This document shows, in pieces, positions 1 to 64,000 of a stretch of 64,000 nucleotides of DNA. Source of the stretch: Telopea speciosissima (lineage: Eukaryota > Streptophyta > Magnoliopsida > Proteales > Proteaceae). Position 1 is the stretch's first letter, and every line of letters begins with the position of its first letter. Made by a program: the position numbers and the translations under genes. The notes under the pieces are model-generated. The model was not told the origin of the DNA and ran no database searches. It saw only the letters and a program-made list of their open reading frames with translations. The stretch lies in contig NC_057921.1 in assembly GCF_018873765.1 (NCBI RefSeq), positions 65,895,557-65,959,556 of the forward strand, in the 5' to 3' direction.

Positions 1-162
1 GAGGAAGGATTTCTCAAATTCAAACTGAGTGATCCTCAGCTTCAAAGGATCAGTCGAACCACTTGCCCTACTACTACTCCTTCCAGAACTGTAAAATTTC
101 CGACTAACCCTGATCGTTGTTCTTGGAATCCAGCTCTCGACAGTATCTCTGAAGAGTTCTAA
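1..162 (+). CDS. 3' end of small uncharacterised plant protein (tandem paralogue A)
   Basis: The window opens inside this gene; only the last 53 codons and the TAA at 160-162 are present. The tail reads KLSDPQLQRI, then SWNPALDSISEEF, and matches the C-terminus of the full gene at 3692-4129 nearly residue for residue, including the W-x-P-x-L-x-S-I motif. Similarity continues through the 3' UTR to about position 540, so the two are tandem duplicates. The frame is open and the same residues are kept, so I treat it as a real gene. I do not know the family's function. The start and N-terminus lie outside the window. Confidence 0.75.
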   Translation, partial: EEGFLKFKLSDPQLQRISRTTCPTTTPSRTVKFPTNPDRCSWNPALDSISEEF

Positions 163-540
163 ATTCTCAATTAACCAATTCAGATTCATTCATGGATCGG
201 TTCTTGAATCGATCAAGGCCGGGGTTCACGATAACTTTTACTTTTAAAGTTTGAAATCTTCTCAGTTATGATGTATGTAAATTTTTTGTTTTTGAATTCA
301 AAGAGACGAGAGGGGTTTGATGGATTTCGGTGAATGCCCAATTCAAATCAGAATCCACATATTCCGATTCTAAGTCAATTCCTGTAACCTCTTTTGAATC
401 GCCAATACTAATTATTTTCTTTTAATAGTCAATAAAATAGCTGAAAATCAATGAAAACATATGTCTTGTTGCAGTAAGATCTCAAGTTTACTGAATCAAA
501 ACCCCAAAAAGATCACAAATTTTAAAAAGGAAGTGGGTTC
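163..540 (+). repeat. 3' flank shared with the duplicate at 4130-4495
   Basis: This stretch aligns with 4130-4495, including the shared string GAATGCCCAATTCAAATCAG and a common run near 'caaaaccccaaaa'. It is the 3' UTR and downstream part of the roughly 0.53-kb duplicated block (position 1 corresponds to 3968). Differences are scattered substitutions and small indels, so the duplication is not recent. Confidence 0.8.
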
Positions 541-651
541 CAGCATGGCCCCAGCACCAGCACGGGCCAATGGAAGAATGCATGGGAGCTGTAGGGGTGA
601 GATCTCCAACTTTCACAGGGCAGACGAAAATTATCTTTTCCAGTTTACTGT

Positions 652-774
652 CCGGCCCAGTTCCCTAGTGCCTCTAATAAGGGGGTGAACCCTACTCGGG
701 CAGAGTGTTCGGGCAGGGGTAGTAGGGTAGTCATTGTGCCCCCCTTGTTAGAGGCACTGGGGAACTGGCCCCGA
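652..774. mobile_element. Fold-back (MITE-like) element with GTCATTGTGCC core
   Basis: Arms 653-685 and 739-773 are near-perfect inverted repeats: CGGCCCAGTTCCCTAGTGCC on the left and its complement, ending GGGGAACTGGCCCCG, on the right. The spacer carries AGTCATTGTGCC. The element belongs to the GC-rich fold-back class seen across the window. Its right arm was later included in the 349-bp tandem duplication starting at 723. Confidence 0.6.
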
Positions 775-1403
775 CAGAGACCTGTAGGGGATAAAGAACC
801 GGGGGCAAGCGATCATTTTGCACCCCCATACATTTGGGGACATGCTGCGTATTGTGTTTCTTTTTTAAATTGCAAATTATTTAACACCTCAAGGGTTGTC
901 AATAAGAAAACCCCTTTATAACAAATCCATGCCACATTGGCCATGCTTTTATAAAATCCAATTAAAGAACACAGATGACATTTTCTAAAGATGGTTACAT
1001 ACAGAGTATAGTGTAAAAATATATGGTCTGATCAAAAGCTAAGAAGAAAATAGAAATATGATTGTACATAATAGGGTAGTCATTGTGCCCCCTTGTTAGA
1101 GGCACTGGAGAGGGACTGTAGGGGATAAAGAACGGGGCAAGCGATCATTTTGCACCTCCATACATTTGGGGACATGCTGCGTATTGTGTTTCTTTTTTAA
1201 ATTGCAAATTATTTAACACCTCAAGGGTTGTCAATAAGAAAACCCCTTTATAACAAATCCATGCCACATTGGCCATGCTTTTATAAAATCCAATTAAAGA
1301 ACACAGATGACATTTTCTAAAGATGGTTACATACAGAGTATAGTGTAAAAATATATGGTCTGATCAAAAGCTAAGAAGAAAATAGAAATATGATTGTACA
1401 TAA
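723..1403. repeat. Recent tandem duplication, 349-bp unit x2
   Basis: Unit 1 (723-1071) and unit 2 (1072-1403) are almost identical from TAGGGTAGTCATTG through ATGATTGTACATA. Unit 2 lacks about 17 bp near its start. The near identity implies a recent event. Each unit contains one copy of the dispersed 'acacctcaaggg' motif (870-920 and 1202-1250). Confidence 0.9.
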
Positions 1404-1537
1404 ACTGATAAAAGTAGCATCATAATTCCAATACAAACATGTCATGTAGGATCTTTTGCCATCAGAATTCATAACTCGTGCAAAAGGGAGATAGGAAAAT
1501 AAAAAGAATTCTCCCACCAAATGATTGGCTTCACGAC

Positions 1538-1807
1538 TAGGGGTGTAAATGAATAGCTGAAATTCGTTTCCGTATCCGTGTCCGTATCTGTTTAGCACTA
1601 TCCGAATCCGTCTGAACGCTAAACGGATGCGGATACGAATAGGATATAGCTATCCGAAAAGCTATATTTACATATATACGGATAAAATATCCGATCCGTA
1701 GCCGTGTCTGTATCCGTTTAGCACTATCCGAATCCGTCTGATAGCTAATCGGATGCAGATGTGGATATAGCACTATCCGAACCAAATCCGATCCGTTTAC
1801 AGCCCTA
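1538..1807. mobile_element. hAT-type MITE rich in ATCCG repeats
   Basis: The ends are TAGGGGTGTAAA (1538) and TTTACAGCCCTA (ending 1807), a 12-bp terminal inverted repeat with one mismatch. They are flanked by an 8-bp target duplication, TTCACGAC (1530-1537) and TTCACAAC (1808-1815), one mismatch. The interior is a run of degenerate TATCCG/CGGATA repeats. An 8-bp duplication and TAGGG ends are typical of plant hAT MITEs. It has no coding capacity. Confidence 0.8.
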
Positions 1808-1815
1808 TTCACAAC

Positions 1816-3540
1816 TCAACTTAATTTGGGAGGTTAGCATTTTTAAAGAAATGATGTTCTATTTTAGATAAAGGAGCTTTTGTATTTCAACTTGGACTTG
1901 ATATGTGAGGTAAGGGATCTTATAGTTTAAAAGATTGGAGTGTCCATCCTGCAACTTTGCATGCATTTCTAGGGAGGCGAACTGTATCATCCATTCTCTA
2001 ACTCGGAAGGCTCTGTCTTTGGCAAATAAAACGACTTAGCCACTTTCCACTCCTTGGCTTCTTGATCTTTGTAATCAAGAAGCCTCGTGCTTCTCTTGCC
2101 ACCCCCTTGCAATAAATTTTGTATTTACCAAAAAAAAATGGTATAAAATTTTATAGGTGTATTTATTATTTAGAACTTGACTAATTCTTTTAATAGCCAT
2201 TATATAGTCTTATTTTTAAAACTCTTTTAAGACAAGGGTATAAGTGTTTCCAAAACCAAGTTGAAAATGACACATCATTATATCATTATCAAAAGACTTA
2301 GTTCTTACCAAAAAAAAAAAAATCAAAAGATGTCATTGTCATATGCCTATTTTTCCAGTATATATGTGAAATGACATTATTACCTTCGTTTGGAGAAGAG
2401 TTAGTGATATTAAAAGGGCACAAAAAGTAACGTTACAAATTATTTGACATCTTGAGGGGTGTCAATAAAAAATTCCCTTTAAAAATAGAACTGTCTAAAT
2501 GACACCTCTACCGTGTATTTAGAACTTATAACTTTCATTTAACTGCTCTTTTGTCATATTCTATAAAATTCTTTAGCTTAAAGGTAAAAAAAGGTTTTTA
2601 AAATAATTTGAAAATTGATTTCTCGTGTCATTATCAAAAGGTTATTGTCATGCAAATATTTATAACCTTACTTTTTGCCCCTTGTTGTATTCTGAAAAAT
2701 TATTTAAAATTTTCACTACGTTCAGATAAGAGTTGTACTCGTATGGAACTCTTTGTTTCTTAGTATGATCTCTATCATCATCTCTTTACATTTACATTAA
2801 ATACAAAGGGCAAAAAAGTAAGTAGATTCCCTACGGGAAAAAAAAGTATGTTACACTTAATCTTAAAAGGGCCAAAAAAATAAGTTACAAATTATTTGAA
2901 ACCTCAAGCGGTGCCAATAAAAAAAATCCCTTTAAAAATTGAATCCTGATCCATAAAATCATCTTATTCAAATTGGAACTTGATATTGGCTGACTCCAAT
3001 TAACTTTTGATCCAATTTAGATCGAATCAGAATCGATGGAAACTAAATTTATACCAAATTTTAAGTTTTTAATTAACTGATTCTAAAACTTTTGCAATGT
3101 TTAAAATGCAGAATCAGCCTTCATGAACTCTAGAATCGATCCACAAATCCAAAAACATGAAAATTTTTAGGGTTTTAAGTGTGAATCGGCCATATTGGAT
3201 CGGTTAAGATTGGGATCGATCACCGATCCGATTCTTGATTTTTAAAACCATGAACTTTTGGAACTAGAATCATGAGGCTTCATATATGAGAAACCAATTC
3301 TAAGATTTTTGGGTCGGACCAGAATCGGTTGGGACACATTCGACCCTGATTCCAAGATTAAAATACTTAGTCCTCACTAATCCGACCCAGACCCAGTCTT
3401 GCATACTTTTCTTGGTGATATAAACTGTGGTTGCCCTAGTGGGGGGCTCACTGAAAAGACTGGTTCTGGACCTTCAAGAACTTCATGAGACTTGACGATT
3501 GACGGGACACGTTGGGTCGGGTCTCACATTCCTTGAGACC
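1816..3540. other. AT-rich intergenic DNA with two copies of a dispersed motif
   Basis: I see no gene here. Two copies of a roughly 47-bp motif (attattTGACACcTtgaGGGGTGTCaataa type) lie at 2434-2480 and 2885-2932, each followed by 'ccctttaaaaat'. The rest is homopolymer-rich AT sequence and degenerate GATTCGGATCGG-like text between 2990 and 3350. Confidence 0.5.
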
Positions 3541-3603
3541 GATGCCGCGTTCTATACTTCACCACAATTTTGGGAGAGAGTTTAACCCTTTCTCTATTCT
3601 ATC

Positions 3604-3612
3604 TATATATAT
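3604..3612 (+). promoter_or_regulatory. Candidate TATA box for the 3692 gene
   Basis: TATATATAT lies 80 bp before the ATG at 3692, a usual TATA-to-ATG distance for a short plant 5' UTR. The leader that follows is CT-rich. Confidence 0.45.
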
Positions 3613-3691
3613 CGTCTTCTTCACTTCACTCCTTCCAAGTTTCAGAGTTCCTTCTTCCTCTAATCTCATCTTCTTTTTTCTCTCTTAATCT

Positions 3692-4129
3692 ATGGAGAAC
3701 TGTTGTTTTCTTAACTGCTTCAGTATTGGAGTACTCAAAGATGAAGAAATAGTGGATCCAAAGCATGTTTGCAGAGATCATCTGAACAAAAGACCTTCTT
3801 TCTCCATTAAAGAGGGCTCCCCTGTTCCTACTACTCCTGCTGGAACTCATCATGGGAGAGAAGAACGAAGCAGAAAACAAGTAATTGGGTCTTCAGGAGG
3901 AGTGACGAGAATGAAGATTCTACTTACAAAGAAAGAAGCAGCTTTACTCTTATCTAAATGCAAAGTTGAAGAAGGACTTCTCAAATTGAAATTGAGTGAT
4001 GATCAGCTTCAAAGGATCAGAGGAACCACTTGCACCAATACTACTCCTTCCAGTACTGTAAAATTTCCAACTAGCCCTGATCATTGTTCTTGGAATCCAG
4101 CTCTCGAGAGTATCTCTGAAGAGTTTTAA
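3692..4129 (+). CDS. Small uncharacterised plant protein, 145 aa (tandem paralogue B)
   Basis: A single-exon open frame starting MENCCFLNC and ending in SISEEF. From the N-terminus: a Cys-rich head (residues 1-12), a Ser/Pro/Gly-rich middle without predicted fold (about 30-70), then a conserved C-terminal module from RMKILLTKKEAALLLSK to W-N-P-A-L-E-S-I. The same two landmarks ([MV]KI[LV]LTKxE and WxPxLExIxE) occur in the 110-aa protein at 10777-11109, so all three small genes here belong to one family. I do not know its function. The TATA at 3604 and CT-rich leader support this ATG. It is a tandem copy of the gene ending at 162. There is no transmembrane segment or signal peptide. Confidence 0.8.
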   Translation: MENCCFLNCFSIGVLKDEEIVDPKHVCRDHLNKRPSFSIKEGSPVPTTPAGTHHGREERSRKQVIGSSGGVTRMKILLTKKEAALLLSKCKVEEGLLKLKLSDDQLQRIRGTTCTNTTPSSTVKFPTSPDHCSWNPALESISEEF

Positions 4130-4499
4130 TTAAATCCAATTCAGATTCACAATAGCTTATACTTTGAAGTTTGAAATCTTTTCAGCTGATGTATGAAATT
4201 TTTTGTTTTTAATTCAAAGAGAAGAGAAGGGCGAGGAAAACTTGGTCTGAGGGATTCCCGTGAATGCCCAATTCAAATCAGAATCCACATATTCCAATTC
4301 TAAGTCGATTCCTGCAATTCTCTCATTTGAATCGCCATTACTCATGTTTGATCTTCATTTTTGTAATTATTTTCTTCTTTTTAGTCAATAAAATAGCAGA
4401 AAATCAATGAAACCTGTCTTGGTACAGTGAGATTCCAAGTTTATTGAATCAAAACCCCAAAAAATCACAGATTTTAAAAATGGGAATGGGTTACCTGAA

Positions 4500-4640
4500 A
4501 GGCAGAGTCCCTTGCACCAAATGGGCCAATGGGAACATGCGCCAATGGGAACATGCGCAGAGGTATCAATAGGGGTGAGATTTTCTGGGGTGGGCGATCA
4601 TTTTGTATCCCCTATGGCTTTTCAGGGTTCTGTTTCCTTT
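4500..4640. repeat. Degenerate fold-back remnant in the 3' flank of the duplicate
   Basis: Contains CGATCATTTTGTATCCCC, the core text of the window's fold-back elements, and a 16-bp direct duplication of GCCAATGGGAACATGC. The position equals that of the element at 545-790 relative to the upstream paralogue (both have GGCCAATGG then AGGGGTGAGAT), so the insertion probably predates the gene duplication. Confidence 0.45.
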
Positions 4641-5340
4641 AAAAAAAAAAGTTTATTTCTTCTTCTCCATTTCAATTTCTATGGTTCTGATCAATTCCGA
4701 TTATTCCAATCTGATTATGCCTTGTAATGTTAGACTCTTTGATATACATTTCTTGTATATTCAAATGATAAAAATAGTTGTTTTTATTGTCTAATGCAAA
4801 ATCATCTTTAGAATACATTCCAAGAATGCTATCAAACACAGCTTTAATCTCAAATCCCCCCTAAAAAAAATTTCATATCTATCTAAAGCAATTAATAAAT
4901 AAATAAAAATTTCATCACAAAAAAAATAAAAATATAAAAAAATAAAAAAAAAAAAAAAAAGGAACTCTATCCAAAGCAATTAATAATATCAATAACGGTA
5001 ACAACGGTCATATTAAGTTATCAACGAGCATTTATGTGGATATTAAAGTGCGATCCAAGTATGTGGATGTATTTGTTTATCTTTTTCTGGGTTTTTCTGC
5101 AAAGGTGAATCAGTCAATTCCTCAAGACGTAAGTCGACAGCTCTGCTAAATTGGACTATGTCGCTGATCCTGCGCAACTTGAGAGAAAAAGCTTTGGGGT
5201 CTTGCGATTGCCCTTTTGGTGAGCCAAGTGGGAAGGGCCCATCGTGTCTCTCTCTTCTCTACCTCATCATTTCATAATCAAATTTATTTTGAAGTTATCT
5301 TTAATTGTATCCACCAAAATGGATGGCTGAGAGCCTGAGA
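4641..5340. other. AT-rich intergenic DNA
   Basis: No gene or clear element seen. Poly-A tracts lie around 4918-4960. Confidence 0.4.
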
Positions 5341-5374
5341 CTGATGGGGGTGGGAAGAGGATGCATTTGGAGAC

Positions 5375-5498
5375 GAAGAAAGAGTCAGCGCACATACACA
5401 AGATAAAGATTTATGTGATTCATCCCCAAGAAGATAGAAGAAAGAGTCAGCACACATACACAAGATAAAGATTTACGTGATTCACCCCCAAGAAGGTA
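5375..5498. repeat. 62-bp tandem repeat x2 in a possible LTR remnant
   Basis: Units 5375-5436 and 5437-5498 share GAAAGAGTCAG, CACAAGATAAAGATTTA and GTGATTCA. Text of the 'acaagataaagatttacgtgattcaccccc' kind followed by 'acatcgacggtagag' is common in plant LTRs, so the surroundings (about 5340-5750) may be an LTR fossil. No paired end was found. Confidence 0.5.
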
Positions 5499-6021
5499 GG
5501 TTACATCGACGGTAGAGTCCAAATCTACTATTTTCTTAAAGAAATTACAAACTCTCACACACCTATCTCAAAGAGATATCCACTGCATACAGCTTTTTCA
5601 CATGTATATAGGGGGGGGGGAAACCCTAACTTGCAAAAGTACAAAACTATCCCCAGAAACCCACCTGGTATGGTCTGAGACATGAACCAACATAGGGTGA
5701 ATTATTTATCAAATCGAAGATCTCGACAAGCTTTATAGGAAAGAGCGCCTTTGGTGCTAATGTATGCGTGCTTTTTAGCCCTTCTTGCGTGTTTCAAAGG
5801 CGGAACAACCCATCGAAGAATCACTGTACTTTCTAGATTAAAACAGAGATCAAGCTTCACCACTAACACTCTCATGACTAGATTCACTTAAGCCCAATGG
5901 CAATCCAAATCATGGATCAAGGTATCGATATCATTATCCGTATTGTCGCTACCTAATATCGATACAATACTAATATGGATCAGGAGTATGAGAAAAAAAA
6001 AAAAAAAAAAGGGGGAAATTT

Positions 6022-6955
6022 ACGTCTAACACCCCTATGTTTTTAAACAATTACATCTATTACCCTTAGAATTTAAAAAATTATGTTTGTACCCCTGAGT
6101 GCTCTCTGTTATTTTTATTTTGAAAAGACAATATTACCCTTTCTTATTTGTTATTAAGGAAATTTATGTTTACCATCCTTGTGGTTTCAAACAATTACGT
6201 CTACCACCCTTGAATTATTTTTTTAAATTCATAAAAAAGGTGTTTTTTTTTACATATTTACCCCCATTGTTTGAAACACCATCGTCTCAAAAGGGAAAGT
6301 CATCGCCCACATATCCTCTGCAAGTGATCGCAAAATGGAAGGTCGTCGGCTCTCAAACCCTTGTCGCTCCAGATAATAGGGTATGCAACGGTAACAAGGT
6401 TGGATGGAGTGAGTTTATTAATAGCAAATAAGAAAGGGCAAAATTATCTTTTCAAAATAAAATTAACAGAATTAGCACTTAGGGGTACGTACATAATTTT
6501 AAAACTTCAAGGGTGGTAGATGTAATTGCATAAAAACACAGGCGTGATAGGGATCGTTATCCTCTCCTATAACTACACGGTGCAGTACTGCATCGTACGG
6601 CGCAGCAGAGGCCTTGTGGCACAATGGGCCCCATATGGTGCACATGGCCTCTGCAGCTACCGCAGGATGCAGTACTGCTCTGTGCAGTAACTGCATAGGA
6701 TAAAAACTCAGCGTGATAGACGTAAATTTCCCTTATGTAAAAGCACCTTCATTAAAGGTATTATGGGCATTTAGTTAATATTTAGGCGATGACATCATCA
6801 TTTATCTATTCTCATCTAATGGTAATGGTACGTTACTACGTTTGTAAGAATCTTTCAAAATACAGGGGAGGTTTAAGAAATAGATGAAATTTCAAGGGTG
6901 GTAGACATAATTATTTGAAACCATAAGGGTGATAAACGTAAATTTTCCAAAAAAA
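6022..6955. mobile_element. Middle element(s): GGAAATTTACGTCTA inverted-repeat family, two interleaved arm pairs
   Basis: Two inverted-repeat pairs interleave. Pair A is 6022-6158 with the complement at 6419-6738. Pair B is 6161-6235 with the complement at about 6885-6955. Ends read GGGAAATTTACGTCTA and the complement of TAAACGTAAATTTTCC. The arms carry 'acaattacatctaccaccctt' text. Order A-B-A'-B' suggests one copy inserted in or recombined with another. Arm A' is interrupted by the element at 6551-6710. There is no coding sequence. Confidence 0.65.
6551..6710. mobile_element. Inner element: Mutator-type fold-back MITE with perfect 9-bp target duplication
   Basis: A 160-bp GC-rich palindrome inserted in arm A' of the surrounding element. 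The 9-bp repeat GCGTGATAG lies at 6542-6550 and 6711-6719. Internal pairing includes TGCAGTACTGCAT against ATGCAGTACTGC, and GCAGAGGCC against GGCCTCTGC. Removing it and one repeat restores the host arm, which is direct evidence of transposition. A 9-bp duplication indicates the Mutator superfamily. It is non-coding. Confidence 0.8.
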
Positions 6956-7681
6956 AAAAAAAAGGAACCATTTTTAATTTTCCGTCAATCCGTGCCCGAT
7001 ATCTTTTGATACCCTGCCTGAATCGTAGTGGTATCAGTTGTTACCAATACTAATAACCTTGATAGCAATGGATATGTCCTCATGCCAAAAGGAATAATGA
7101 CAACCCAATGAGAAGAAAAACTCTTGCCTTTTGCGTTTTGTGGGGGTTATTATCATCATTAGGAAGGGAAGGGAATCTTTGAATAAATTGGGTCATGGTT
7201 TGAAAATCAAATCTAAGAAGGCAGAATTTGGATTCGAATTGGCTTACCCTGATTTCAATTCATGCCACTTTGAATTGGAATAGAGATCTCTTTCACTTTA
7301 TTCTTTATTTTTGATCGATTATTTTTAATCAATAAAATGGCAGAAAATTCAATAAACGTTTCTCTTGTAGCTACATTTATAGGACTTTTTTGAATCCAAG
7401 ATTTGTAAATCATTTAGTTCTTTTCGATTTCAAATCTAGGGTTTCGGTTAATTCTGACCGATTAGAATTGGTAGTAATTTCTTGACCAAAAATATAGTTG
7501 TTTACTATTTCACGAAGTCAATCTAAAATTGAAATAAAAATCATATCAAATTTGATATAAATTACCTCGAATTTGCCTGATTCACATCTCAACATGAAGT
7601 GGGATAGACGATATGCAAAAATTAATACCTAAGAATGAGTGAATGAATTATAATGGAATAGTTGCGGACAGCATCCCTCCC

Positions 7682-7821
7682 CCAACACAGATCTTCTACG
7701 GCGCGTTGCCTTGTGCTGCACAGGCACAAGGCAGCGCACATTGACTGCCTTACCCTTGCCCGTGCCACCTTATGTCTGCGCAGTACGGCAAGACGGACAA
7801 CCCACGCCGTAAAAGATCTGG
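7682..7821. mobile_element. Mutator-type fold-back MITE with 9-bp target duplication
   Basis: The direct repeat ATCCCTCCC lies at 7673-7681 and 7822-7830. Arms: CAGATCTTCTACGGCG on the left and the complement of CGCCGTAAAAGATCTG on the right. The interior is GC-rich, with GCCTTGTGCTGCAC and CTGCCTTACCC text also found in the 9700 element. It is non-coding; long open frames here are accidents of GC content. Confidence 0.75.
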
Positions 7822-7839
7822 ATCCCTCCCGCGCACCTT

Positions 7840-9690
7840 CTGGTTTCTTTTCTTCTTCTCATCATCTATTCGCTTTCTCACCTGAAGTCGTGATTTGGAT
7901 GAACAGGTACAGTCATGCATGGGGAAGTTTCATGGATCTCATATTACAGAGATGAACCTTCCCCATCACTGCAACCTGGTTCATACCAATCAGAGCCTTA
8001 GGTGTTGCAGAGACGAGAGATTGGTTTCTTCTTCCTTTCTCATGTGCGGCTGGGAAAGAATTGTAAGACAGAAAACAAACTTGCTAACCAATTGTCTCAG
8101 TTTAGGATCTCTACATAATACATATACTTACAAGCCACGCATTGCCAGCCCATACACACCCCCACCTCCTCCGTGATTTCAGGCCATTTATGTTTGTAGT
8201 GAATGGGGCTTTCCTATCTAATGCATACAGGGTTTGCTTGCTTCTGTGGCTTCTTAAAGATCTTCCATTATTTACTTGTGAAGAAGGAAGGGGAGTACAG
8301 TCTAGTTCAAGTGCAATGACTGAAGGTAGGGGTATCAAGAATCGCTATCCCCTCCGATTCGCTGCCCTCTCCAATTCCTTCAATTCCTCCGATTCCTCAC
8401 ATGGGGGTGGAAATGACCACCCTATCCCCTGCCCAAAAACACTGCCCAAGGTGGGGTCCACTCCCTCCTATTAGAGGAATTGGAAGTGCCCACGAATTGA
8501 AGGTGATAATTATTCGGGGTTATCAATCGGTCCCAGTGATTTAAGATTTTGCATCATTTTTATCATTTAGGTAATCGGGCCTTGTAGGTTAGGGCATGAA
8601 CATGTTTCTATTCAATCAATCACTTACTAGTCCATAATTAAGCTATAATCGAACTAATTTCCTGATCAGGCTATAACAGATCCTTAACGGGCTATCATTG
8701 GGCCTGCTAAATAGGTTTAAAGGGATTAATCATCAATCAAGGTCAGTGTTCGACTAAACACAATTAGTAATCGGTCTAATTGATCTTGGGCTTCAACCGG
8801 TGGGTTCAGATCAGGCCAACTTTTGACACCATAAAGGTCCTAAGTGAAGGACCTTGTTGCGTGATACCTTCTTTGCATCATTTGAACTCCTTGGTCTCCC
8901 TTGACCAGAGGTGTGGGAAAACTCTAAACTGCTACCAGTGCAGAGAACCCCTGTAGGACAATTTTATTTATTTTTTGGGTTGTATAGAATCCTTTGAGCA
9001 AGCGACGTAGAGGAGCACACCAATGAGGTGCGAAGGAACAGTTTTGTACATGAAAACACAGTACGGTCATTTCATATGTGAGAGAGAGAGAGAGAGAGAA
9101 CACGCGTACCCAAAAATCTTTTCACTTTTTGTTGGTTAAAAAAAAAATATAGTTATGTTGATTAGTTGTCCATGTAATAAAGGGATGTTAAGGCTATGTT
9201 TGGATGCCAAGAAAAGAGAAGAAAAATATAGCTCTCTCGATTAGTTATCCATAAATTAATTATTGTGTCATTTTCTTATTATGTTTCCGGAAATCACAAG
9301 ACAAATTTGAACCATGCATTTTTATGATTTTTTCAATCTAAATCGTTTGAAACCGATCAAAGTTAGGAGAGTGGATAGTATTATCTACAGTATTGGTAGC
9401 ATGGACATACATGGGATAAATGCCAATACAATGACATTAGAAAAATAATAGAACCGAGTGACAATAATAATTGATTTTTTATTTTTTTTTAAACTTTTAA
9501 TTTCAGGCTTGCTACAAGTTAGGAAAGTTGTCAAGCTCAACCCGCCATGTTATTTATGGAAAACTCCCAACTCCTAACCCGCTAACTCCTCAATTACTAT
9601 TGGTTCAAAATCTCACAAGACCTAGGCCGAGTCGCCTCAGCCACTTATCGATGATCCCACCTTGGCTCCACCCTATAGGACCAGCCTAGG
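7840..9690. other. Intergenic DNA with degenerate repeats
   Basis: No gene recognised. It holds a diverged fold-back remnant at about 8325-8485 (AAATGACCACCCTATCCCC core, 'tattagaggaattgg' text), a 'tatcaatcggtcc' repeat from about 8516, and a (GA)n microsatellite at 9080-9099. Confidence 0.45.
9080..9099. repeat. (GA)n microsatellite
   Basis: Ten consecutive GA units. Confidence 0.9.
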
Positions 9691-9699
9691 GTCACCAGG

Positions 9700-9857
9700 G
9701 GATGCAGATTGTCTACAGCGCAACTGCCCGTCTTGCCTGTGCTGCACAAATATAAGACCACGTGCAAAGACCACCTTACCCCCACTCAGGCAAGGGTAAA
9801 GCGATCTTTACGTGCGACCCTGTGTCTATGCAGCTGCGCCGTAGACGATCCAAATCC
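9700..9857. mobile_element. Mutator-type fold-back MITE with perfect 9-bp target duplication
   Basis: GTCACCAGG flanks both sides (9691-9699 and 9858-9866). The terminal arms are GGATGCAGATTGTCTACAGC and the complement of GCCGTAGACGATCCAAATCC. It shares TCTACRGCGC ends and GCCTGTGCTGCAC text with the 7682 element, so they are one subfamily. It is non-coding. Confidence 0.8.
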
Positions 9858-10189
9858 GTCACCAGGTCCACCACACTTATTTGGGATTTGATTTCGTAGC
9901 TTTGACTAATTGAGGTTTGTCACATGCAAACACATAGCATGAAATCCTGTTTCTCCAATATACAAAACAAATGGTTCCAAAAGATGAATGGTCTCACTTT
10001 CTGATCCCGCAACCTAACCCCAAATTCTTGTCTGCCATCTTTTCTTTCTAAAGTTTCCATTGAACAAAGATCTTGATTCCTGCCTCTTGCTTGCCCAACT
10101 AACAACACAAGAGGAAGAGGGTCAAAAAGAAAAAATTAAAAGAGAGAGAAGTGAAGTAGAGGGAAGGGTTAGAAGATAGATATGAATTT

Positions 10190-10560
10190 AATGCAGATCT
10201 CTTTCCCCTCGATCCCATCAAACCCAGAATCAGATTTGGATCGGAGCCGATTCTGATTCTGATTTTGATTCTAATTTTGATTCCGATTCAATTGAAATCA
10301 GTTGGAATCAACTTAAACCCTAGAAACACAATAGGAATCTATCACTCCGGACGGTGAGAATTGGCTGGGATCAACAGGAATCAATCAGAATCAGCTTGAA
10401 CCCGATAAACGAGTAGGAATCAATCACTCCGGAACAGCGAGCATTGGATTAGCCGAGTCAAATTGATCTGGAATCGGCTTGAACCCTAGACACCTAGTAG
10501 GAATCGATTACTCAAAAAGGATAAGAATCGGGATCAGCCTCGGCTAACTCGGCTAATCCG
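10190..10560. repeat. Three diverged ~84-bp tandem units in GATTC-rich repeat
   Basis: Units begin near 10306, 10391 and 10473, each with the frame 'atc-gcttgaaccctaga...agtaggaatc-atcactccgga'. They are preceded by a GATTCTGATT run at 10236-10290. I see no gene in or around it. Confidence 0.6.
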
Positions 10561-10776
10561 AGATTTCACCTAAAGAACAAGTGATCAGTTTACACCCAAA
10601 AAAAAAAAAAAAAAATGGGCTCAAAGTATAGAGAATTAAAAGTTTAATTACAAGTAACTTGCTTAATTTACATTATGGAAACTTAAGGGAAAAAGAGGAA
10701 AACAAGATGGTACAAAAATGGAGGAAGGGGGGGGAGGAACCTGGGCTTTGTGAGGGGTGGGTGGGAGGGGGGAGAG

Positions 10777-11109
10777 TCACCTGTTCATATCATGTACTTC
10801 TTCAGGACTCTCCATGATACACTCCAAAGAGGGTTTCCATGCTTCAGTTCTTCCTCTCCATTTCTCCAAATCTTCTAATAAATCTTCTAAGTTCTTCCCT
10901 CTCTTCTCCTTTAACTGAAACATCAACCATTCCAGCTCCTCCTTTGTCAATACTATCTTCACCCTGAGACCACCACCACCTTCTTTAATAAACCCATCTC
11001 TTCCTTTTCTTTCTGCTTCATCATGTCTCTGTTGCTGTTGCTGTTGCTGTTCTTTCTTCTCCTCTTGTTTTTGTTGGCCAATTCTACATGTCTCCAAGCA
11101 ATTGCCCAT
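10777..11109 (-). CDS. Small uncharacterised plant protein, MGNC type, 110 aa
   Basis: Starts MGNCLETC: glycine at position 2 and cysteines at 4 and 8 fit N-myristoylation plus palmitoylation, which would tether it to a membrane (inference). A Lys/Glu/Gln-rich stretch with a CAA/CAG-encoded Gln run (about residues 13-28) follows. The conserved module starts VKIVLTKEELEWLMFQLKEK (about 51-70) and ends with WKPSLECIMESPEE. These landmarks match the proteins at 1-162 and 3692-4129, so this is a third, diverged family member on the opposite strand 7 kb away. A TATA-like TTTAAATA lies upstream at about 11269-11277. Function unknown. Confidence 0.8.
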   Translation of the reverse strand: MGNCLETCRIGQQKQEEKKEQQQQQQQRHDEAERKGRDGFIKEGGGGLRVKIVLTKEELEWLMFQLKEKRGKNLEDLLEDLEKWRGRTEAWKPSLECIMESPEEVHDMNR

Positions 11110-11941
11110 GATTTCTTAGTAATCAGTACTTGAAAACTACCTCTCACTTCTCACTAAGATTTAGGGATGGAGGAGAAAAGTTACAGAAAAGAAATCTTTA
11201 AAAATGTGTTATCTTTGAGAATTCAAGTGGTGGTGCCCTGTCTTGAGGAGGAGAGGGAAATGGTATGGGTATTTAAAGCCTTCAATGGGGGAATGTTAAT
11301 ATTTTAGTTTCTTATTTATTATTTAATGTGATATGATTAATAGATCTCTAATCAAAATTTAAAAGCAAAAAAAAATTAATAGAAAAGAGGTACGTGGACC
11401 TGCGTTCCTTCCTCTGCTTTTCTATAGCCTCAAATTTTTCTACGCAGAGTGACTTGAGAAGGAAAGAGACGATTTGCTGATAGAGACGCTTTACTGTACT
11501 ACTGTAGTCATAAAGTCCCTTCCATGGGTTCCTCTGTGGCGCACATCCCAAGGTTGGGAGCATCTTGGGATGCGGTCCAAGTACTCCCAGCCGTCGATAG
11601 TGCGTTGGACATCCTGAGGCGCCATAGAAGATCAGGGTGCAGGGATTACCGCAACTGACACAACTGCCCATATATTTCCTTAGATCTACTAAAATGCCAT
11701 TCCTTGCCGAACCACTAAGGGTCGTTTTGGTTACAAGCAAATAGGGGAAAAATATCACCTCAATTCCCTCTAATAGAGGGAGGTGGATCCCACATCGGGC
11801 AGTGTGTTCGAGTAAGAGATAAGGTGGTCATTTCTGTCCTCTTATTAGATGGAATTGAGGAAATTGAGGGGTAGGCAAATTGAGGGAATAAAGATCCACA
11901 AATAGGAGGTTTGGATGGACATATCTTGGCCCTGAGGACGA

Positions 11942-12066
11942 GTAAGGGTTGAAAAGATTTCTAGCCTTGAGTCAGGGTCGGGTCGGGCCTGAGCCCAGCT
12001 AAAGAGACTCAAGGTTGGGCTAAGGTTTAATAAAGTCCGGCCCAACCCAACCCTCTTGCAGCCCTA
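11942..12066. mobile_element. Possible hAT-type MITE, GGGTCGGG subtype
   Basis: The right end TTGCAGCCCTA (12056-12066) matches the terminal repeat of the 1538 element. The interior has GGGTCGGGTCGGGC and the complementary CCGGCCCAACCC. The left end is uncertain and no target duplication was found. Confidence 0.35.
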
Positions 12067-12129
12067 CTCTAGCTCTCTCCCGGATGAAATTTTGCTTGGA
12101 GTGTTCCTGTTACAAGGCTGGTAGCCAAA

Positions 12130-12254
12130 GAAATGAGAATACTACCTAGTTGCGTGTGTCGCGTAACTCTTGCGCTTGGACACAGGGCCACGCAAAATGA
12201 CCACCATGTCCTCAACGCTCCACACGTGATCAGGTAGCGTTATTTTCCCTTATT
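12130..12254. mobile_element. Fold-back MITE, 'TACCTRG' subfamily
   Basis: Left arm GAGAATACTACCTAGTTGCG, right arm the complement of CAGGTAGCGTTATTTTCCC. The core is CGCAAAATGACCACC, the complement of the GGTCATTTTGCG core. Non-coding; no clear target duplication. Confidence 0.55.
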
Positions 12255-13097
12255 TAATACATAAATCAAAAAATTTAATTGTTTTAACGGTTTCATGTTT
12301 TAATACCCAAACCGAACCATTTAACTAAATGGCCTCACTTTTTTAATTCAAAACCAAATGATTTATTAAATGATTTCTTTGTTATGATTTAAACGGTTCA
12401 GTTCAATTTTGATAATCGGTTTAGATTTGGTTTTGACACCCTTAAAAGTATTATTGAAAGTTAGAAGAAACATAACTTTCTTGAATTCAAAAAATCAGAT
12501 GGGAAGTGAAGTGAAACCTTCCTATTTTGTCCTAAGTTTATGGTTGAAAGATCTTTTCCTCTGCAGCTGCTTAAAATGACCCCTTTCTTCTTCCGAAGGA
12601 AAATGTCCATATCTCTTAGAATTCTAAGGGAAATGAATTTGTTGTCTAACAAGGATAGAAGATAGAACCAAAAGAGCTCACAACATCCAGGATCTTTTGT
12701 CAAACGAACAGGTGAAAAATCAATTTATTATTTTCTGATTGGTAATTTTTGTTTTTTAGTCTAGCAAGATTAGAACATATATCTAACACCAAATTTTGTC
12801 ACAAGAAAGGGTGATATGATAATTTTGACAATATGATTTATGTTCGTTTGTATATCCTCTCATAGTCTCATGTATTGGGCGATCCCTTTGTACTTTTAAC
12901 CAGTCATTTTCTTTTTTTTTTATTCAATGGGACTCTCAAAACTTTGTTTTGTCACTTAACTGGCCCTGTTTTGGACTAAACTTGACATAAGCACAAGAGA
13001 CCTTAGGGTCTAACCTAACATAAAATTTCAGAGTATTTTTGAGTTAATCTAGAAATATTTTCTAGATTTGTTAGACTGCAAAACTATTTCATTTTTT

Positions 13098-13308
13098 GGG
13101 GAAAGAACACCACCCGATCGTGTTAGACACATCGTCTCTGTACCTTGACACAAGGGAACGCAAAATGATCACCAGACCCCTGAATCAGATCCTCTCCAAC
13201 GCACATCCAACAACAGCTGAAGAGGATCTAAATCTAGACTGAATAAGTTCAGACTGAACTTTGACACGCACGATGTCTCCAGACGACCGTTACTTTCTTG
13301 TTAGTTTT
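13098..13308. mobile_element. Diverged fold-back MITE with a second small fold-back inside
   Basis: The left end GGGGAAAGAACACCACCCG and core CGCAAAATGATCACC place it with the 12130 and 32284 elements. A 44-bp palindrome, AGATCCTCTCCAACGC...GAGGATCT (13186-13229), with the GATCCTCT ends of the other subfamily, sits inside. The right arm is poorly matched. Confidence 0.4.
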
Positions 13309-13978
13309 CTCTTCACGTAATTAAGACCAAAACATAATAGTCTGGAACTTCTGGAAACTTCAAATTCCCTCACAAATTCAAAGGGGAGCTCTTCTCTTTT
13401 TTTGTTTCTTTTAAACATTTTCTCATCTTGGAAGAAGATTCAACTTTCACTAGCCTCCCCTCCCCTCCCCGCTTTAGTGCCACTTAAACCTCAGTTACCC
13501 AAAATAAATAAATAAAACTCCAAAAACTCTCAGTATCGTCCTTTCCCTTCAACCCTTTTCCCTAAAGAAGAAATATAACAACTAAAGAATCTCTGGAATC
13601 TATTCCAAGTCAAAAGAACCATATCTCTGGTCAGCAATTTTGAAAATATGCCCACTCAAGTGAAACAGTTAACCATAATTTGCGCAACATAATTGTTCCT
13701 CTCATGTTTAATTAGACTAGCTTGTGTAGTATTATTAGTACATAAAAGTTACTCTTGGGGGGATTAAATTTCCACTCAAGACTAGTGGCCCAAGTGTTTG
13801 AAGACTTTAACAAGGATAGAAATTTAGGTACATGAAACCATACAATATAAAATGGAGAAATTATGAATTTTTACATGGCCCTCTAAGCCTTTTGGAGGGT
13901 TTGTCTCTCATAATATGACTATTGGTTATGTGATGAATTTTGGACCTCTCATGTAAATAATCATATGAGTCAACTATT

Positions 13979-14632
13979 CAACAATCTTCTTGTATTTTTC
14001 CCTCTATATTTTTACCCATTAATATTCAATTTTAATTTTCCAATGTTTCATAGCTTTTAAATCTACACAAGAAAGCCTTTTTCCCACCAACGGAGAACAG
14101 ATTTAGATAATGATGTAGACAACATTGTCCAAGTTATGAAAAAGAACTTCTAGAGATAGGCCTTGCCAACCTCATAGAAAGCATATCTAAACACATTACA
14201 TAGGATCGCGTGGGCATAATAAACCCCATAAAATAGGAGGATGAACTATGAAGAGATAATTATGATCCTAATTCTTGTCGATTTGAATTAGTTGATCTAT
14301 CCAACAATCTTCTTGCATTCTTCCCCTTGTATTTTTTACCTATTAACATTCAATTTTAATTTTTCCAATGTCTCAAAGCTTTTAAATCTACACAAGAAAC
14401 CCTTTTCACACCAATTGAGAGCAGATTTAGATAATAATAATAATAATAATAATGTGGACAACATTGTCTAGGCTATGAAAAAAGAAGTTCAAGAAATAGG
14501 CCTTGCCAACCTCACAGAAAGCATATCTAAAAACACATTACATAAGATTGTGTGGGCATAATAAACCCCATAAAATAGGTGGACAAAGAGATAATTATGA
14601 TCCTAATTCTTGTCGTTTCGAAATGGTTGATC
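13979..14632. repeat. Tandem duplication, ~320-bp unit x2
   Basis: Units 13979-14298 and 14301-14632 both start CAACAATCTTCTTG and share GCTTTTAAATCTACACAAGA and GGCCTTGCCAACCTCA. Divergence is roughly a tenth, with small indels. Unit 2 has gained an (ATA)n tract at 14431-14453. No coding frame is conserved. Confidence 0.85.
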
Positions 14633-14639
14633 TAGAAAG

Positions 14640-16600
14640 GGTTTCTAAGGTTAAGACAATTCCGACAGATTCACGTTGAATCAGAATTAAAAAAACAAAT
14701 GAAATCGGCTCAGGCTAATCCAATCGAGAGGTTGTGCTACACAAGTTGTTCATAACTATATAAATGTAATGCTGATGGATGAATGACGCCGGTACTAGTA
14801 GACCAAAACAGAAGATTTGATTATCCTTTTACTTAAAATTCTCTTTTGTTTCGCTTTCGCAGATCGGTGAGGGATCAGAGTTAGGACTCAGGACAGCGAT
14901 GGTCAGATCACCTTTCTCTCCTGTGAGCCTTTGACCCAGTCCAGAAAGGGCCAAAGATGCAGGTGAATGTGAACTAATATTTTACTATTTTTTTCATTAC
15001 TTCATAATCTTCTCTTTGGTTTTTTTTTTCAACTGGAGATGACTTAGAAAGCGGTCGGGATTGGGATCCCCGCCCCCGATTTGACACTCTCTCTCTCTCT
15101 CAGTCTTACAGAGACAATTATTTTCGTCCTTCAGTAGAAGACTAGCAGGTATTGACGGGGTCATTGTGTAATTTGATTCGGAATGAGGTTCCCAAATGCT
15201 TCTGGCGTTTGTGATTCAAATGGAATATCATATACATCACCGTAGCCTTTTATGCTTGAATGGAGGAGATAAAATTGACTCTAGGATAGGACCGGCATCA
15301 TAGACATATATATCCCTGCATTCTAAGGCAAACGCAGTTTAGAACCCAAACTTATAGCCAAAAGCCATCGCCATCTTCACCCTCTAGTCATCACGATTTC
15401 ATGAATCAGGCGATTGGTTTCGTTTCCCTAATGTGAATGGAAGGACGGATGGGTGAGAGAGGGAAAATAGCTTAATAGAGAAAGCTGAACTCTTCTCATG
15501 AAAGAGAAATTTTAGGTCTTACTTCTCATTACAGTAGCTTAAGGCTGTGTTTGGTATGCATTTTTGGTTGATTTCGCATTATAGGACTAAAAACAAGAAT
15601 GCTTTACAGGTTGATTTCACATTCTTGGACGATATAAACAACTTAATATGCATACCAAACGCTGCCTAAATAAACATACAATGTTGATTAACTGTTACCA
15701 ACTGATTACTATAGACATCCATTTCATCCACTACTACATTAAACCCTAATATAACTTCTATTAGGGTTTAATTAACTACCCGTTTACATGAAACAAATCG
15801 TGACAATGCAATACTCCCCACACCATCTTCACGTAAGAACATACAGTGCATGGCTCATGCAAGAGTTCTGCATGTGGCGGGTGTTCGTAACACAGGATCT
15901 GATCGAATCATCTGATTTTTGTACAAAAATATCCTAGATGCCAAGAATATATCAATTCCAGAGCTAATTCAGATCATGATCTGATTCGGATCGAAATAAT
16001 CGTTACCAAATCCTAACCACTGCTCATCATTGTACCCCACTCATTGATGCACGGATGCTCCGTCTCTTCATATAAAATTTAATTTTGAACAAAAGTTCTT
16101 AAATAGTATGATAGAGAGGTTGCTAGCATACCCTGGCCTAGCGGCTCACCCTCCTATTTCCAATTAATGCCACTGAAACACATGTGAAAACAGCCTTGAC
16201 CAGTTCATATTTTCTGCCACTCCCATTTTGTCTGAAGAATGTAAAACTAGTTGTAAAACTCTCTCATCTCTCTCGAACTGCTCAACATCATCGTCCCAAC
16301 CTGTATCCATTTGGGCTGCAATGAAGGAAAATATTGTTGAGGGATCTAAAAATATCTTACTGTTCTTACCGAGTTTTATGGTTTTGATTTCATGTTGGCC
16401 GAACAAGGGGGATCTGTTATAATTTGTTTGTCTGATTAAGAAGCATTGGTTTTGATCGAAAAGGGGAAGTGGGATAGGAGTTTCAGAGATCAAAATGGTG
16501 TGTCATCAAACCTCTGAAGTGATTATCTGTTCATAAAATATAAACTACCAAGATGGGAATTAGGACAACCAAAACACAGACGTGAAAAGCAGATCATCCG
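14640..16600. other. Intergenic DNA downstream of UBR7, no gene recognised
   Basis: An open frame on the minus strand (16164-16493, 109 aa) resembles nothing I know and has no supporting structure. A (CT)n stretch lies near 15089-15102. Confidence 0.4.
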
Positions 16601-17094
16601 AGAAAAAATCGCCTGCATATAACTAAAATTATGGAAAAATCCGGATCAAACATTCTGTATAATTAACAACCACCGATAAACAAGCTATCTCTAAATGCAA
16701 AGCAGAATGGTTTCATCAACCTTGTCAGCACCTAAGAAAGGAGCTAAGAACCTCAAGGTTGAGGTACAGTTCATCAACTGATTAAGTTTACTTCGAAGAA
16801 AAGAATAGTTTATGTTGTTTGTCATAGATAAATAGGTATCGAACCAGAGAGATCACAGATTAGAACACAAACATCATCTGAGTCGATTGAGTAGGATCAT
16901 AAAAACAATAATGAATCATAGAAAGATGAATAACTGATCAAGTAATCATAATATTAAGTACTACATATCGGTTGAGCAGTCAAGTAACATTTCTACAAAT
17001 ATACATGCTTTCAGAATTGTTCCCATATCTTTTCCAAAACCGTTTGCAGCAGTTTACAGTTAATATATATCCAATATATGATCCAGGTAATAAC

Positions 17095-20000
17095 TTAAAG
17101 TATACGACGGCGCTTCTTTGAAAGATTTTCAAAGAACTGATGGACATCAGCAGATGTGATTGGTTTTGATGGGTCAGACGACACCTGCACAGACAATTAT
17201 ATAACAAAAGCTTAACACATACCCTTGCCTTTCCCTTGTCCATATCAAACATGAATTAACAGATACGACAAACCAAGTAATAACACCTTAGATCATTAAG
17301 TACATACCAGGAAGGATCGTAACTCATTTTGCATATCTGCAATCCCATTCAGGATCTCTATTTTCTGTACATGGCCTAATCCGTTGAGAAAATTTAACTC
17401 AACTCCTTCCTGCTGATGCAACTTCTCCTCCCTCTTCTGCTTTGCCACTTTCTCATATTCTATAATTGAGTCCTCCCTGTCAATCAGAAAGCCAATACCC
17501 TTGTGGGTATAGAATTCTATACAACTTTCACACCTGCAGAGAACATCTCTCCAGTTTTTTGAGAGGAACAATGGTTTCTCTTTCTCTAAGAGAAGTGGAG
17601 CTACCCGCAGATCCACTCCAAGCATGCATTTGGAACTTGCACCAGCATTCTGTGAGCACTTGTTTAAACCCATAGTTTTCAATGGTATTTCTGCAAGCAA
17701 TACACCCTCCTTACTCGCCTCATTTACAAATTCACAAAGGGGAAGTGAACAGTCCTTTCTCTGAGAATGAGAAGAGCTGCTACCATTCTCCAGCTTCCCA
17801 GAGGAACAAATTGAAGGTGCATCCACTGAAGCATTACCTCCTAAACCGATATTTTTCTCAGACAGCTCTCTGAGAGATCCACCTTTTTCGCCTGGTATTT
17901 TTTCAGTATCAGTATTGATAAGTGAAGGATCACTTTTTGATGGCTCCAAAGAACAAATGCTACTATCAACTCTCGCAGAGGAAGAACTAGCTGACAGTGC
18001 ATCTCCCAACACATTACTTTCTTTGCTAGTGCTTAGTCGAGCATCACTTGGCCTCAATGGTATCCAAATGGTTCGAGGATAGAGGGTCAAGAAAGAACAG
18101 ATAACAACACATGCTTGACAGATGAAATCTTCATATAATGGTTCATCTTTGTCATCTCTTGGTATCTATAGCATGAGCAGAAGTAAGACAAGACATTTTA
18201 CTTCGCAATGACATCAATTTAGAAAATCTGAGTACAAAGTTGGTGTCAAAATCTAGGAACATCAGAGGTCAACCACTAAATATGATGAGACAAAATGTGG
18301 AGCTGAATTTAATGAATGATGTAATTTATTGCTGCATCTGCAAGTGCTACAATAAATGGGAGCAAACACAAGTCCCATGCGTTATCAACAGATTCAAACA
18401 TACAAATAAATATGCACAACATGTGTGTGTTTCTGTGTGTCTGTCTATCATACAGCCCAAATGTGGGGACTTCCAATGGCAATGCAGGAACTTTGATGCG
18501 ATCACGGGTCCGAAAACCCTTAAATTTGGATGGCTATGGGTCCACGATTAACAAATTAATCAATTTCAAAGGAGCAATGTCAAGTTTGTGAATTTGGAGA
18601 ATAGATATGACTCTTTTAAGCAAGAAACAAAGTCAGGGACAAATTAACTTGGCAGGGAAAGGACTTACTGAAATTTCAATTGAGAATAATGTTAAAATAA
18701 AATAACTCACCAAATCAGGGACTCTTGAGTAAAGAAGGACAAAGCTGTCGTTACTTATAATTGAAGGAAGTATCCATCTTCAACCTCATGAATTTACCTC
18801 CCAGCAGTAACCCAACCTGCTCTTTCGTAGAGGAACTCAGCATCCATATGGGTTCCGATTGAGCTGGGATTTTTAGAGGCCAGAGACTTGATGACCTACT
18901 GAATAAACGCAACCAGCAGTCCAGATAATTACCAGAAAAATCAATTAGAGCCCAGCAAGTACTACCAGGTGGTAGTTGCAAGTTTAGGCATGAACTTAGA
19001 TGAATCCCCAAAGTCCACGCACATTCTAACTCTTTCATCTTTCTTTGGGACGGGTACTATATTGGCCAGCCATTCTGGGTACCTCACAACAGAAGGTGAA
19101 TTGGGGGACTATACTCTAGGGTTAGGGTCGTCTTCAATAAGATTTCTGTTAAAGGTTACTACTATGATGAACATAGTTGTCACGGCGTCACGGCGATCCA
19201 AGTCGGTGGAGGGGTGTCACGTCGATATATCGACATGTCGCCCGCCATGGCGAGCATGTCGACCATGTTTTATTTTTTATTTTCTGTATTTTTAATGTCA
19301 TTTAGTATGCTATAATACATGTCCTATAACATCAAAAAATCAACATGAAAGTGTACTACTAGTATACTATGGTTTAATTCATGAAAGTGTAATAACTATT
19401 AAATCAGTGAATAGTGAATAGTGATGGACTACTGGCTGTAATAACTATTAAATCCCTCCCCCCTTGTCTCTCGACTCTCTCCCTGTCTCTGTGTGTGTAA
19501 GTGTAACTGTGTATGTGTGGGCCTGTGGCTGTGTGCCTGTGTGCAAGGTAAGAAGAAGAAAAAATCAAAAACAAACACCTTCTCTGTGACTGTGCAACCC
19601 TGCAAGGCAAGAAGAAGGAAAAAAAAAACAAAAAACAGAGATAGTTCGGCTGTAATAAATCCCTCCCCCCTTCTGTCTCTCGACTCTCTCCCTGTCTCTG
19701 TGTGTGACACTGTGTGTATGTGTGCACTGTGCAGGGCAAGAAGAAGAAAAAAAAAATACATTCTCTGTCTATGTGGAAGCCTGCAACTGCAAGGCAAGAA
19801 GTCCCAAGGTCTGCGACTGTAAGCAAGCTAGTTGCAAGGCAAGAAGAAGAAAAAAGAAAAAAAAAAAAAAAACCGAGAGGACTATGGTTACAGCACTGAC
19901 TGGAATAAATCCCTCCCCCCTCTGTCTCTCGACTATGTCCCTGTCTCTGTGACTGTACAAGCAAAGAAGAAAAAAGAAAAAAAAAAAAAAACCGAGAGGA

Positions 20001-20524
20001 GTCGAGGACTACTAACTGAAATAAATCCCCCCCCCTCTGTCTCTCGACTCTCTCCCTGTCTGTGTGTGTGTACATGTGGCTGTGCAAGGCAAGAGAAAAT
20101 TTTTTTAAAAAAAAGATACTACTGGCTGTAATCACTACCAGAGGCTGGGAAGAGAAGAACGGAAGAAGAAGAAGAGGTCTGCCTGGGAGGAGGAAGAAGA
20201 ACCAAATTAAAAATAAATAAAAAATTTACTTACTTGGAGAGTTGGAGTCCTGGAGGTTGCCGGAGAACTGGAGAAGTTCGAACTTCGAACTTGTTCGAAG
20301 GCTGCCGAGACTCGAGAGTTGCAGGAAGCGAGGAAGTTACCGTTGCCGGAGTAACGATCCCTCTCCTCTCGATTTTCCCTTTTGCGATTTCTATTTCCCC
20401 CCATTAGGGTATAAGTTATTATGTTTAATATTTTTAAGTTTTATGATAATGTGTATTGCAGGTGTAACTTTTCAAGTTACACCTCCAATACACATTAACG
20501 AAAAAGCATCTAAGTTATTAAATC

Positions 20525-20566
<42 letters not shown>

Positions 20567-23500
20567 TGACTTTTATACATTAAATGTTCAAATATCGATC
20601 GACATACCCATATATCGTGGTATGGCGTCCATGGCGACGCCATGGCGAAGCCATGGAAGCCATATCGCTCGATATTTATACATATACCATGGCGGACCTC
20701 GATATGCCCTTTCCCCCAGCGCCAGGACGCCATGACAACTATGGTGATGAATACCTCATCTGAACTCTGTACGTGTTCTGATATCCTTAACTATTAATCT
20801 TGATAAGCCTATGTTTCAACTTGATATCAAAAATATTTTTCTTTATGGTGATCTCGAGGAAGAGTGATGCAGGTGCAATAACTTGGACCAACCCAAACCC
20901 ATTTGGGCATCCAGACGGAGATGAACCAGGTCCAATTTATTTGGGAAAATATTACGTAATCTTTTATTTTGGGTAGGATACATAGGACGGTAACTTGGTA
21001 GTTTCCTTGTTGGATATGTTTCTTTTTTTGTTTTAGGCTATGTATAGGTTTTCTTTTCTTATTTATATGTATGCTGGTACCATAAAAAAATACACAGATT
21101 TGAGAATGGAATGAATCAAGTTTTGTTGAAGCCTACGTGACCTGGTGTGCGTTTGCAAGCTTCTTCTCCTCCTCCCCCCCCCCCCTTCTTCTTATGCATT
21201 CCTCTCTCCCCTGCAACCCTCAGATTTCCCCTGCTCTACATCAAAGAGGTGTATATGAAGCAACCTCCTGCATATGTTGTACAAGGGGAGAATGCATCAA
21301 AGGTTTGCCATCTTTACAAGACTATTTATGGGTTGAAATAGTCCCTTGTGTTTGGTTTGACAAATTCAGTATGGTCATTGGTGGTTATGGGTTCACGCAG
21401 TGCTTCTCTAATTATTTTGTGTTTGTTCATCGGCATGGGTCCAAGGTGGTTATTCTGGTTGTGTATGTAGATGATATCATAAATTCTGGTGATGATTCTT
21501 TTGGGATTGAGGATGTCAAGGGCATATTTGCATCGACACTTTCAAATGAAAGATTAGGGAGAATTCAGATATTTCTCGGGTATTGAAGTTATTTGTATTA
21601 CTAAGGGAGTCCTATCTGAGACTAGGGTGTTGGGCTCTAAGCATGTGGATATGCCTATGGATCCTCATCTGAAGCTTGGGGCGTGTGATGATAAAGAATT
21701 TGCGGATAAATATCAGTATAGGTAGTGCTGATAGATCTACTTGGTATTGTATGTTTGTTGGAGGAAATCTTGTTACATGGAGTAAGAAGCAGACTACAGT
21801 GGCTCGATCGAGTGCAAAGGCCAAATACAGAGCTATCGCACATACGACAGCTGAAATGAAGGGATTGAAGTCTCTTATTCAGGAGTTGAGATTCTCAATT
21901 TACTAAATCTAAGGTGATGTATTGTGATCTATATTGCCAGTAATTTGGTTTTCGATGAGAGCTATAAGCATATTGAGTTCGAATGTCATTTTGTGAGGAA
22001 TGTTGTTATGCAAAAACTGATCTCTACCCTGTTTGTCAATTCAGAATCCAAATGACAATCTCTAAGACTAAAACAGAGTTGAAAACAAACTCTACTATCT
22101 ACTAGTGTATCTAACTTCAATTAATAAAATATAAAAAAAAAAAAACAAATTACCAAAATATCCTAATTATTCCTAAGTGTAACTGCATCAAACTTTAAAA
22201 GTTTTTTATTATTCAAATATTTAATTATACCTTTAAATTGTCCATCTATGAAAGATTACTAAGTTGGGCTCTCACATTTGTGCTAGATACAACAGAGTGA
22301 CAAACTATACAGACTTTTTTCCCTTTTTTTGAGGAAAATCTATAGCATAGTTGTCAAATGGCCACCTAGTTGACACCAAGGTGACAAATGGCCCTTGAAG
22401 CCCAAGGCTCCCAGACCCAAAACCCAATGATCTTGCCTTTTAAAGTCATAAACTAAAATCATTTCTCCTTTCTACCCGTACATAAATATCTCAATTTCAC
22501 CCCTTCATGCACTATATTTTGACCTTTACAACTATAAGAATACATGACAAATATGTGGAAAATATGTCCCGAGATATAATATCCGGCATTCACCATGAAT
22601 GCCTTGGCATCAAGGTAGCTCCCCACACATGTGGTCATGTGGCTCACCTTGCCACCATGACAACGATGATGTATAATCTGCGTTCAAAAGGCAAGAGATG
22701 GGGAAGGAAATGATGTATATACTCAGGTCTTACCTTCTCCTAAACAAATAATAAGGCATGAATAAGGTATATAACATTATAAATGTAAATTAAGCAAGCA
22801 AAAATGAGTAAAACGAATTCTAAAAGAAACTTCGAACAAAAAGGTCATTTAACAATATTAAAACATGATAGCAAAAAACAGGTCATGTAATCTATTGCAA
22901 CATTGCAAAATATGATTGTCCCAAGATGTGTCTGGGCATGTCAAAGTAAAATGCACAAGGAAATGTGAGATATTTATAAGTAGAAAGTGCCTTACAAAGC
23001 ATATCAAAAGCTAATAAGATTTGGTTCACCCAAAATGTAAATATCAAGGAATTGATGGATTTTAATAGGGCAGAAGTGGTGGGTGCAAGATGACATTGGT
23101 ATCAATTTTGAAATAAATGTTATAGTAATCTGGGAAATTACATATTCACACCAACCCAGTCCCACTAACATATCATAGAGACAAAACTGCACCAACTGAG
23201 CAAATACTAATCATCCAAAACTCATAAATGTCCAGGATTTGGCGACTAGCCTGACATTGACAGTATGGTCAAAGTGATGTCAGAATTTAGTCCATTAAGA
23301 AAAGATCTCTTTGGTAAATCAGTGAGTTAAGATCAGTCAGATAAGAGGGCCAGGGTAAGCGACGCTTCGCCACCTGGGGAAGGTAAAAACAATTATACTA
23401 TTAACAGTATGGGACAAGAGTCATCAGGACTTATCCCATGCAAAACCAAGATAACAATATTGATAGACCAAAAGAAATAAAGAAAAATGTGCAACCAACT

Positions 23501-26266
23501 GAATATACATAGTAACTATAAGCCATACAACCTCATCAGGAGATTCAAGACCCAAATGGTTCTCATGAAACCAGTCCTCGCAGACGCAGCACTGGATCAT
23601 CTCCACCTGTTCTTCAGCATCTGGATCTGGGTAAGGGCGATTGCATGTGCAGTAGGAACCTTTGAAATTATGGTTGTACAAATTTCCCATATTCTCAGGA
23701 TCTTTATTTGCAAAAAGCTTGCAGAAGAACACCCCAAATTTTGAATTTCCACAATCACACTTGAAGTTTCTCTTTGTCCATAACTCGACAACCTTATCAA
23801 AGTAGCATAAGGCAATAATCTCCATCAATATTTTTATATGAGTATGACATGTGATAAACTTCAAGAAAAGTTACACATATCAAACCATATTGGTTCACAG
23901 GTACATTAATAAATAAGACACTTTAGCAGAAGGTTTTGCAAGGAATTCTATATTTTCCATCAAGTTCCCAAATTGCTAAAGAAAGTTCTCAGGCAGTGTA
24001 TACAGTACAAACAAAAAAAAAAAGTATAGACCTGATTGCTTCATGAATTTTCAATTTTTGCCAGTCCAAAGCAAATGCGAATTAAATTTGAAGGAGAGGG
24101 TTCCCCACACCTCCAGTGTGGGGGAATCTCACATGCCATACCAATGGCAATGCAGAGAACGGTATCATCCACATAGGACCCACAAGGTCAGAACAGGAGA
24201 GAGAAAACACACTGTGACGTGGGAAACTTTTTCGTATATTTTAAAAAGAAAAGGTAAACTGTAATAGAGCTGCATTCTTGTCTGGTCAAAAGATGCTACT
24301 GCGGGATGATGGATTTCATCTAAAACTGAAATTAAAGTGATTCAGAAGCAAAGGCATGGTTGCCCAGTTTTCTTTCTGCAGTCACTTTGTTCCTTGAGTT
24401 TCTAATTTGAATATCAAAAAGTTCAATATCTGATATTCGGTTGAAGGACTAAGTTCTTCTAGACTGTGTCCAGACAGAGATACAAGCATTACAAGCTACT
24501 ATATGCAGATTAACAACCAAGCATTGTTGTCTTCATCCATTCCATCCTCACAACAAGGTTCCTAAACAGATTTTTGTCACCCTTTAATCTTATATTCTGC
24601 CTTTAAATGACAAAATTTATTATTCGTCGTTCAAATCTGATAAAAGCTCTCCTCCAATCGAGGACTTTATTAAAGGAAACTTCCAAGAGCCAATATGAAG
24701 TTATTAAATTGACCATCCTTCTGTTGGGATATTGTAATTATCCCAAATACTCCAACTTGGCTTTAGTGATGTCAAACATGGACATTTATGTGTCAACCTA
24801 AACAATGAACACCCTGGTCATGATGGTTTTGGGAATACTACCACATTCTGTTGGGATATTGTAATCATCCCAAATACTCCAATTTGATTTTAGTGATGTC
24901 AAACATGGACATTTATGTGTCAACCTAAAAAATGAACACCCTGGTCATGACCTGAAAGATGTTCATGATGGTTTTGGGAATACTACCACATTTTTTGAGT
25001 GTGAAAAGGTTAAATTTCCAAGGAGCTCATGATGTACTTTATATTGGAGAAGCAAACATCGAGCATTTACTGAATTAGAAGTATTAAGTAACCCTCTTGA
25101 AGAGCAACAGAAAAGTTGGCAATAACAACATACAAGCTTCATTAAGCCATGGTTCTTCATGTAATGACGGATGCCAATGACTTGGAAGAAGCTCATACAT
25201 CAAAAGGTTAAAGTGATCAAGTCCAAGCTTCAAGAGTTCATAGGATAAGATGCTTTATTTGTATATAAAAATGTAATCCTATGTAACAACTCCAACAGCC
25301 TAGATGCCCTTTATTAATGCACAATAAGTCACTCATAAAGAATAGGTAGTCATAGATTTATACCTTTTTAGATCATTTACCTCCTCAATCATCTGCTATT
25401 CTTAAAACTAACTTTCTTAGACTTAATGGTTGCTTGAACCTCATCATCCCACCACCAAGTCTCCCTAGGGGCATGACGGATTCTTTTCGATTCCCCTGGG
25501 ACCTCTTTAAGAACTTTCTTCAGGTGTATGTGAAGTTAATATCACTGCCAACCTAAATAATTGGTAACCAGCTGAAAACACCCAGAGAATGGGGAAAAAA
25601 ATAGTGTGGATTGCTTGAAGGCTACAAACAGATGCATCGTACCTTATACTGTAAAAATATTGTGCAAAAAGGTTTTTGATACAATGCAGTTCCAATGAGA
25701 ACTATAGAAAACAACCATTGCATGATTGGTTCAAGAGCACAAGAAAAGAGATGGAATTAAATTAAAGGAGACCTAGCAATGTTAAGCGAAATATAGCCAC
25801 TCAACATTTTCTAGTTTTCTCACCAAAGTATGACACAAAAGTTGTAACTTAAAAAAGTGATTACCTCGTGTCCATCATGGCAAGATAGGCTACATGCAGT
25901 GCAAAACCCAGCATTCCCGTCTGGAGTACAAGTCAGGCACGAGAAAATCGCCTGCCTCTTCATGTAACCTTTGTTGTAAGTGCACTCCTTACCATCGTCC
26001 CCTCCCAAAACCAAATCCGCCTCCTTCGAACAATAACAGAAACTTTGAATGAGAGCAACAACAGCAGTAGTTAAAGACAAATCTTTAAGACAACAAACGA
26101 GGGTTAAAATAATTGTAATATTAAGAAGCTTAGTGTCAATATATAGATAATGTATTGAACGCCGCATAAGGGGAAAGAAAATCACCAACTCCCGTTCTTC
26201 GACATCATTAAGGTATTCATGGATTGTCACTGTCTGCTCTGACTCCTCTTCGAACACATCGTCCAT
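17095..26266 (-). CDS. UBR7: UBR7-type protein (UBR box + PHD finger), 482 aa, five exons
   Basis: Exons (minus strand): 26266-26186, 26023-25865, 23792-23532, 18165-17308, 17184-17095. All four introns are phase 0 with GT-AG ends, and the joined frame is open. The UBR box spans about residues 41-105 (starting CTYNKGYMKRQ; CDCG at 92-95). An atypical PHD finger follows (YCTC at 127-130, CEDWFHENHLGL, and a last Cys pair at the start of exon 4). Then a long Ser-rich linker, and an end of SKKRRRIL, a likely nuclear signal. In the family the UBR box recognises N-degron or histone-tail N-termini and the PHD-like finger is linked to histone H2B ubiquitylation; here this is inferred from homology. 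Intron 3 (5.4 kb) and intron 2 (2.1 kb) are full of transposon relics. The start MDDVFEEE suits the usual acidic N-terminus. Confidence 0.93.
18960..19150 (-). mobile_element. Ty3/gypsy pol (reverse transcriptase) fossil
   Basis: The minus strand encodes text close to RYPEWLANIVPVPKKD and RVRMCVDF, the signature start of the Ty3/gypsy reverse transcriptase. Only this short piece is recognisable; it is broken and old. It lies in UBR7 intron 3, in the same orientation as the gene. Confidence 0.7.
19435..20110. repeat. Four-unit variable minisatellite inside the hAT-like element
   Basis: Units start near 19439, 19650, 19902 and 20020 with AATAAATCCCTCCCC, then TCTCGACTCTCTCCCTGTC, GT-rich text and GCAAGGCAAGAAGAAGAAAA. 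Lengths run about 110-250 bp. Long open frames on both strands here are repeat artefacts. Confidence 0.8.
20451..20493. repeat. 20-bp perfect-but-one inverted repeat with 3-base loop
   Basis: GTGTATTGCAGGTGTAACTT, loop TTC, then AAGTTACACCTCCAATACAC. One mismatched pair. It would form a stable hairpin. Confidence 0.85.
20529..20562. repeat. (TA)n microsatellite
   Basis: About 17 TA units inside the hAT-like element. Confidence 0.9.
20810..21910 (+). mobile_element. Ty1/copia pol fossil (reverse transcriptase and RNase H parts)
   Basis: Recognisable parts in order: LDIKNIFLYGDLEEE-like text near 20817, VYMKQPPAYV near 21251, the YVDD polymerase motif near 21463, and an RNase H part around 21730-21900 (TWSKKQTTVARSSAKAKYRA). 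Between the first two lies unrelated LTR-like sequence (about 20862-21245), perhaps a separate insertion. It is broken in many places and has no paired LTRs, so it is an old fossil, antisense to UBR7 in intron 3. Confidence 0.8.
24718..24990. repeat. Tandem duplication in a likely LTR remnant
   Basis: Units 24718-24845 and 24846-24990 both start TTCTGTTGGGATATTGTAAT and end TTTTGGGAATACTACCACA. Text starting TGTTGGGATATTGTAATTA and continuing to about 25310 resembles an LTR of the copia type. No second LTR was found, so it may be a solo LTR fossil in UBR7 intron 2. Confidence 0.6.
25380..25512 (-). mobile_element. LINE (RTE-like) ORF fragment
   Basis: The minus strand encodes VLKEVPGESKRIRHAPRE followed by TWWWDDEVQATIKSKK, the linker text found before the reverse transcriptase in plant non-LTR elements. 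The fragment is truncated at both ends and lies in UBR7 intron 2. Confidence 0.65.
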
Positions 26267-26392
26267 CTTCGCTCGAAGCTAGACAAAATGAAAAAATGCA
26301 AAGCAATCAAAATTAATAGTCAATTGAATTCTCTTCTGTTAGCAGAACCTAATTAAGAAGAATAACGATTTAAACCAAAAGGCCAAAATACC
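26267..26392 (-). other. UBR7 5' UTR intron (predicted)
   Basis: Reading the minus strand, CAG then GTATTT at 26394-26386 is a donor and TTGTCTAG at about 26286-26279 an acceptor. This places a ~113-bp intron (26391-26279) in the leader, 12 bases before the ATG. Confidence 0.5.
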
Positions 26393-26623
26393 TGAGGAGG
26401 ATGCCCTTGGATAAGATGAAACCCTAGATCCTATTTAATCTGATGGTTAATAGAGATTTCCAGACATTTTTAGCAGTAATAATTGAAAGTTGAGCAGGAG
26501 AGCTACAGAGACGAAAGAGGGTTTTGATTTTGAAGAAGATAGTCGAGAGAATACATGAGGATGAAGAAATGAGAGAACGAAAGAGTGCGTAAGGCTCGCA
26601 CTGGCCTTAGATTTGGGTTGGCT

Positions 26624-26631
26624 TATTTATA
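26624..26631 (-). promoter_or_regulatory. TATA box of UBR7
   Basis: TATAAATA on the minus strand, about 360 bp before the ATG, leaving room for a leader with the predicted UTR intron. Confidence 0.5.
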
Positions 26632-26639
26632 TTGGGGTA

Positions 26640-28690
26640 CCTTCGACAACATTTTCCCGCCACAAGGTGCCAGAACTGTGAAGGATGGTTTTGGACGAAT
26701 AAAAAGAATTGAATTCCCTCTACCCATAGAGGACGGATCATTTATCAACCAATAGAGGAAGGTTCACCCAACATCTTATGGTTCACAAATCTCTCTTAGG
26801 TTTTTATATGTTTCAAAATATCTTTTCTATATATTTTCCCATCCCCTCCCGTCTTGCGGTTCACCGTGGGTTGGGGAAACTCGATCCAATAAAAAAGGCG
26901 TGAATCCTTCAATTTTAAACTTGGGAGAAATAATCCTTTCTTTTTTCTATCAGAAAAAAAAAAGTTGTCAAATGGATCATGTAGATCATTAGGTGCAAAT
27001 CATGGTTTTAAGTATTGGTATTATAGCGATCGAGACTGATATTGATATGAAGATTCTTTTCTTTCTTTCTTTTTTGTTGGGGGGGGGGGGGAAGGGAGGG
27101 GGAAACACTGTCAAGCTCTATGATGCCTGCATTTAAACACAGAAAGAGCAATATGATCACGCCGTCATTTATGAATGAAAAATCTCACTCTTGATGAATA
27201 CTCCCGTGTTGGTGCAAGTACCACACAACCTGGCAGAGATCCTCCTCCACCATTTTTTTTTATTAAAAAATGGATGTTTTGATTTGTATCGACTCAACAT
27301 GGCCGATATGTATCGGTATCGATATCGAATACTGGGAAGTAAATCTATTGCTAATTTGGGGCCTTGTATCATAACTTCCATTTTATCCCTTTATGTATCG
27401 TATCTTGTTATTGTATTTGGTAGCAAGGGATGGTGGATCAATGGACCTAATCTATTATTAAAATTTGTCCGACGTGATTTATTAGTCACGGGTTCAAGTT
27501 AGACCCAAAAACAGAGGCCACACAAGACCATAATGAAAAGTTTTGGACCTGTATTGGGATTCTTAGCCCATGGGCCAGGCCAGCTTAGTTAGGGTTGAGA
27601 CCTGGGCCTTGCTCAAGCCCAATTTTGCAGGGCAAAACTGGAGGTAAAAGCAAACCTGCTATTTTTCATAGATACTTTAAAATCGACAGCAAAAAAGCAT
27701 TAAGCATACAATGGAAAATAGAGGGTGGAAGATTTTTTAAGGGGATTTTCTTATTGACACTTCCAAGTGTTAAAATATTTGTAATTTTACTTTTTTGTCC
27801 TTTTATTACGATAAACTTTATTTAACGAAGATAATTAATATCATTTCACATAAAATCTAAAAAGTGCATTAAAATGATTTTCACTTTTTTGAAAACTCTA
27901 TTTTACCTTTGCATTAAATAACTTTAGGAAATAAGACAGGGGACAAGTTATAAACACATATAGAGTTGTCAGTCAAATACTCTCATTCTTAATACATAAA
28001 AAATCGCACAAAAAATCTTTCATTTTGACCATCGTCCAATTGATAAATTTGAGAATTACTCACGATGCAAGATTGGGGAGAATCTACACATCACATTAGT
28101 AGCGGTGCATAGAACGGAATTATTCCTATGGGACCCAAATGGATCAAGAGAGAGAGTGTCTGTGTGTGTGTGTGTGTGTGTTTGTGGGTCCTATTTGCTA
28201 GGTAAAACCTCCCTTTTTCTTTAGTTTTAGTTTTAGTTTCATCATTTGACATCCTCTTGACTTTTCTTTATTTTGTATTTTCAATTGAGATGTGTGATCC
28301 CATATCTTTAGATGATGATCACACACACATCTTTTTTATTATGTTGTTTGATTGTATGTATCTTTAATGTGTGACCCTCATCTCTTCTAGAAGAGACTTC
28401 CCACTTGCATGTTTCCCCCTCATCATATTCCTTATTAGATTGAACCAAAAAAAAATATTCCTTATTAGAGGTTTTGGAATGTTTTCCATGAACATACGTC
28501 ATGTTTCATCCTCTTTATAAAACCAATTGTGTCCATACATTCCGAACATTATTCATGACCCCAAACCCCCCATGATCATTCATGTATACTAGGTCTATGC
28601 ATCTTTATGTTTGTAGTCTCTTTGGAATACATATAGACTAGGTTTTTTATTATTTTCCATGTCTCCATATTTGCTGCATTTTCATCTTTT
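26640..28690. other. Intergenic DNA with TATCGG repeats and a SINE-like trace
   Basis: A TATCGG-type element spans about 27003-27340, interrupted by unrelated sequence. CACGGGTTCAAGTTAGACCC near 27487 followed by CAGAGGCC resembles the B-box end of plant Au-type SINEs (weak). A reverse-strand copy of the GACACC...GTGTC dispersed motif is at 27739-27782, and a (GT)n at 28157-28180. No gene seen. Confidence 0.4.
28157..28180. repeat. (GT)n microsatellite
   Basis: Twelve TG units, preceded by a (GA)n run. Confidence 0.9.
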
Positions 28691-28694
28691 TACT

Positions 28695-28859
28695 AAGGGT
28701 AGGCCTAAAATGATTATAAGAAAAGTAGTGAGGAATGATATGCAAAGCTTAGGCTTTGTAGCAAGTATGACCTCGAATAGAGTTAATTGAAGGGCAAGGA
28801 TCTACGTAGCCATCCTAATTTAATCGAGTTAAGATTGTTATTGTTGTTGTTGTATGTAG
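28695..28859 (+). mobile_element. LINE (RTE-like) 3' end with (TTG)n tail
   Basis: Encodes GRPKMIIRKVVRNDMQSLG, the C-terminal text of plant RTE-type proteins (consensus near GRPKKTWxEVVxKD), then a short 3' UTR ending TTGTTATTGTTGTTGTTGTA, the usual tail. It is a 5'-truncated, dead copy. Confidence 0.75.
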
Positions 28860-28929
28860 GTGACTAACTTTCAACTCCGTGAAAGGGTGAGCCGTAGGAG
28901 AACCAATTAATTGACTCTATTACAACCAT

Positions 28930-29150
28930 AGTAATATGTATCCCTAGTGGTGCATATATTAGTCTTAGTTGATATCGACACATACTGGGTGGATCTGGGT
29001 GGATTTGGGAAGTATCAAGCCGATTTGATTGGCCTGGTCAACTTTTTAACCAATTCACTCCATCTATATCATATTGGTATCAAACTCTGACAATACCGAT
29101 AATTATCAACCGATATGCCGATACGATACCAATAACCATGATTATAACAT
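28930..29150. mobile_element. TATCGG-type MITE remnant
   Basis: Text such as GTTGATATCGACACATACTG on the left and CCGATATGCCGATACGATAC followed by CAATAACCATGATTATAA on the right is partly self-complementary. Ends are not exact. Confidence 0.4.
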
Positions 29151-29599
29151 CTAAACTTCCACAAAATAAACCTTGGAGAGAATGCAACACATCCTCGATC
29201 TTCTCCAACAAGACACTATATATGATGTCACGTTATTAATTTTCTTATTAAAAATTTTTTTGGTCAAAATAATAATTCAAAGCTTTTTTGGGAATTCTGT
29301 AGTTGGTGGAATTAAAAGAGAGATCGACATGATTGCTTTTGACAATGCTTCAACCTAAATAAACAAAGGCCCGATTATATACAACGGTTAGCGCGTTAGA
29401 ACAGGCAAGGGATGAACCCAATTACAAGTAAACTGATCTTTTTTCTTTTTAAATGAATTAATTTTTGTGAGCTTGAAACGCTAAAATGTATATAGATTTA
29501 CTAATGAATAAATGATTTGACTCACTTGAAGGCTTGAACAAGACCATTTAATAAGTGAATACATGGGCAAATATATGATTAAATATTAATATAATTTTT

Positions 29600-29735
29600 G
29601 GGAGAATATTCTTTGTACCGCAGCGCAAGTTGCACCCAGGCACATGGGCCTGCCACTCAGGGGCCAGGGTAGTCATTGCACCCAACCCCATGTGCTTGGG
29701 CGCAGCCTGCGCTGCGGCCCAAAGAATAGAACCCC
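29600..29735. mobile_element. Mutator-type fold-back MITE with perfect 9-bp target duplication
   Basis: ATAATTTTT lies at 29591-29599 and 29736-29744. The arms GGGAGAATATTCTTTG and CAAAGAATAGAACCCC, plus the inner pairs CCGCAGCGCA/TGCGCTGCGG and GGCACATGGG/CCCATGTGC, make almost the whole 136 bp a hairpin. The core reads AGTCATTGCACCC. It is non-coding and stands out as GC-rich in AT-rich DNA. Confidence 0.85.
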
Positions 29736-30329
29736 ATAATTTTTTTAGAAGAATAAACTTTAAATTACTTATTATAGAAAGAAAGAAAAAAACCTATATT
29801 ATTTGTGAAAATGGTCAAGTTTCAATATCCTCCTTCTTGGACAGAGAGCTTATCTAGTTTAAGCCCTATTTGCCCATTTATAAGCAAGAGATACTTATGC
29901 TCTAGAGCTCTTAACAAAATATATACATGCAAAACATATTTTTAGTTGAAACATATCACACAAGATATTAAATAAATCCCCATAACAACCCTTAACATTC
30001 TCTTTCATTAGTCAATTTACAACTTCTTGACAATCCATCCAGATTATTAAAAAAATATATAGATTCAAAATATTTCTTTAATATTAAATAAACCCCTAGA
30101 CCAGTCCTTAACATATTCTTATCAATGACTTCTTGACAATCCATGAAGACTATAATATGCAAACACTCCTGTTCTTGCGCTCCTTGCAGTTTTTTGATTT
30201 ATTCGTCATAGCTCTTAGTTGATACCAACTGTGATTTCGATACGGATTGGTCGTATCAGGCCAGATACCTTTGTTTTTTTTATTTTTTAATAATTTTACC
30301 CTCCCTTGTATTGATAGCACTGGCATGTA

Positions 30330-30749
30330 GGGGCCGGGTATCAAATCCTAAATCGAATCGATCAAACCGACTGAAAAACCCAATCAAAACCAAATTGAAT
30401 CCTTATCGGACAATCTTCGGTTTGGGGTATTATGGAATTTGATGAAAATTTACTAAACCAGACCAACAAAAAAACTACATCAAACATGGAAAATTGGACC
30501 GAAACCAAATACAACTGATACCAACCCAAAAACCATAAAGCCATGTTTTTTTCCTTAATCATGTATACACGGCAAATTGAACCTGATACTAGACCAGTAA
30601 GAGTAAACCAAAATAAAACGAATCCAAATCGGACTGAATCCAAAATGAACCTTCCCTTATTGGTTTGATTTTGGATTCAACCATTATCACCTTGAAACCG
30701 ATTCATCCTAACCAAAATTGCGGGCCAAGCAAACCGATTGATACCCCTA
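30330..30749. mobile_element. hAT-type MITE, 420 bp, 'AACCGA' subtype
   Basis: Starts TAGGGGCCGGGTATCAAA and ends TTGATACCCCTA. Flanks CTGGCATG (30322-30329) and CTGCTATG (30750-30757) are an 8-bp duplication with two mismatches. The interior is rich in AAACCGA/TCGGTTT. It has no coding capacity. Confidence 0.65.
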
Positions 30750-32283
30750 CTGCTATGGTAACGGTCAGGCATGGCCAATACCAATATGATTCGACTGATA
30801 TGATTGATTCGATATTGATACCTTGACTTGTGAGACCTAACGGACACTCTTTTCCTCCCTAGCCATGTAGACCATCTATTGATGAACCCATTTCCTAAGC
30901 CATGAATAGTGTGGCTTGGGAGATTCCTCCCACACCAGCGGCATGAGGAATCCTCTTCCTCTTTTTATGAAAAAAAAAAAAACCGCTCCAATTCGAGTGA
31001 ATCCTACGCCTAGAAATAGAAGCATGCAAAAATACTATTCCACCCTCATTCTAATAAAATAAAAAATCTCATTCGTATTGATACCCATGCACAGCCCAAC
31101 TAGGCAGTAGTCTCTTGCCCTTCTTTTACTTTATATATGGGTCAACATTCTCTATGGAGAGCATGGCCCTTGCGTGCATGCAAGGGCCAATAGCGGCAGA
31201 ATTTTTGTCTTTCATGGGGGTATGATGATCATTTCACCTTCTCGGTGTCTAGACGTGGGCGATACATTTTCCCATACAGAATTTTTCTACATTATATATA
31301 GAAAGTTATTTTTCTATATATATTTTCTATGTTTGAATTTCTCTTCCGTAGTACCACTAGAGTACAGTCCACTAGGGAATGACTCAGTTTTGACTATTGA
31401 TTCAAGAAGCAAGTTTGAATGAGTCCCAGACTCCCAACCCCTAGGCCCAGTTGTTGTCAATCATTCCCATCGTTCATTTTCCTTATTTTCTGAACTTTTG
31501 AATCTAAGGGGGCATTCAATATTTCAGCCTGGTTTCATTCCGTATGGACAAAAGTAGGCCGCTTTCATAATACGGAATCAGATCCTCATCCTTCACGCGT
31601 TTTCGCAGTTGGTGTGTCAACAACATCTTCCCTACATCCAGGGGTGGGCCATGCTCCTCCAATCTTCTTCCTTTTCCCAGACGTTGGATGAACAATTGGG
31701 ACTCCACAGCTGTTTCTGTTAGGCCTTAATTTGAATCTTAAATATCATTAAGTTCAATAAGTTAACGGATTTATGATTTTGATTTTTTCTTAAACAGAAC
31801 TTTCCACCCTCTCCTCACCCCAAAAAAAAAAAAAAAAAACCCTAAAAAGAGGAAAATTCGCTAACTCCCTATCAATTAATGTAGAAGTATACTTTTGACA
31901 TCTCAATTAACATAATTATAACAAAAAAAAAAATAAAATAGCACATTTTGAGCAAATATAGCACACATTTACCAAAAAAATAAGATGGAATTAACATCTT
32001 CTAGTGTCCATGTCCCATAGGAATGACTCAATTTGTTGCAATCTAGTGATAGTTATCATAATTTTAGTTATATACTTCTTCACAGGTACCCTTTTATACT
32101 GATGATGAAAGCCCATAAATTTTTTTTTCTTCTTTTCTTTTCTCATTCTCTAAATATATTATACCATTCATTTGTATTTCAAATCGATCAACAAATCTCA
32201 ATTTGGATGATTGATTACACCAAAATTCATGACAAAGGTTTTACATGAAAGCAAAGTTCTTAATGAAATTGACTATAAGTTAT

Positions 32284-32472
32284 GGGAAAGAGAATGCTAC
32301 TTAGGCGTGTGCGGCGTGCTATTCCTACACCTTGATACAGGGATGCGCAAAATGATTGCTGCATTCTCATGGAAATGAAGAATTTTTCGGAGCACGATAG
32401 TCATTTTGTATGCCCTTGCGTCTGGACGGAGGAGCAACACACCGCACACACCCAGGTAATGTTCTTTTCCCC
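32284..32472. mobile_element. Fold-back MITE, 'TACCTRG' subfamily
   Basis: Inverted arms of about 75 bp each: GGGAAAGAGAATGCTACTTA on the left, the complement of AGGTAATGTTCTTTTCCCC on the right, with GTGTGCGG/CCGCACAC inside. Cores CGCAAAATGATTGC and AGTCATTTTGTATGCCC are both present, one in each arm. Flanks ATAAGTTAT and TCAAGTTAT suggest a worn 9-bp duplication. Confidence 0.7.
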
Positions 32473-33543
32473 TCAAGTTATTAAAGAAGAGGGTTCTTTG
32501 AGCAAGTAGACCTACCTCGATGGCCCATAGAAAGGTTTTATGGGAAAATGTTATTTGAGTTGTGGGGGTACATTGACACTCTATCTTTATCTCTCTCCTC
32601 AAACGAAATGACCTTGCTTCCCTTCTAGTTATGAATCCATTCCATTGCACCTCATTAGTGTGTTCATCTATGTCACATTGTCGCTTGCTCAGAAAACCCT
32701 CTCCCATAAGTTATTTATGCATTTGTATTCATATTCATCAAAAGGGTCCATTTAATTGGATGTAAAATGCCCAAGTAAATATAATTGACGGGAAGTAGTT
32801 TTTTGTCGGTGAGTGTGGCCTACGTCAACACTCCCATGTATCTATCTCTCTCCTCCTGAAAACAAGAGGGTAGAGATGTCTTTTCATATGGGAAGGAGAG
32901 AAAGAGACTCATGAAAATGCTAACGTAGACCACAATTGTGGACATAGATCTTTTTCCCATAATTGACTTTACCACAATGTTCCATGCTTTAAAATTTTAT
33001 GTTTTCATGGTTATCCATTATGAATCAAGCGGAATATGTGAAATTGATATATTTTTTTTCATGCTTAGTGAAGTATAACTCTTCACTAAATCGATATCCA
33101 CCCTATTAGAAATTGAAAATAAAATGCTCTTTTTTTTTAAAGATAAACATATGGTATTAGCTAGTATAATTTAAAGCAAATATCTATTAATTCCAATAAA
33201 AATAATAATTAATTTTTGTCTTCCTCTGCAACTATTAAATGTTCGAGAGTCACAAGCCGATGCCAGTCTGACTCTTACCCATTTCATTTCATCACACAGC
33301 CTTAAGCATGTTTGATTCATTGACTTCCTCACCGATCCAAAATTATTCAATAGCTGTGAAACTCCGTTAGTAATCAGGTATCACAGAACCTGGTTTTAAG
33401 GGTTTGATCAAGACTTGAAAGCTAAGTAAAAGTCAAGGAGAGAAGTGTCAAGTCTCTGTTCATCACTTTTTTGACCTTTTTTTTTTCTTTCCCTGGAGCT
33501 TCAATGGTTGGCAATAACGACGAAAGTTCCATCCTTCCCTGGG

Positions 33544-33553
33544 TTTTATATAT
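33544..33553 (+). promoter_or_regulatory. TATA box of the ATL-type gene
   Basis: TTTATATATA, about 100 bp before the ATG at 33644. Confidence 0.55.
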
Positions 33554-33643
33554 AACACAAATTATTTTGCTTAGACTTCATTGGTTTAGCCTTTGAAAAA
33601 TCTTGTAAATTTGAACTATTAAATGCTTCTGAAGTTCTGATGA

Positions 33644-36600
33644 ATGGAATTAACTAACATGGATTCCTCACTCGTTCTCTCCTTTCTCCTTTTCATCTTC
33701 TTATTCCATTTCAGTTACAGGGTAACAGGTCAAAAGAGTTGCCAGACTTATACCTGCAGCGACAGTACCGGACCGGCGATTCGATTCCCTTTCAGAATAG
33801 AAGGGCTTCAGCAGGAGACTTGTGGATACCCAGGGTTCGACCTCAAGTGCAGTAAACAGAGTAATACGATTCTGGAGATTCCGTCTTCAGGAAGGTTTTG
33901 GTTACAAGAAATCGATTATACCAAACAGGAGATCGGCATCGTCGATCCAGATAACTGTCTTTGGAGAAAATTACGTTCTTTGAATCTCTCTGGTTCACCT
34001 TTCAAGGGATTTTACTACGAGAACTATTGGATGGTTAAGTGTTCGACGAAATTGACGATGGTTTCTGTTCCTCCGTCGAAGTTCATAGATTGTATGAGTA
34101 ATTCGAGTTATAACGTTTGGGCTACGGCTTCAGAGGTGGATGCGTTGATGATGTTACCGATGGGTTGCGAGCTGATTGCGACGATGTCGGTTCCGGTTCC
34201 TTGGTCGGGATACTATGAGAACGGTGATCAAACCTCGTTTAATGGCCAGAGAGAAAACCTTGTGCTTAAATGGGATGAGCCCTATTGCGCTGATTGTGAG
34301 GCGAAGGGAGGGAGATGCGGGCGGTTGCAGAGCAACTCCAGTCTTGAAGTTGGATGTTTCGATGTTTCTCGAACTCGACACGGTGAGTCACTCACTACTC
34401 ATTACTCACTTTCTATTTTTTTCTGAGTTAATCTTCTAATCTTTCATTAGTTTAAGGCTTTACTCTGCTAATCATTCAGCTTGTCTCTCTCAATCTCTCT
34501 TTTTCCCTTACAATAAGAGAAAGAGAACGCCACGTGCGCCCTGACAAGGGGTGTGCAATGACCGCCACACTCTCTTGGAACTACGAAAATGATCAGGGGT
34601 GTAGTGGTCATTTCACTCACCCTTGTGTCAAAACGTAGGGTGACATATCTGGTTTGATCGGGTGGCATTGTTTCTCCCTTAAAATAAGTTTTGTTTTGAT
34701 AGACTTAAAATAATTACTACTAAATGACTATAATTGGATGAGCTAATTATTGATGATGAAGTCTATGATTTTGAAAAAGGGTATCGGATTGAGCGTATCA
34801 GCCGATATTTGTCATGTTCGATATTGATATCTATCTTGTATCGGTAAAATATTTTTAATTGGAGATAAATCTATCTAAAAAATGATTTTTAATCAAAATT
34901 GAGGGCTAAACCATTCGGTTTGGCATCGATACCAATCTAGATACCCTTCGTCAAAACCATAAAGGAAAGAAACAACGTCTCTAAAACCCCAACAAGGTTC
35001 CTCATCCAAGGGTGTCAATCAGGACGACTCTAAGGAGCGAGTTAATCCCAAAACTATCTCATTTCTTAAACGATTCAAAATTTGGGATCTGATTCTGTTT
35101 AATAATGGATTGGTCCGGTTTCAGTATCTTAATGGTTACATTTAAAGAAGTCTAATATTCTAAAGTATACAAATAATTGAATATATATAATTTTAAGCAT
35201 ATGAATAATCAAACGTCAACCTTTATTTTTTCTTAATAATTATGATATAATGCTTATAAGTTATAACTATTAAATACTAACAATGTGGGAATGTTTTCTC
35301 GCGTCATCTCACATCTTGATCATATGGGTCTCGCAGAGACATTCTCTTTCCCCCTTGACCATATGAGCCATCCAGTTGATAAAACCTTCTCATGCTGTGA
35401 TTAATGTGGCATGGGAGATTTATATAAAAAAAATATTTTGTATAAATTAAGCCCCTCCCCTACACTGTCAGCAGGCATGGGTAACCCTCTCGCATCTAAC
35501 AATTAGCTAGGCTAACCTTCTTGGAATTAAAGCTAATTGGATCTTGGTTTGGTAAGCAACAGGCTTAACCGCTTCCTCTAAATTACATTAATAGTTTGAT
35601 TTAATTACAAGTTTAAAGTGCTGATTTGATTGGAATGGTTAAACTTGTCTGACATCGCTATTAAATCAAATTAGGCTAAAGTTAGCCATGTAATCCAAGA
35701 TTCTAGCTTGCTTAATTTGGATTTCTATTTAGATTTTTTTGGCCAACCACTGTCATCACCTTAAGATTCTTTAAGAAAATAAAGGTCGCTAGCAGTTGCA
35801 TATAACTTACCAAAAATATATAAAACAGATGTTCGTAACAGTGTTTTATTCTTTATTTTTAAGGTTTTGAGATATAAAGGGGTGGCACCTGTTGTACCAA
35901 CTCACCTAAGTTGTTTTTTTCTAGGGTAAGGGATCTCTATGCCGCCAGGGTACCTTACGTTCTCTCACAGAGATTTTTATATTCATTTGATTAGAACCGA
36001 GTTGTTTTCATCTAATTGTATTTGACCGAGTGAAGAGATTCCATCTCTCTACTCTTCATCATGAGCAGAGTTTTAGTTCACGGTATACTGATCTGTATCG
36101 GACCAATACTAGATCAAAAAGTCATTTTTTTTTCACCAAAAATCTAAGGTTCATGTTAAATCACCGATACCGTATCGATCAAGTGTAGATATCGGGCAGC
36201 ACGGCGGATACCAATATGGACTAGGCAATTCCTAAAGCCCTGATCATGATTGAAGAGAATCCATTGTCTTTACATTTGGGGAAAGCAAATTGAAGCTAGA
36301 AATGTTTAAGGCTGTGTTTGGTATGCATTCTTGCAATGAATTCTAGGTCAATTTTGCATTCTTGGATGATAAAAACAACTATTTATTTTTATCAGTCGAA
36401 ATGCGAAATCGACTTAGAATGCATTCGAAGAATGCATACCCAACACTGCTGTAATGAAACATTCAAGATGAAAGAGTTCCATTCCAAGCTGCAATACTCA
36501 AACTCATTCTTGGAAGAAAGAGATGAAAAGCTGAAATTTTCTTTTGTTGTACTTTTGGGGGAAAACAGGATTACCAAGGAGTGTGAGCTATGCAGTGACC

Positions 36601-37005
36601 ATAGGAGTTGGCATACCAGTACTCTTATGTGGGATTGGGCTTGCATGCTATGTTGGTGACAGGGTCAAGAGATACAGGAGACGCAATACTCATGTAGCAG
36701 AGGCTGGATCCTCCTCCATCATCAATTCCCAGCCCATCGTCATCGTCGTCGGCCTCGACAACACAACCATTGAATCTTATCCCAAAGTGGTACTCGGTGA
36801 GAGCTGCCGGCTACCCAAACCTAATGACAATACATGCTCCATCTGCTTGGCAGAGTACCAGCCCAAGGAGACACTCAGAACTATACCACAATGCCAACAC
36901 TGTTTCCATGCTGACTGTATTGATGAATGGCTTAGAACCAACGCGACCTGTCCCCTGTGCCGGACTTCTCCAGCGCCACTGTCGTCTGCCCATTCACCTC
37001 CATAA
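33644..37005 (+). CDS. ATL20/21/22-type RING-H2 E3 ubiquitin ligase, 391 aa, two exons
   Basis: Exons 33644-34382 and 36569-37005, joined by a phase-1 GT-AG intron of 2186 bp. In order: signal peptide ([20 protein letters not shown]), a Cys-rich extracellular region of the GUB_WAK type ([18 protein letters not shown] motif, about residues 30-100), the linker HGLPRSV across the splice, one membrane helix (about 253-275), a basic stop-transfer KRYRRR, the GLD motif ([13 protein letters not shown]) and a RING-H2 finger at about 336-377: C-x2-C-x15-C-x-H-x2-H-x2-C-x10-C-x2-C, with DEW before the last Cys pair. Family members are membrane E3 ligases that ubiquitylate targets via E2 contact. An ATG five codons on (33659) starts exactly at the signal peptide, has a better context and may be the true start. 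It looks intact. Confidence 0.9.
34518..34679. mobile_element. Fold-back MITE in the ATL-gene intron, 9-bp target duplication
   Basis: Flanked by TACAATAAG (34509-34517) and TAAAATAAG (34680-34688), 8 of 9 identical. Left arm AGAAAGAGAACGCCACGTGC, right end GGGTGGCATTGTTTCTCCCT. Inner cores: GCAATGACCGCC and TGGTCATTTCACTCACCC. Non-coding. Confidence 0.75.
34765..34965. mobile_element. TATCGG-type MITE remnant in the ATL-gene intron
   Basis: GAGCGTATCAGCCGATATTTG on one side and GGCATCGATACCAATC on the other, with TTGATATCTATCTTGTATCG inside. Ends approximate. Confidence 0.4.
36070..36240. mobile_element. TATCGG-type MITE in the ATL-gene intron
   Basis: TTTTAGTTCACGGTATACTG on the left. CACCGATACCGTATCGATC and ATTCCTAAAGCCC on the right give loose inverted ends. 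Related to the element at 57398. Confidence 0.4.
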
Positions 37006-37920
37006 TCTATCTTCTTCACTACCTTTCTTTAGATCATAATCTGTAATTCTTTTCTGCCATTTTCTATTTTTATCAATTTTGTGAAACAGTGCTTCACAGT
37101 GTTTGTATATAATTTTGAGAGCAATATACAAGTCTCAGGTCAGTTGGTTATATTAGAAAATTGCTTAGGATTTTTTCTCAGATTAACATCAATATTAGTG
37201 TTTGGATTTGATTATGGAAGTTACTTATTCACTATTGTTATGGAAGTTTTCTCTTAGTTGATGGAAAGGATCCAATTGTTGCCACGTTGCAAATCTTTGC
37301 GGATATCTCATCTCTATGTTCATGGATGACCTAATGATCTTTGTAAAGATAATTCGTAAATTCCTTTTAGTTGGAAGCATGGTTTTACGCACGGTATTGG
37401 ATCGGATATCAGTCACCTGTTAAAATTGATACAATACCAATACGGTATCAAAACCGTTACATATCATCCGTATCAGGCAATATAATACCAATACCTCAAA
37501 CCATGGCTGGGAGCCATAGATTAATTTACTATTTATTTGGGTTGCATATTAGAGTTTCCTATATGATCCATTTGTCTATCTCATCTAGATTTTATTCATA
37601 AGTTCAATTTAAAGAAAACCCTTGCCTACTTGTCAACTCATCTGGGCACCGACGTGGCGGGTCGCTTACAGTTACAGGGGACGCCCTAGCTAACCCTGCT
37701 CAATATAAAAATGCCAAATATACCATACGAATTTTACAAATTAATTTGACAGAATGCAAACTAATTATCATTTGATTGCTACAATTCTTTCAAACAGGTA
37801 CATATCCAAAAGCCAACGTAACTTTTAGGATTGTTCAGACACCCAAGGTTGATACATGTTATGCAGACTTCATTGATTTCAGAAGGTAAAAATTTCTTAC
37901 ATAATAGAACAAGTTAAGAT
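37006..37920. other. 3' UTR of the ATL gene and intergenic DNA
   Basis: The first 100-200 bp are likely 3' UTR. A TATCGG-type remnant spans about 37378-37505 (ACGGTATTGGATCGGATATC and GGTATCAAAACCG). No gene in the remainder. Confidence 0.45.
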
Positions 37921-37924
37921 TAAA

Positions 37925-37992
37925 CATACAGAATAAGCTCATTTCTTGGCAAGAATTAAGCATACAGAATAAGCTCATTTTTTGGCAAGAAG
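37925..37992. repeat. 36/32-bp tandem duplication across the SDE2 stop codon
   Basis: CATACAGAATAAGCTCATTT followed by a GGCAAGAA run occurs at 37925 and again at 37961. The second unit contains the SDE2 stop (37975-37977). The first is a copy lying just downstream in the 3' UTR. Confidence 0.85.
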
Positions 37993-40900
37993 TTTCTTGG
38001 GAAGCATCTCTACAGGTGTTGTTTTGAGCAGGAAAAGCCTAGCAGCACGCTCCTGCAAAGTACCCCCACATTTCAATCCATGTTTTTGCAACTCCATCTT
38101 TAACCTCTCCATGCCAAGAACCTAATGAGAATAGCATTTATATTAGTAGAGACGAAGGAACAATAATAACAGACAGCAACAACAACGGGAAAACTATATT
38201 ACAGCAATTACACAAATAACTAGTGCAGCAATTGCCTAAATGAACTAATAAACAGTCATCTTCAATCGTTTCACTATGTATGAACTAGTGTATAGCTCAC
38301 TGTCCATTTGCCATGGCTTCTTGGTGAAACCCACTGTTTGTAAATATGTCATATCCACCACATAATTAGAAAATATGTTCCTTAAATTATGTGCAGGAAG
38401 GAAATTTCCATTTCTTCCCATATGTAGCACTGTAACATCACCCTCATATATGCCCCCTACCAACAAGTATGATATATATAATTATCATCATTGCAGTAAC
38501 AGAATCTGTGATTATTCTTGTTTTTGTCTGTAACTGTTATTTTAGGATAGTGAGGTGTCAACTGTTTGTGACACTCCTCATTAACAAATTATCATAACCA
38601 TCCATTCTCAGATATTTCTTTTAATCTTGACTGCTATTTTGCAATCTTGAAAACGTTCTCCTCATCATCCGGCGCTTTCATTGGAAAGACCTCAACAGTA
38701 CTGTACATCTCCTCAAGGGTATTGTACCTCTCTCTCTCTAAAGTTCCCAATCATGGAATTTGAAAGCTCTTATCTGAATCTCTAGGTTAGAGATGATGAA
38801 GTTCCACAGCTAAACGCAGTGGCTCTGGTGACCAGGAAACTGCACGAGTGTTGAAGCTATATCCGCTTTGGTCGTCCTTGCTGAGCACATCTGATGCAGT
38901 TGCATTAGACATTAAACCCGTATGGAAGCCTTTATGCAAGCTTGGGAGGCCCATGAGGTGCTAGTGCCGATCCAACGGGCTGAAATTGACCTTTAGGTAA
39001 ATACATTATAGGTTGGGCCTTTAATTTTTGGGGTTTCATACATGGGATTAGTAGTTAAGGATGCTAGATTAGGATACCTAATAGTGTGGTAAAGTTCAAT
39101 TTTGAATTTATTTAGGACAAATAAGGAATGATCATATTAGAGCTGATTTGGGAGTAGCTACGATACATGATAAGCTACGAGAAAGTCATTTGAGGTGTTA
39201 TGGTCATGTTGATGCAGATTCATCATCGATATGGGCTTATTTCATTAGAAATAAGTCTAGGGTTGGGATATATATATGTTGGGCCTTTGATCCCAAGGGT
39301 TTTTTATGTAATAGGCCACTTTTATGGGCCTCAAGTTGGGGTACATGAGTAGCATACGGGATTAGCCCTATACTTAGTTTATTTTCATGTTTTTAATATT
39401 TTAAATTGAACCGGTCCAAAGCTAGTTTGAACCAGTGGTTCAATTTAAGTGATTTTATTAGTTTTTCTTTTAATTGTTTAGTTGGGGTGGATTAGGACTC
39501 TATTTTGAGTCTATTTCAGTTTCCTAGTCAGTTTAAGTTAGCTAATGGGTTAAGGATTGGGTTAGGCCTTTCTTTTTTAGTATCTAAGTTTATTTTTGAG
39601 TCTTCTATATAAGTTTGTAAGGGAGGCCAGCATGGAACACGAATTTGATTAATAAAAACTCAGCTTTATACTTGCTGCCTTTGTTGCTACCTTTGCTCCA
39701 TCGTGAGTGTGCCTTGTGAGTAATATCTAGGTGAAGGGATTGGTGGGATCTCCAATCGACTCCTTACATCATGAAGATCGGGAAGTCTGCTACTTATCTC
39801 CTTGCATCTTGTAGATCGGGAGACCCCATTGTATTTTCAAAGCTGCTGCCATTAAAGATCTCTTCAAATCCAGTAAGTTTGAATCTCAACTTTGTTTAAA
39901 CCGTCTTCTTCTCACTCCTATCCTAACTAGGATTCCTCCATAACTTCAAATCTGTCCATTAGTTTCAAACCAAACTTTCAGCATACATCCCTTACATCAT
40001 TATTGACACTCGATCCAAGTTTCATCAAACCCCCACCACCCTAAACCCTAGAATCCCCTACTCCCACCTCCATTAGGAATTGTCTCCAATAACCTTATCT
40101 TGCTGTCCAACTCATCTACCTACTTCCATTCACTCAAACATCATAAAAACTACACCATTAGACTTCCCTACACCTGCCTATCATTACCATATAAGAAAAC
40201 CCTAACCTAAACCTAACTTAACCCTAATTTTGACCTAAAATTCAATTCTGACCCAAATTGCAGAGTTTCAAAACTCATCCAAACCCTAACCTTTTTATAC
40301 CATAATAGCCCTCTAGACCTGCCCATTAATACCCTATAAACCTCTTTCCCAATATCTAACCCTGATCCTAGTTTTGCCCTAAATTACTAGACCCTAACCC
40401 AATCGGCCAGCCTTTGTGTGTGACCCCATTACCCTGGTTCCTAGTGGGATTACTCCTATCTAAGACTACGTTACATGTTCAACGGAGAAACCAGAAAGTC
40501 CCTCTTAAATTTTCCATTTTAATTCAACAATAGTTTTAATCCTTCCCACCAGAATTCCTAGAAACATATGCCTGTTGTCCCCATAATACTCATAATTCAA
40601 CAATCCTAACCCTTCTTACCAGCAACAGATCACAACCTACAGTCATTTTCCCTCCTCTCTCCACCCACCAACCCCTTAGTAGCTTCAGTTGTGCTATCAA
40701 CCCTGCATTATGATGTAAACGTACAGGGAGGACAAAGCCAACATCTTTTTAATTGTTGGGTTTAAATTCAGATTGATAACATTCAGTTGTCATTTAGAAA
40801 AGAAGTTTTCATCTGTACATATTTCAAGAAATACAACCCTGTAATAGAATTATGACTTGGCATGAAGTATTAATAAAGTACCAAAGAGTAACATCCTGAT

Positions 40901-42311
40901 AACATAAGCCAACCCAACAGAAACAAAACACATATGTATCAAGGGTAAAAGTACCTCCATCTCTGCTGCCGAGTTGAATTCCTTGAAATTCAATGGCTTC
41001 TCCATATCTGAAATGCTTGCATCATCAACCACCATTTCATGATTTTCTGATTTTAGCTCAACAGAATCACATAGTTCGGCAGCAAGTGCTCCGCCTTCAG
41101 AACCTTTCCCCTCTCCCATACCGGTTATGCTTGTAGCCTGACCAACTTCTTCACGATTGTCAGTATCCGGTTCAAGAGAATCAGTCCCTTCAGCATGAAC
41201 ACCTTCACTTCCAGAAACTGCCACCTCCAAATCAGATATATCAGGGCGTGGAACAATTGTCTCCTTGGAAATCCCAAATTCGAGCTCAACAAAAACCTCT
41301 TCTTCAGGATGAATTGCTTCACTTCCGGGAGCTTCACCTAGTTCAAAACCCTTTCTATCGGCGGCAACGTCATTTTCTTCCTCCAAGTTGCTTTCTGTAT
41401 AATCCCCACCAGAGGACTCCCCTTCTGGTTGTCCATCAGAAACCGAATCCGAACTTGAATTCCCATCCCCTTCCTTACTGCGTCCTGAGGAATTTCCATC
41501 ATTCAAAATAACGGATTTTTCATCATCGTCATCTTCACTTTCAGCCTCATTCTCCTCATCGCTATCGCTCTCATCAAACGTTCGCTTACCCATCCTACAA
41601 GAATTAACCATCAAAACCAGAACAAAATGAACTCCCAGGGACCCAAAAAACAGGGGAGAGGGAAGGAGGTGTTAACCTAAAATCTTACCATATCTTTACC
41701 CGCTTCGACTCGGGCCCGTTATCAGTGGTGATCTTACGCTTCGAGCTCTCGTGAAAACTGAAGGCCTGCCTCACTGCTGCTTCAACCTCTTCCCTGCACT
41801 TGGCCGAATCTTCCCTGTACTTCTCGATATACTTCTCGGATTCACCCGACCCCGACTTCTTAGCCGCTTTGGCCTGCTTCTTAAGGAAGTCCTCAGCAAT
41901 CTTCTCCAATTTCCGTTCCTCAGCCTCGGCTTTCCACTCTTCCAATTTCTTCTCCGCATTAACGTGCCGAAGCCTTCGACCGCTCATATCCCTGCACGCA
42001 TCAAAGTTATTGGTCTTCTTTTGACCGGCTTTTGTGGCAGCGCCTCGGAGGAGAGACCCAAACCCTCCTTTCCCCCCAATAAGACGCAGCAAGAGATGAA
42101 CAGAGGGGAAAAAACCATCTTCAGAAGCTACAATTAGGGTTTCTTCCCTTATATTTCGACAACCGGTGCACAATCGTTGATGCTGCGGAGGGATACTGGT
42201 TAGGTCGTAGAGATGAGCCTTTAGGGTTTCGCCTGAGATTGTGGGGAGTGGAAATTTTAGGTCTACAGATTTTCCATCCAAGAGACTGACAAATAGCTGG
42301 AAGACCGCCAT
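37975..42311 (-). CDS. SDE2: SDE2-like protein (ubiquitin-fold, SAP domain), 469 aa, three exons
   Basis: Exons (minus strand): 42311-41689, 41594-40955, 38121-37975. Junctions are GT-AG and the frame stays open. Residues 1-80 are a ubiquitin-like fold ending in the diagnostic LIGGKGGFGSLLRG (GG at 79-80). In the family a deubiquitylase cuts after this GG and frees a protein starting KGG, which acts in pre-mRNA splicing (fission yeast) or the replication stress response (human). A Lys/Glu coiled region (about 110-190) follows, then an acidic Ser-rich stretch (210-420), and a C-terminal SAP-type DNA/RNA-binding segment (VLGMERLKMELQKHGLKCGG) ending LPKKLLAKK. Intron 2 is 2.8 kb and holds LINE and LTR fossils. 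The gene is divergent from the ATG6 pseudogene. Confidence 0.93.
39121..39215 (+). mobile_element. LINE (RTE-like) ORF fragment in SDE2 intron 2
   Basis: Encodes RNDHIRADLGVATIHDKLRE then SHLRCYGHVD, the plant RTE C-terminal text (consensus IRxxLGVAPIxDKLRESRLRWYGHV). A truncated, dead fragment, antisense to SDE2. Confidence 0.75.
39224..40690 (+). mobile_element. Probable LTR-retrotransposon fossil (LTR plus leader), antisense in SDE2 intron 2
   Basis: Promoter-like TCTATATAAGTTTG near 39604, an AATAAAAA signal about 50 bp later, then long C/A-rich leader-like text with CCCTAACC and TGGTTCCTAGTGGGATTACT. This arrangement resembles an LTR and the untranslated leader of Ty3-type elements. No gag or pol and no second LTR are seen. 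Broken; family assignment is a guess. Confidence 0.4.
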
Positions 42312-42426
42312 CGAGCGCTCAAGGAAAGTCGATCGGGGACTAGGAATGGGTGGTGACCTTGTGGGTGAACTGTGAAGGTGAAATACCGTTTGACCTTGTT
42401 ATTGATACGAAGAGAAAACTACCCGG

Positions 42427-42438
42427 TATATATATATA
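42427..42438 (-). promoter_or_regulatory. TATA box of SDE2
   Basis: TATATATATATA on the minus strand, about 116 bp before the ATG at 42311. Confidence 0.5.
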
Positions 42439-42663
42439 GAAGTAGGAACTGGCCGTTCCTGAGGACCAACTGGTCAGACCGGTCTCAACTCTCGAGTGTG
42501 AAGATTTAACATGTGTCAGTTTATAAACGATCTGATTTGCTACTGGATGGGTTCCAGTAAGATCAGACGTTCGTAAGATGTTTGTTTGGGTGCAACTTGA
42601 ACCGTATTTCCCCGATCCAACCTGGTTCAACCCAATGTCTGTTGGAGTTTAACTGGGTTTTCC

Positions 42664-42670
42664 TATAAAT
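42664..42670 (+). promoter_or_regulatory. TATA box of the ATG6 copy
   Basis: TATAAAT, 152 bp before the ATG at 42822. With the SDE2 TATA it defines a head-to-head promoter region of about 510 bp between the two start codons. Confidence 0.5.
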
Positions 42671-44207
42671 GGGCTGGTTTTCTTATGGTTGGAGCATAAT
42701 TGTGGGTTCGGTTTTGAAACAGGCTAACAGCCTCACCTTACCTGCAAACTCTCTCTCTCTCTTGCAAGTCACAAGCAATCGCGCTTGCGGAGACCGGAAA
42801 GGCTTGAAAGTGGAGAAGGAGATGAAGGATGATCTATCTGATAAGGACAGGAGCTTCCATGTCGATCAGTATCTCCCGAGATGGATCTGTCAGAACTGTC
42901 GTCACACTCTCTGCGTCGTAGGCGTCGATTGATATGATGACAAGTTCTTCAATGACTCTTCTCGTTCTGGCTGGGCTTTCTTCTGTCGTGTTGCTTTGCT
43001 TTACTTCCTAGTTGATTACAATCATCCTGTGCTTCTCACAAATGCTGAATTAATTGTTGCCTTTTTTGAATATTTGAGTTCAAATTTGTTTCAGACATTT
43101 CTTGTTGAGCATACCCACTTTCGCTTATGGAAATGATACATAAAAATGAAATTTCACTAATGTGTAAATATTGTTTCATTTGGAGACCTCTTCGATAAGC
43201 AGATGGGATTTTTAAAACGGTTAACTTGATTATAGTTTAGGCTCCCTGAGTACCTGCGATTTTTGAATTCTTTTATGGGTAATTTGAATCGAATTGTCTG
43301 GCTGTGATTTTTTTTTTTTAATTCAACTGGTTTACACAACGCCTTTTCTCCTGGAATTTTTACAGGAACTGTCTGAGCTGGCTTCTTATCAAGTGTTTCT
43401 GGTTCTTCTTAACTTAATGGAGATAAGGAAGGACATATTGTGATGTATGTTTAAACTATCTATACAAGATAATCAATTATAAGCAATCATTTAAAATTTA
43501 CTCTTCTTATTCAGCACATCAGAAAACATATAAGCAGCTTTCTATCATTCTCGGGTCTGGACCTGATTGATGAATCCTTTCCCCATAGCCTCTTTTGATC
43601 CCTTTTTGAATTCATACCTTGCAATGCAGCCATTGATGAACTATTAAAAGGAATCTATCAATCTGCAACTTTAATACGTGCCTGGGGACATTATGGCATT
43701 GGATGTCTCTTTTCCTCTCTTAGTTCACTACATTTGGGACAAACATTTGCAGGGATGCAGGGATTCTCAGTCCATGGGATGCCAGGGATGGGGAGTGTGT
43801 TCGGTTTGACTCCGATGAATGTGCTTCCAAAGCAAAGAACTCAGGCACAAGGGGTACCTCCTCGGCCCTGCAGTAGCTCCAACCAGCCTGATACAAGCCA
43901 GAATGGGAGGACAATGGAAGAATCATTTGTGGTGTTACCTCCTGCTGCTGCTTCCATTTACAAGTGTGGATCCACATCCGATGGAATAATACCACCCCAT
44001 TATGGAATATCCAGTAGCCCCTTGCAGCCAAACAATCCTGGTTTTCACTCAAGCATAACTGTCCTGAAGCACGCATTTGAAATTGCCTCCACCCAGACAC
44101 AGGTATATTTAACCAATTTGCACACACTCCCATTGGCATGCTTTGTTGATCTTTCAATCTTGGAAGTTAGATTTTTCTTTATGGTAATTGCAAGCAAACT
44201 TAAATTT

Positions 44208-44211
<4 letters not shown>

Positions 44212-44252
<41 letters not shown>
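44212..44252. repeat. (CT)n microsatellite in ATG6-copy intron 2
   Basis: About 20 CT units shortly before the exon 3 acceptor. Confidence 0.9.
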
Positions 44253-44255
<3 letters not shown>

Positions 44256-44637
44256 ATTGTGTGTGCATAGGTTGAACAACCTTTATGCCTGGATTGTATG
44301 CAAGTGCTATCTGATAAACTTGACAAAGAGGTGGAAGATGTGAACAGGGATATCAAAGTGTATGAAGCATGTCTTCAACACCTTGAGGAGGCATGTGATG
44401 TTCTTAGTGAGGCTGATTTTCTCTGAGAGAGGTTGAAGGTTCTTATTTGACTTCCCATGCTTGGATTTAAATTCGTTTGGAATGAAATCATTGTTTTGTT
44501 CATTCATTTGGAAGATTGATAAATCCCTTATGGTGTCAAATATCATTGTTTGGATCGTATATGGTACCAACATCACTTCATAACCTTTTGGGTGAAACAA
44601 GTTGATTGGTATAGAAAGATATGCATGCCCAGGCAAT

Positions 44638-44654
44638 GGGGGGGGGGGGGGGGG
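44638..44654. repeat. G17 homopolymer
   Basis: Seventeen consecutive G in ATG6-copy intron 3; length may be unreliable in an assembly. Confidence 0.85.
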
Positions 44655-45721
44655 TTTCAGTATAAATGGTTATGGGTTCCAGTCCAACTTCAGAAAATAA
44701 CCTTTTGTGAGGAACATTGTATTGGATGACACTCTTCTGAAATGTGACTAACCCTATAAGATTGGGTCGGATTAAAAGTGGCAATTGATGATGGGCTCTC
44801 ACAGGTTGTCTTTCACTTTGATTGTCAAGTTATTGTGATCCTTCTATCCCTCCCCCAATTAAAGTCTCCACCATTATGATGGATATTAGACTTCTATTAC
44901 CATGCTTCGAGTCTATCTCTTTCTCTTTTCTAGGTACAGATGACAATACTTGTGCCCATGCTATTTCTAAGTGGGCTTTGTGCTACCCTTATCTGGGTTT
45001 TTGGAAGTCTTCCTTTCCGGTGGTCCTACTTGGAATTGTACTTTCCCTTTTGCCTTCTGGGCAGGCGGGGTTTTTCATGCCCAAAAAAAAATAAAAATTG
45101 GGAGACATCTGTCTGCCAAACAGGGAATTTCCATGAGACTAAGACGAAAAACGAGTAAAATTCTACTATATACACCATGAAGCTAAATTTGAATCTCAAT
45201 ATTTATTAAGTTTGAGTTGCAAAACTATTTTCTCTAATATTCATGTTTATAACATGTTTACCAAGTAGTATGAACTGAAAAAGACGTTGGTGCAATTTCT
45301 ACATTTGAATATCGAATATATTGTTTAGTTAACTCTCATTACTGTTTAAGGTTGAAGAAGAAGAGCGAAGACTTGAAGTAGCAATTGAACAAACTGAGAA
45401 ATAGTGTACAGAGGTAAATTCTGAGCTGAAAGAACTACAATTGAAATCCAAGCGCTTTACAGAATTGGAGGAACGGTAAGTTTGAAGCCTTCTAGTCATT
45501 GATAGTACTTTGAATATAAGAAATGGTTCAGTTAACTAATTGCACAAATTTGCGTTTTTGGATTCTCTTGATTTGGCAAAATGCTATGTATGATTTTATT
45601 TCCTCACACAAAATTCTTGATTCTTCAGTGGTCCAATTTGTTGCTTTGGATGTGTCTCAGATATTGGCATGAGTTCAACAATTTTCAGTTTCAGTTAACT
45701 TCACATCAGGTATGTTGAAAG

Positions 45722-48700
45722 CATAGCATGCTAACTCAACTTGACTCCCAAGCATCAGGAGTCGAGTCAATATGTCAACTTCAAATGCGTGAGACTTGGC
45801 CAAGTCAATCCTATGACTCGCGCTGAGTTCTCAATGCTTCCACCAATTTCACAAAAATGCTAATTTGTAGGAGTCTAATCCATCATGTCGAGGAACTCAA
45901 GTGATCTGGCAATCATTATGCCAACTCAATTTTTTGGTTAATTATGAAAAAACTAGTATTTAACCACAAAAGTGTTTAAATTCACCAAAAAAATGCATGT
46001 GACATAATTCGTAATTGTGAAGTCATGAGTCATATATTGTCATTTGTCACCACCAGAAGATGACCGTCAATAGGCACAAGAAAGGGTATCTCTAGGAATC
46101 CTATCCTAAATAGGGTGCTACCAACAATTGTACTAATCTACATATGTCTCTCGCCCAGAGATTTTGTTTGCTGTGGGAGTGATTAGCCCCAATTTTTTGC
46201 AGTGGACATCCCTTCAGCAAAGACACTGAGTACACCTTTCGACATATCAATATGCTTAAAAAACTTTAAAACAAGAAACCAAACCATACCACTACGACAT
46301 AAACAGTTCTAGTTGTTGATCTCCAACAATAATATATGTAGAGAACCTAGGACCTGTAACTAGTAACTCTAGAGAGAAGAAAAGAGAGAAGAGAAGATGG
46401 AAATTGTAAAATACTTGAATTAATTAATTGATAGGTAAGCCCCTCTATTTATAATAGAGGGGAAATTACAAATAGACTAAACTAGGTGATGTGGGACTAA
46501 AACCCACATTGCCGACTGTACCTAATAACATAATAAATAAACTAACCCCAAAAGGACCAGAATACCCCCACGGTATTCTGGATTACATATTCCAACACTC
46601 CCCCTCGAGCTGGATTATACAAATAAGTAAAGAAAGAAGATCCAACTTGAACTAAAGAAAAAAGAACTCCAAATAATGCTAACACTCCCCCTTAAGTTGG
46701 CGCATATACGGTACTAATGCCCAACTTGAACAAAATGGGAAAAAACTAAGTTGCAGCAGAATCCAGCTTGACATATGAATGCAGCTCTCAAATAAACCTT
46801 CAAGAACTTGAAAAAATAGATCTTCAAAACTTGGACAGACATGATCAACAAACCGGGACTGAAATGTCTTCCAAACAAAGCAGCTTTCAATGATCTTCAG
46901 TAGCTATCCAGTGATGAATCTCCGATTGTCATAGTGACTTAGCATCTTGAAGTGAAATAACTAGAGCAAAGAAGCAAAAAAACAAACTAAATCAGGCAAA
47001 GTGGAAAAAATACTGTATCAACCCAACTGAAAGTCTTCAAATAGGCAACAACCAAATATCTTCAATACTCTTCAATACTTCAATCTCCCCTTTACGGCAA
47101 ACTTAACCCAATAACGAAGGATACCCAATGGCAATGGTGGAGAAAACTGATCTTCTATGTTTTGCACCAATGTTCCTGCAAGTTCTGTGTTCTGCAATGT
47201 CTGCAAGTGTATTGTACATAATCCCCCCCTCACGTGTAGTACACGTGGACATAATAGAGATGATGTAAGAAATAGGGCAAAAACGTAATATTTCAAAATT
47301 TTCCAAAGGTGCTATGAGTAAATAAAAATGAAGGAATGGCAAAATTATAATTTACCAGAAGTTTCCAAAGGTGTTACGGGTAATACCAAATGTATGGGAT
47401 ATGAAGGGAATTAGAATTATTGAAAAAAAACGGTGTTGGAAAAAAAGGATGGCATGGCTGTAATTTGATGGAAATCCACTTTTAAATACAATCCAAGCCA
47501 AAGGGTAAACTGGTAATAAATCAGAATTTTCAAAGGTCAATTGGGTAGTCAAATAGGGGAATGTATGAAAAAATAATGGCAGTTCCGTAAATAACCAGAA
47601 TTATGCAAGGGGCCCTTGATAAATAAGAAAGTAATGGATCATGTAGGGAATTAGATTTATTGGTTTGGGAATGACAGAATTGCAAATAACACAAAGTTGA
47701 AAAAGGAATGGCATTCTGGTAAATATGGTGAACAGTATAGAATTCCTTTGAAAGAAACAAAGAAGACCGTAGGATGTAGGAGTAAATAATTTCAAAAAAT
47801 AAGGGCAAAGCTGGAAACTCAAATAAGGTAATGATGGCACATGATGACATGAAAATTTGGAGAATGGCTTAAGTGAAATAAAGAGAGAAAGGAGGGGTAA
47901 TATATGAAACCAGAATAAAAGAAAAGAAAGCCACTTACGTTAGGAAGGTTGTCTTCAACCTTCAGTCACGAACAAACACCTAGTGGAAAGAAGAAACTCA
48001 GATCAAGAGAAAATCCACGATGATCTTTGTTTGGCCTAAAATTTCATGGTAGAGTCGCACTCCCGTGCCCTATTAAACCCAGGTGGTAGTTCCTACAAAC
48101 AAGAAGCTCCACTCAAATATTTAGAGCCCCGAAATCAGATCTCGCGGTAAAACAGGGAAGCAGGTCAACTGCTTTCGACTTAATCTTCAAAACAGAGGTT
48201 GGTTTGGGAGATGAAACCCTGGATTAGGATCGCCTATGTGGGGTATTGCCTCATTAGGATCTCAGGCCAAAACCAAAGAGCAGCAACAGCAATAATTGAA
48301 GAACCGATGAACCATCCAAAATCAAACAAAAGGGTTTCAACAATAGAAAAGCTCCAACATTAATCGACTACAGCGTGAACCAGCCAGAAACCAAATTCGA
48401 AAAAAAGGAGGCGATAACCAGAGGCGGAAATATTGTCTTCAACCTTTGAACTCAACGAAACACCATCAAGCAGAAAAAAATCATCAAAAGTCCAAAAAGG
48501 AGAGCATGATTGACTATAGATCGATCAGCAAAAGTTCTTTGATCAAACCAGAAAAAAACTTGGTTCGATCAGCAGAAATTAATAGCAGCCGAGGTATAGA
48601 AGCAAATCAGAGGCAGCGAGACTATGTCTCTCAAACAGAGGCAGCATACGATCGAGAAAAACCCTCTTTCAATCACCAACATAAAAAACCCATACGAAAC

Positions 48701-49279
48701 CCTAGTTCTTTTTTTTATGAACTAGGGTTTCTCCATAAATCGGAGAACCTTGAAACGACTCTCAAACCGGCAATCTTGGAGAGAATCAGTCACTGGTTGT
48801 CTAGCTTTGATACCATGTAGAGAACCTAGGACCTGTAACTAGTAACTCTAGAGAGAAGAAAAGAGAGAAGAGAAGATGGAAATTGTAAAATAATTGAATT
48901 AATTAATTGATAGGTAAGCCCCTCTATTTATAATAGAGGGGAAATTACAAATAGACTAAACTAGGCGATGTGAGACTAAAACCCACATTGCCGACTGTAC
49001 CTAATAACATAATAAATAAACTAACCCCAAAAGGACCAGAATACCCCCACGGTATTCTGGATTACATATTCCAACAATATATAATATTATTATTATTATC
49101 TTTACTACTTAAATAAATAAAACCCCTTATTTAAATGACTCCTCGCAGTGGTAGGAGCCTCGTGCACTGGTACGCCCTCTTTTTTTAAATGACTCCCCGA
49201 GCCGAGTCTTTGACTCCCCATTCGACTCAACTCATGAAGGTCCTGAGTCAAGTTAAAAATTCAAGTCAGTAAGCTATGG
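45722..49279. mobile_element. GACTC-type inverted-repeat element hosting a retrotransposon
   Basis: The left end CATAGCATGCTAACTCAACT and the right end (AGTCAGTAAGCTATGG, 49264-49279) are imperfect inverted repeats, with GACTCAACT/AGTTGAGTC-like pairs and CTTGACTC inside. The LTR element 46337-49076 lies within. It occupies intron 5 of the ATG6 pseudogene. No transposase is seen. Confidence 0.5.
46337..49076 (-). mobile_element. Non-autonomous LTR retrotransposon, 2.74 kb, young
   Basis: LTRs 46337-46597 and 48816-49076 (261 bp each) begin TGTAGAGAACC and end TTCCAACA, differing at about 3 sites (about 1%). The target duplication is ATATA (46332-46336 and 49077-49081). The primer-binding site TGGTATCAAAGC (initiator-tRNA-Met type) lies inside the right LTR and a purine tract (GAGGGGGAGTG) inside the left one, so the element runs on the minus strand. 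The 2.2-kb interior shows no gag or pol motif. It is structurally whole at its ends but codes for nothing recognisable (LARD/TRIM-like). Age well under 1 My at an assumed 1.3e-8 substitutions per site per year. Confidence 0.9.
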
Positions 49280-49775
49280 TAGAAGTAGTTTTTTGTCTTG
49301 TTGTCACTTCTCATCTTCATCATCACAAAATTTTGTTATCTTAAAAGAGAAACTATAGGCAAACAGCACACCAAAAGAAAGGAAGTAATGGTGGCGAAAG
49401 AAATACTTCCCTAGGGCAATATGTAGAATAACTCCTTCCATTCATGCATTTGAGTTCCTCGCGAATTAATTCTAATTTGAATGCATAGTGCTCACACTCT
49501 TGGTAGGAATACAATTTCCCTTTCTAGTCCAGTGAAATAAGCATCATTGGTAGCCACTGTTTGATGTGATAGTGGAATTTATCCTTCTTATTAAATATTT
49601 ACTCAGAATATTCCATTTCTCTTAGTTTTTCTTTTACTTCTCTATCATGCAAATGTTTACTCTTAAGATTTTTCAATTGACAGGAGGACAGAGATTCCAT
49701 TTTGGCTAAGATTGAAATCTCACTAGCAAATTTGGAATTGTTAAAGCACACCAATGTGCTCAATGATGCATTCCC

Positions 49776-52700
49776 TGTTGTAATAAATCGATCAGAAGAG
49801 GGACAAAATCCCAAAAGCCAGGATCTCCATAGAGCGTTTAAGAACACAATCTAATAAATAATAGAAAATAGGGATAGAACCACTGACCTTGTTTCGCATC
49901 CATAGTGATGATGATTGCAGCGGACAATAAAGAATAAAGATCTAGGTGCTTCCCCTCTATTCCCAAAGTAACTGGCCTGATGAGAATACCGAATGCGCAG
50001 GGACGACGAACACTGAATATCTCCCTCTCTTTCTAGAATGCACTCCTCAAAAGCAATTGAGAATAATAAGTTGTGTTGGGTAGAGGGGGGACCTAGCTCT
50101 CCTTATATAGTAATCCCTATAGGGTCCGACTCATCACACCCCAATAGGAATCTATCCGGCCCACACTAAGCCACCCACATTAGACTTCTAATATAACTTA
50201 ATGACCCCACTTTATTAGACCAAAACCCTAATTAGCCTGGTTTAGGGATTTAATTATGTCCATATAGAGTTTTATTAGAATTAAAATTCTAACATTCTCC
50301 CACTTGGACTTACATTAAATTCCTTATATTTAAAAGGATTTAAAAACGATTTGACCAAAACAAATCACGTGCTAACAACTCTTTAAGAAAACTTTATGTG
50401 CACAATTTTTAAAATAAATTGGTCTAGAGGTCATATTAGAAAGTCAATCCTATCCCATAGAGTTTTAGACATGAATCATGGCGGTAATCGCATCTATGAT
50501 CAAGCGACACGAGCCTTCCATGGTCACGAGAGCCCTCAACTCTACTAACATGGATGCAATGTGGTAGTGTGGCAACGAGATAATACTCACGTAGTGATTC
50601 CTTATGTATTATCCGTTTATCACCCAAAATTTCTCTTCTTTAAGTGGCACAGCTCACTAGAGAAATAAACTTCGTGATTCTAACGAATCGATGTCTCATC
50701 TTGAATAACTCGAGTTTTACTTTATGTGTTACAAGACATACCTTTAGGCTAATAACTTAATGCCCCAACTTGCTTAAGGTTAACACATTCCTTAAGTCTT
50801 TAAAACTAGATATATATACATCATGTCAATAAATGAAACACCCAAGTGTTCAAAAGAATTTTGCATGCAATGACAATCGATACATATAAGCCAAGATTTA
50901 CCACACGGTAAAAATTACGATGAAAATAAACTTTATTTTACAATGGAGCAAAACAACTCCCACTAACCAACCGCATCCCATGATGCACCTAAACCCATGC
51001 TTATGACATGTCTTTCAAAACACAAGGGCGAAGACCTTAGGTTAGGGATCTATAACCATATCATCTCGTATTAATATGCTCCACCGCAATGTCACCTTTC
51101 TTTATCGTCTCCTTTATGGTCAAATACTTGACCTTCATGTCCTTAGACCCTCTAAGTTCTTTATTGTTGTTTATAAACAACACAAAGAAATCGTTATTAC
51201 TATATGTCCGGATGGGTCTATCCACAGAATCTAAAATGGTCAACTACTTTATGAGATTCTGAGTCAAATAACCCGAGTAGCAACCCCATGGCATGCTACA
51301 AACTTTACCGTATAGTCAATGTGGTTACCAATGTTTGTTTTGTATTGCTCCATAATACTACCCTTCCTTGCCATTAGAAAACTTAACCGGATGTGGATCT
51401 CCTATCATTCTCACAAGCTAGCAAGGTCGAATCAGATGACCCACTAGCTTGAGTTCAGAATGTGTCTTTATGTTACATATAATCTTTTGTCCCCTACAAG
51501 TACCATAATACTTTCTTGCGCAAGAACCTGGCTAAGACCAGGATCTCACCGATATCGCCAAGAAGACCCATCACAAAAGTAATATCCGATCCGCATACGT
51601 GAGCATACATGATACTACCTAGTGCGCTAGTATAAGGCACCTCATTATGTCATCCTTCTAGACTTCATTTTTCGGCACCGTGTCGAGCTCGGTTTGAGAA
51701 CATGAACATTCTCGTGTTTGCAATCCAAAGATATCGAACCTCTCCGAATACGACCAACATAAGCCCTCTAAGAAAAACTTAGTAAACGACGAGAACGATC
51801 CCTATGGATCTCAATGCCAAGGACAAAAGAAACCTCACCAAGGTCCTTCATGTCAAATTCCCTAGATAATAGTTGTTTTCATTTATGCAACATCCCAAGG
51901 TCACCGCTAGCAAGCAGGATGTCATCCATATAAAATATGAGAAAATAGAATTTGCTCCCACCGACCTTGTGATATATACACTCGATCCGCTTTGTTTTCC
52001 ACAAAACCGAATGAAGTCACGACACATCCAAACTTCAAATACCACTGCTGGAAGCTTGTTTGAGACCGTAGATAGACTTCTTGAGTCTACGCAAGATGGT
52101 CTGAACCATCCACCGCAAGACCCTCAGGTTTAATTCAACAAGCTCCCAAACATCATTATGTTTCATCGATTCCACCTCATCTCTCATTGCATCTAACCAC
52201 AAATCTAACTGAGAACTAGAAACAACGCCTGAATAAGTAATCGGATCAACCACACAACCAATGTCGTAGTCATGTTCTCTCGTATAGACCTCATAGATAG
52301 ATGGTATTTCGAATTTCTCCCCTTGATGGATTTCCGTGATGGTGCTAATCGCTCACCCCGAACCGAGAAATCTCATTGAATCGCATCAATGATAGGATCT
52401 CAATCGCATCCCGATTGAGAGGAATCTCATCAGTGCTACATGAATGTCAAGGATAGTTATCAATATCAAGCTCCCGAACTCCACAGGTGTAACTAATGGC
52501 GTGGTATGCCCCACATCCGTCTGAATAGGTAGAAGAACATGTACCAATGTACCAACCATGTCACTATCTCGAACAGTCTAAGAACAATCATTCCTTTTGG
52601 CCATATCAAATTCCAGAAACTTCGCTGCCTATAAGTCCATAATTCTAGTGTCTCCGTAGGGGTTATAAAATTTATATCCCTTCGAATGATCTGGGTAGCT

Positions 52701-55700
52701 AACAAAATAGTAATGAGTAGTCCGGGATCCAACTTGTTCAAAGTCGGATAATATAGTTTTACTTCGCAGGCACCCCAAACTCTAAGATGATTTTCGGGTT
52801 TAGTAACTACATGGTTAAGGATACAATGAGTAGTTTTCAAAAAACTTCTCCCATAAGAACTTAGGTAAAATTTGTCTTACTAATCATACTCTTCACCAGT
52901 GCGGTTATGCCTTTCGGCGACACCATTTTTCTCAGGACTTCCTGGCATAGTAAATTGACCAACTATCGCAGAGTCCTCTTAGTATTTGGAAAATAGGCCC
53001 TTAAGCTATCCAGCATCGCCATGTCTGCCATAATACTCACCCCCACGATCGGATTTAACAATTTTAATAACTTTCCCCAACTGTTTCTCAACTTTAGTCC
53101 CAAAAATCTTGAACTTGTCAAGAAATTCAGACTTTTTCTTTAATTAAGAACAGATAGCCATATCGGGAGTAGTCGCCTGTTAAAAGTGATGAAATAAAAA
53201 ATTTCTACACAATGTGGCTGAACAGGGACCACTGATGTCAATGTGAATGACCTCCAACAGGTCAGAACTATAGACTACAGTTTTCTTCTTTATCTTGGTC
53301 ATCTTTCCCTTACATCAGTCTACATAAGTTTCTAGATCACTTTCGAGAGTAGGTAGGATGTCAGACTTTATCAGTCTTTCCACTCTTGCCTTAGAAATAT
53401 GACCTAACATTTTATGCCACAATGTGAAAGACCGTTCTTTAGGTAAAGGTCTTTTGGAAACAACGTTTTCAATATTATGGAAGGCGTAGATATCATTGGG
53501 AGATAAACACAGTCTGTACAATCCATTGGACGTAATGTAGGAACCAACTTTATTTGAAACAAATTTATCATACTGTTCTTTATTTCAAAATGGTAACTAC
53601 CAATGTCCAACACTGAAATCGAAATTAAATTTCGCCTGAAGGATGGTACATAAAAAGTATTCTTTACAGTCAAATTAAAACTAGAAACTAGTAATAAAAT
53701 GATATCTCCCACGAACTTTACGTCAATCATATCCATCATTCCCTATGACAAGTCTTGATTCATCCTGATTTGGCCTCTTCCGGTTTATGAATCCCTATAT
53801 GGTAAAAGCAACTTAGTTAGTTGCCCCGCCGTCTAGCCTCCAAGTACTGGATGAGGCTTATGATAGATTGGACTCACAAACAAAAGCCAAAGAATCGTTA
53901 CCTGATGGCCTGGGTTTTGATAACCAAGTCTTGTATTTGTTGCAGTCCTTCTTTATGTGACCCTTCTTCTTGCAAAAGAAGCAGCGATCACTCTCTTTCT
54001 TGAAAGAGTCTTTCTTAGGTCCCAAATTGTTAATCCGATCGCACTCTTTATTGGCAGACTTATGAGTATGGTTTTTAGACTTTTCACTCTCATGGGATTT
54101 GGAAATAACAAGTAGTTTCTCTTCCTCGGATACAACCCTAGAAATAAGGTCATCGATACTCCAGACATCGTCCTGGGAAAGGTAGTTGGTTTTGATGATG
54201 TCAAAATCAGAAGGTAGGGTATTAAGAACTTGATGAACAATCAAGGCATCAGGAAGAACAATATTTAAAGCTTTGATTTTGGTTTGATAGTCAATCATCC
54301 AAACAATATAATCCCTAACACCCCCAGAACCATGGTATTCCATATTAAATAGCCCTTGCAGAAGTCTCCCAATCTTAGCATTCGATGAAACTTGGTATCT
54401 CTTGGAAATTGCATCCAGCAATACTCTGGCAGTACATTTATCAGGTAGACCACTCTTAAGGTGTTCCGGTATCGACCTCTTTATAGATAGTACAGCTAAG
54501 CGATTACTCTTTTCCCATGCAGAATGCACAAATTTTTCATCCTCAGTACTATCAGCTGTTAGGTCCATTGGTTTATCTATAACAAGGGACGTATGCACAT
54601 TTGCCATCTTTATGGCAAACATAATGTCCTCTTTCCACTTCTTAAAATTTGACCCAGTAAGAATCTCAATAGTGACCATGTTATTATTGACAGAAAATGT
54701 GACTGAAAATTTAAACAATGAACAGTACAATAATCAGCATGATGCAAGTACAGCTTGAAACCTTATAAGCTAATGAGAATTTTACACACATCGTTGTGAA
54801 AACACCTTTGGGCTGAATTCCCAACATGCAATTGTAAAAATCCCTACATACCAGTGGCCATGGGAATACAGCTCAACTTTCAAAATCCACCACCTTTGGG
54901 TGTGCAGAATTTTAGGGTTAGCCTATTCATATGCATACTGTATATGTACCCCTTCAAGTACCAATACATGACCACCACCTTTGGGTGTATGACCACACAT
55001 TAGAGTTGAAGGACATCCCACAATCGTATGAGACCGGTGTTTCATAAATCCAACAAGGAAGGTCGCTTTGGCGGCTGCATCCTGTCGAACCCATGGAACC
55101 CTCTCTTGGGATATTCCAAAATTACTTACATCCTTAAACAAATCGTGTTATTTTATACTTTATGACAAGGGGCTTAACTGTCTCAAAATTAACACAAATA
55201 TGCCAATAATATTGTTCATCAAAGTAGGTATTCCAAGAAGTCGAAAATTAGTTCGGTTCCCAATGGAACGAATCGACAAATTCCATAATAAGGCATGCAT
55301 CAAAAGAATACCAAAAATATTTAAAATATTCATATCCGATCAAAACAGAGGGCACCACTGTGTAGAGCACGAAAAACAGAGCCAACGCAAAAACGGACCC
55401 CAAACGAGTCTCGTAGCCCCGTAAAGTCTGGCCAAAGTTCAAGTCAAAACGGTTGATCAGACTGGTCAAACCGGTCCGAAAGTCAAACAAAGCAATTTGG
55501 TTCAACCCCCGGTCCGATCGAACCTGTTCAAACCCGGTCCAACCGGGTTCGGGTCAGACCAAAGCGGGTCAGTAGGCGGGTCAACGGGTCGGGTTTTCGG
55601 GTCAGAAATCGGGTTGGCCCGACCCGGGTGGCGCACGTTAGCATCGCCTATACATAGAATCAGGCGCACGATAGCAAAACCCAGATTCTCTCTTTTTTTT

Positions 55701-56547
55701 TTCTTTTTTTTTTTTTTAACATCTGCCGGCGAGTGAAGATCACCCGCGGCTGCCGCCGGCGCGTGAGAGCGCGTCCGGCAGCCGCCGGCGGTGATCCACC
55801 CACCGAAAACTCTGATTTTGCGAGCTCTACGCCCCCATGTGATCAGATCCGTTTCGCCGGCTAAAAAAATCGGCAGAATGCCAGTGTCCGTACGGGTTTT
55901 TGAAAAACTGGAAAAAACCCTAAAAACCTTGATTCGAATCAAAAAATTTTCGATTCCCTTATTATGTTCTATTATTTTGAATCCATATAGGTTCAAGAAC
56001 GGATCTATGGAGGCTCTGATACCACATGTTGTAATAAATCGATCCGAATAGGGACAAAATCCCAAAAGCCAGGATCTCCATAGGGCGTTCAAGAACACAA
56101 TCTAATAAATAATAGAAAATAGGGATAGAACCACTGACCTTGTTTCGCATCCATAGTGATGATGATTGCAGCGGAAAATAAAGAACAAAGATCTAGGTGC
56201 TTCCCCTCTATTCCCAAAATAACTGGCCTGATGAGAATACCGAATGCGCAGGGACGGCGAACACTGAATATCTCCCTCTCTTTCTAGAATGCACTCCTCA
56301 AAAGCAATTGAGAATAATAAGTTGTGTTGGGTAGAGGGGGGACCTAGCTCTCCTTATATAGTAATCCCTATAGGGTCTGACTCATCACAGTCCCAATAGG
56401 AATCTATCTGGCCCACACTAAGCCAGTCCACATTAGACTTCTAATATAACTTAATGACCCCACTTTATTAGACCAAAACCCTAATTAGCCTGGTTTAGGG
56501 ATTTAATTATGTCCATATAGAGTTTTATTAGAACTAAAATTCTAACA
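49776..56547 (-). mobile_element. Ty1/copia LTR retrotransposon, 6.77 kb, young, broken
   Basis: LTRs 49776-50294 and 56027-56547 start TGTTGTAATAAATCG on the plus strand and end ATTCTAACA. They differ at about 11 sites plus two small indels (about 2%), roughly 0.8 My at an assumed 1.3e-8 per site per year. The target duplication is TTCCC (49771-49775 and 56548-56552). The primer-binding site TGGTATCAGAGCC lies inside the right LTR and the purine tract AAGTGGGAGAA inside the left one. Parts on the minus strand: leader 54731-56026 with a GC-rich stretch (55500-55830), gag 53858-54730, then protease/integrase text (HKMLGH near 53420) and worn reverse transcriptase text near 52050-52250. Pol carries several breaks and looks incomplete, while gag looks well preserved. 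Inserted in exon 6 of the ATG6 pseudogene. Confidence 0.92.
53858..54730 (-). other. gag region of the Ty1/copia element
   Basis: Open gag-like frame within the 49776-56547 fossil. It has a copia gag core (NFKKWKEDIMFAI near the start, a UBN2-like middle with YHGSGGVRDYI) and a CCHC zinc knuckle, CFFCKKKGHIKKDC. It is read in the element's orientation. Confidence 0.85.
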
Positions 56548-57397
56548 TTCCCTATATGATAAGATGGAGAATTCCGAACTATTAACAATTTTCGACTTAG
56601 CCGCCTTCCTAAAATATCGGTATGGTCTGTCAAGAGGAGGCTATGTGTGAAATTGATTTTGAGGAATGCTTATGCCATATGGACTGAAGCCCCGTCCTCT
56701 GCTTTTGTACTGTATCACATGGCACAAGTCTGTGACACTTGCAACCACCTTCTCTGAGTTCTATCTGAGATATATTTAGAACTGAGATAAGAAGATGAGG
56801 GTAACCATCCAATCCATGGAATTTTGTGTTTGATCAGACCAAAATATGGAAAAATGTCGAAGAACATTCTGATGCCGGATAGGGCTCAAAACAAGACTAT
56901 GTTCTTAAGTGAACACTGAATTTGGAATTCTGAGAGACGACTGGAAGAAATTTCTTGCAAGAACATTATTTTAGTACTGCTCTTCAAAAATTGGAAAATT
57001 GATTACATTAATTCTGACTTCTATTATCCGTGTCTAGTATGTGTAGGCTTGAAACTGAATTTTTGAGTGAGAATCAATGAAAATCCTAGGTCTCTATTCC
57101 CCAAAAAAAAATAAAAATCCTATATATTCTTCTTTTCAAACGTAGACAGTTGTCCTAGTTTAGTGAGATCCTTCCAGATTAGCGGAAAATCCTAGATGTT
57201 TTTTCCGAATGTAGCAGCTTCACAGGTGGAAATGTTTCTTATATTCAATTATCTTTTAATCAACCAAGATCCTCAGTCCATCTAATCTCTTATACAGGGG
57301 TTGGTTAGGTGTGAATTGAGAGCTTGCTGATTGGGTAATCCCATGTGGTGTACTATAGCCAATAGTTGCTCTCTATTACAAGTCTACAGGTTGGGTC

Positions 57398-57573
57398 ATG
57401 ATTTTAGGTATCAGGATCAGGATTGGCCATATCAGTGGTATCGAAACAGGGGAGGGCAAAATAGAAAAAAAACCTGTATCAGGGTTTTAGGGCTAAAAAT
57501 GTCCAATACGGCCGATCTGTATTGGTATCATTAGCTACCGATACCTGTCCTGATACCATGCACTAAAACCCTG
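57398..57573. mobile_element. TATCGG-type MITE in ATG6-copy intron 6
   Basis: The left end GATTTTAGGTATCAGGATCAGG-like and right end CCTGATACCATGCACTAAAAC are inverted repeats. The interior is rich in GTATCGG/CCGATAC, with the CAATACGGCCGATC palindrome near 57506. Confidence 0.6.
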
Positions 57574-60542
57574 GGTTTGTGGATTTTATGATAGAAAGGG
57601 TTGAGTTGTGAGTTTTGATATGATGAATGGAGGTGGTGTCCTAGTGCTCCATGCTTGCTACTTGCGTTGTGCCGGTCTTTGAATGCAGGATGTGCAGCTG
57701 TTCCTACCCGTTTGACTCAACTGTTTCTCGATAAAATTATGCTATACTCAAATATTTTGATATGGCTTTGTGATATTTTTGTTTATTTTGTCAGGGAGGT
57801 TCATAATATGGATCTTTTCCAATATGTTTTCCCCGAGCATGCTGTTTGAAAATTGAAAATTCAGGTTGAGTGGGATGAAATAAATGCTGCATGGGGTCAG
57901 GCATGCCTTCTCCTCCACACAGTGGCTCAGTATTTCCGGCAAAAATTCCCGTATCCTTTTATTGAAAATTTGGTTATATAGCTTACAGCCTTACACACAG
58001 GTAACTTGCATATCAAAATCCTCAGCCATTAAAGTCCTTGGTAACTTGCCTCTTGCCTTAGAAACTCTGGGAATATGCTTGGATATTTGGATTATAGAAA
58101 AAGGGAGGGGCGGGGGGGGGGGGGGGGGAGAAGACAATCTGGTAGTTTTTTCGATCATTATTTTTTGGAATTATCCTTGCTCTTACTTTTGGTTGATCGA
58201 GTTCTCTTTATGACTTTAAAATAGAGAGATCATTACTGATATAGCAATAAGAGAACAGTAAAACGTGGAATGCAAGAGTCTAGTCCAAGTTGTTCTCCCC
58301 AATATTTAGTGGCTTGATAGCTTACCCTCCAAGGCTCCAACATATTGCATACTTGCATGATCTAAGGCATTACTTACATCAACGAAACTAAATTTTCAAT
58401 ATGAAACAGTTTGTAGGATATCCTAAACTTGTTTTCCAGATATCGAATAACAATTCTTCCTCTTGGAAGTTACCCTCGAATTATGGACTGCAGCAATAAC
58501 ACATATGAGCTGTAAGTATGAGAAATCCTCTTGATTTAATTGGAATTGTTACAAAGTTTGAAGATTCTTCTCAAAGATATTAAGGTGCTTGTTGGATTAA
58601 TTTGTATTGATTGCCAACCAACAACTAGTCAGTATACATACCACACAAACAAACAGAGATATTAAGGGGTTGTTGGACCTGCCATCTGAGAGGTCCATCA
58701 AGGAGATCACAATATTTCGTATTTGTAAGTGATAACAATCAAATGCCCATGACACCAGTTCAGGCATGTCCTTGGCAGGACTATCAACTGGTATTCTGAG
58801 CTCTCTAACTGTGAATATATGCCATTGGCTGTTTCTGGGTCATTGTTTTGATCTACTCAGAACCAATCTTGATTTCCCCTGCCACCAGGTCCATCTGTCA
58901 TTTGATTTCTTTGCACAGTGATTCTTCGTTAAGTGCTTCACACTGATAAGGGAAAATTTTCTCTCCTCAAGGTTTGGTCCAGTCAACTTGTTTTGGAGCT
59001 CTCGCTATTGCAAAGCGATGACTCTATTCCTGACATGTTTGAAGGACTTTGCAGAGTTTGCATATTCTAAAGATCAAGAGAACAACATACCACCAGAAAA
59101 ATGTTTCAAGCTACCATATAAGTAAGCATTCTTGGTTGATTTGTTTCTTTACTGTATGTCAGTTTTACTTGTAAAATCTCTATATCTTCCCTTTTTTCAT
59201 GCAAGTGTGGCATTTGTCTTAATATATAGGAATCACTCTCCTGATATTTATCATTAATTTAATGTTCATCCACAAACTGTTAGGTGGAGTAGGTAAATAG
59301 TTATTGTGAAGAAAATAAGGAAAGAAAAATAGAGGGTGTTTTGTAATATGAATGGTGGAGACATGTAGAATCACCTCTCTGTAGAGTTAATATAGAAGAT
59401 CACTTTAGTGTTTATATTAGTTTGGTGTTCTTACTTTCTTGCACAATCATGAGTCCCCCCCCCCCCCCCCACACACACACTTTTGGGATGGGGCTGGGGG
59501 AGAGGAGAAGGGGGTTTATACTGGTCCAACCTTCGGGTTATTACATCTTTTCCCATTTAAGTAGGACATTTATGATGAACCTGAGGTCTATGGTCCTCAG
59601 TGGACCCAATCCATTATAACTAGATCTAGCTCACCAAGTAATCTGTATTGATTATGCCATTTGGGGGCCCCATCCTTTACACTCTGTGGAGCCCAAACTT
59701 CAGAAAGGGTGGGTTCTTGAATGGTACAGTATAGAAGACAGTTGTAGAAGTATATCATTGTTTTGGGCTTGAAGAAACCGAAGTGTCCAAAAATTCAAGA
59801 ATTGATCTAAGTTTTGTTTTATGAAACTAGATATGGCATTTCTCTTGGTGAAACATTGGTTGGATTAATGCAAGTGCGACCTGTAGACAGAAAGACGGCT
59901 AGCATCAAATGTTCTTAAAATAATTTGAGCTTTATCTATTTCTGACATTCCAGGTTGACCGTGTAGGATCGAAAATGACAGAGTGGAGAACTACACCATT
60001 ACGCAGAGTTTCAACTTTCAACAAGCAGGAGAATTGGACTAAAGCTGTAAAGTACACCCTCTGTAATCTCAAATGAGCTCTCTACTGGTTTGTTGGGAAC
60101 ACGAACTTTCAGCCTCTTTCTGCAATGGTCTCCTGCAAGAGGCTTTTTGTACACAAAACCTGCTATGGACTCATAAGTCTGATCCTCTAAACCCACCAAA
60201 CCCATGATATGTCCAAAAAAGAGAAGAATTGATACAGTTTTACATACACATGCCAATCTGTATATAGCAATGTACGTGCAAATCAATAGTCAGGAAACTG
60301 GTTGCTGTATATTATAGCTTTTATACAAGGATGTTTCTCTATTTTTCTGTATTACACACAAATCTACTCTTGAGGACCCTAATGGGGCAGTTTTCATCAT
60401 AGGACAACCCTACCCTTTCTGAAAATATTGCAAGCGTGAGGTATACTGCTTTTACAAGGTAACCATGGCAGGTACCTATGGGTTGAGGCAAGGCATCTCA
60501 TATGGGTCTTACCATATTCCAACTAGTGGGAGTGGGGGTGGG

Positions 60543-60766
60543 GGGAACGTGGCTCTGGTGCAGCAGTGGTAGGAGCTGCACAGGTGCAGCACCAAAACCA
60601 TCCCAAATACAAAGGGGGGGGGGGGGGTGGTCATTTCACATGTGGGGCCCAGGTGGGACCCACCTGTGAAATGACTACCTTACCCCCTTTTTTGCTGCAG
60701 TTTAGCGGTGCTGCACCTGTGCAGCTCCCGCCACGGCTGCACAGGATCTTTTTCAGGGATGGGGAT
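60543..60766. mobile_element. Large GC-rich fold-back MITE (22-bp perfect arms plus inner palindrome)
   Basis: Arms 60572-60593 and 60707-60728 are perfectly complementary over 22 bp (GGAGCTGCACAGG and so on). The core has GGTCATTTCACA (60629-60640) and TGTGAAATGACTACC (60665-60679), which pair. Nearly the whole 220 bp can fold. A repeated GGGGGTGGG at each side (60534-60542 and 60767-60775) may be a target duplication but is low-complexity. Confidence 0.7.
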
Positions 60767-61036
60767 GGGGGTGGGTTACCACTTTGAGTAGATAGATGGG
60801 TGATTACTTGCGAAATTTCAAATTTCCTGATCTATCTACACCATATGGCTCATCTTATGTTGGGTTTTCTCCCCCAGATTTTAAGTGACCCATGCTTCAT
60901 GGTTGGTTGGGGTTCAATGGGATTTCAAGGGATTATAGGTTGGTTTTATGGAACTCATGGTTCAGGTATCTGCCATTTTGGATTTCATGGTTTAAGGTAA
61001 GATAGAAGGGTTCATGGTTTCAACTATGGTTTTAGG

Positions 61037-61058
61037 TCTCTCTCTCTCTCTCTCTCTC
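61037..61058. repeat. (CT)n microsatellite
   Basis: Eleven TC units. Confidence 0.9.
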
Positions 61059-61789
61059 CGCCCCACTACCTACCACACCAGAAGATTTGGTAAATGTTGG
61101 ACTTTACTTATGCGAGCCTAAGCACACCAGATGAGCCAAAGCCCACTGGAGTACCTACCACCAATTCAAAAATAGGTACTGGACCACTGGTTTTAAGTAA
61201 TAACACCAAGAAGGCCCAGTGTTGCATGATAATGAGTTAATAAAGGCTCTCTGTTTGTGGAAATCTGATTTCAGAAAAAATATTTTCAGGACTTTCTTAT
61301 TTTTCAATGTTTCTTCTGGAAAAAAAAATAATTCAAGTTTGAGGAGGTGAACTTGGAAAATTACATCCTGGAAAATTTCCGTAATGCTCTTTTTCTGGAA
61401 CTTTTTCGTAAGCTTGTCTTTGTTGAGTAAGAGTGTGACCGTTGATCGAATCAGTAATGAACTCTTTCTCTCCCTCGCCTTTGATAATTTATCCCTCTCA
61501 TGTGGCTCCGTTTGATTGTAAGACAAGGGAAGAAAATGAAATCAGGAAAAAAAATCCTCTGTAGTATAGGCATCTTGCATGCGGTGCTTGAGAGCTTGAC
61601 ATGTGGATGATGTGACATCCAACAATGCCGAGTTTGAGAAGAAAAAAAAAATAAAATTTGGATCAATCGAGCTCACACCGTTGGCTGAAGCATCTTCCAC
61701 ATGTCGAGCATTCAGACTCAAACTGTAAAGGATTTTCATCAAGGAAGTCAAGGGAAATATTTGCATTTTCTGGACATCAGTCTAAAACC

Positions 61790-61985
61790 CCGTTACTACA
61801 CATCCAGTGACTTCGGTCATTTTTATCACCTCACGTACAGTACACCAAAAAGGTACATCTGACGGTGCACCTTAAAGTGATTTTGTTTAAAACACTCCCC
61901 CAAGTGCATGTGCACTGTTAGTTGTACTTTTTTGGTGCACTTGAGGGTGTATTGTACTTGAGGGGATAAAGGTCCGTGACTTCAG
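61790..61985. mobile_element. Possible fold-back element
   Basis: Inverted text: ACAGTACACCAAAAAGGTAC on the left and TGTACTTTTTTGGTGCAC on the right, with GTGACTTC near both ends (61809 and 61976) and CGGTCATTTTTATCACC as a core-like stretch. Ends uncertain. Confidence 0.45.
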
Positions 61986-62697
61986 CCACCATTCAATTCA
62001 CTCTCTCTTCAATTCACTCTCTCTCTCTCTCTCTCATAAAAATCCTTTGCCGTACTGCAGGGTGCACCCACGTGACCTCTACTATGCGGCAGGATGTGTA
62101 CCACACACCTTGCAATACGGCTGAGAATCCTGATTCGGGTAGGTACATGTTCACGTACTTAGCGGGTCCTCACCACCTGCCCGCTTCGTTTCATTAATAT
62201 GAGTAAATGAAAACCGGAAATAGAAATTTCTTCTGCGTGGGAGACTTGGACGGATTAGAATTGTTCTCAAAAACCTTAGAATCAGCCTTGTAATCTGTTC
62301 GAAAATCCCTAGAATCGACTGTTCAAAATTAAAATTTGTTACTGCGTATGCTAGTCCAAAATAACCGATCCAATCGATTCAATTATGATCTAAATTAACC
62401 AATTTAACCGATTCTAATTCCGACTTTAAGACTTTGGTACCACCCAATGGTGGCCCAAGAGAATCTTTTCCATTTATCCGTTATCTTCCTCCTTTTCTGT
62501 ATAAATAATTCGTCTCTTTTTTTCTGTGGTTTAGATATTGAAAAGGAATGTTGGCAATTGGTTTAATGAGTCCAAACTCCTACGGCAACACTCCCTCTTG
62601 CCATTGTAAAGATGATTTGTATTCTTTGTTGTTTTTGGTTGTTAACACCATGCGACCCACACTGTAACCATATAGCAATCCAACGGATCCACCCCGT

Positions 62698-62841
62698 ATT
62701 AAAATCCTCTACAGTATTGGTGGGGTGGCAGTGCACATCCGGCGGCACAGCAGAGGCCATGTGTGTCATATATGTCACCTAACCTCTGTTGTGCCGTTAG
62801 ATATGCACCGCCACCTCGCCGGTACTGCAAAGGATCCTGGT
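62698..62841. mobile_element. Fold-back MITE, 'GATCCTCT' subfamily
   Basis: Arms ATCCTCTACAGTATTGG and the complement of CCGGTACTGCAAAGGAT, with inner pairs GGTGGCAGTGCA/TGCACCGCCACC and GGCACAGCAGAGG/CCTCTGTTGTGCC. Shares ATCCTCT ends and GCAGCAGAGGCC-like text with the 6551 element. No target duplication found. Confidence 0.7.
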
Positions 62842-64000
62842 CCCTCTCTCTCTCTCTCTACGTTTCTTATTTTAAGTCGTAATGAAGGGACAGATGGAAT
62901 TAATTTATGGACCACACCATCCATATTATCTTAGGATATACCCCTTACCTTAGGACTTTCTAAAGTATCTTGGTATCTATACTAGACCCACTTAAGGTTT
63001 AGTATTTAAGTTCAATGATTCAAAAAAAAATCAATGATTTAGAAATTTGAGATTGACTTGTATGATCCAAGGCACTTTAAATTAAAATCTATCCATTTGA
63101 TTCCAAAAATCTTGGAATTAACCATTCTGGAACGATTGAAATCGAAATTAATCATGCTCGATTCTAATCCAAATTGGACAATTTGGTTGATCCTATTGAC
63201 CTATTCCGAATTTTAAAACCATGGGTCTAGTCCATAGTTAGTAAGTTCGGGAATGGCAATAATATGGGAACGGATACGTACGGCAGTCAAACGGACTATC
63301 TGACAATAATACTATTCAAAAAATCCGACATAATAATATGGTACGTGTTTAATACGTGTATAATATGGTTACTATGTAAAAATATGGGCATACATTCACT
63401 ATGCAATAGACATGTACACCTAATAAACACAATAATAGTATTTACTGATGTGCCTAAATATATAGTTTGATTGGTTAATAAGCTTAGATTCATTACATTC
63501 TTTATTGTAGGGATTAGAATGGCCAATCAAAAGGGATGATTGAAATGAATGTTACTTATAAAGAGTCTTTTTAGCTTTTATGTACCTAACAAGAAGTAAG
63601 ATAACATGATTTCTCTTCATTCATAAAATCTTGCCGTCTCTAGAACAAGATAAACGTCTCTCCCGCAGCACTCTCCCCCCTCCCCCTCATATTTTTCTTT
63701 CTAATTTCTTCTCTAGTTTCAGATTATATTTTCAATGTCTAATTTTAGGTTTCGGTTCTACTACTGAATTGAGTTTTGTTATTAAATATTAACTAAATCT
63801 GAGTTTATTTCATGCTTCATGGATTTTGGACTTTAATAAATCCCAAAGTCTGTCTCTTTGACCGTCAAAAACAAAAAGAATAGATGGTTCTGAATCTATA
63901 GTGATGGAGTTTTTGGCTAAGAAAAAACTTTGAGTTCTCACAGATTGTATATGTTTCGTTTGGTTGGATTTCTTGAAAAAAACTGAACGAGTTCCCTTGT

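Follow-up and report, generated by a model that had tools for sequence, protein, structure and literature searches.

Why should short palindromic elements that resemble one another only loosely each carry two arms that match one another well? The question was raised by a 64-kb stretch (64,000 nucleotides; hereafter the window) of contig NC_057921.1 of Telopea speciosissima, in which the first-pass annotation had reported nine such loci (6551, 7682, 9700, 12130, 29600, 32284, 34518, 60543, and 62698). With four additions (631, 8339, 11751, and 62042), our inventory comprised 13 loosely similar fold-back elements and one likely half-element; 8339, 11751, and 62042 were chosen by eye, 8339 and 11751 partly on account of the core motif described below. 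The 13 elements, 98-212 bp by coordinates, combined short length, TIRs, and target site duplications (TSDs), as in MITEs, and were divided by judgement into five subfamilies (A-E). On balance, we favour the reading that they derive from one old GC-rich Mutator-type fold-back MITE family of about five subfamilies, with a common core and with arms homogenised by arm-to-arm copying.

The loci had been described as GC-rich and almost fully self-complementary, and the first half of this description held throughout, with GC contents of 43-60% in the 13 regions against 38% in the window, whereas self-complementarity was uneven. Against single-base shuffles, z values reached 12.8-19.3 for 60543, 6551, 29600, and 62698, strong hairpins, and 4.1-5.1 for 9700, 12130, and 34518, weak ones. 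Under strict scoring, five of the nine reported loci scored above 20, the maximum reached by any hairpin in four shuffled windows. Long inverted repeats made up most of the element, as in Foldback elements, in 6551, 60543, 62698, 29600, 32284, and 631, and were weaker in the other seven. TIRs built of tandem subrepeats, another Foldback feature, were not seen: Tandem Repeats Finder, run at a minimum score of 40 and able to overlook diverged arrays, located a single short array inside the 13 elements, at 8369-8398 in 8339. Rfam returned no match at the gathering threshold. A lenient hairpin scan was set aside as evidence because shuffles reached the window count at score 30 (114 window loci; 83-114 in shuffles) and the counting rules were unequal; the same differing rules applied at score 40 (40 window loci; 9-13 in shuffles), and many of the loci were AT-rich. 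The strongest hairpin in the window, at 36306, lies outside these elements.

Transposition with a 9-bp duplication was well supported. As the annotation had claimed, exact 9-bp direct repeats bordered four elements: 6551 (subfamily C; 6551-6710, 160 bp), with GCGTGATAG at 6542-6550 and 6711-6719; 7682 (subfamily A; 7682-7821, plus strand, 140 bp), with ATCCCTCCC at 7673-7681 and 7822-7830; 9700 (subfamily A; 9700-9857, plus strand, 158 bp), with GTCACCAGG at 9691-9699 and 9858-9866; and 29600 (subfamily E; 29600-29735, minus strand, 136 bp), with ATAATTTTT at 29591-29599 and 29736-29744. The single claimed 8/9 repeat was likewise recovered at 34518 (subfamily B; 34518-34679, 162 bp), as TACAATAAG/TAAAATAAG at 34509-34517 and 34680-34688. 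The remaining reported loci comprised 32284 (subfamily B; 32284-32472, minus strand, 189 bp), with a degenerate 7/9 repeat, and three without a trusted repeat, all with approximate boundaries: 12130 (subfamily B; 12128-12250, plus strand), where the zone search found no border repeat, 60543 (subfamily C; 60545-60756), which has low-complexity flanks, and 62698 (subfamily C; 62695-62840). Zone-search 8/9 repeats at 60543 (G-rich) and 62698 (within the element end) were not accepted, 8/9 repeats being present in 10-12% of controls. Among the added elements, 8339 (subfamily D; 8338-8516, plus strand) had an 8/9 repeat (GGGGTATCA/GGGTTATCA) and 631 (subfamily D; 627-802, minus strand) a degenerate 7/9 repeat; no TSD was accepted for 11751 (subfamily D; 11743-11874, approximate boundaries, minus strand) or for the weak and short 62042 (62038-62135; z, 3.9), placed in subfamily C by its tips. 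A TSD of about 9 bp, as expected of Mutator-type elements, was therefore exact in 4, 8/9 in 2, 7/9 in 2, and not accepted in 5 of the 13.

As controls, 420 swapped-flank pairs and 3000 random placements were put through the same search; exact repeats of at least 9 bp turned up in 1.2% and 1.3% of them, respectively, yielding P ~3e-6 for four of nine loci, a value to be read with the caveat that the annotation may have chosen loci for their repeats. Such repeats also occurred at 2 of 12 further hairpins, 7864 (low-complexity TTTCTTCTTC) and 20424 (TAAGTTATTA, within the arm). A scan from the repeat side, taking exact pairs that enclosed 90-260 bp after low-complexity filtering and passing those with a hairpin score of at least 28 and a GC fraction of at least 0.45, gave raw counts of 7 of 751 for 7 bp, 3 of 243 for 8 bp (two in or at 6551, one within the 7864 hairpin), 5 of 80 for 9 bp (6551, 7682, 9700, 29600, and a pair at 589 away from hairpin ends), 2 of 21 for 10 bp (the 7864 repeat and one inside 60543), and 0 of 8 for 11 bp. 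In addition, the repeat surrounding 6551 has two related copies without the insertion, at 6882-6975 (plus strand) and 6130-6215 (minus strand), which represent uninserted paralogous sites.

Given this good support for transposition with a 9-bp duplication, to which the uninserted sites contribute, non-autonomous Mutator-type fold-back MITEs are the likely class, with the superfamily provisionally assigned by duplication length only. The annotation's Mutator-type proposal was thus borne out as regards duplication and paralogous sites, whereas its statement about the arms, discussed below, received moderate support. Inverted ends beside the duplication, also a Mutator feature, were clear on inspection of the printed ends of 8339, 9700, 29600, 32284, and 34518, offset by a few bases in 7682, and loose in 6551 and 631; the remaining five have uncertain boundaries. 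Only 9700 carried the proposed end motif exactly, at both ends; 6551, 7682, and 62698 each had an approximate match at a single end. With up to three mismatches, the motif had 13 matches against 7.8 expected, a count reached by 1 of 100 shuffles. No transposase domain at E 0.01, and no MULE domain, was found in the 20 scanned of the 38 stop-to-stop ORFs of at least 110 aa in the window. Window-derived patterns had no match in the viral contigs scanned, and four matches in bacterial MAGs, from a scan of bacterial and archaeal genomes, were taken as chance.

A central core around AATGACYACC is shared across subfamilies, being detected with up to two mismatches in 10 of the 13, including one of the four in subfamily C. 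It lies near 7740 in 7682 (two mismatches) and at 12196-12205 in 12130, 8412-8421 in 8339, and, on the minus strand, 29668-29677 in 29600, 726-735 in 631, and 11823-11832 in 11751; 6551, 62698, and 62042 are without a detected core. The pattern AATGACYRCC, picked after inspection, had 9 matches against 0.52 expected, and none of 100 shuffles reached 9. A single 10-mer (up to one mismatch) occurred in 8 of the 13 elements and in all five subfamilies, whereas none of 25 shuffles exceeded 5 elements or 4 subfamilies. With the anchor excluded, core flanks across subfamilies (38 pairs) were 0.363 identical, versus 0.253 when shuffled (top of 2000, 0.296) and 0.252 at random offsets. Among the original nine loci only, the core word was found in five, a count equalled in 1 of 60 shuffles and reached by other words too. 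Two elements carry the core in both arms, 34518 and 60543 (60626-60635, minus strand; 60670-60679, plus strand), and two more do so weakly: 32284 (32418-32388, minus strand, and a second copy with E 1.1) and 9700 (9754-9785, plus strand, and a second copy at 9822-9791, minus strand, with E 4). Both copies of 9700 read AAAGA, versus AATGA or ATTGA in the other nine elements.

The claim that own arms are alike while arms of different elements are only loosely alike was upheld, with mean identities of 0.65 and 0.51, respectively, when the outermost 42 bp were compared at the nine loci, and the own pair exceeded all other pairs in six of the nine. Own-arm identity was 0.636 against 0.484 when shuffled. 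Arms of the same subfamily were 0.530 identical on the same side (shuffled, 0.469) and 0.546 on opposite sides (shuffled, 0.461); those of different subfamilies, at 0.457-0.501 against 0.458-0.460, lay at or slightly above chance, and a comparison of their outer arms still gave values above shuffles, with z 6.1 for the 3-prime side and z 5.5 crosswise. TIRs conserved among members, one of the MITE properties given in the excerpted text of PMC12071656, were accordingly not found across subfamilies in the window.

The further idea that arms were kept complementary while the family diversified received moderate support, as pairing ranks favoured it and site-by-site quartets were mixed. By global identity across the outermost 42 bp, own-arm pairing ranked 1/3, 2/15, 2/105, and 1/15 in four subfamilies (Fisher p, 0.012). 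This was one of six variants run (30, 42, and 55 bp, each global and local), and the other 42-bp variant gave a Fisher p of 0.014; the rank of subfamily B ranged from 2 to 5 of 15 over the six. Quartets, counted as own : same-side : crosswise, were balanced in subfamilies A (2:3:1) and B (5:6:2, 1:1:1, and 5:3:3). In subfamily C, own-arm grouping was clearly favoured in only three of six pairs, and this result may reflect members that are barely related to one another. The pair 8339/11751 opposed own-arm grouping in two counts (2:2:7 and 2:1:10), mostly at loop sites. The pair 6551/29600, from different subfamilies, gave 10:0:1, and own-arm pattern columns were more frequent in different-subfamily pairs (0.192) than in same-subfamily pairs (0.111), which indicates that loosely related palindromes can yield own-arm counts. 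In 6551/62698, the paired differences arrive as a block, and the stretch of sites in favour coincides in part with a one-base shift common to both arms.

Under the favoured reading of one homogenised family, the ends would serve as recognition sites for a transposase encoded at another genomic locus, and insertion would proceed through a 9-bp staggered cut, the duplication being shown for four elements. One arm would then repeatedly act as template for the other, either because the palindrome was rebuilt from one of its halves or because replication or repair switched templates at the hairpin, and sequence changes would thereby reach both arms, which are perhaps evolving in concert. A bolder version, which we put forward tentatively and regard as doubtful, is that of a conserved centre with freely changing arms, in which arm pairs are rewritten by repeated copying and new-ended subfamilies arise while hairpin and core persist.

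A less likely reading is that the window instead holds several separate Mutator-type MITE families, each palindrome having been born once by inverted duplication of a half-element consisting of tip, arm, and core. There would be no ongoing arm copying, and arms would match since the palindromes formed after the subfamilies split and later decayed. The two-arm cores of 60543, 34518, and, weakly, 32284 and 9700 are as expected if a core-bearing half was duplicated, and the even quartet counts in A and B point the same way, as does the strength of the own-arm pattern in cross-subfamily pairs. Arm differences were mostly transitions in 62698 (18:1), 32284 (17:3), and 9700 (12:2), as from simple decay. 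A likely half-element is also present at 13098-13182 (plus strand), where a subfamily B tip, similar to the right arms of 34518 (z, 5.5) and 12130 (z, 5.0), accompanies a core (E 0.1) and the hairpin was not above shuffles (z, 1.4). However, own-arm pairing ranks high inside subfamilies too, which would require several births per subfamily. Moreover, the elements with perfect TSDs were not better matched in their arms (0.76-0.81 in four) than those without an accepted TSD (0.72-0.82 in five; a small sample), so there is no sign that palindromes were freshly perfect when inserted. The corresponding argument, that perfect duplications imply arms already imperfect when the element inserted, is no more than suggestive because loci were picked for exact repeats.

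Selection for the hairpin, whether for transposition, small-RNA production, or another structural use, could also preserve complementarity via compensatory changes, and own arms do match despite diverged sequence. According to PMC12595863, small RNAs can arise from hairpins formed by MITE transcripts, and for long inverted repeats of nematodes the authors of PMC1803023, in the portion used here, weigh gene conversion and prefer structural selection. We nevertheless regard this explanation as unlikely, given that arms match at just 71-82% (gaps excluded) and that the paired differences of 6551/62698 are blockwise. Even less probable is another DNA-transposon superfamily, or a non-Mutator lineage, with duplications of about 9 bp; the ORF scan and the reliance of the Mutator call on duplication length would accommodate it, but the repeat-side scan favours 9 bp. 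Typical duplications of the other named plant MITE superfamilies are shorter than this. That these are random GC-rich palindromes, or structured sequence of unrelated kinds, bordered by coincidental repeats is scarcely credible in view of the P value (with its locus-choice caveat), the uninserted sites for 6551, and the common core, even though five of the 13 elements lack an accepted TSD, the hairpins of 9700, 12130, 34518, and 62042 are weak, and 2 of 12 other hairpins have long direct repeats.

Mutator-type elements account for 41.5% of MITEs across 207 plant genomes, as stated in PMC12550479. If the bolder version is true, new transposon ends would arise through template switching, and elements could shift to different transposases. 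To our knowledge, the origin of new ends in such MITE families is poorly understood. A fixed centre with variable, self-matching arms would allow arm homogenisation to be traced over many copies and its role in creating transposon families to be tested; should the arms simply be ancient and of separate origin, the set would amount to ordinary GC-rich MULE-type MITEs.

Among titles and abstract openings searched, with most subscription journals outside the search, we found no MITE family with a conserved core and variable arms, a weak absence. In the excerpted text of PMC12071656, plant MITEs are described as having TIRs conserved among members and AT-rich sequence, the latter not matched here, and the Mutator-superfamily MITEs resemble our elements in being short, with inverted ends, 9-bp duplications, and no coding capacity seen. 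Ours differ from them in being GC-richer than the window at 98-212 bp, in arms that vary widely between elements, and, for the stronger ones, in being palindromic over much of their length. The Tm1 Mutator/Foldback elements of root-knot nematodes (PMC3169594, in part) share 9-bp duplications as the commonest class, fold-back structure, MITE-like forms, and inter-element arm variation; their TIRs consist of 13-15 bp tandem repeats with a mean identity of 93.15% within an element, unlike the one short tandem array in 13 elements and the 71-82% arm identity (gaps excluded) found here. Tetris of Drosophila virilis (PMC4079207, as excerpted) is also a fold-back element, with 8-10 bp duplications, but is an animal element with internal tandem repeats; its TIR repeats cluster by element in two of three complete elements, which its authors consider possible homogenisation. 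Also comparable are the structure-keeping inverted repeats of nematodes (PMC1803023) and yeast (PMC8604942), in which structure outlasts sequence and arm-to-arm copying is shown or discussed, template switching homogenising short inverted-repeat arms in yeast; in the parts of these sources used, no transposon family is described, and the nematode authors prefer selection. The hairpin-MITE kind is already known, and concerted arm behaviour has been described before for inverted repeats.

All of our results on the fold-back elements rest on this one 64-kb window, which has a GC content of 38% and, judged from its gene and retrotransposon content (parts of a gene whose product has a wall-associated-kinase galacturonan-binding domain, along with a RING finger gene, an SDE2 gene, and copia retrotransposons), resembles plant nuclear DNA. 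The first-pass annotation had proposed nine GC-rich fold-back elements, designated here by their approximate start positions (6551, 7682, 9700, 12130, 29600, 32284, 34518, 60543, and 62698). Self-complementarity relative to single-base shuffles of each locus was highest at 60543 (z = 19.3), 6551 (14.5), 29600 (13.8), and 62698 (12.8), intermediate at 32284 (9.2) and 7682 (7.4), and lowest at 9700 (5.1), 12130 (4.5), and 34518 (4.1). Under strict scoring, 60543, 6551, 29600, 62698, and 32284 exceeded the best hairpin among four shuffled windows (score 20), and 7682, 9700, 12130, and 34518 did not. Support for the fold-back claim was strong at the first five and weaker at the other four. The top hairpin of the window under this scoring (36306; score 42) lay outside the nine loci. 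It belongs to one of two AT-rich palindromes (15539-15670 and 36306-36454) that both carry TTAAGGCTGTGTTTGGTATGCATT, probably represent another MITE family, and are presumably hAT-like. A long, microRNA-precursor-like hairpin at 7864-8021 (RNA folding z = -4.7 for 7864-8040), beginning 33 bp to the right of the right duplication of 7682, had no match in Rfam.

Element 631, together with 8339, 11751, and 62042, which were added by eye, brought the set to 13. An all-against-all comparison of arms (the two paired flanks of each hairpin) with alignment suggests five subfamilies: A (7682, 9700), B (12130, 32284, 34518), C (6551, 60543, 62698, 62042), D (631, 8339, 11751), and E (29600), subfamily D and 62042 being absent from the earlier finding. 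This grouping is a judgement, and some cross-group pairs scored as high as some within-group pairs (8339/34518, z = 7.5, and 8339/29600, z = 7.1, both via the central core motif; 29600/62042, z = 6.8).

The 9-bp target duplications claimed for the family were found in part. Searching a fixed zone at each element end revealed exact 9-bp repeats at 6551, 7682, 9700, and 29600, whereas the control rate of exact repeats of at least 9 bp was 1.2% among 420 pairs of swapped flanks and 1.3% among 3000 placements chosen at random (P ~3e-6 for 4/9 loci and ~2e-5 for 4/13, with the caution that loci may have been selected because of their repeats). A 10-bp repeat was also present at two of 12 other hairpins searched, one of low complexity and one inside an arm. 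Scanning from the repeat side, a GC-rich hairpin was enclosed by five of 80 exact 9-bp direct-repeat pairs spanning 90-260 bp, namely, the same four elements and one pair not at hairpin ends; the pairs passing at 8 bp (3/243) and 10 bp (2/21) all lay in or at 6551, 60543, or the 7864 hairpin. Inexact end-tied duplications at 34518 and 8339 (8/9) and at 32284 and 631 (7/9) are each weak alone because 8/9 anywhere in the zone was seen in 10-12% of controls. No duplication was accepted in the fixed-zone search at 11751, 12130, 60543, 62698, or 62042, the 8/9 zone matches at 60543 and 62698 having been rejected.

Element 6551 sits within another repeat (6105-6960), built from a TTCAAGGGTGGTAGA unit that recurs in both direct and inverted orientation. 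Two related copies, paralogues rather than orthologues, run continuously through the insertion point: 6882-6975, with GGGTGATAA matching the duplicated GCGTGATAG of 6551 at 7/9 positions, and the reversed 6130-6215, with GGATGGTAA (5/9). The 6551 flanks, joined with a single repeat copy, aligned to both across the insertion point.

An end motif proposed as common to the family was exact at both ends of 9700 and only approximate, at one end each, in 6551, 7682, and 62698; with up to three mismatches, it had 13 matches in the window (7.8 expected; 13 reached in 1/100 shuffles). One arm of a small inverted repeat (AGATCCTCT...AGAGGATCT) at 13182-13234, whose tips resemble those of subfamily C and whose hairpin is not above shuffles (z = 1.4), carries this motif with three mismatches.

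Most of the elements share a centre. The core AATGACYRCC had nine window matches (0.52 expected; nine reached in 0/100 shuffles), eight within seven elements and the ninth at 1075, where the right half of 631 occurs again as a duplicate. This direct duplication (349-bp step, from ~723 and ~1072, traced by eye to 1260) retains the core in its second copy. The same word was the best of all 10-mers at one mismatch (8/13 elements, 5/5 subfamilies), and 25 shuffles yielded at most five elements and four subfamilies. As 8339 and 11751 had been noticed partly via the core, the test was rerun on the original nine: the word occurred in 5/9 elements and four subfamilies, levels reached in 1/60 and 5/60 shuffles, respectively, and other 10-mers likewise reached 5/9. 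With up to two mismatches, the core was found in 10/13 elements (7682 only at two mismatches) and was lacking in 6551, 62698, and 62042, leaving subfamily C at 1/4. Between-subfamily identity over the 30 bp flanking the core word was 0.363, compared with 0.253 after shuffling (maximum in 2000 shuffles, 0.296) and 0.252 when offsets were random. A core profile, built from ten of the elements and thus bound to recover them, additionally matched 1075, 13098-13182 (E = 0.1), and, doubtfully, 31215-31240 (E = 0.013), with hairpins not above shuffles at the latter two. The 13098-13182 match, adjoining the 13182 inverted repeat, is a likely subfamily B half-element, its tip matching the right arm of both 34518 (z = 5.5) and 12130 (z = 5.0). 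The surrounding 31140-31290 (weak core; hairpin z = 1.8, not above shuffles) is possibly an old, degraded element.

For the ten elements with a core, arms were compared over their outer 42 bp; the two arms of one element were 0.636 identical (shuffled, 0.484). Within subfamilies, identity was 0.530 on the same side (shuffled, 0.469) and 0.546 on opposite sides (0.461); between subfamilies, it was 0.457 for 5-prime arms (0.458; z = -0.2), 0.501 for 3-prime arms (0.460; z = 6.1), and 0.482 crosswise (0.458; z = 5.5), so that arms of different subfamilies retain just a small excess over chance. When every possible arm pairing within a subfamily was ranked, the true pairing (42 bp, global identity) came 1/3 in A, 2/15 in B, 2/105 in C, and 1/15 in D; the five other variants gave 1/3 throughout, 2-5/15, 1-4/105, and 1-2/15, and the first-pass loci alone gave 1/3, 2/15, and 1/15. 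Combined p values at 42 bp were 0.012 (global) and 0.014 (local). These identities and rankings agree with the earlier claim that each copy's arms match while arms of different copies are loosely alike, but counts from four-arm alignments (own : same-side : crosswise) were mixed. Subfamily C favored own arms at 6551/62698 (10:0:2, part of it a single block with a one-base shift in both arms), 6551/60543 (12:0:0), and 62698/60543 (10:2:1), with lower counts when 62042 was paired with 6551 (3:2:0), 62698 (4:2:2), or 60543 (4:0:1). Subfamily A gave 2:3:1; B gave 5:6:2, 1:1:1, and 5:3:3; and D gave 6:1:1 (631/11751), 4:1:4 or, with other boundaries, 5:1:1 (631/8339), and 2:2:7 or 2:1:10 (8339/11751), the last crosswise excess coming mainly from the loop, where the core lies on one side only. 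Moreover, the own-arm pattern occupied 0.192 of columns in different-subfamily pairs versus 0.111 in same-subfamily pairs, and part of the subfamily C signal may therefore reflect weak relatedness. Transitions made up most of the arm differences in 62698, 32284, and 9700; in 6551, 60543, 8339, and 631, they did not.

The element anatomy fits a non-autonomous Mutator-type element, presumably mobilised by a transposase encoded elsewhere, with arm matching possibly maintained by template switching between inverted arms. Both 9700 core copies read AAAGA, in contrast to AATGA or ATTGA in the other nine elements, so that 9700 has a change of its own in both arms; its second copy scored only weakly against the profile (E = 4) but is visible also in the arm alignment. 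The traces expected if palindromes were rebuilt from half-elements are very similar, and the window does not separate this route from arm-to-arm template switching. Such switching homogenises short inverted repeats in yeast (PMC8604942); a nematode study describes inverted-repeat structure conserved beyond sequence and discusses gene conversion, its authors favoring selection (PMC1803023).

Mutator accounts for 41.5% of MITEs across 207 plant genomes (PMC12550479), and FaSt of Prunus is a Mutator MITE with 9-bp duplications (PMC12071656). The fold-back elements Tm1 (PMC3169594) and Tetris (PMC4079207) have duplications of ~9 bp, as here. A tandem repeat (127-bp unit, 1.8 copies, 95% matches) occupies 24719-24950 of the window. 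Judged from this window and a restricted search of the literature, the elements described here differ from such known systems in their GC content, their low arm identity, their almost complete lack of tandem subrepeats, and their combination of a shared centre with variable arms.
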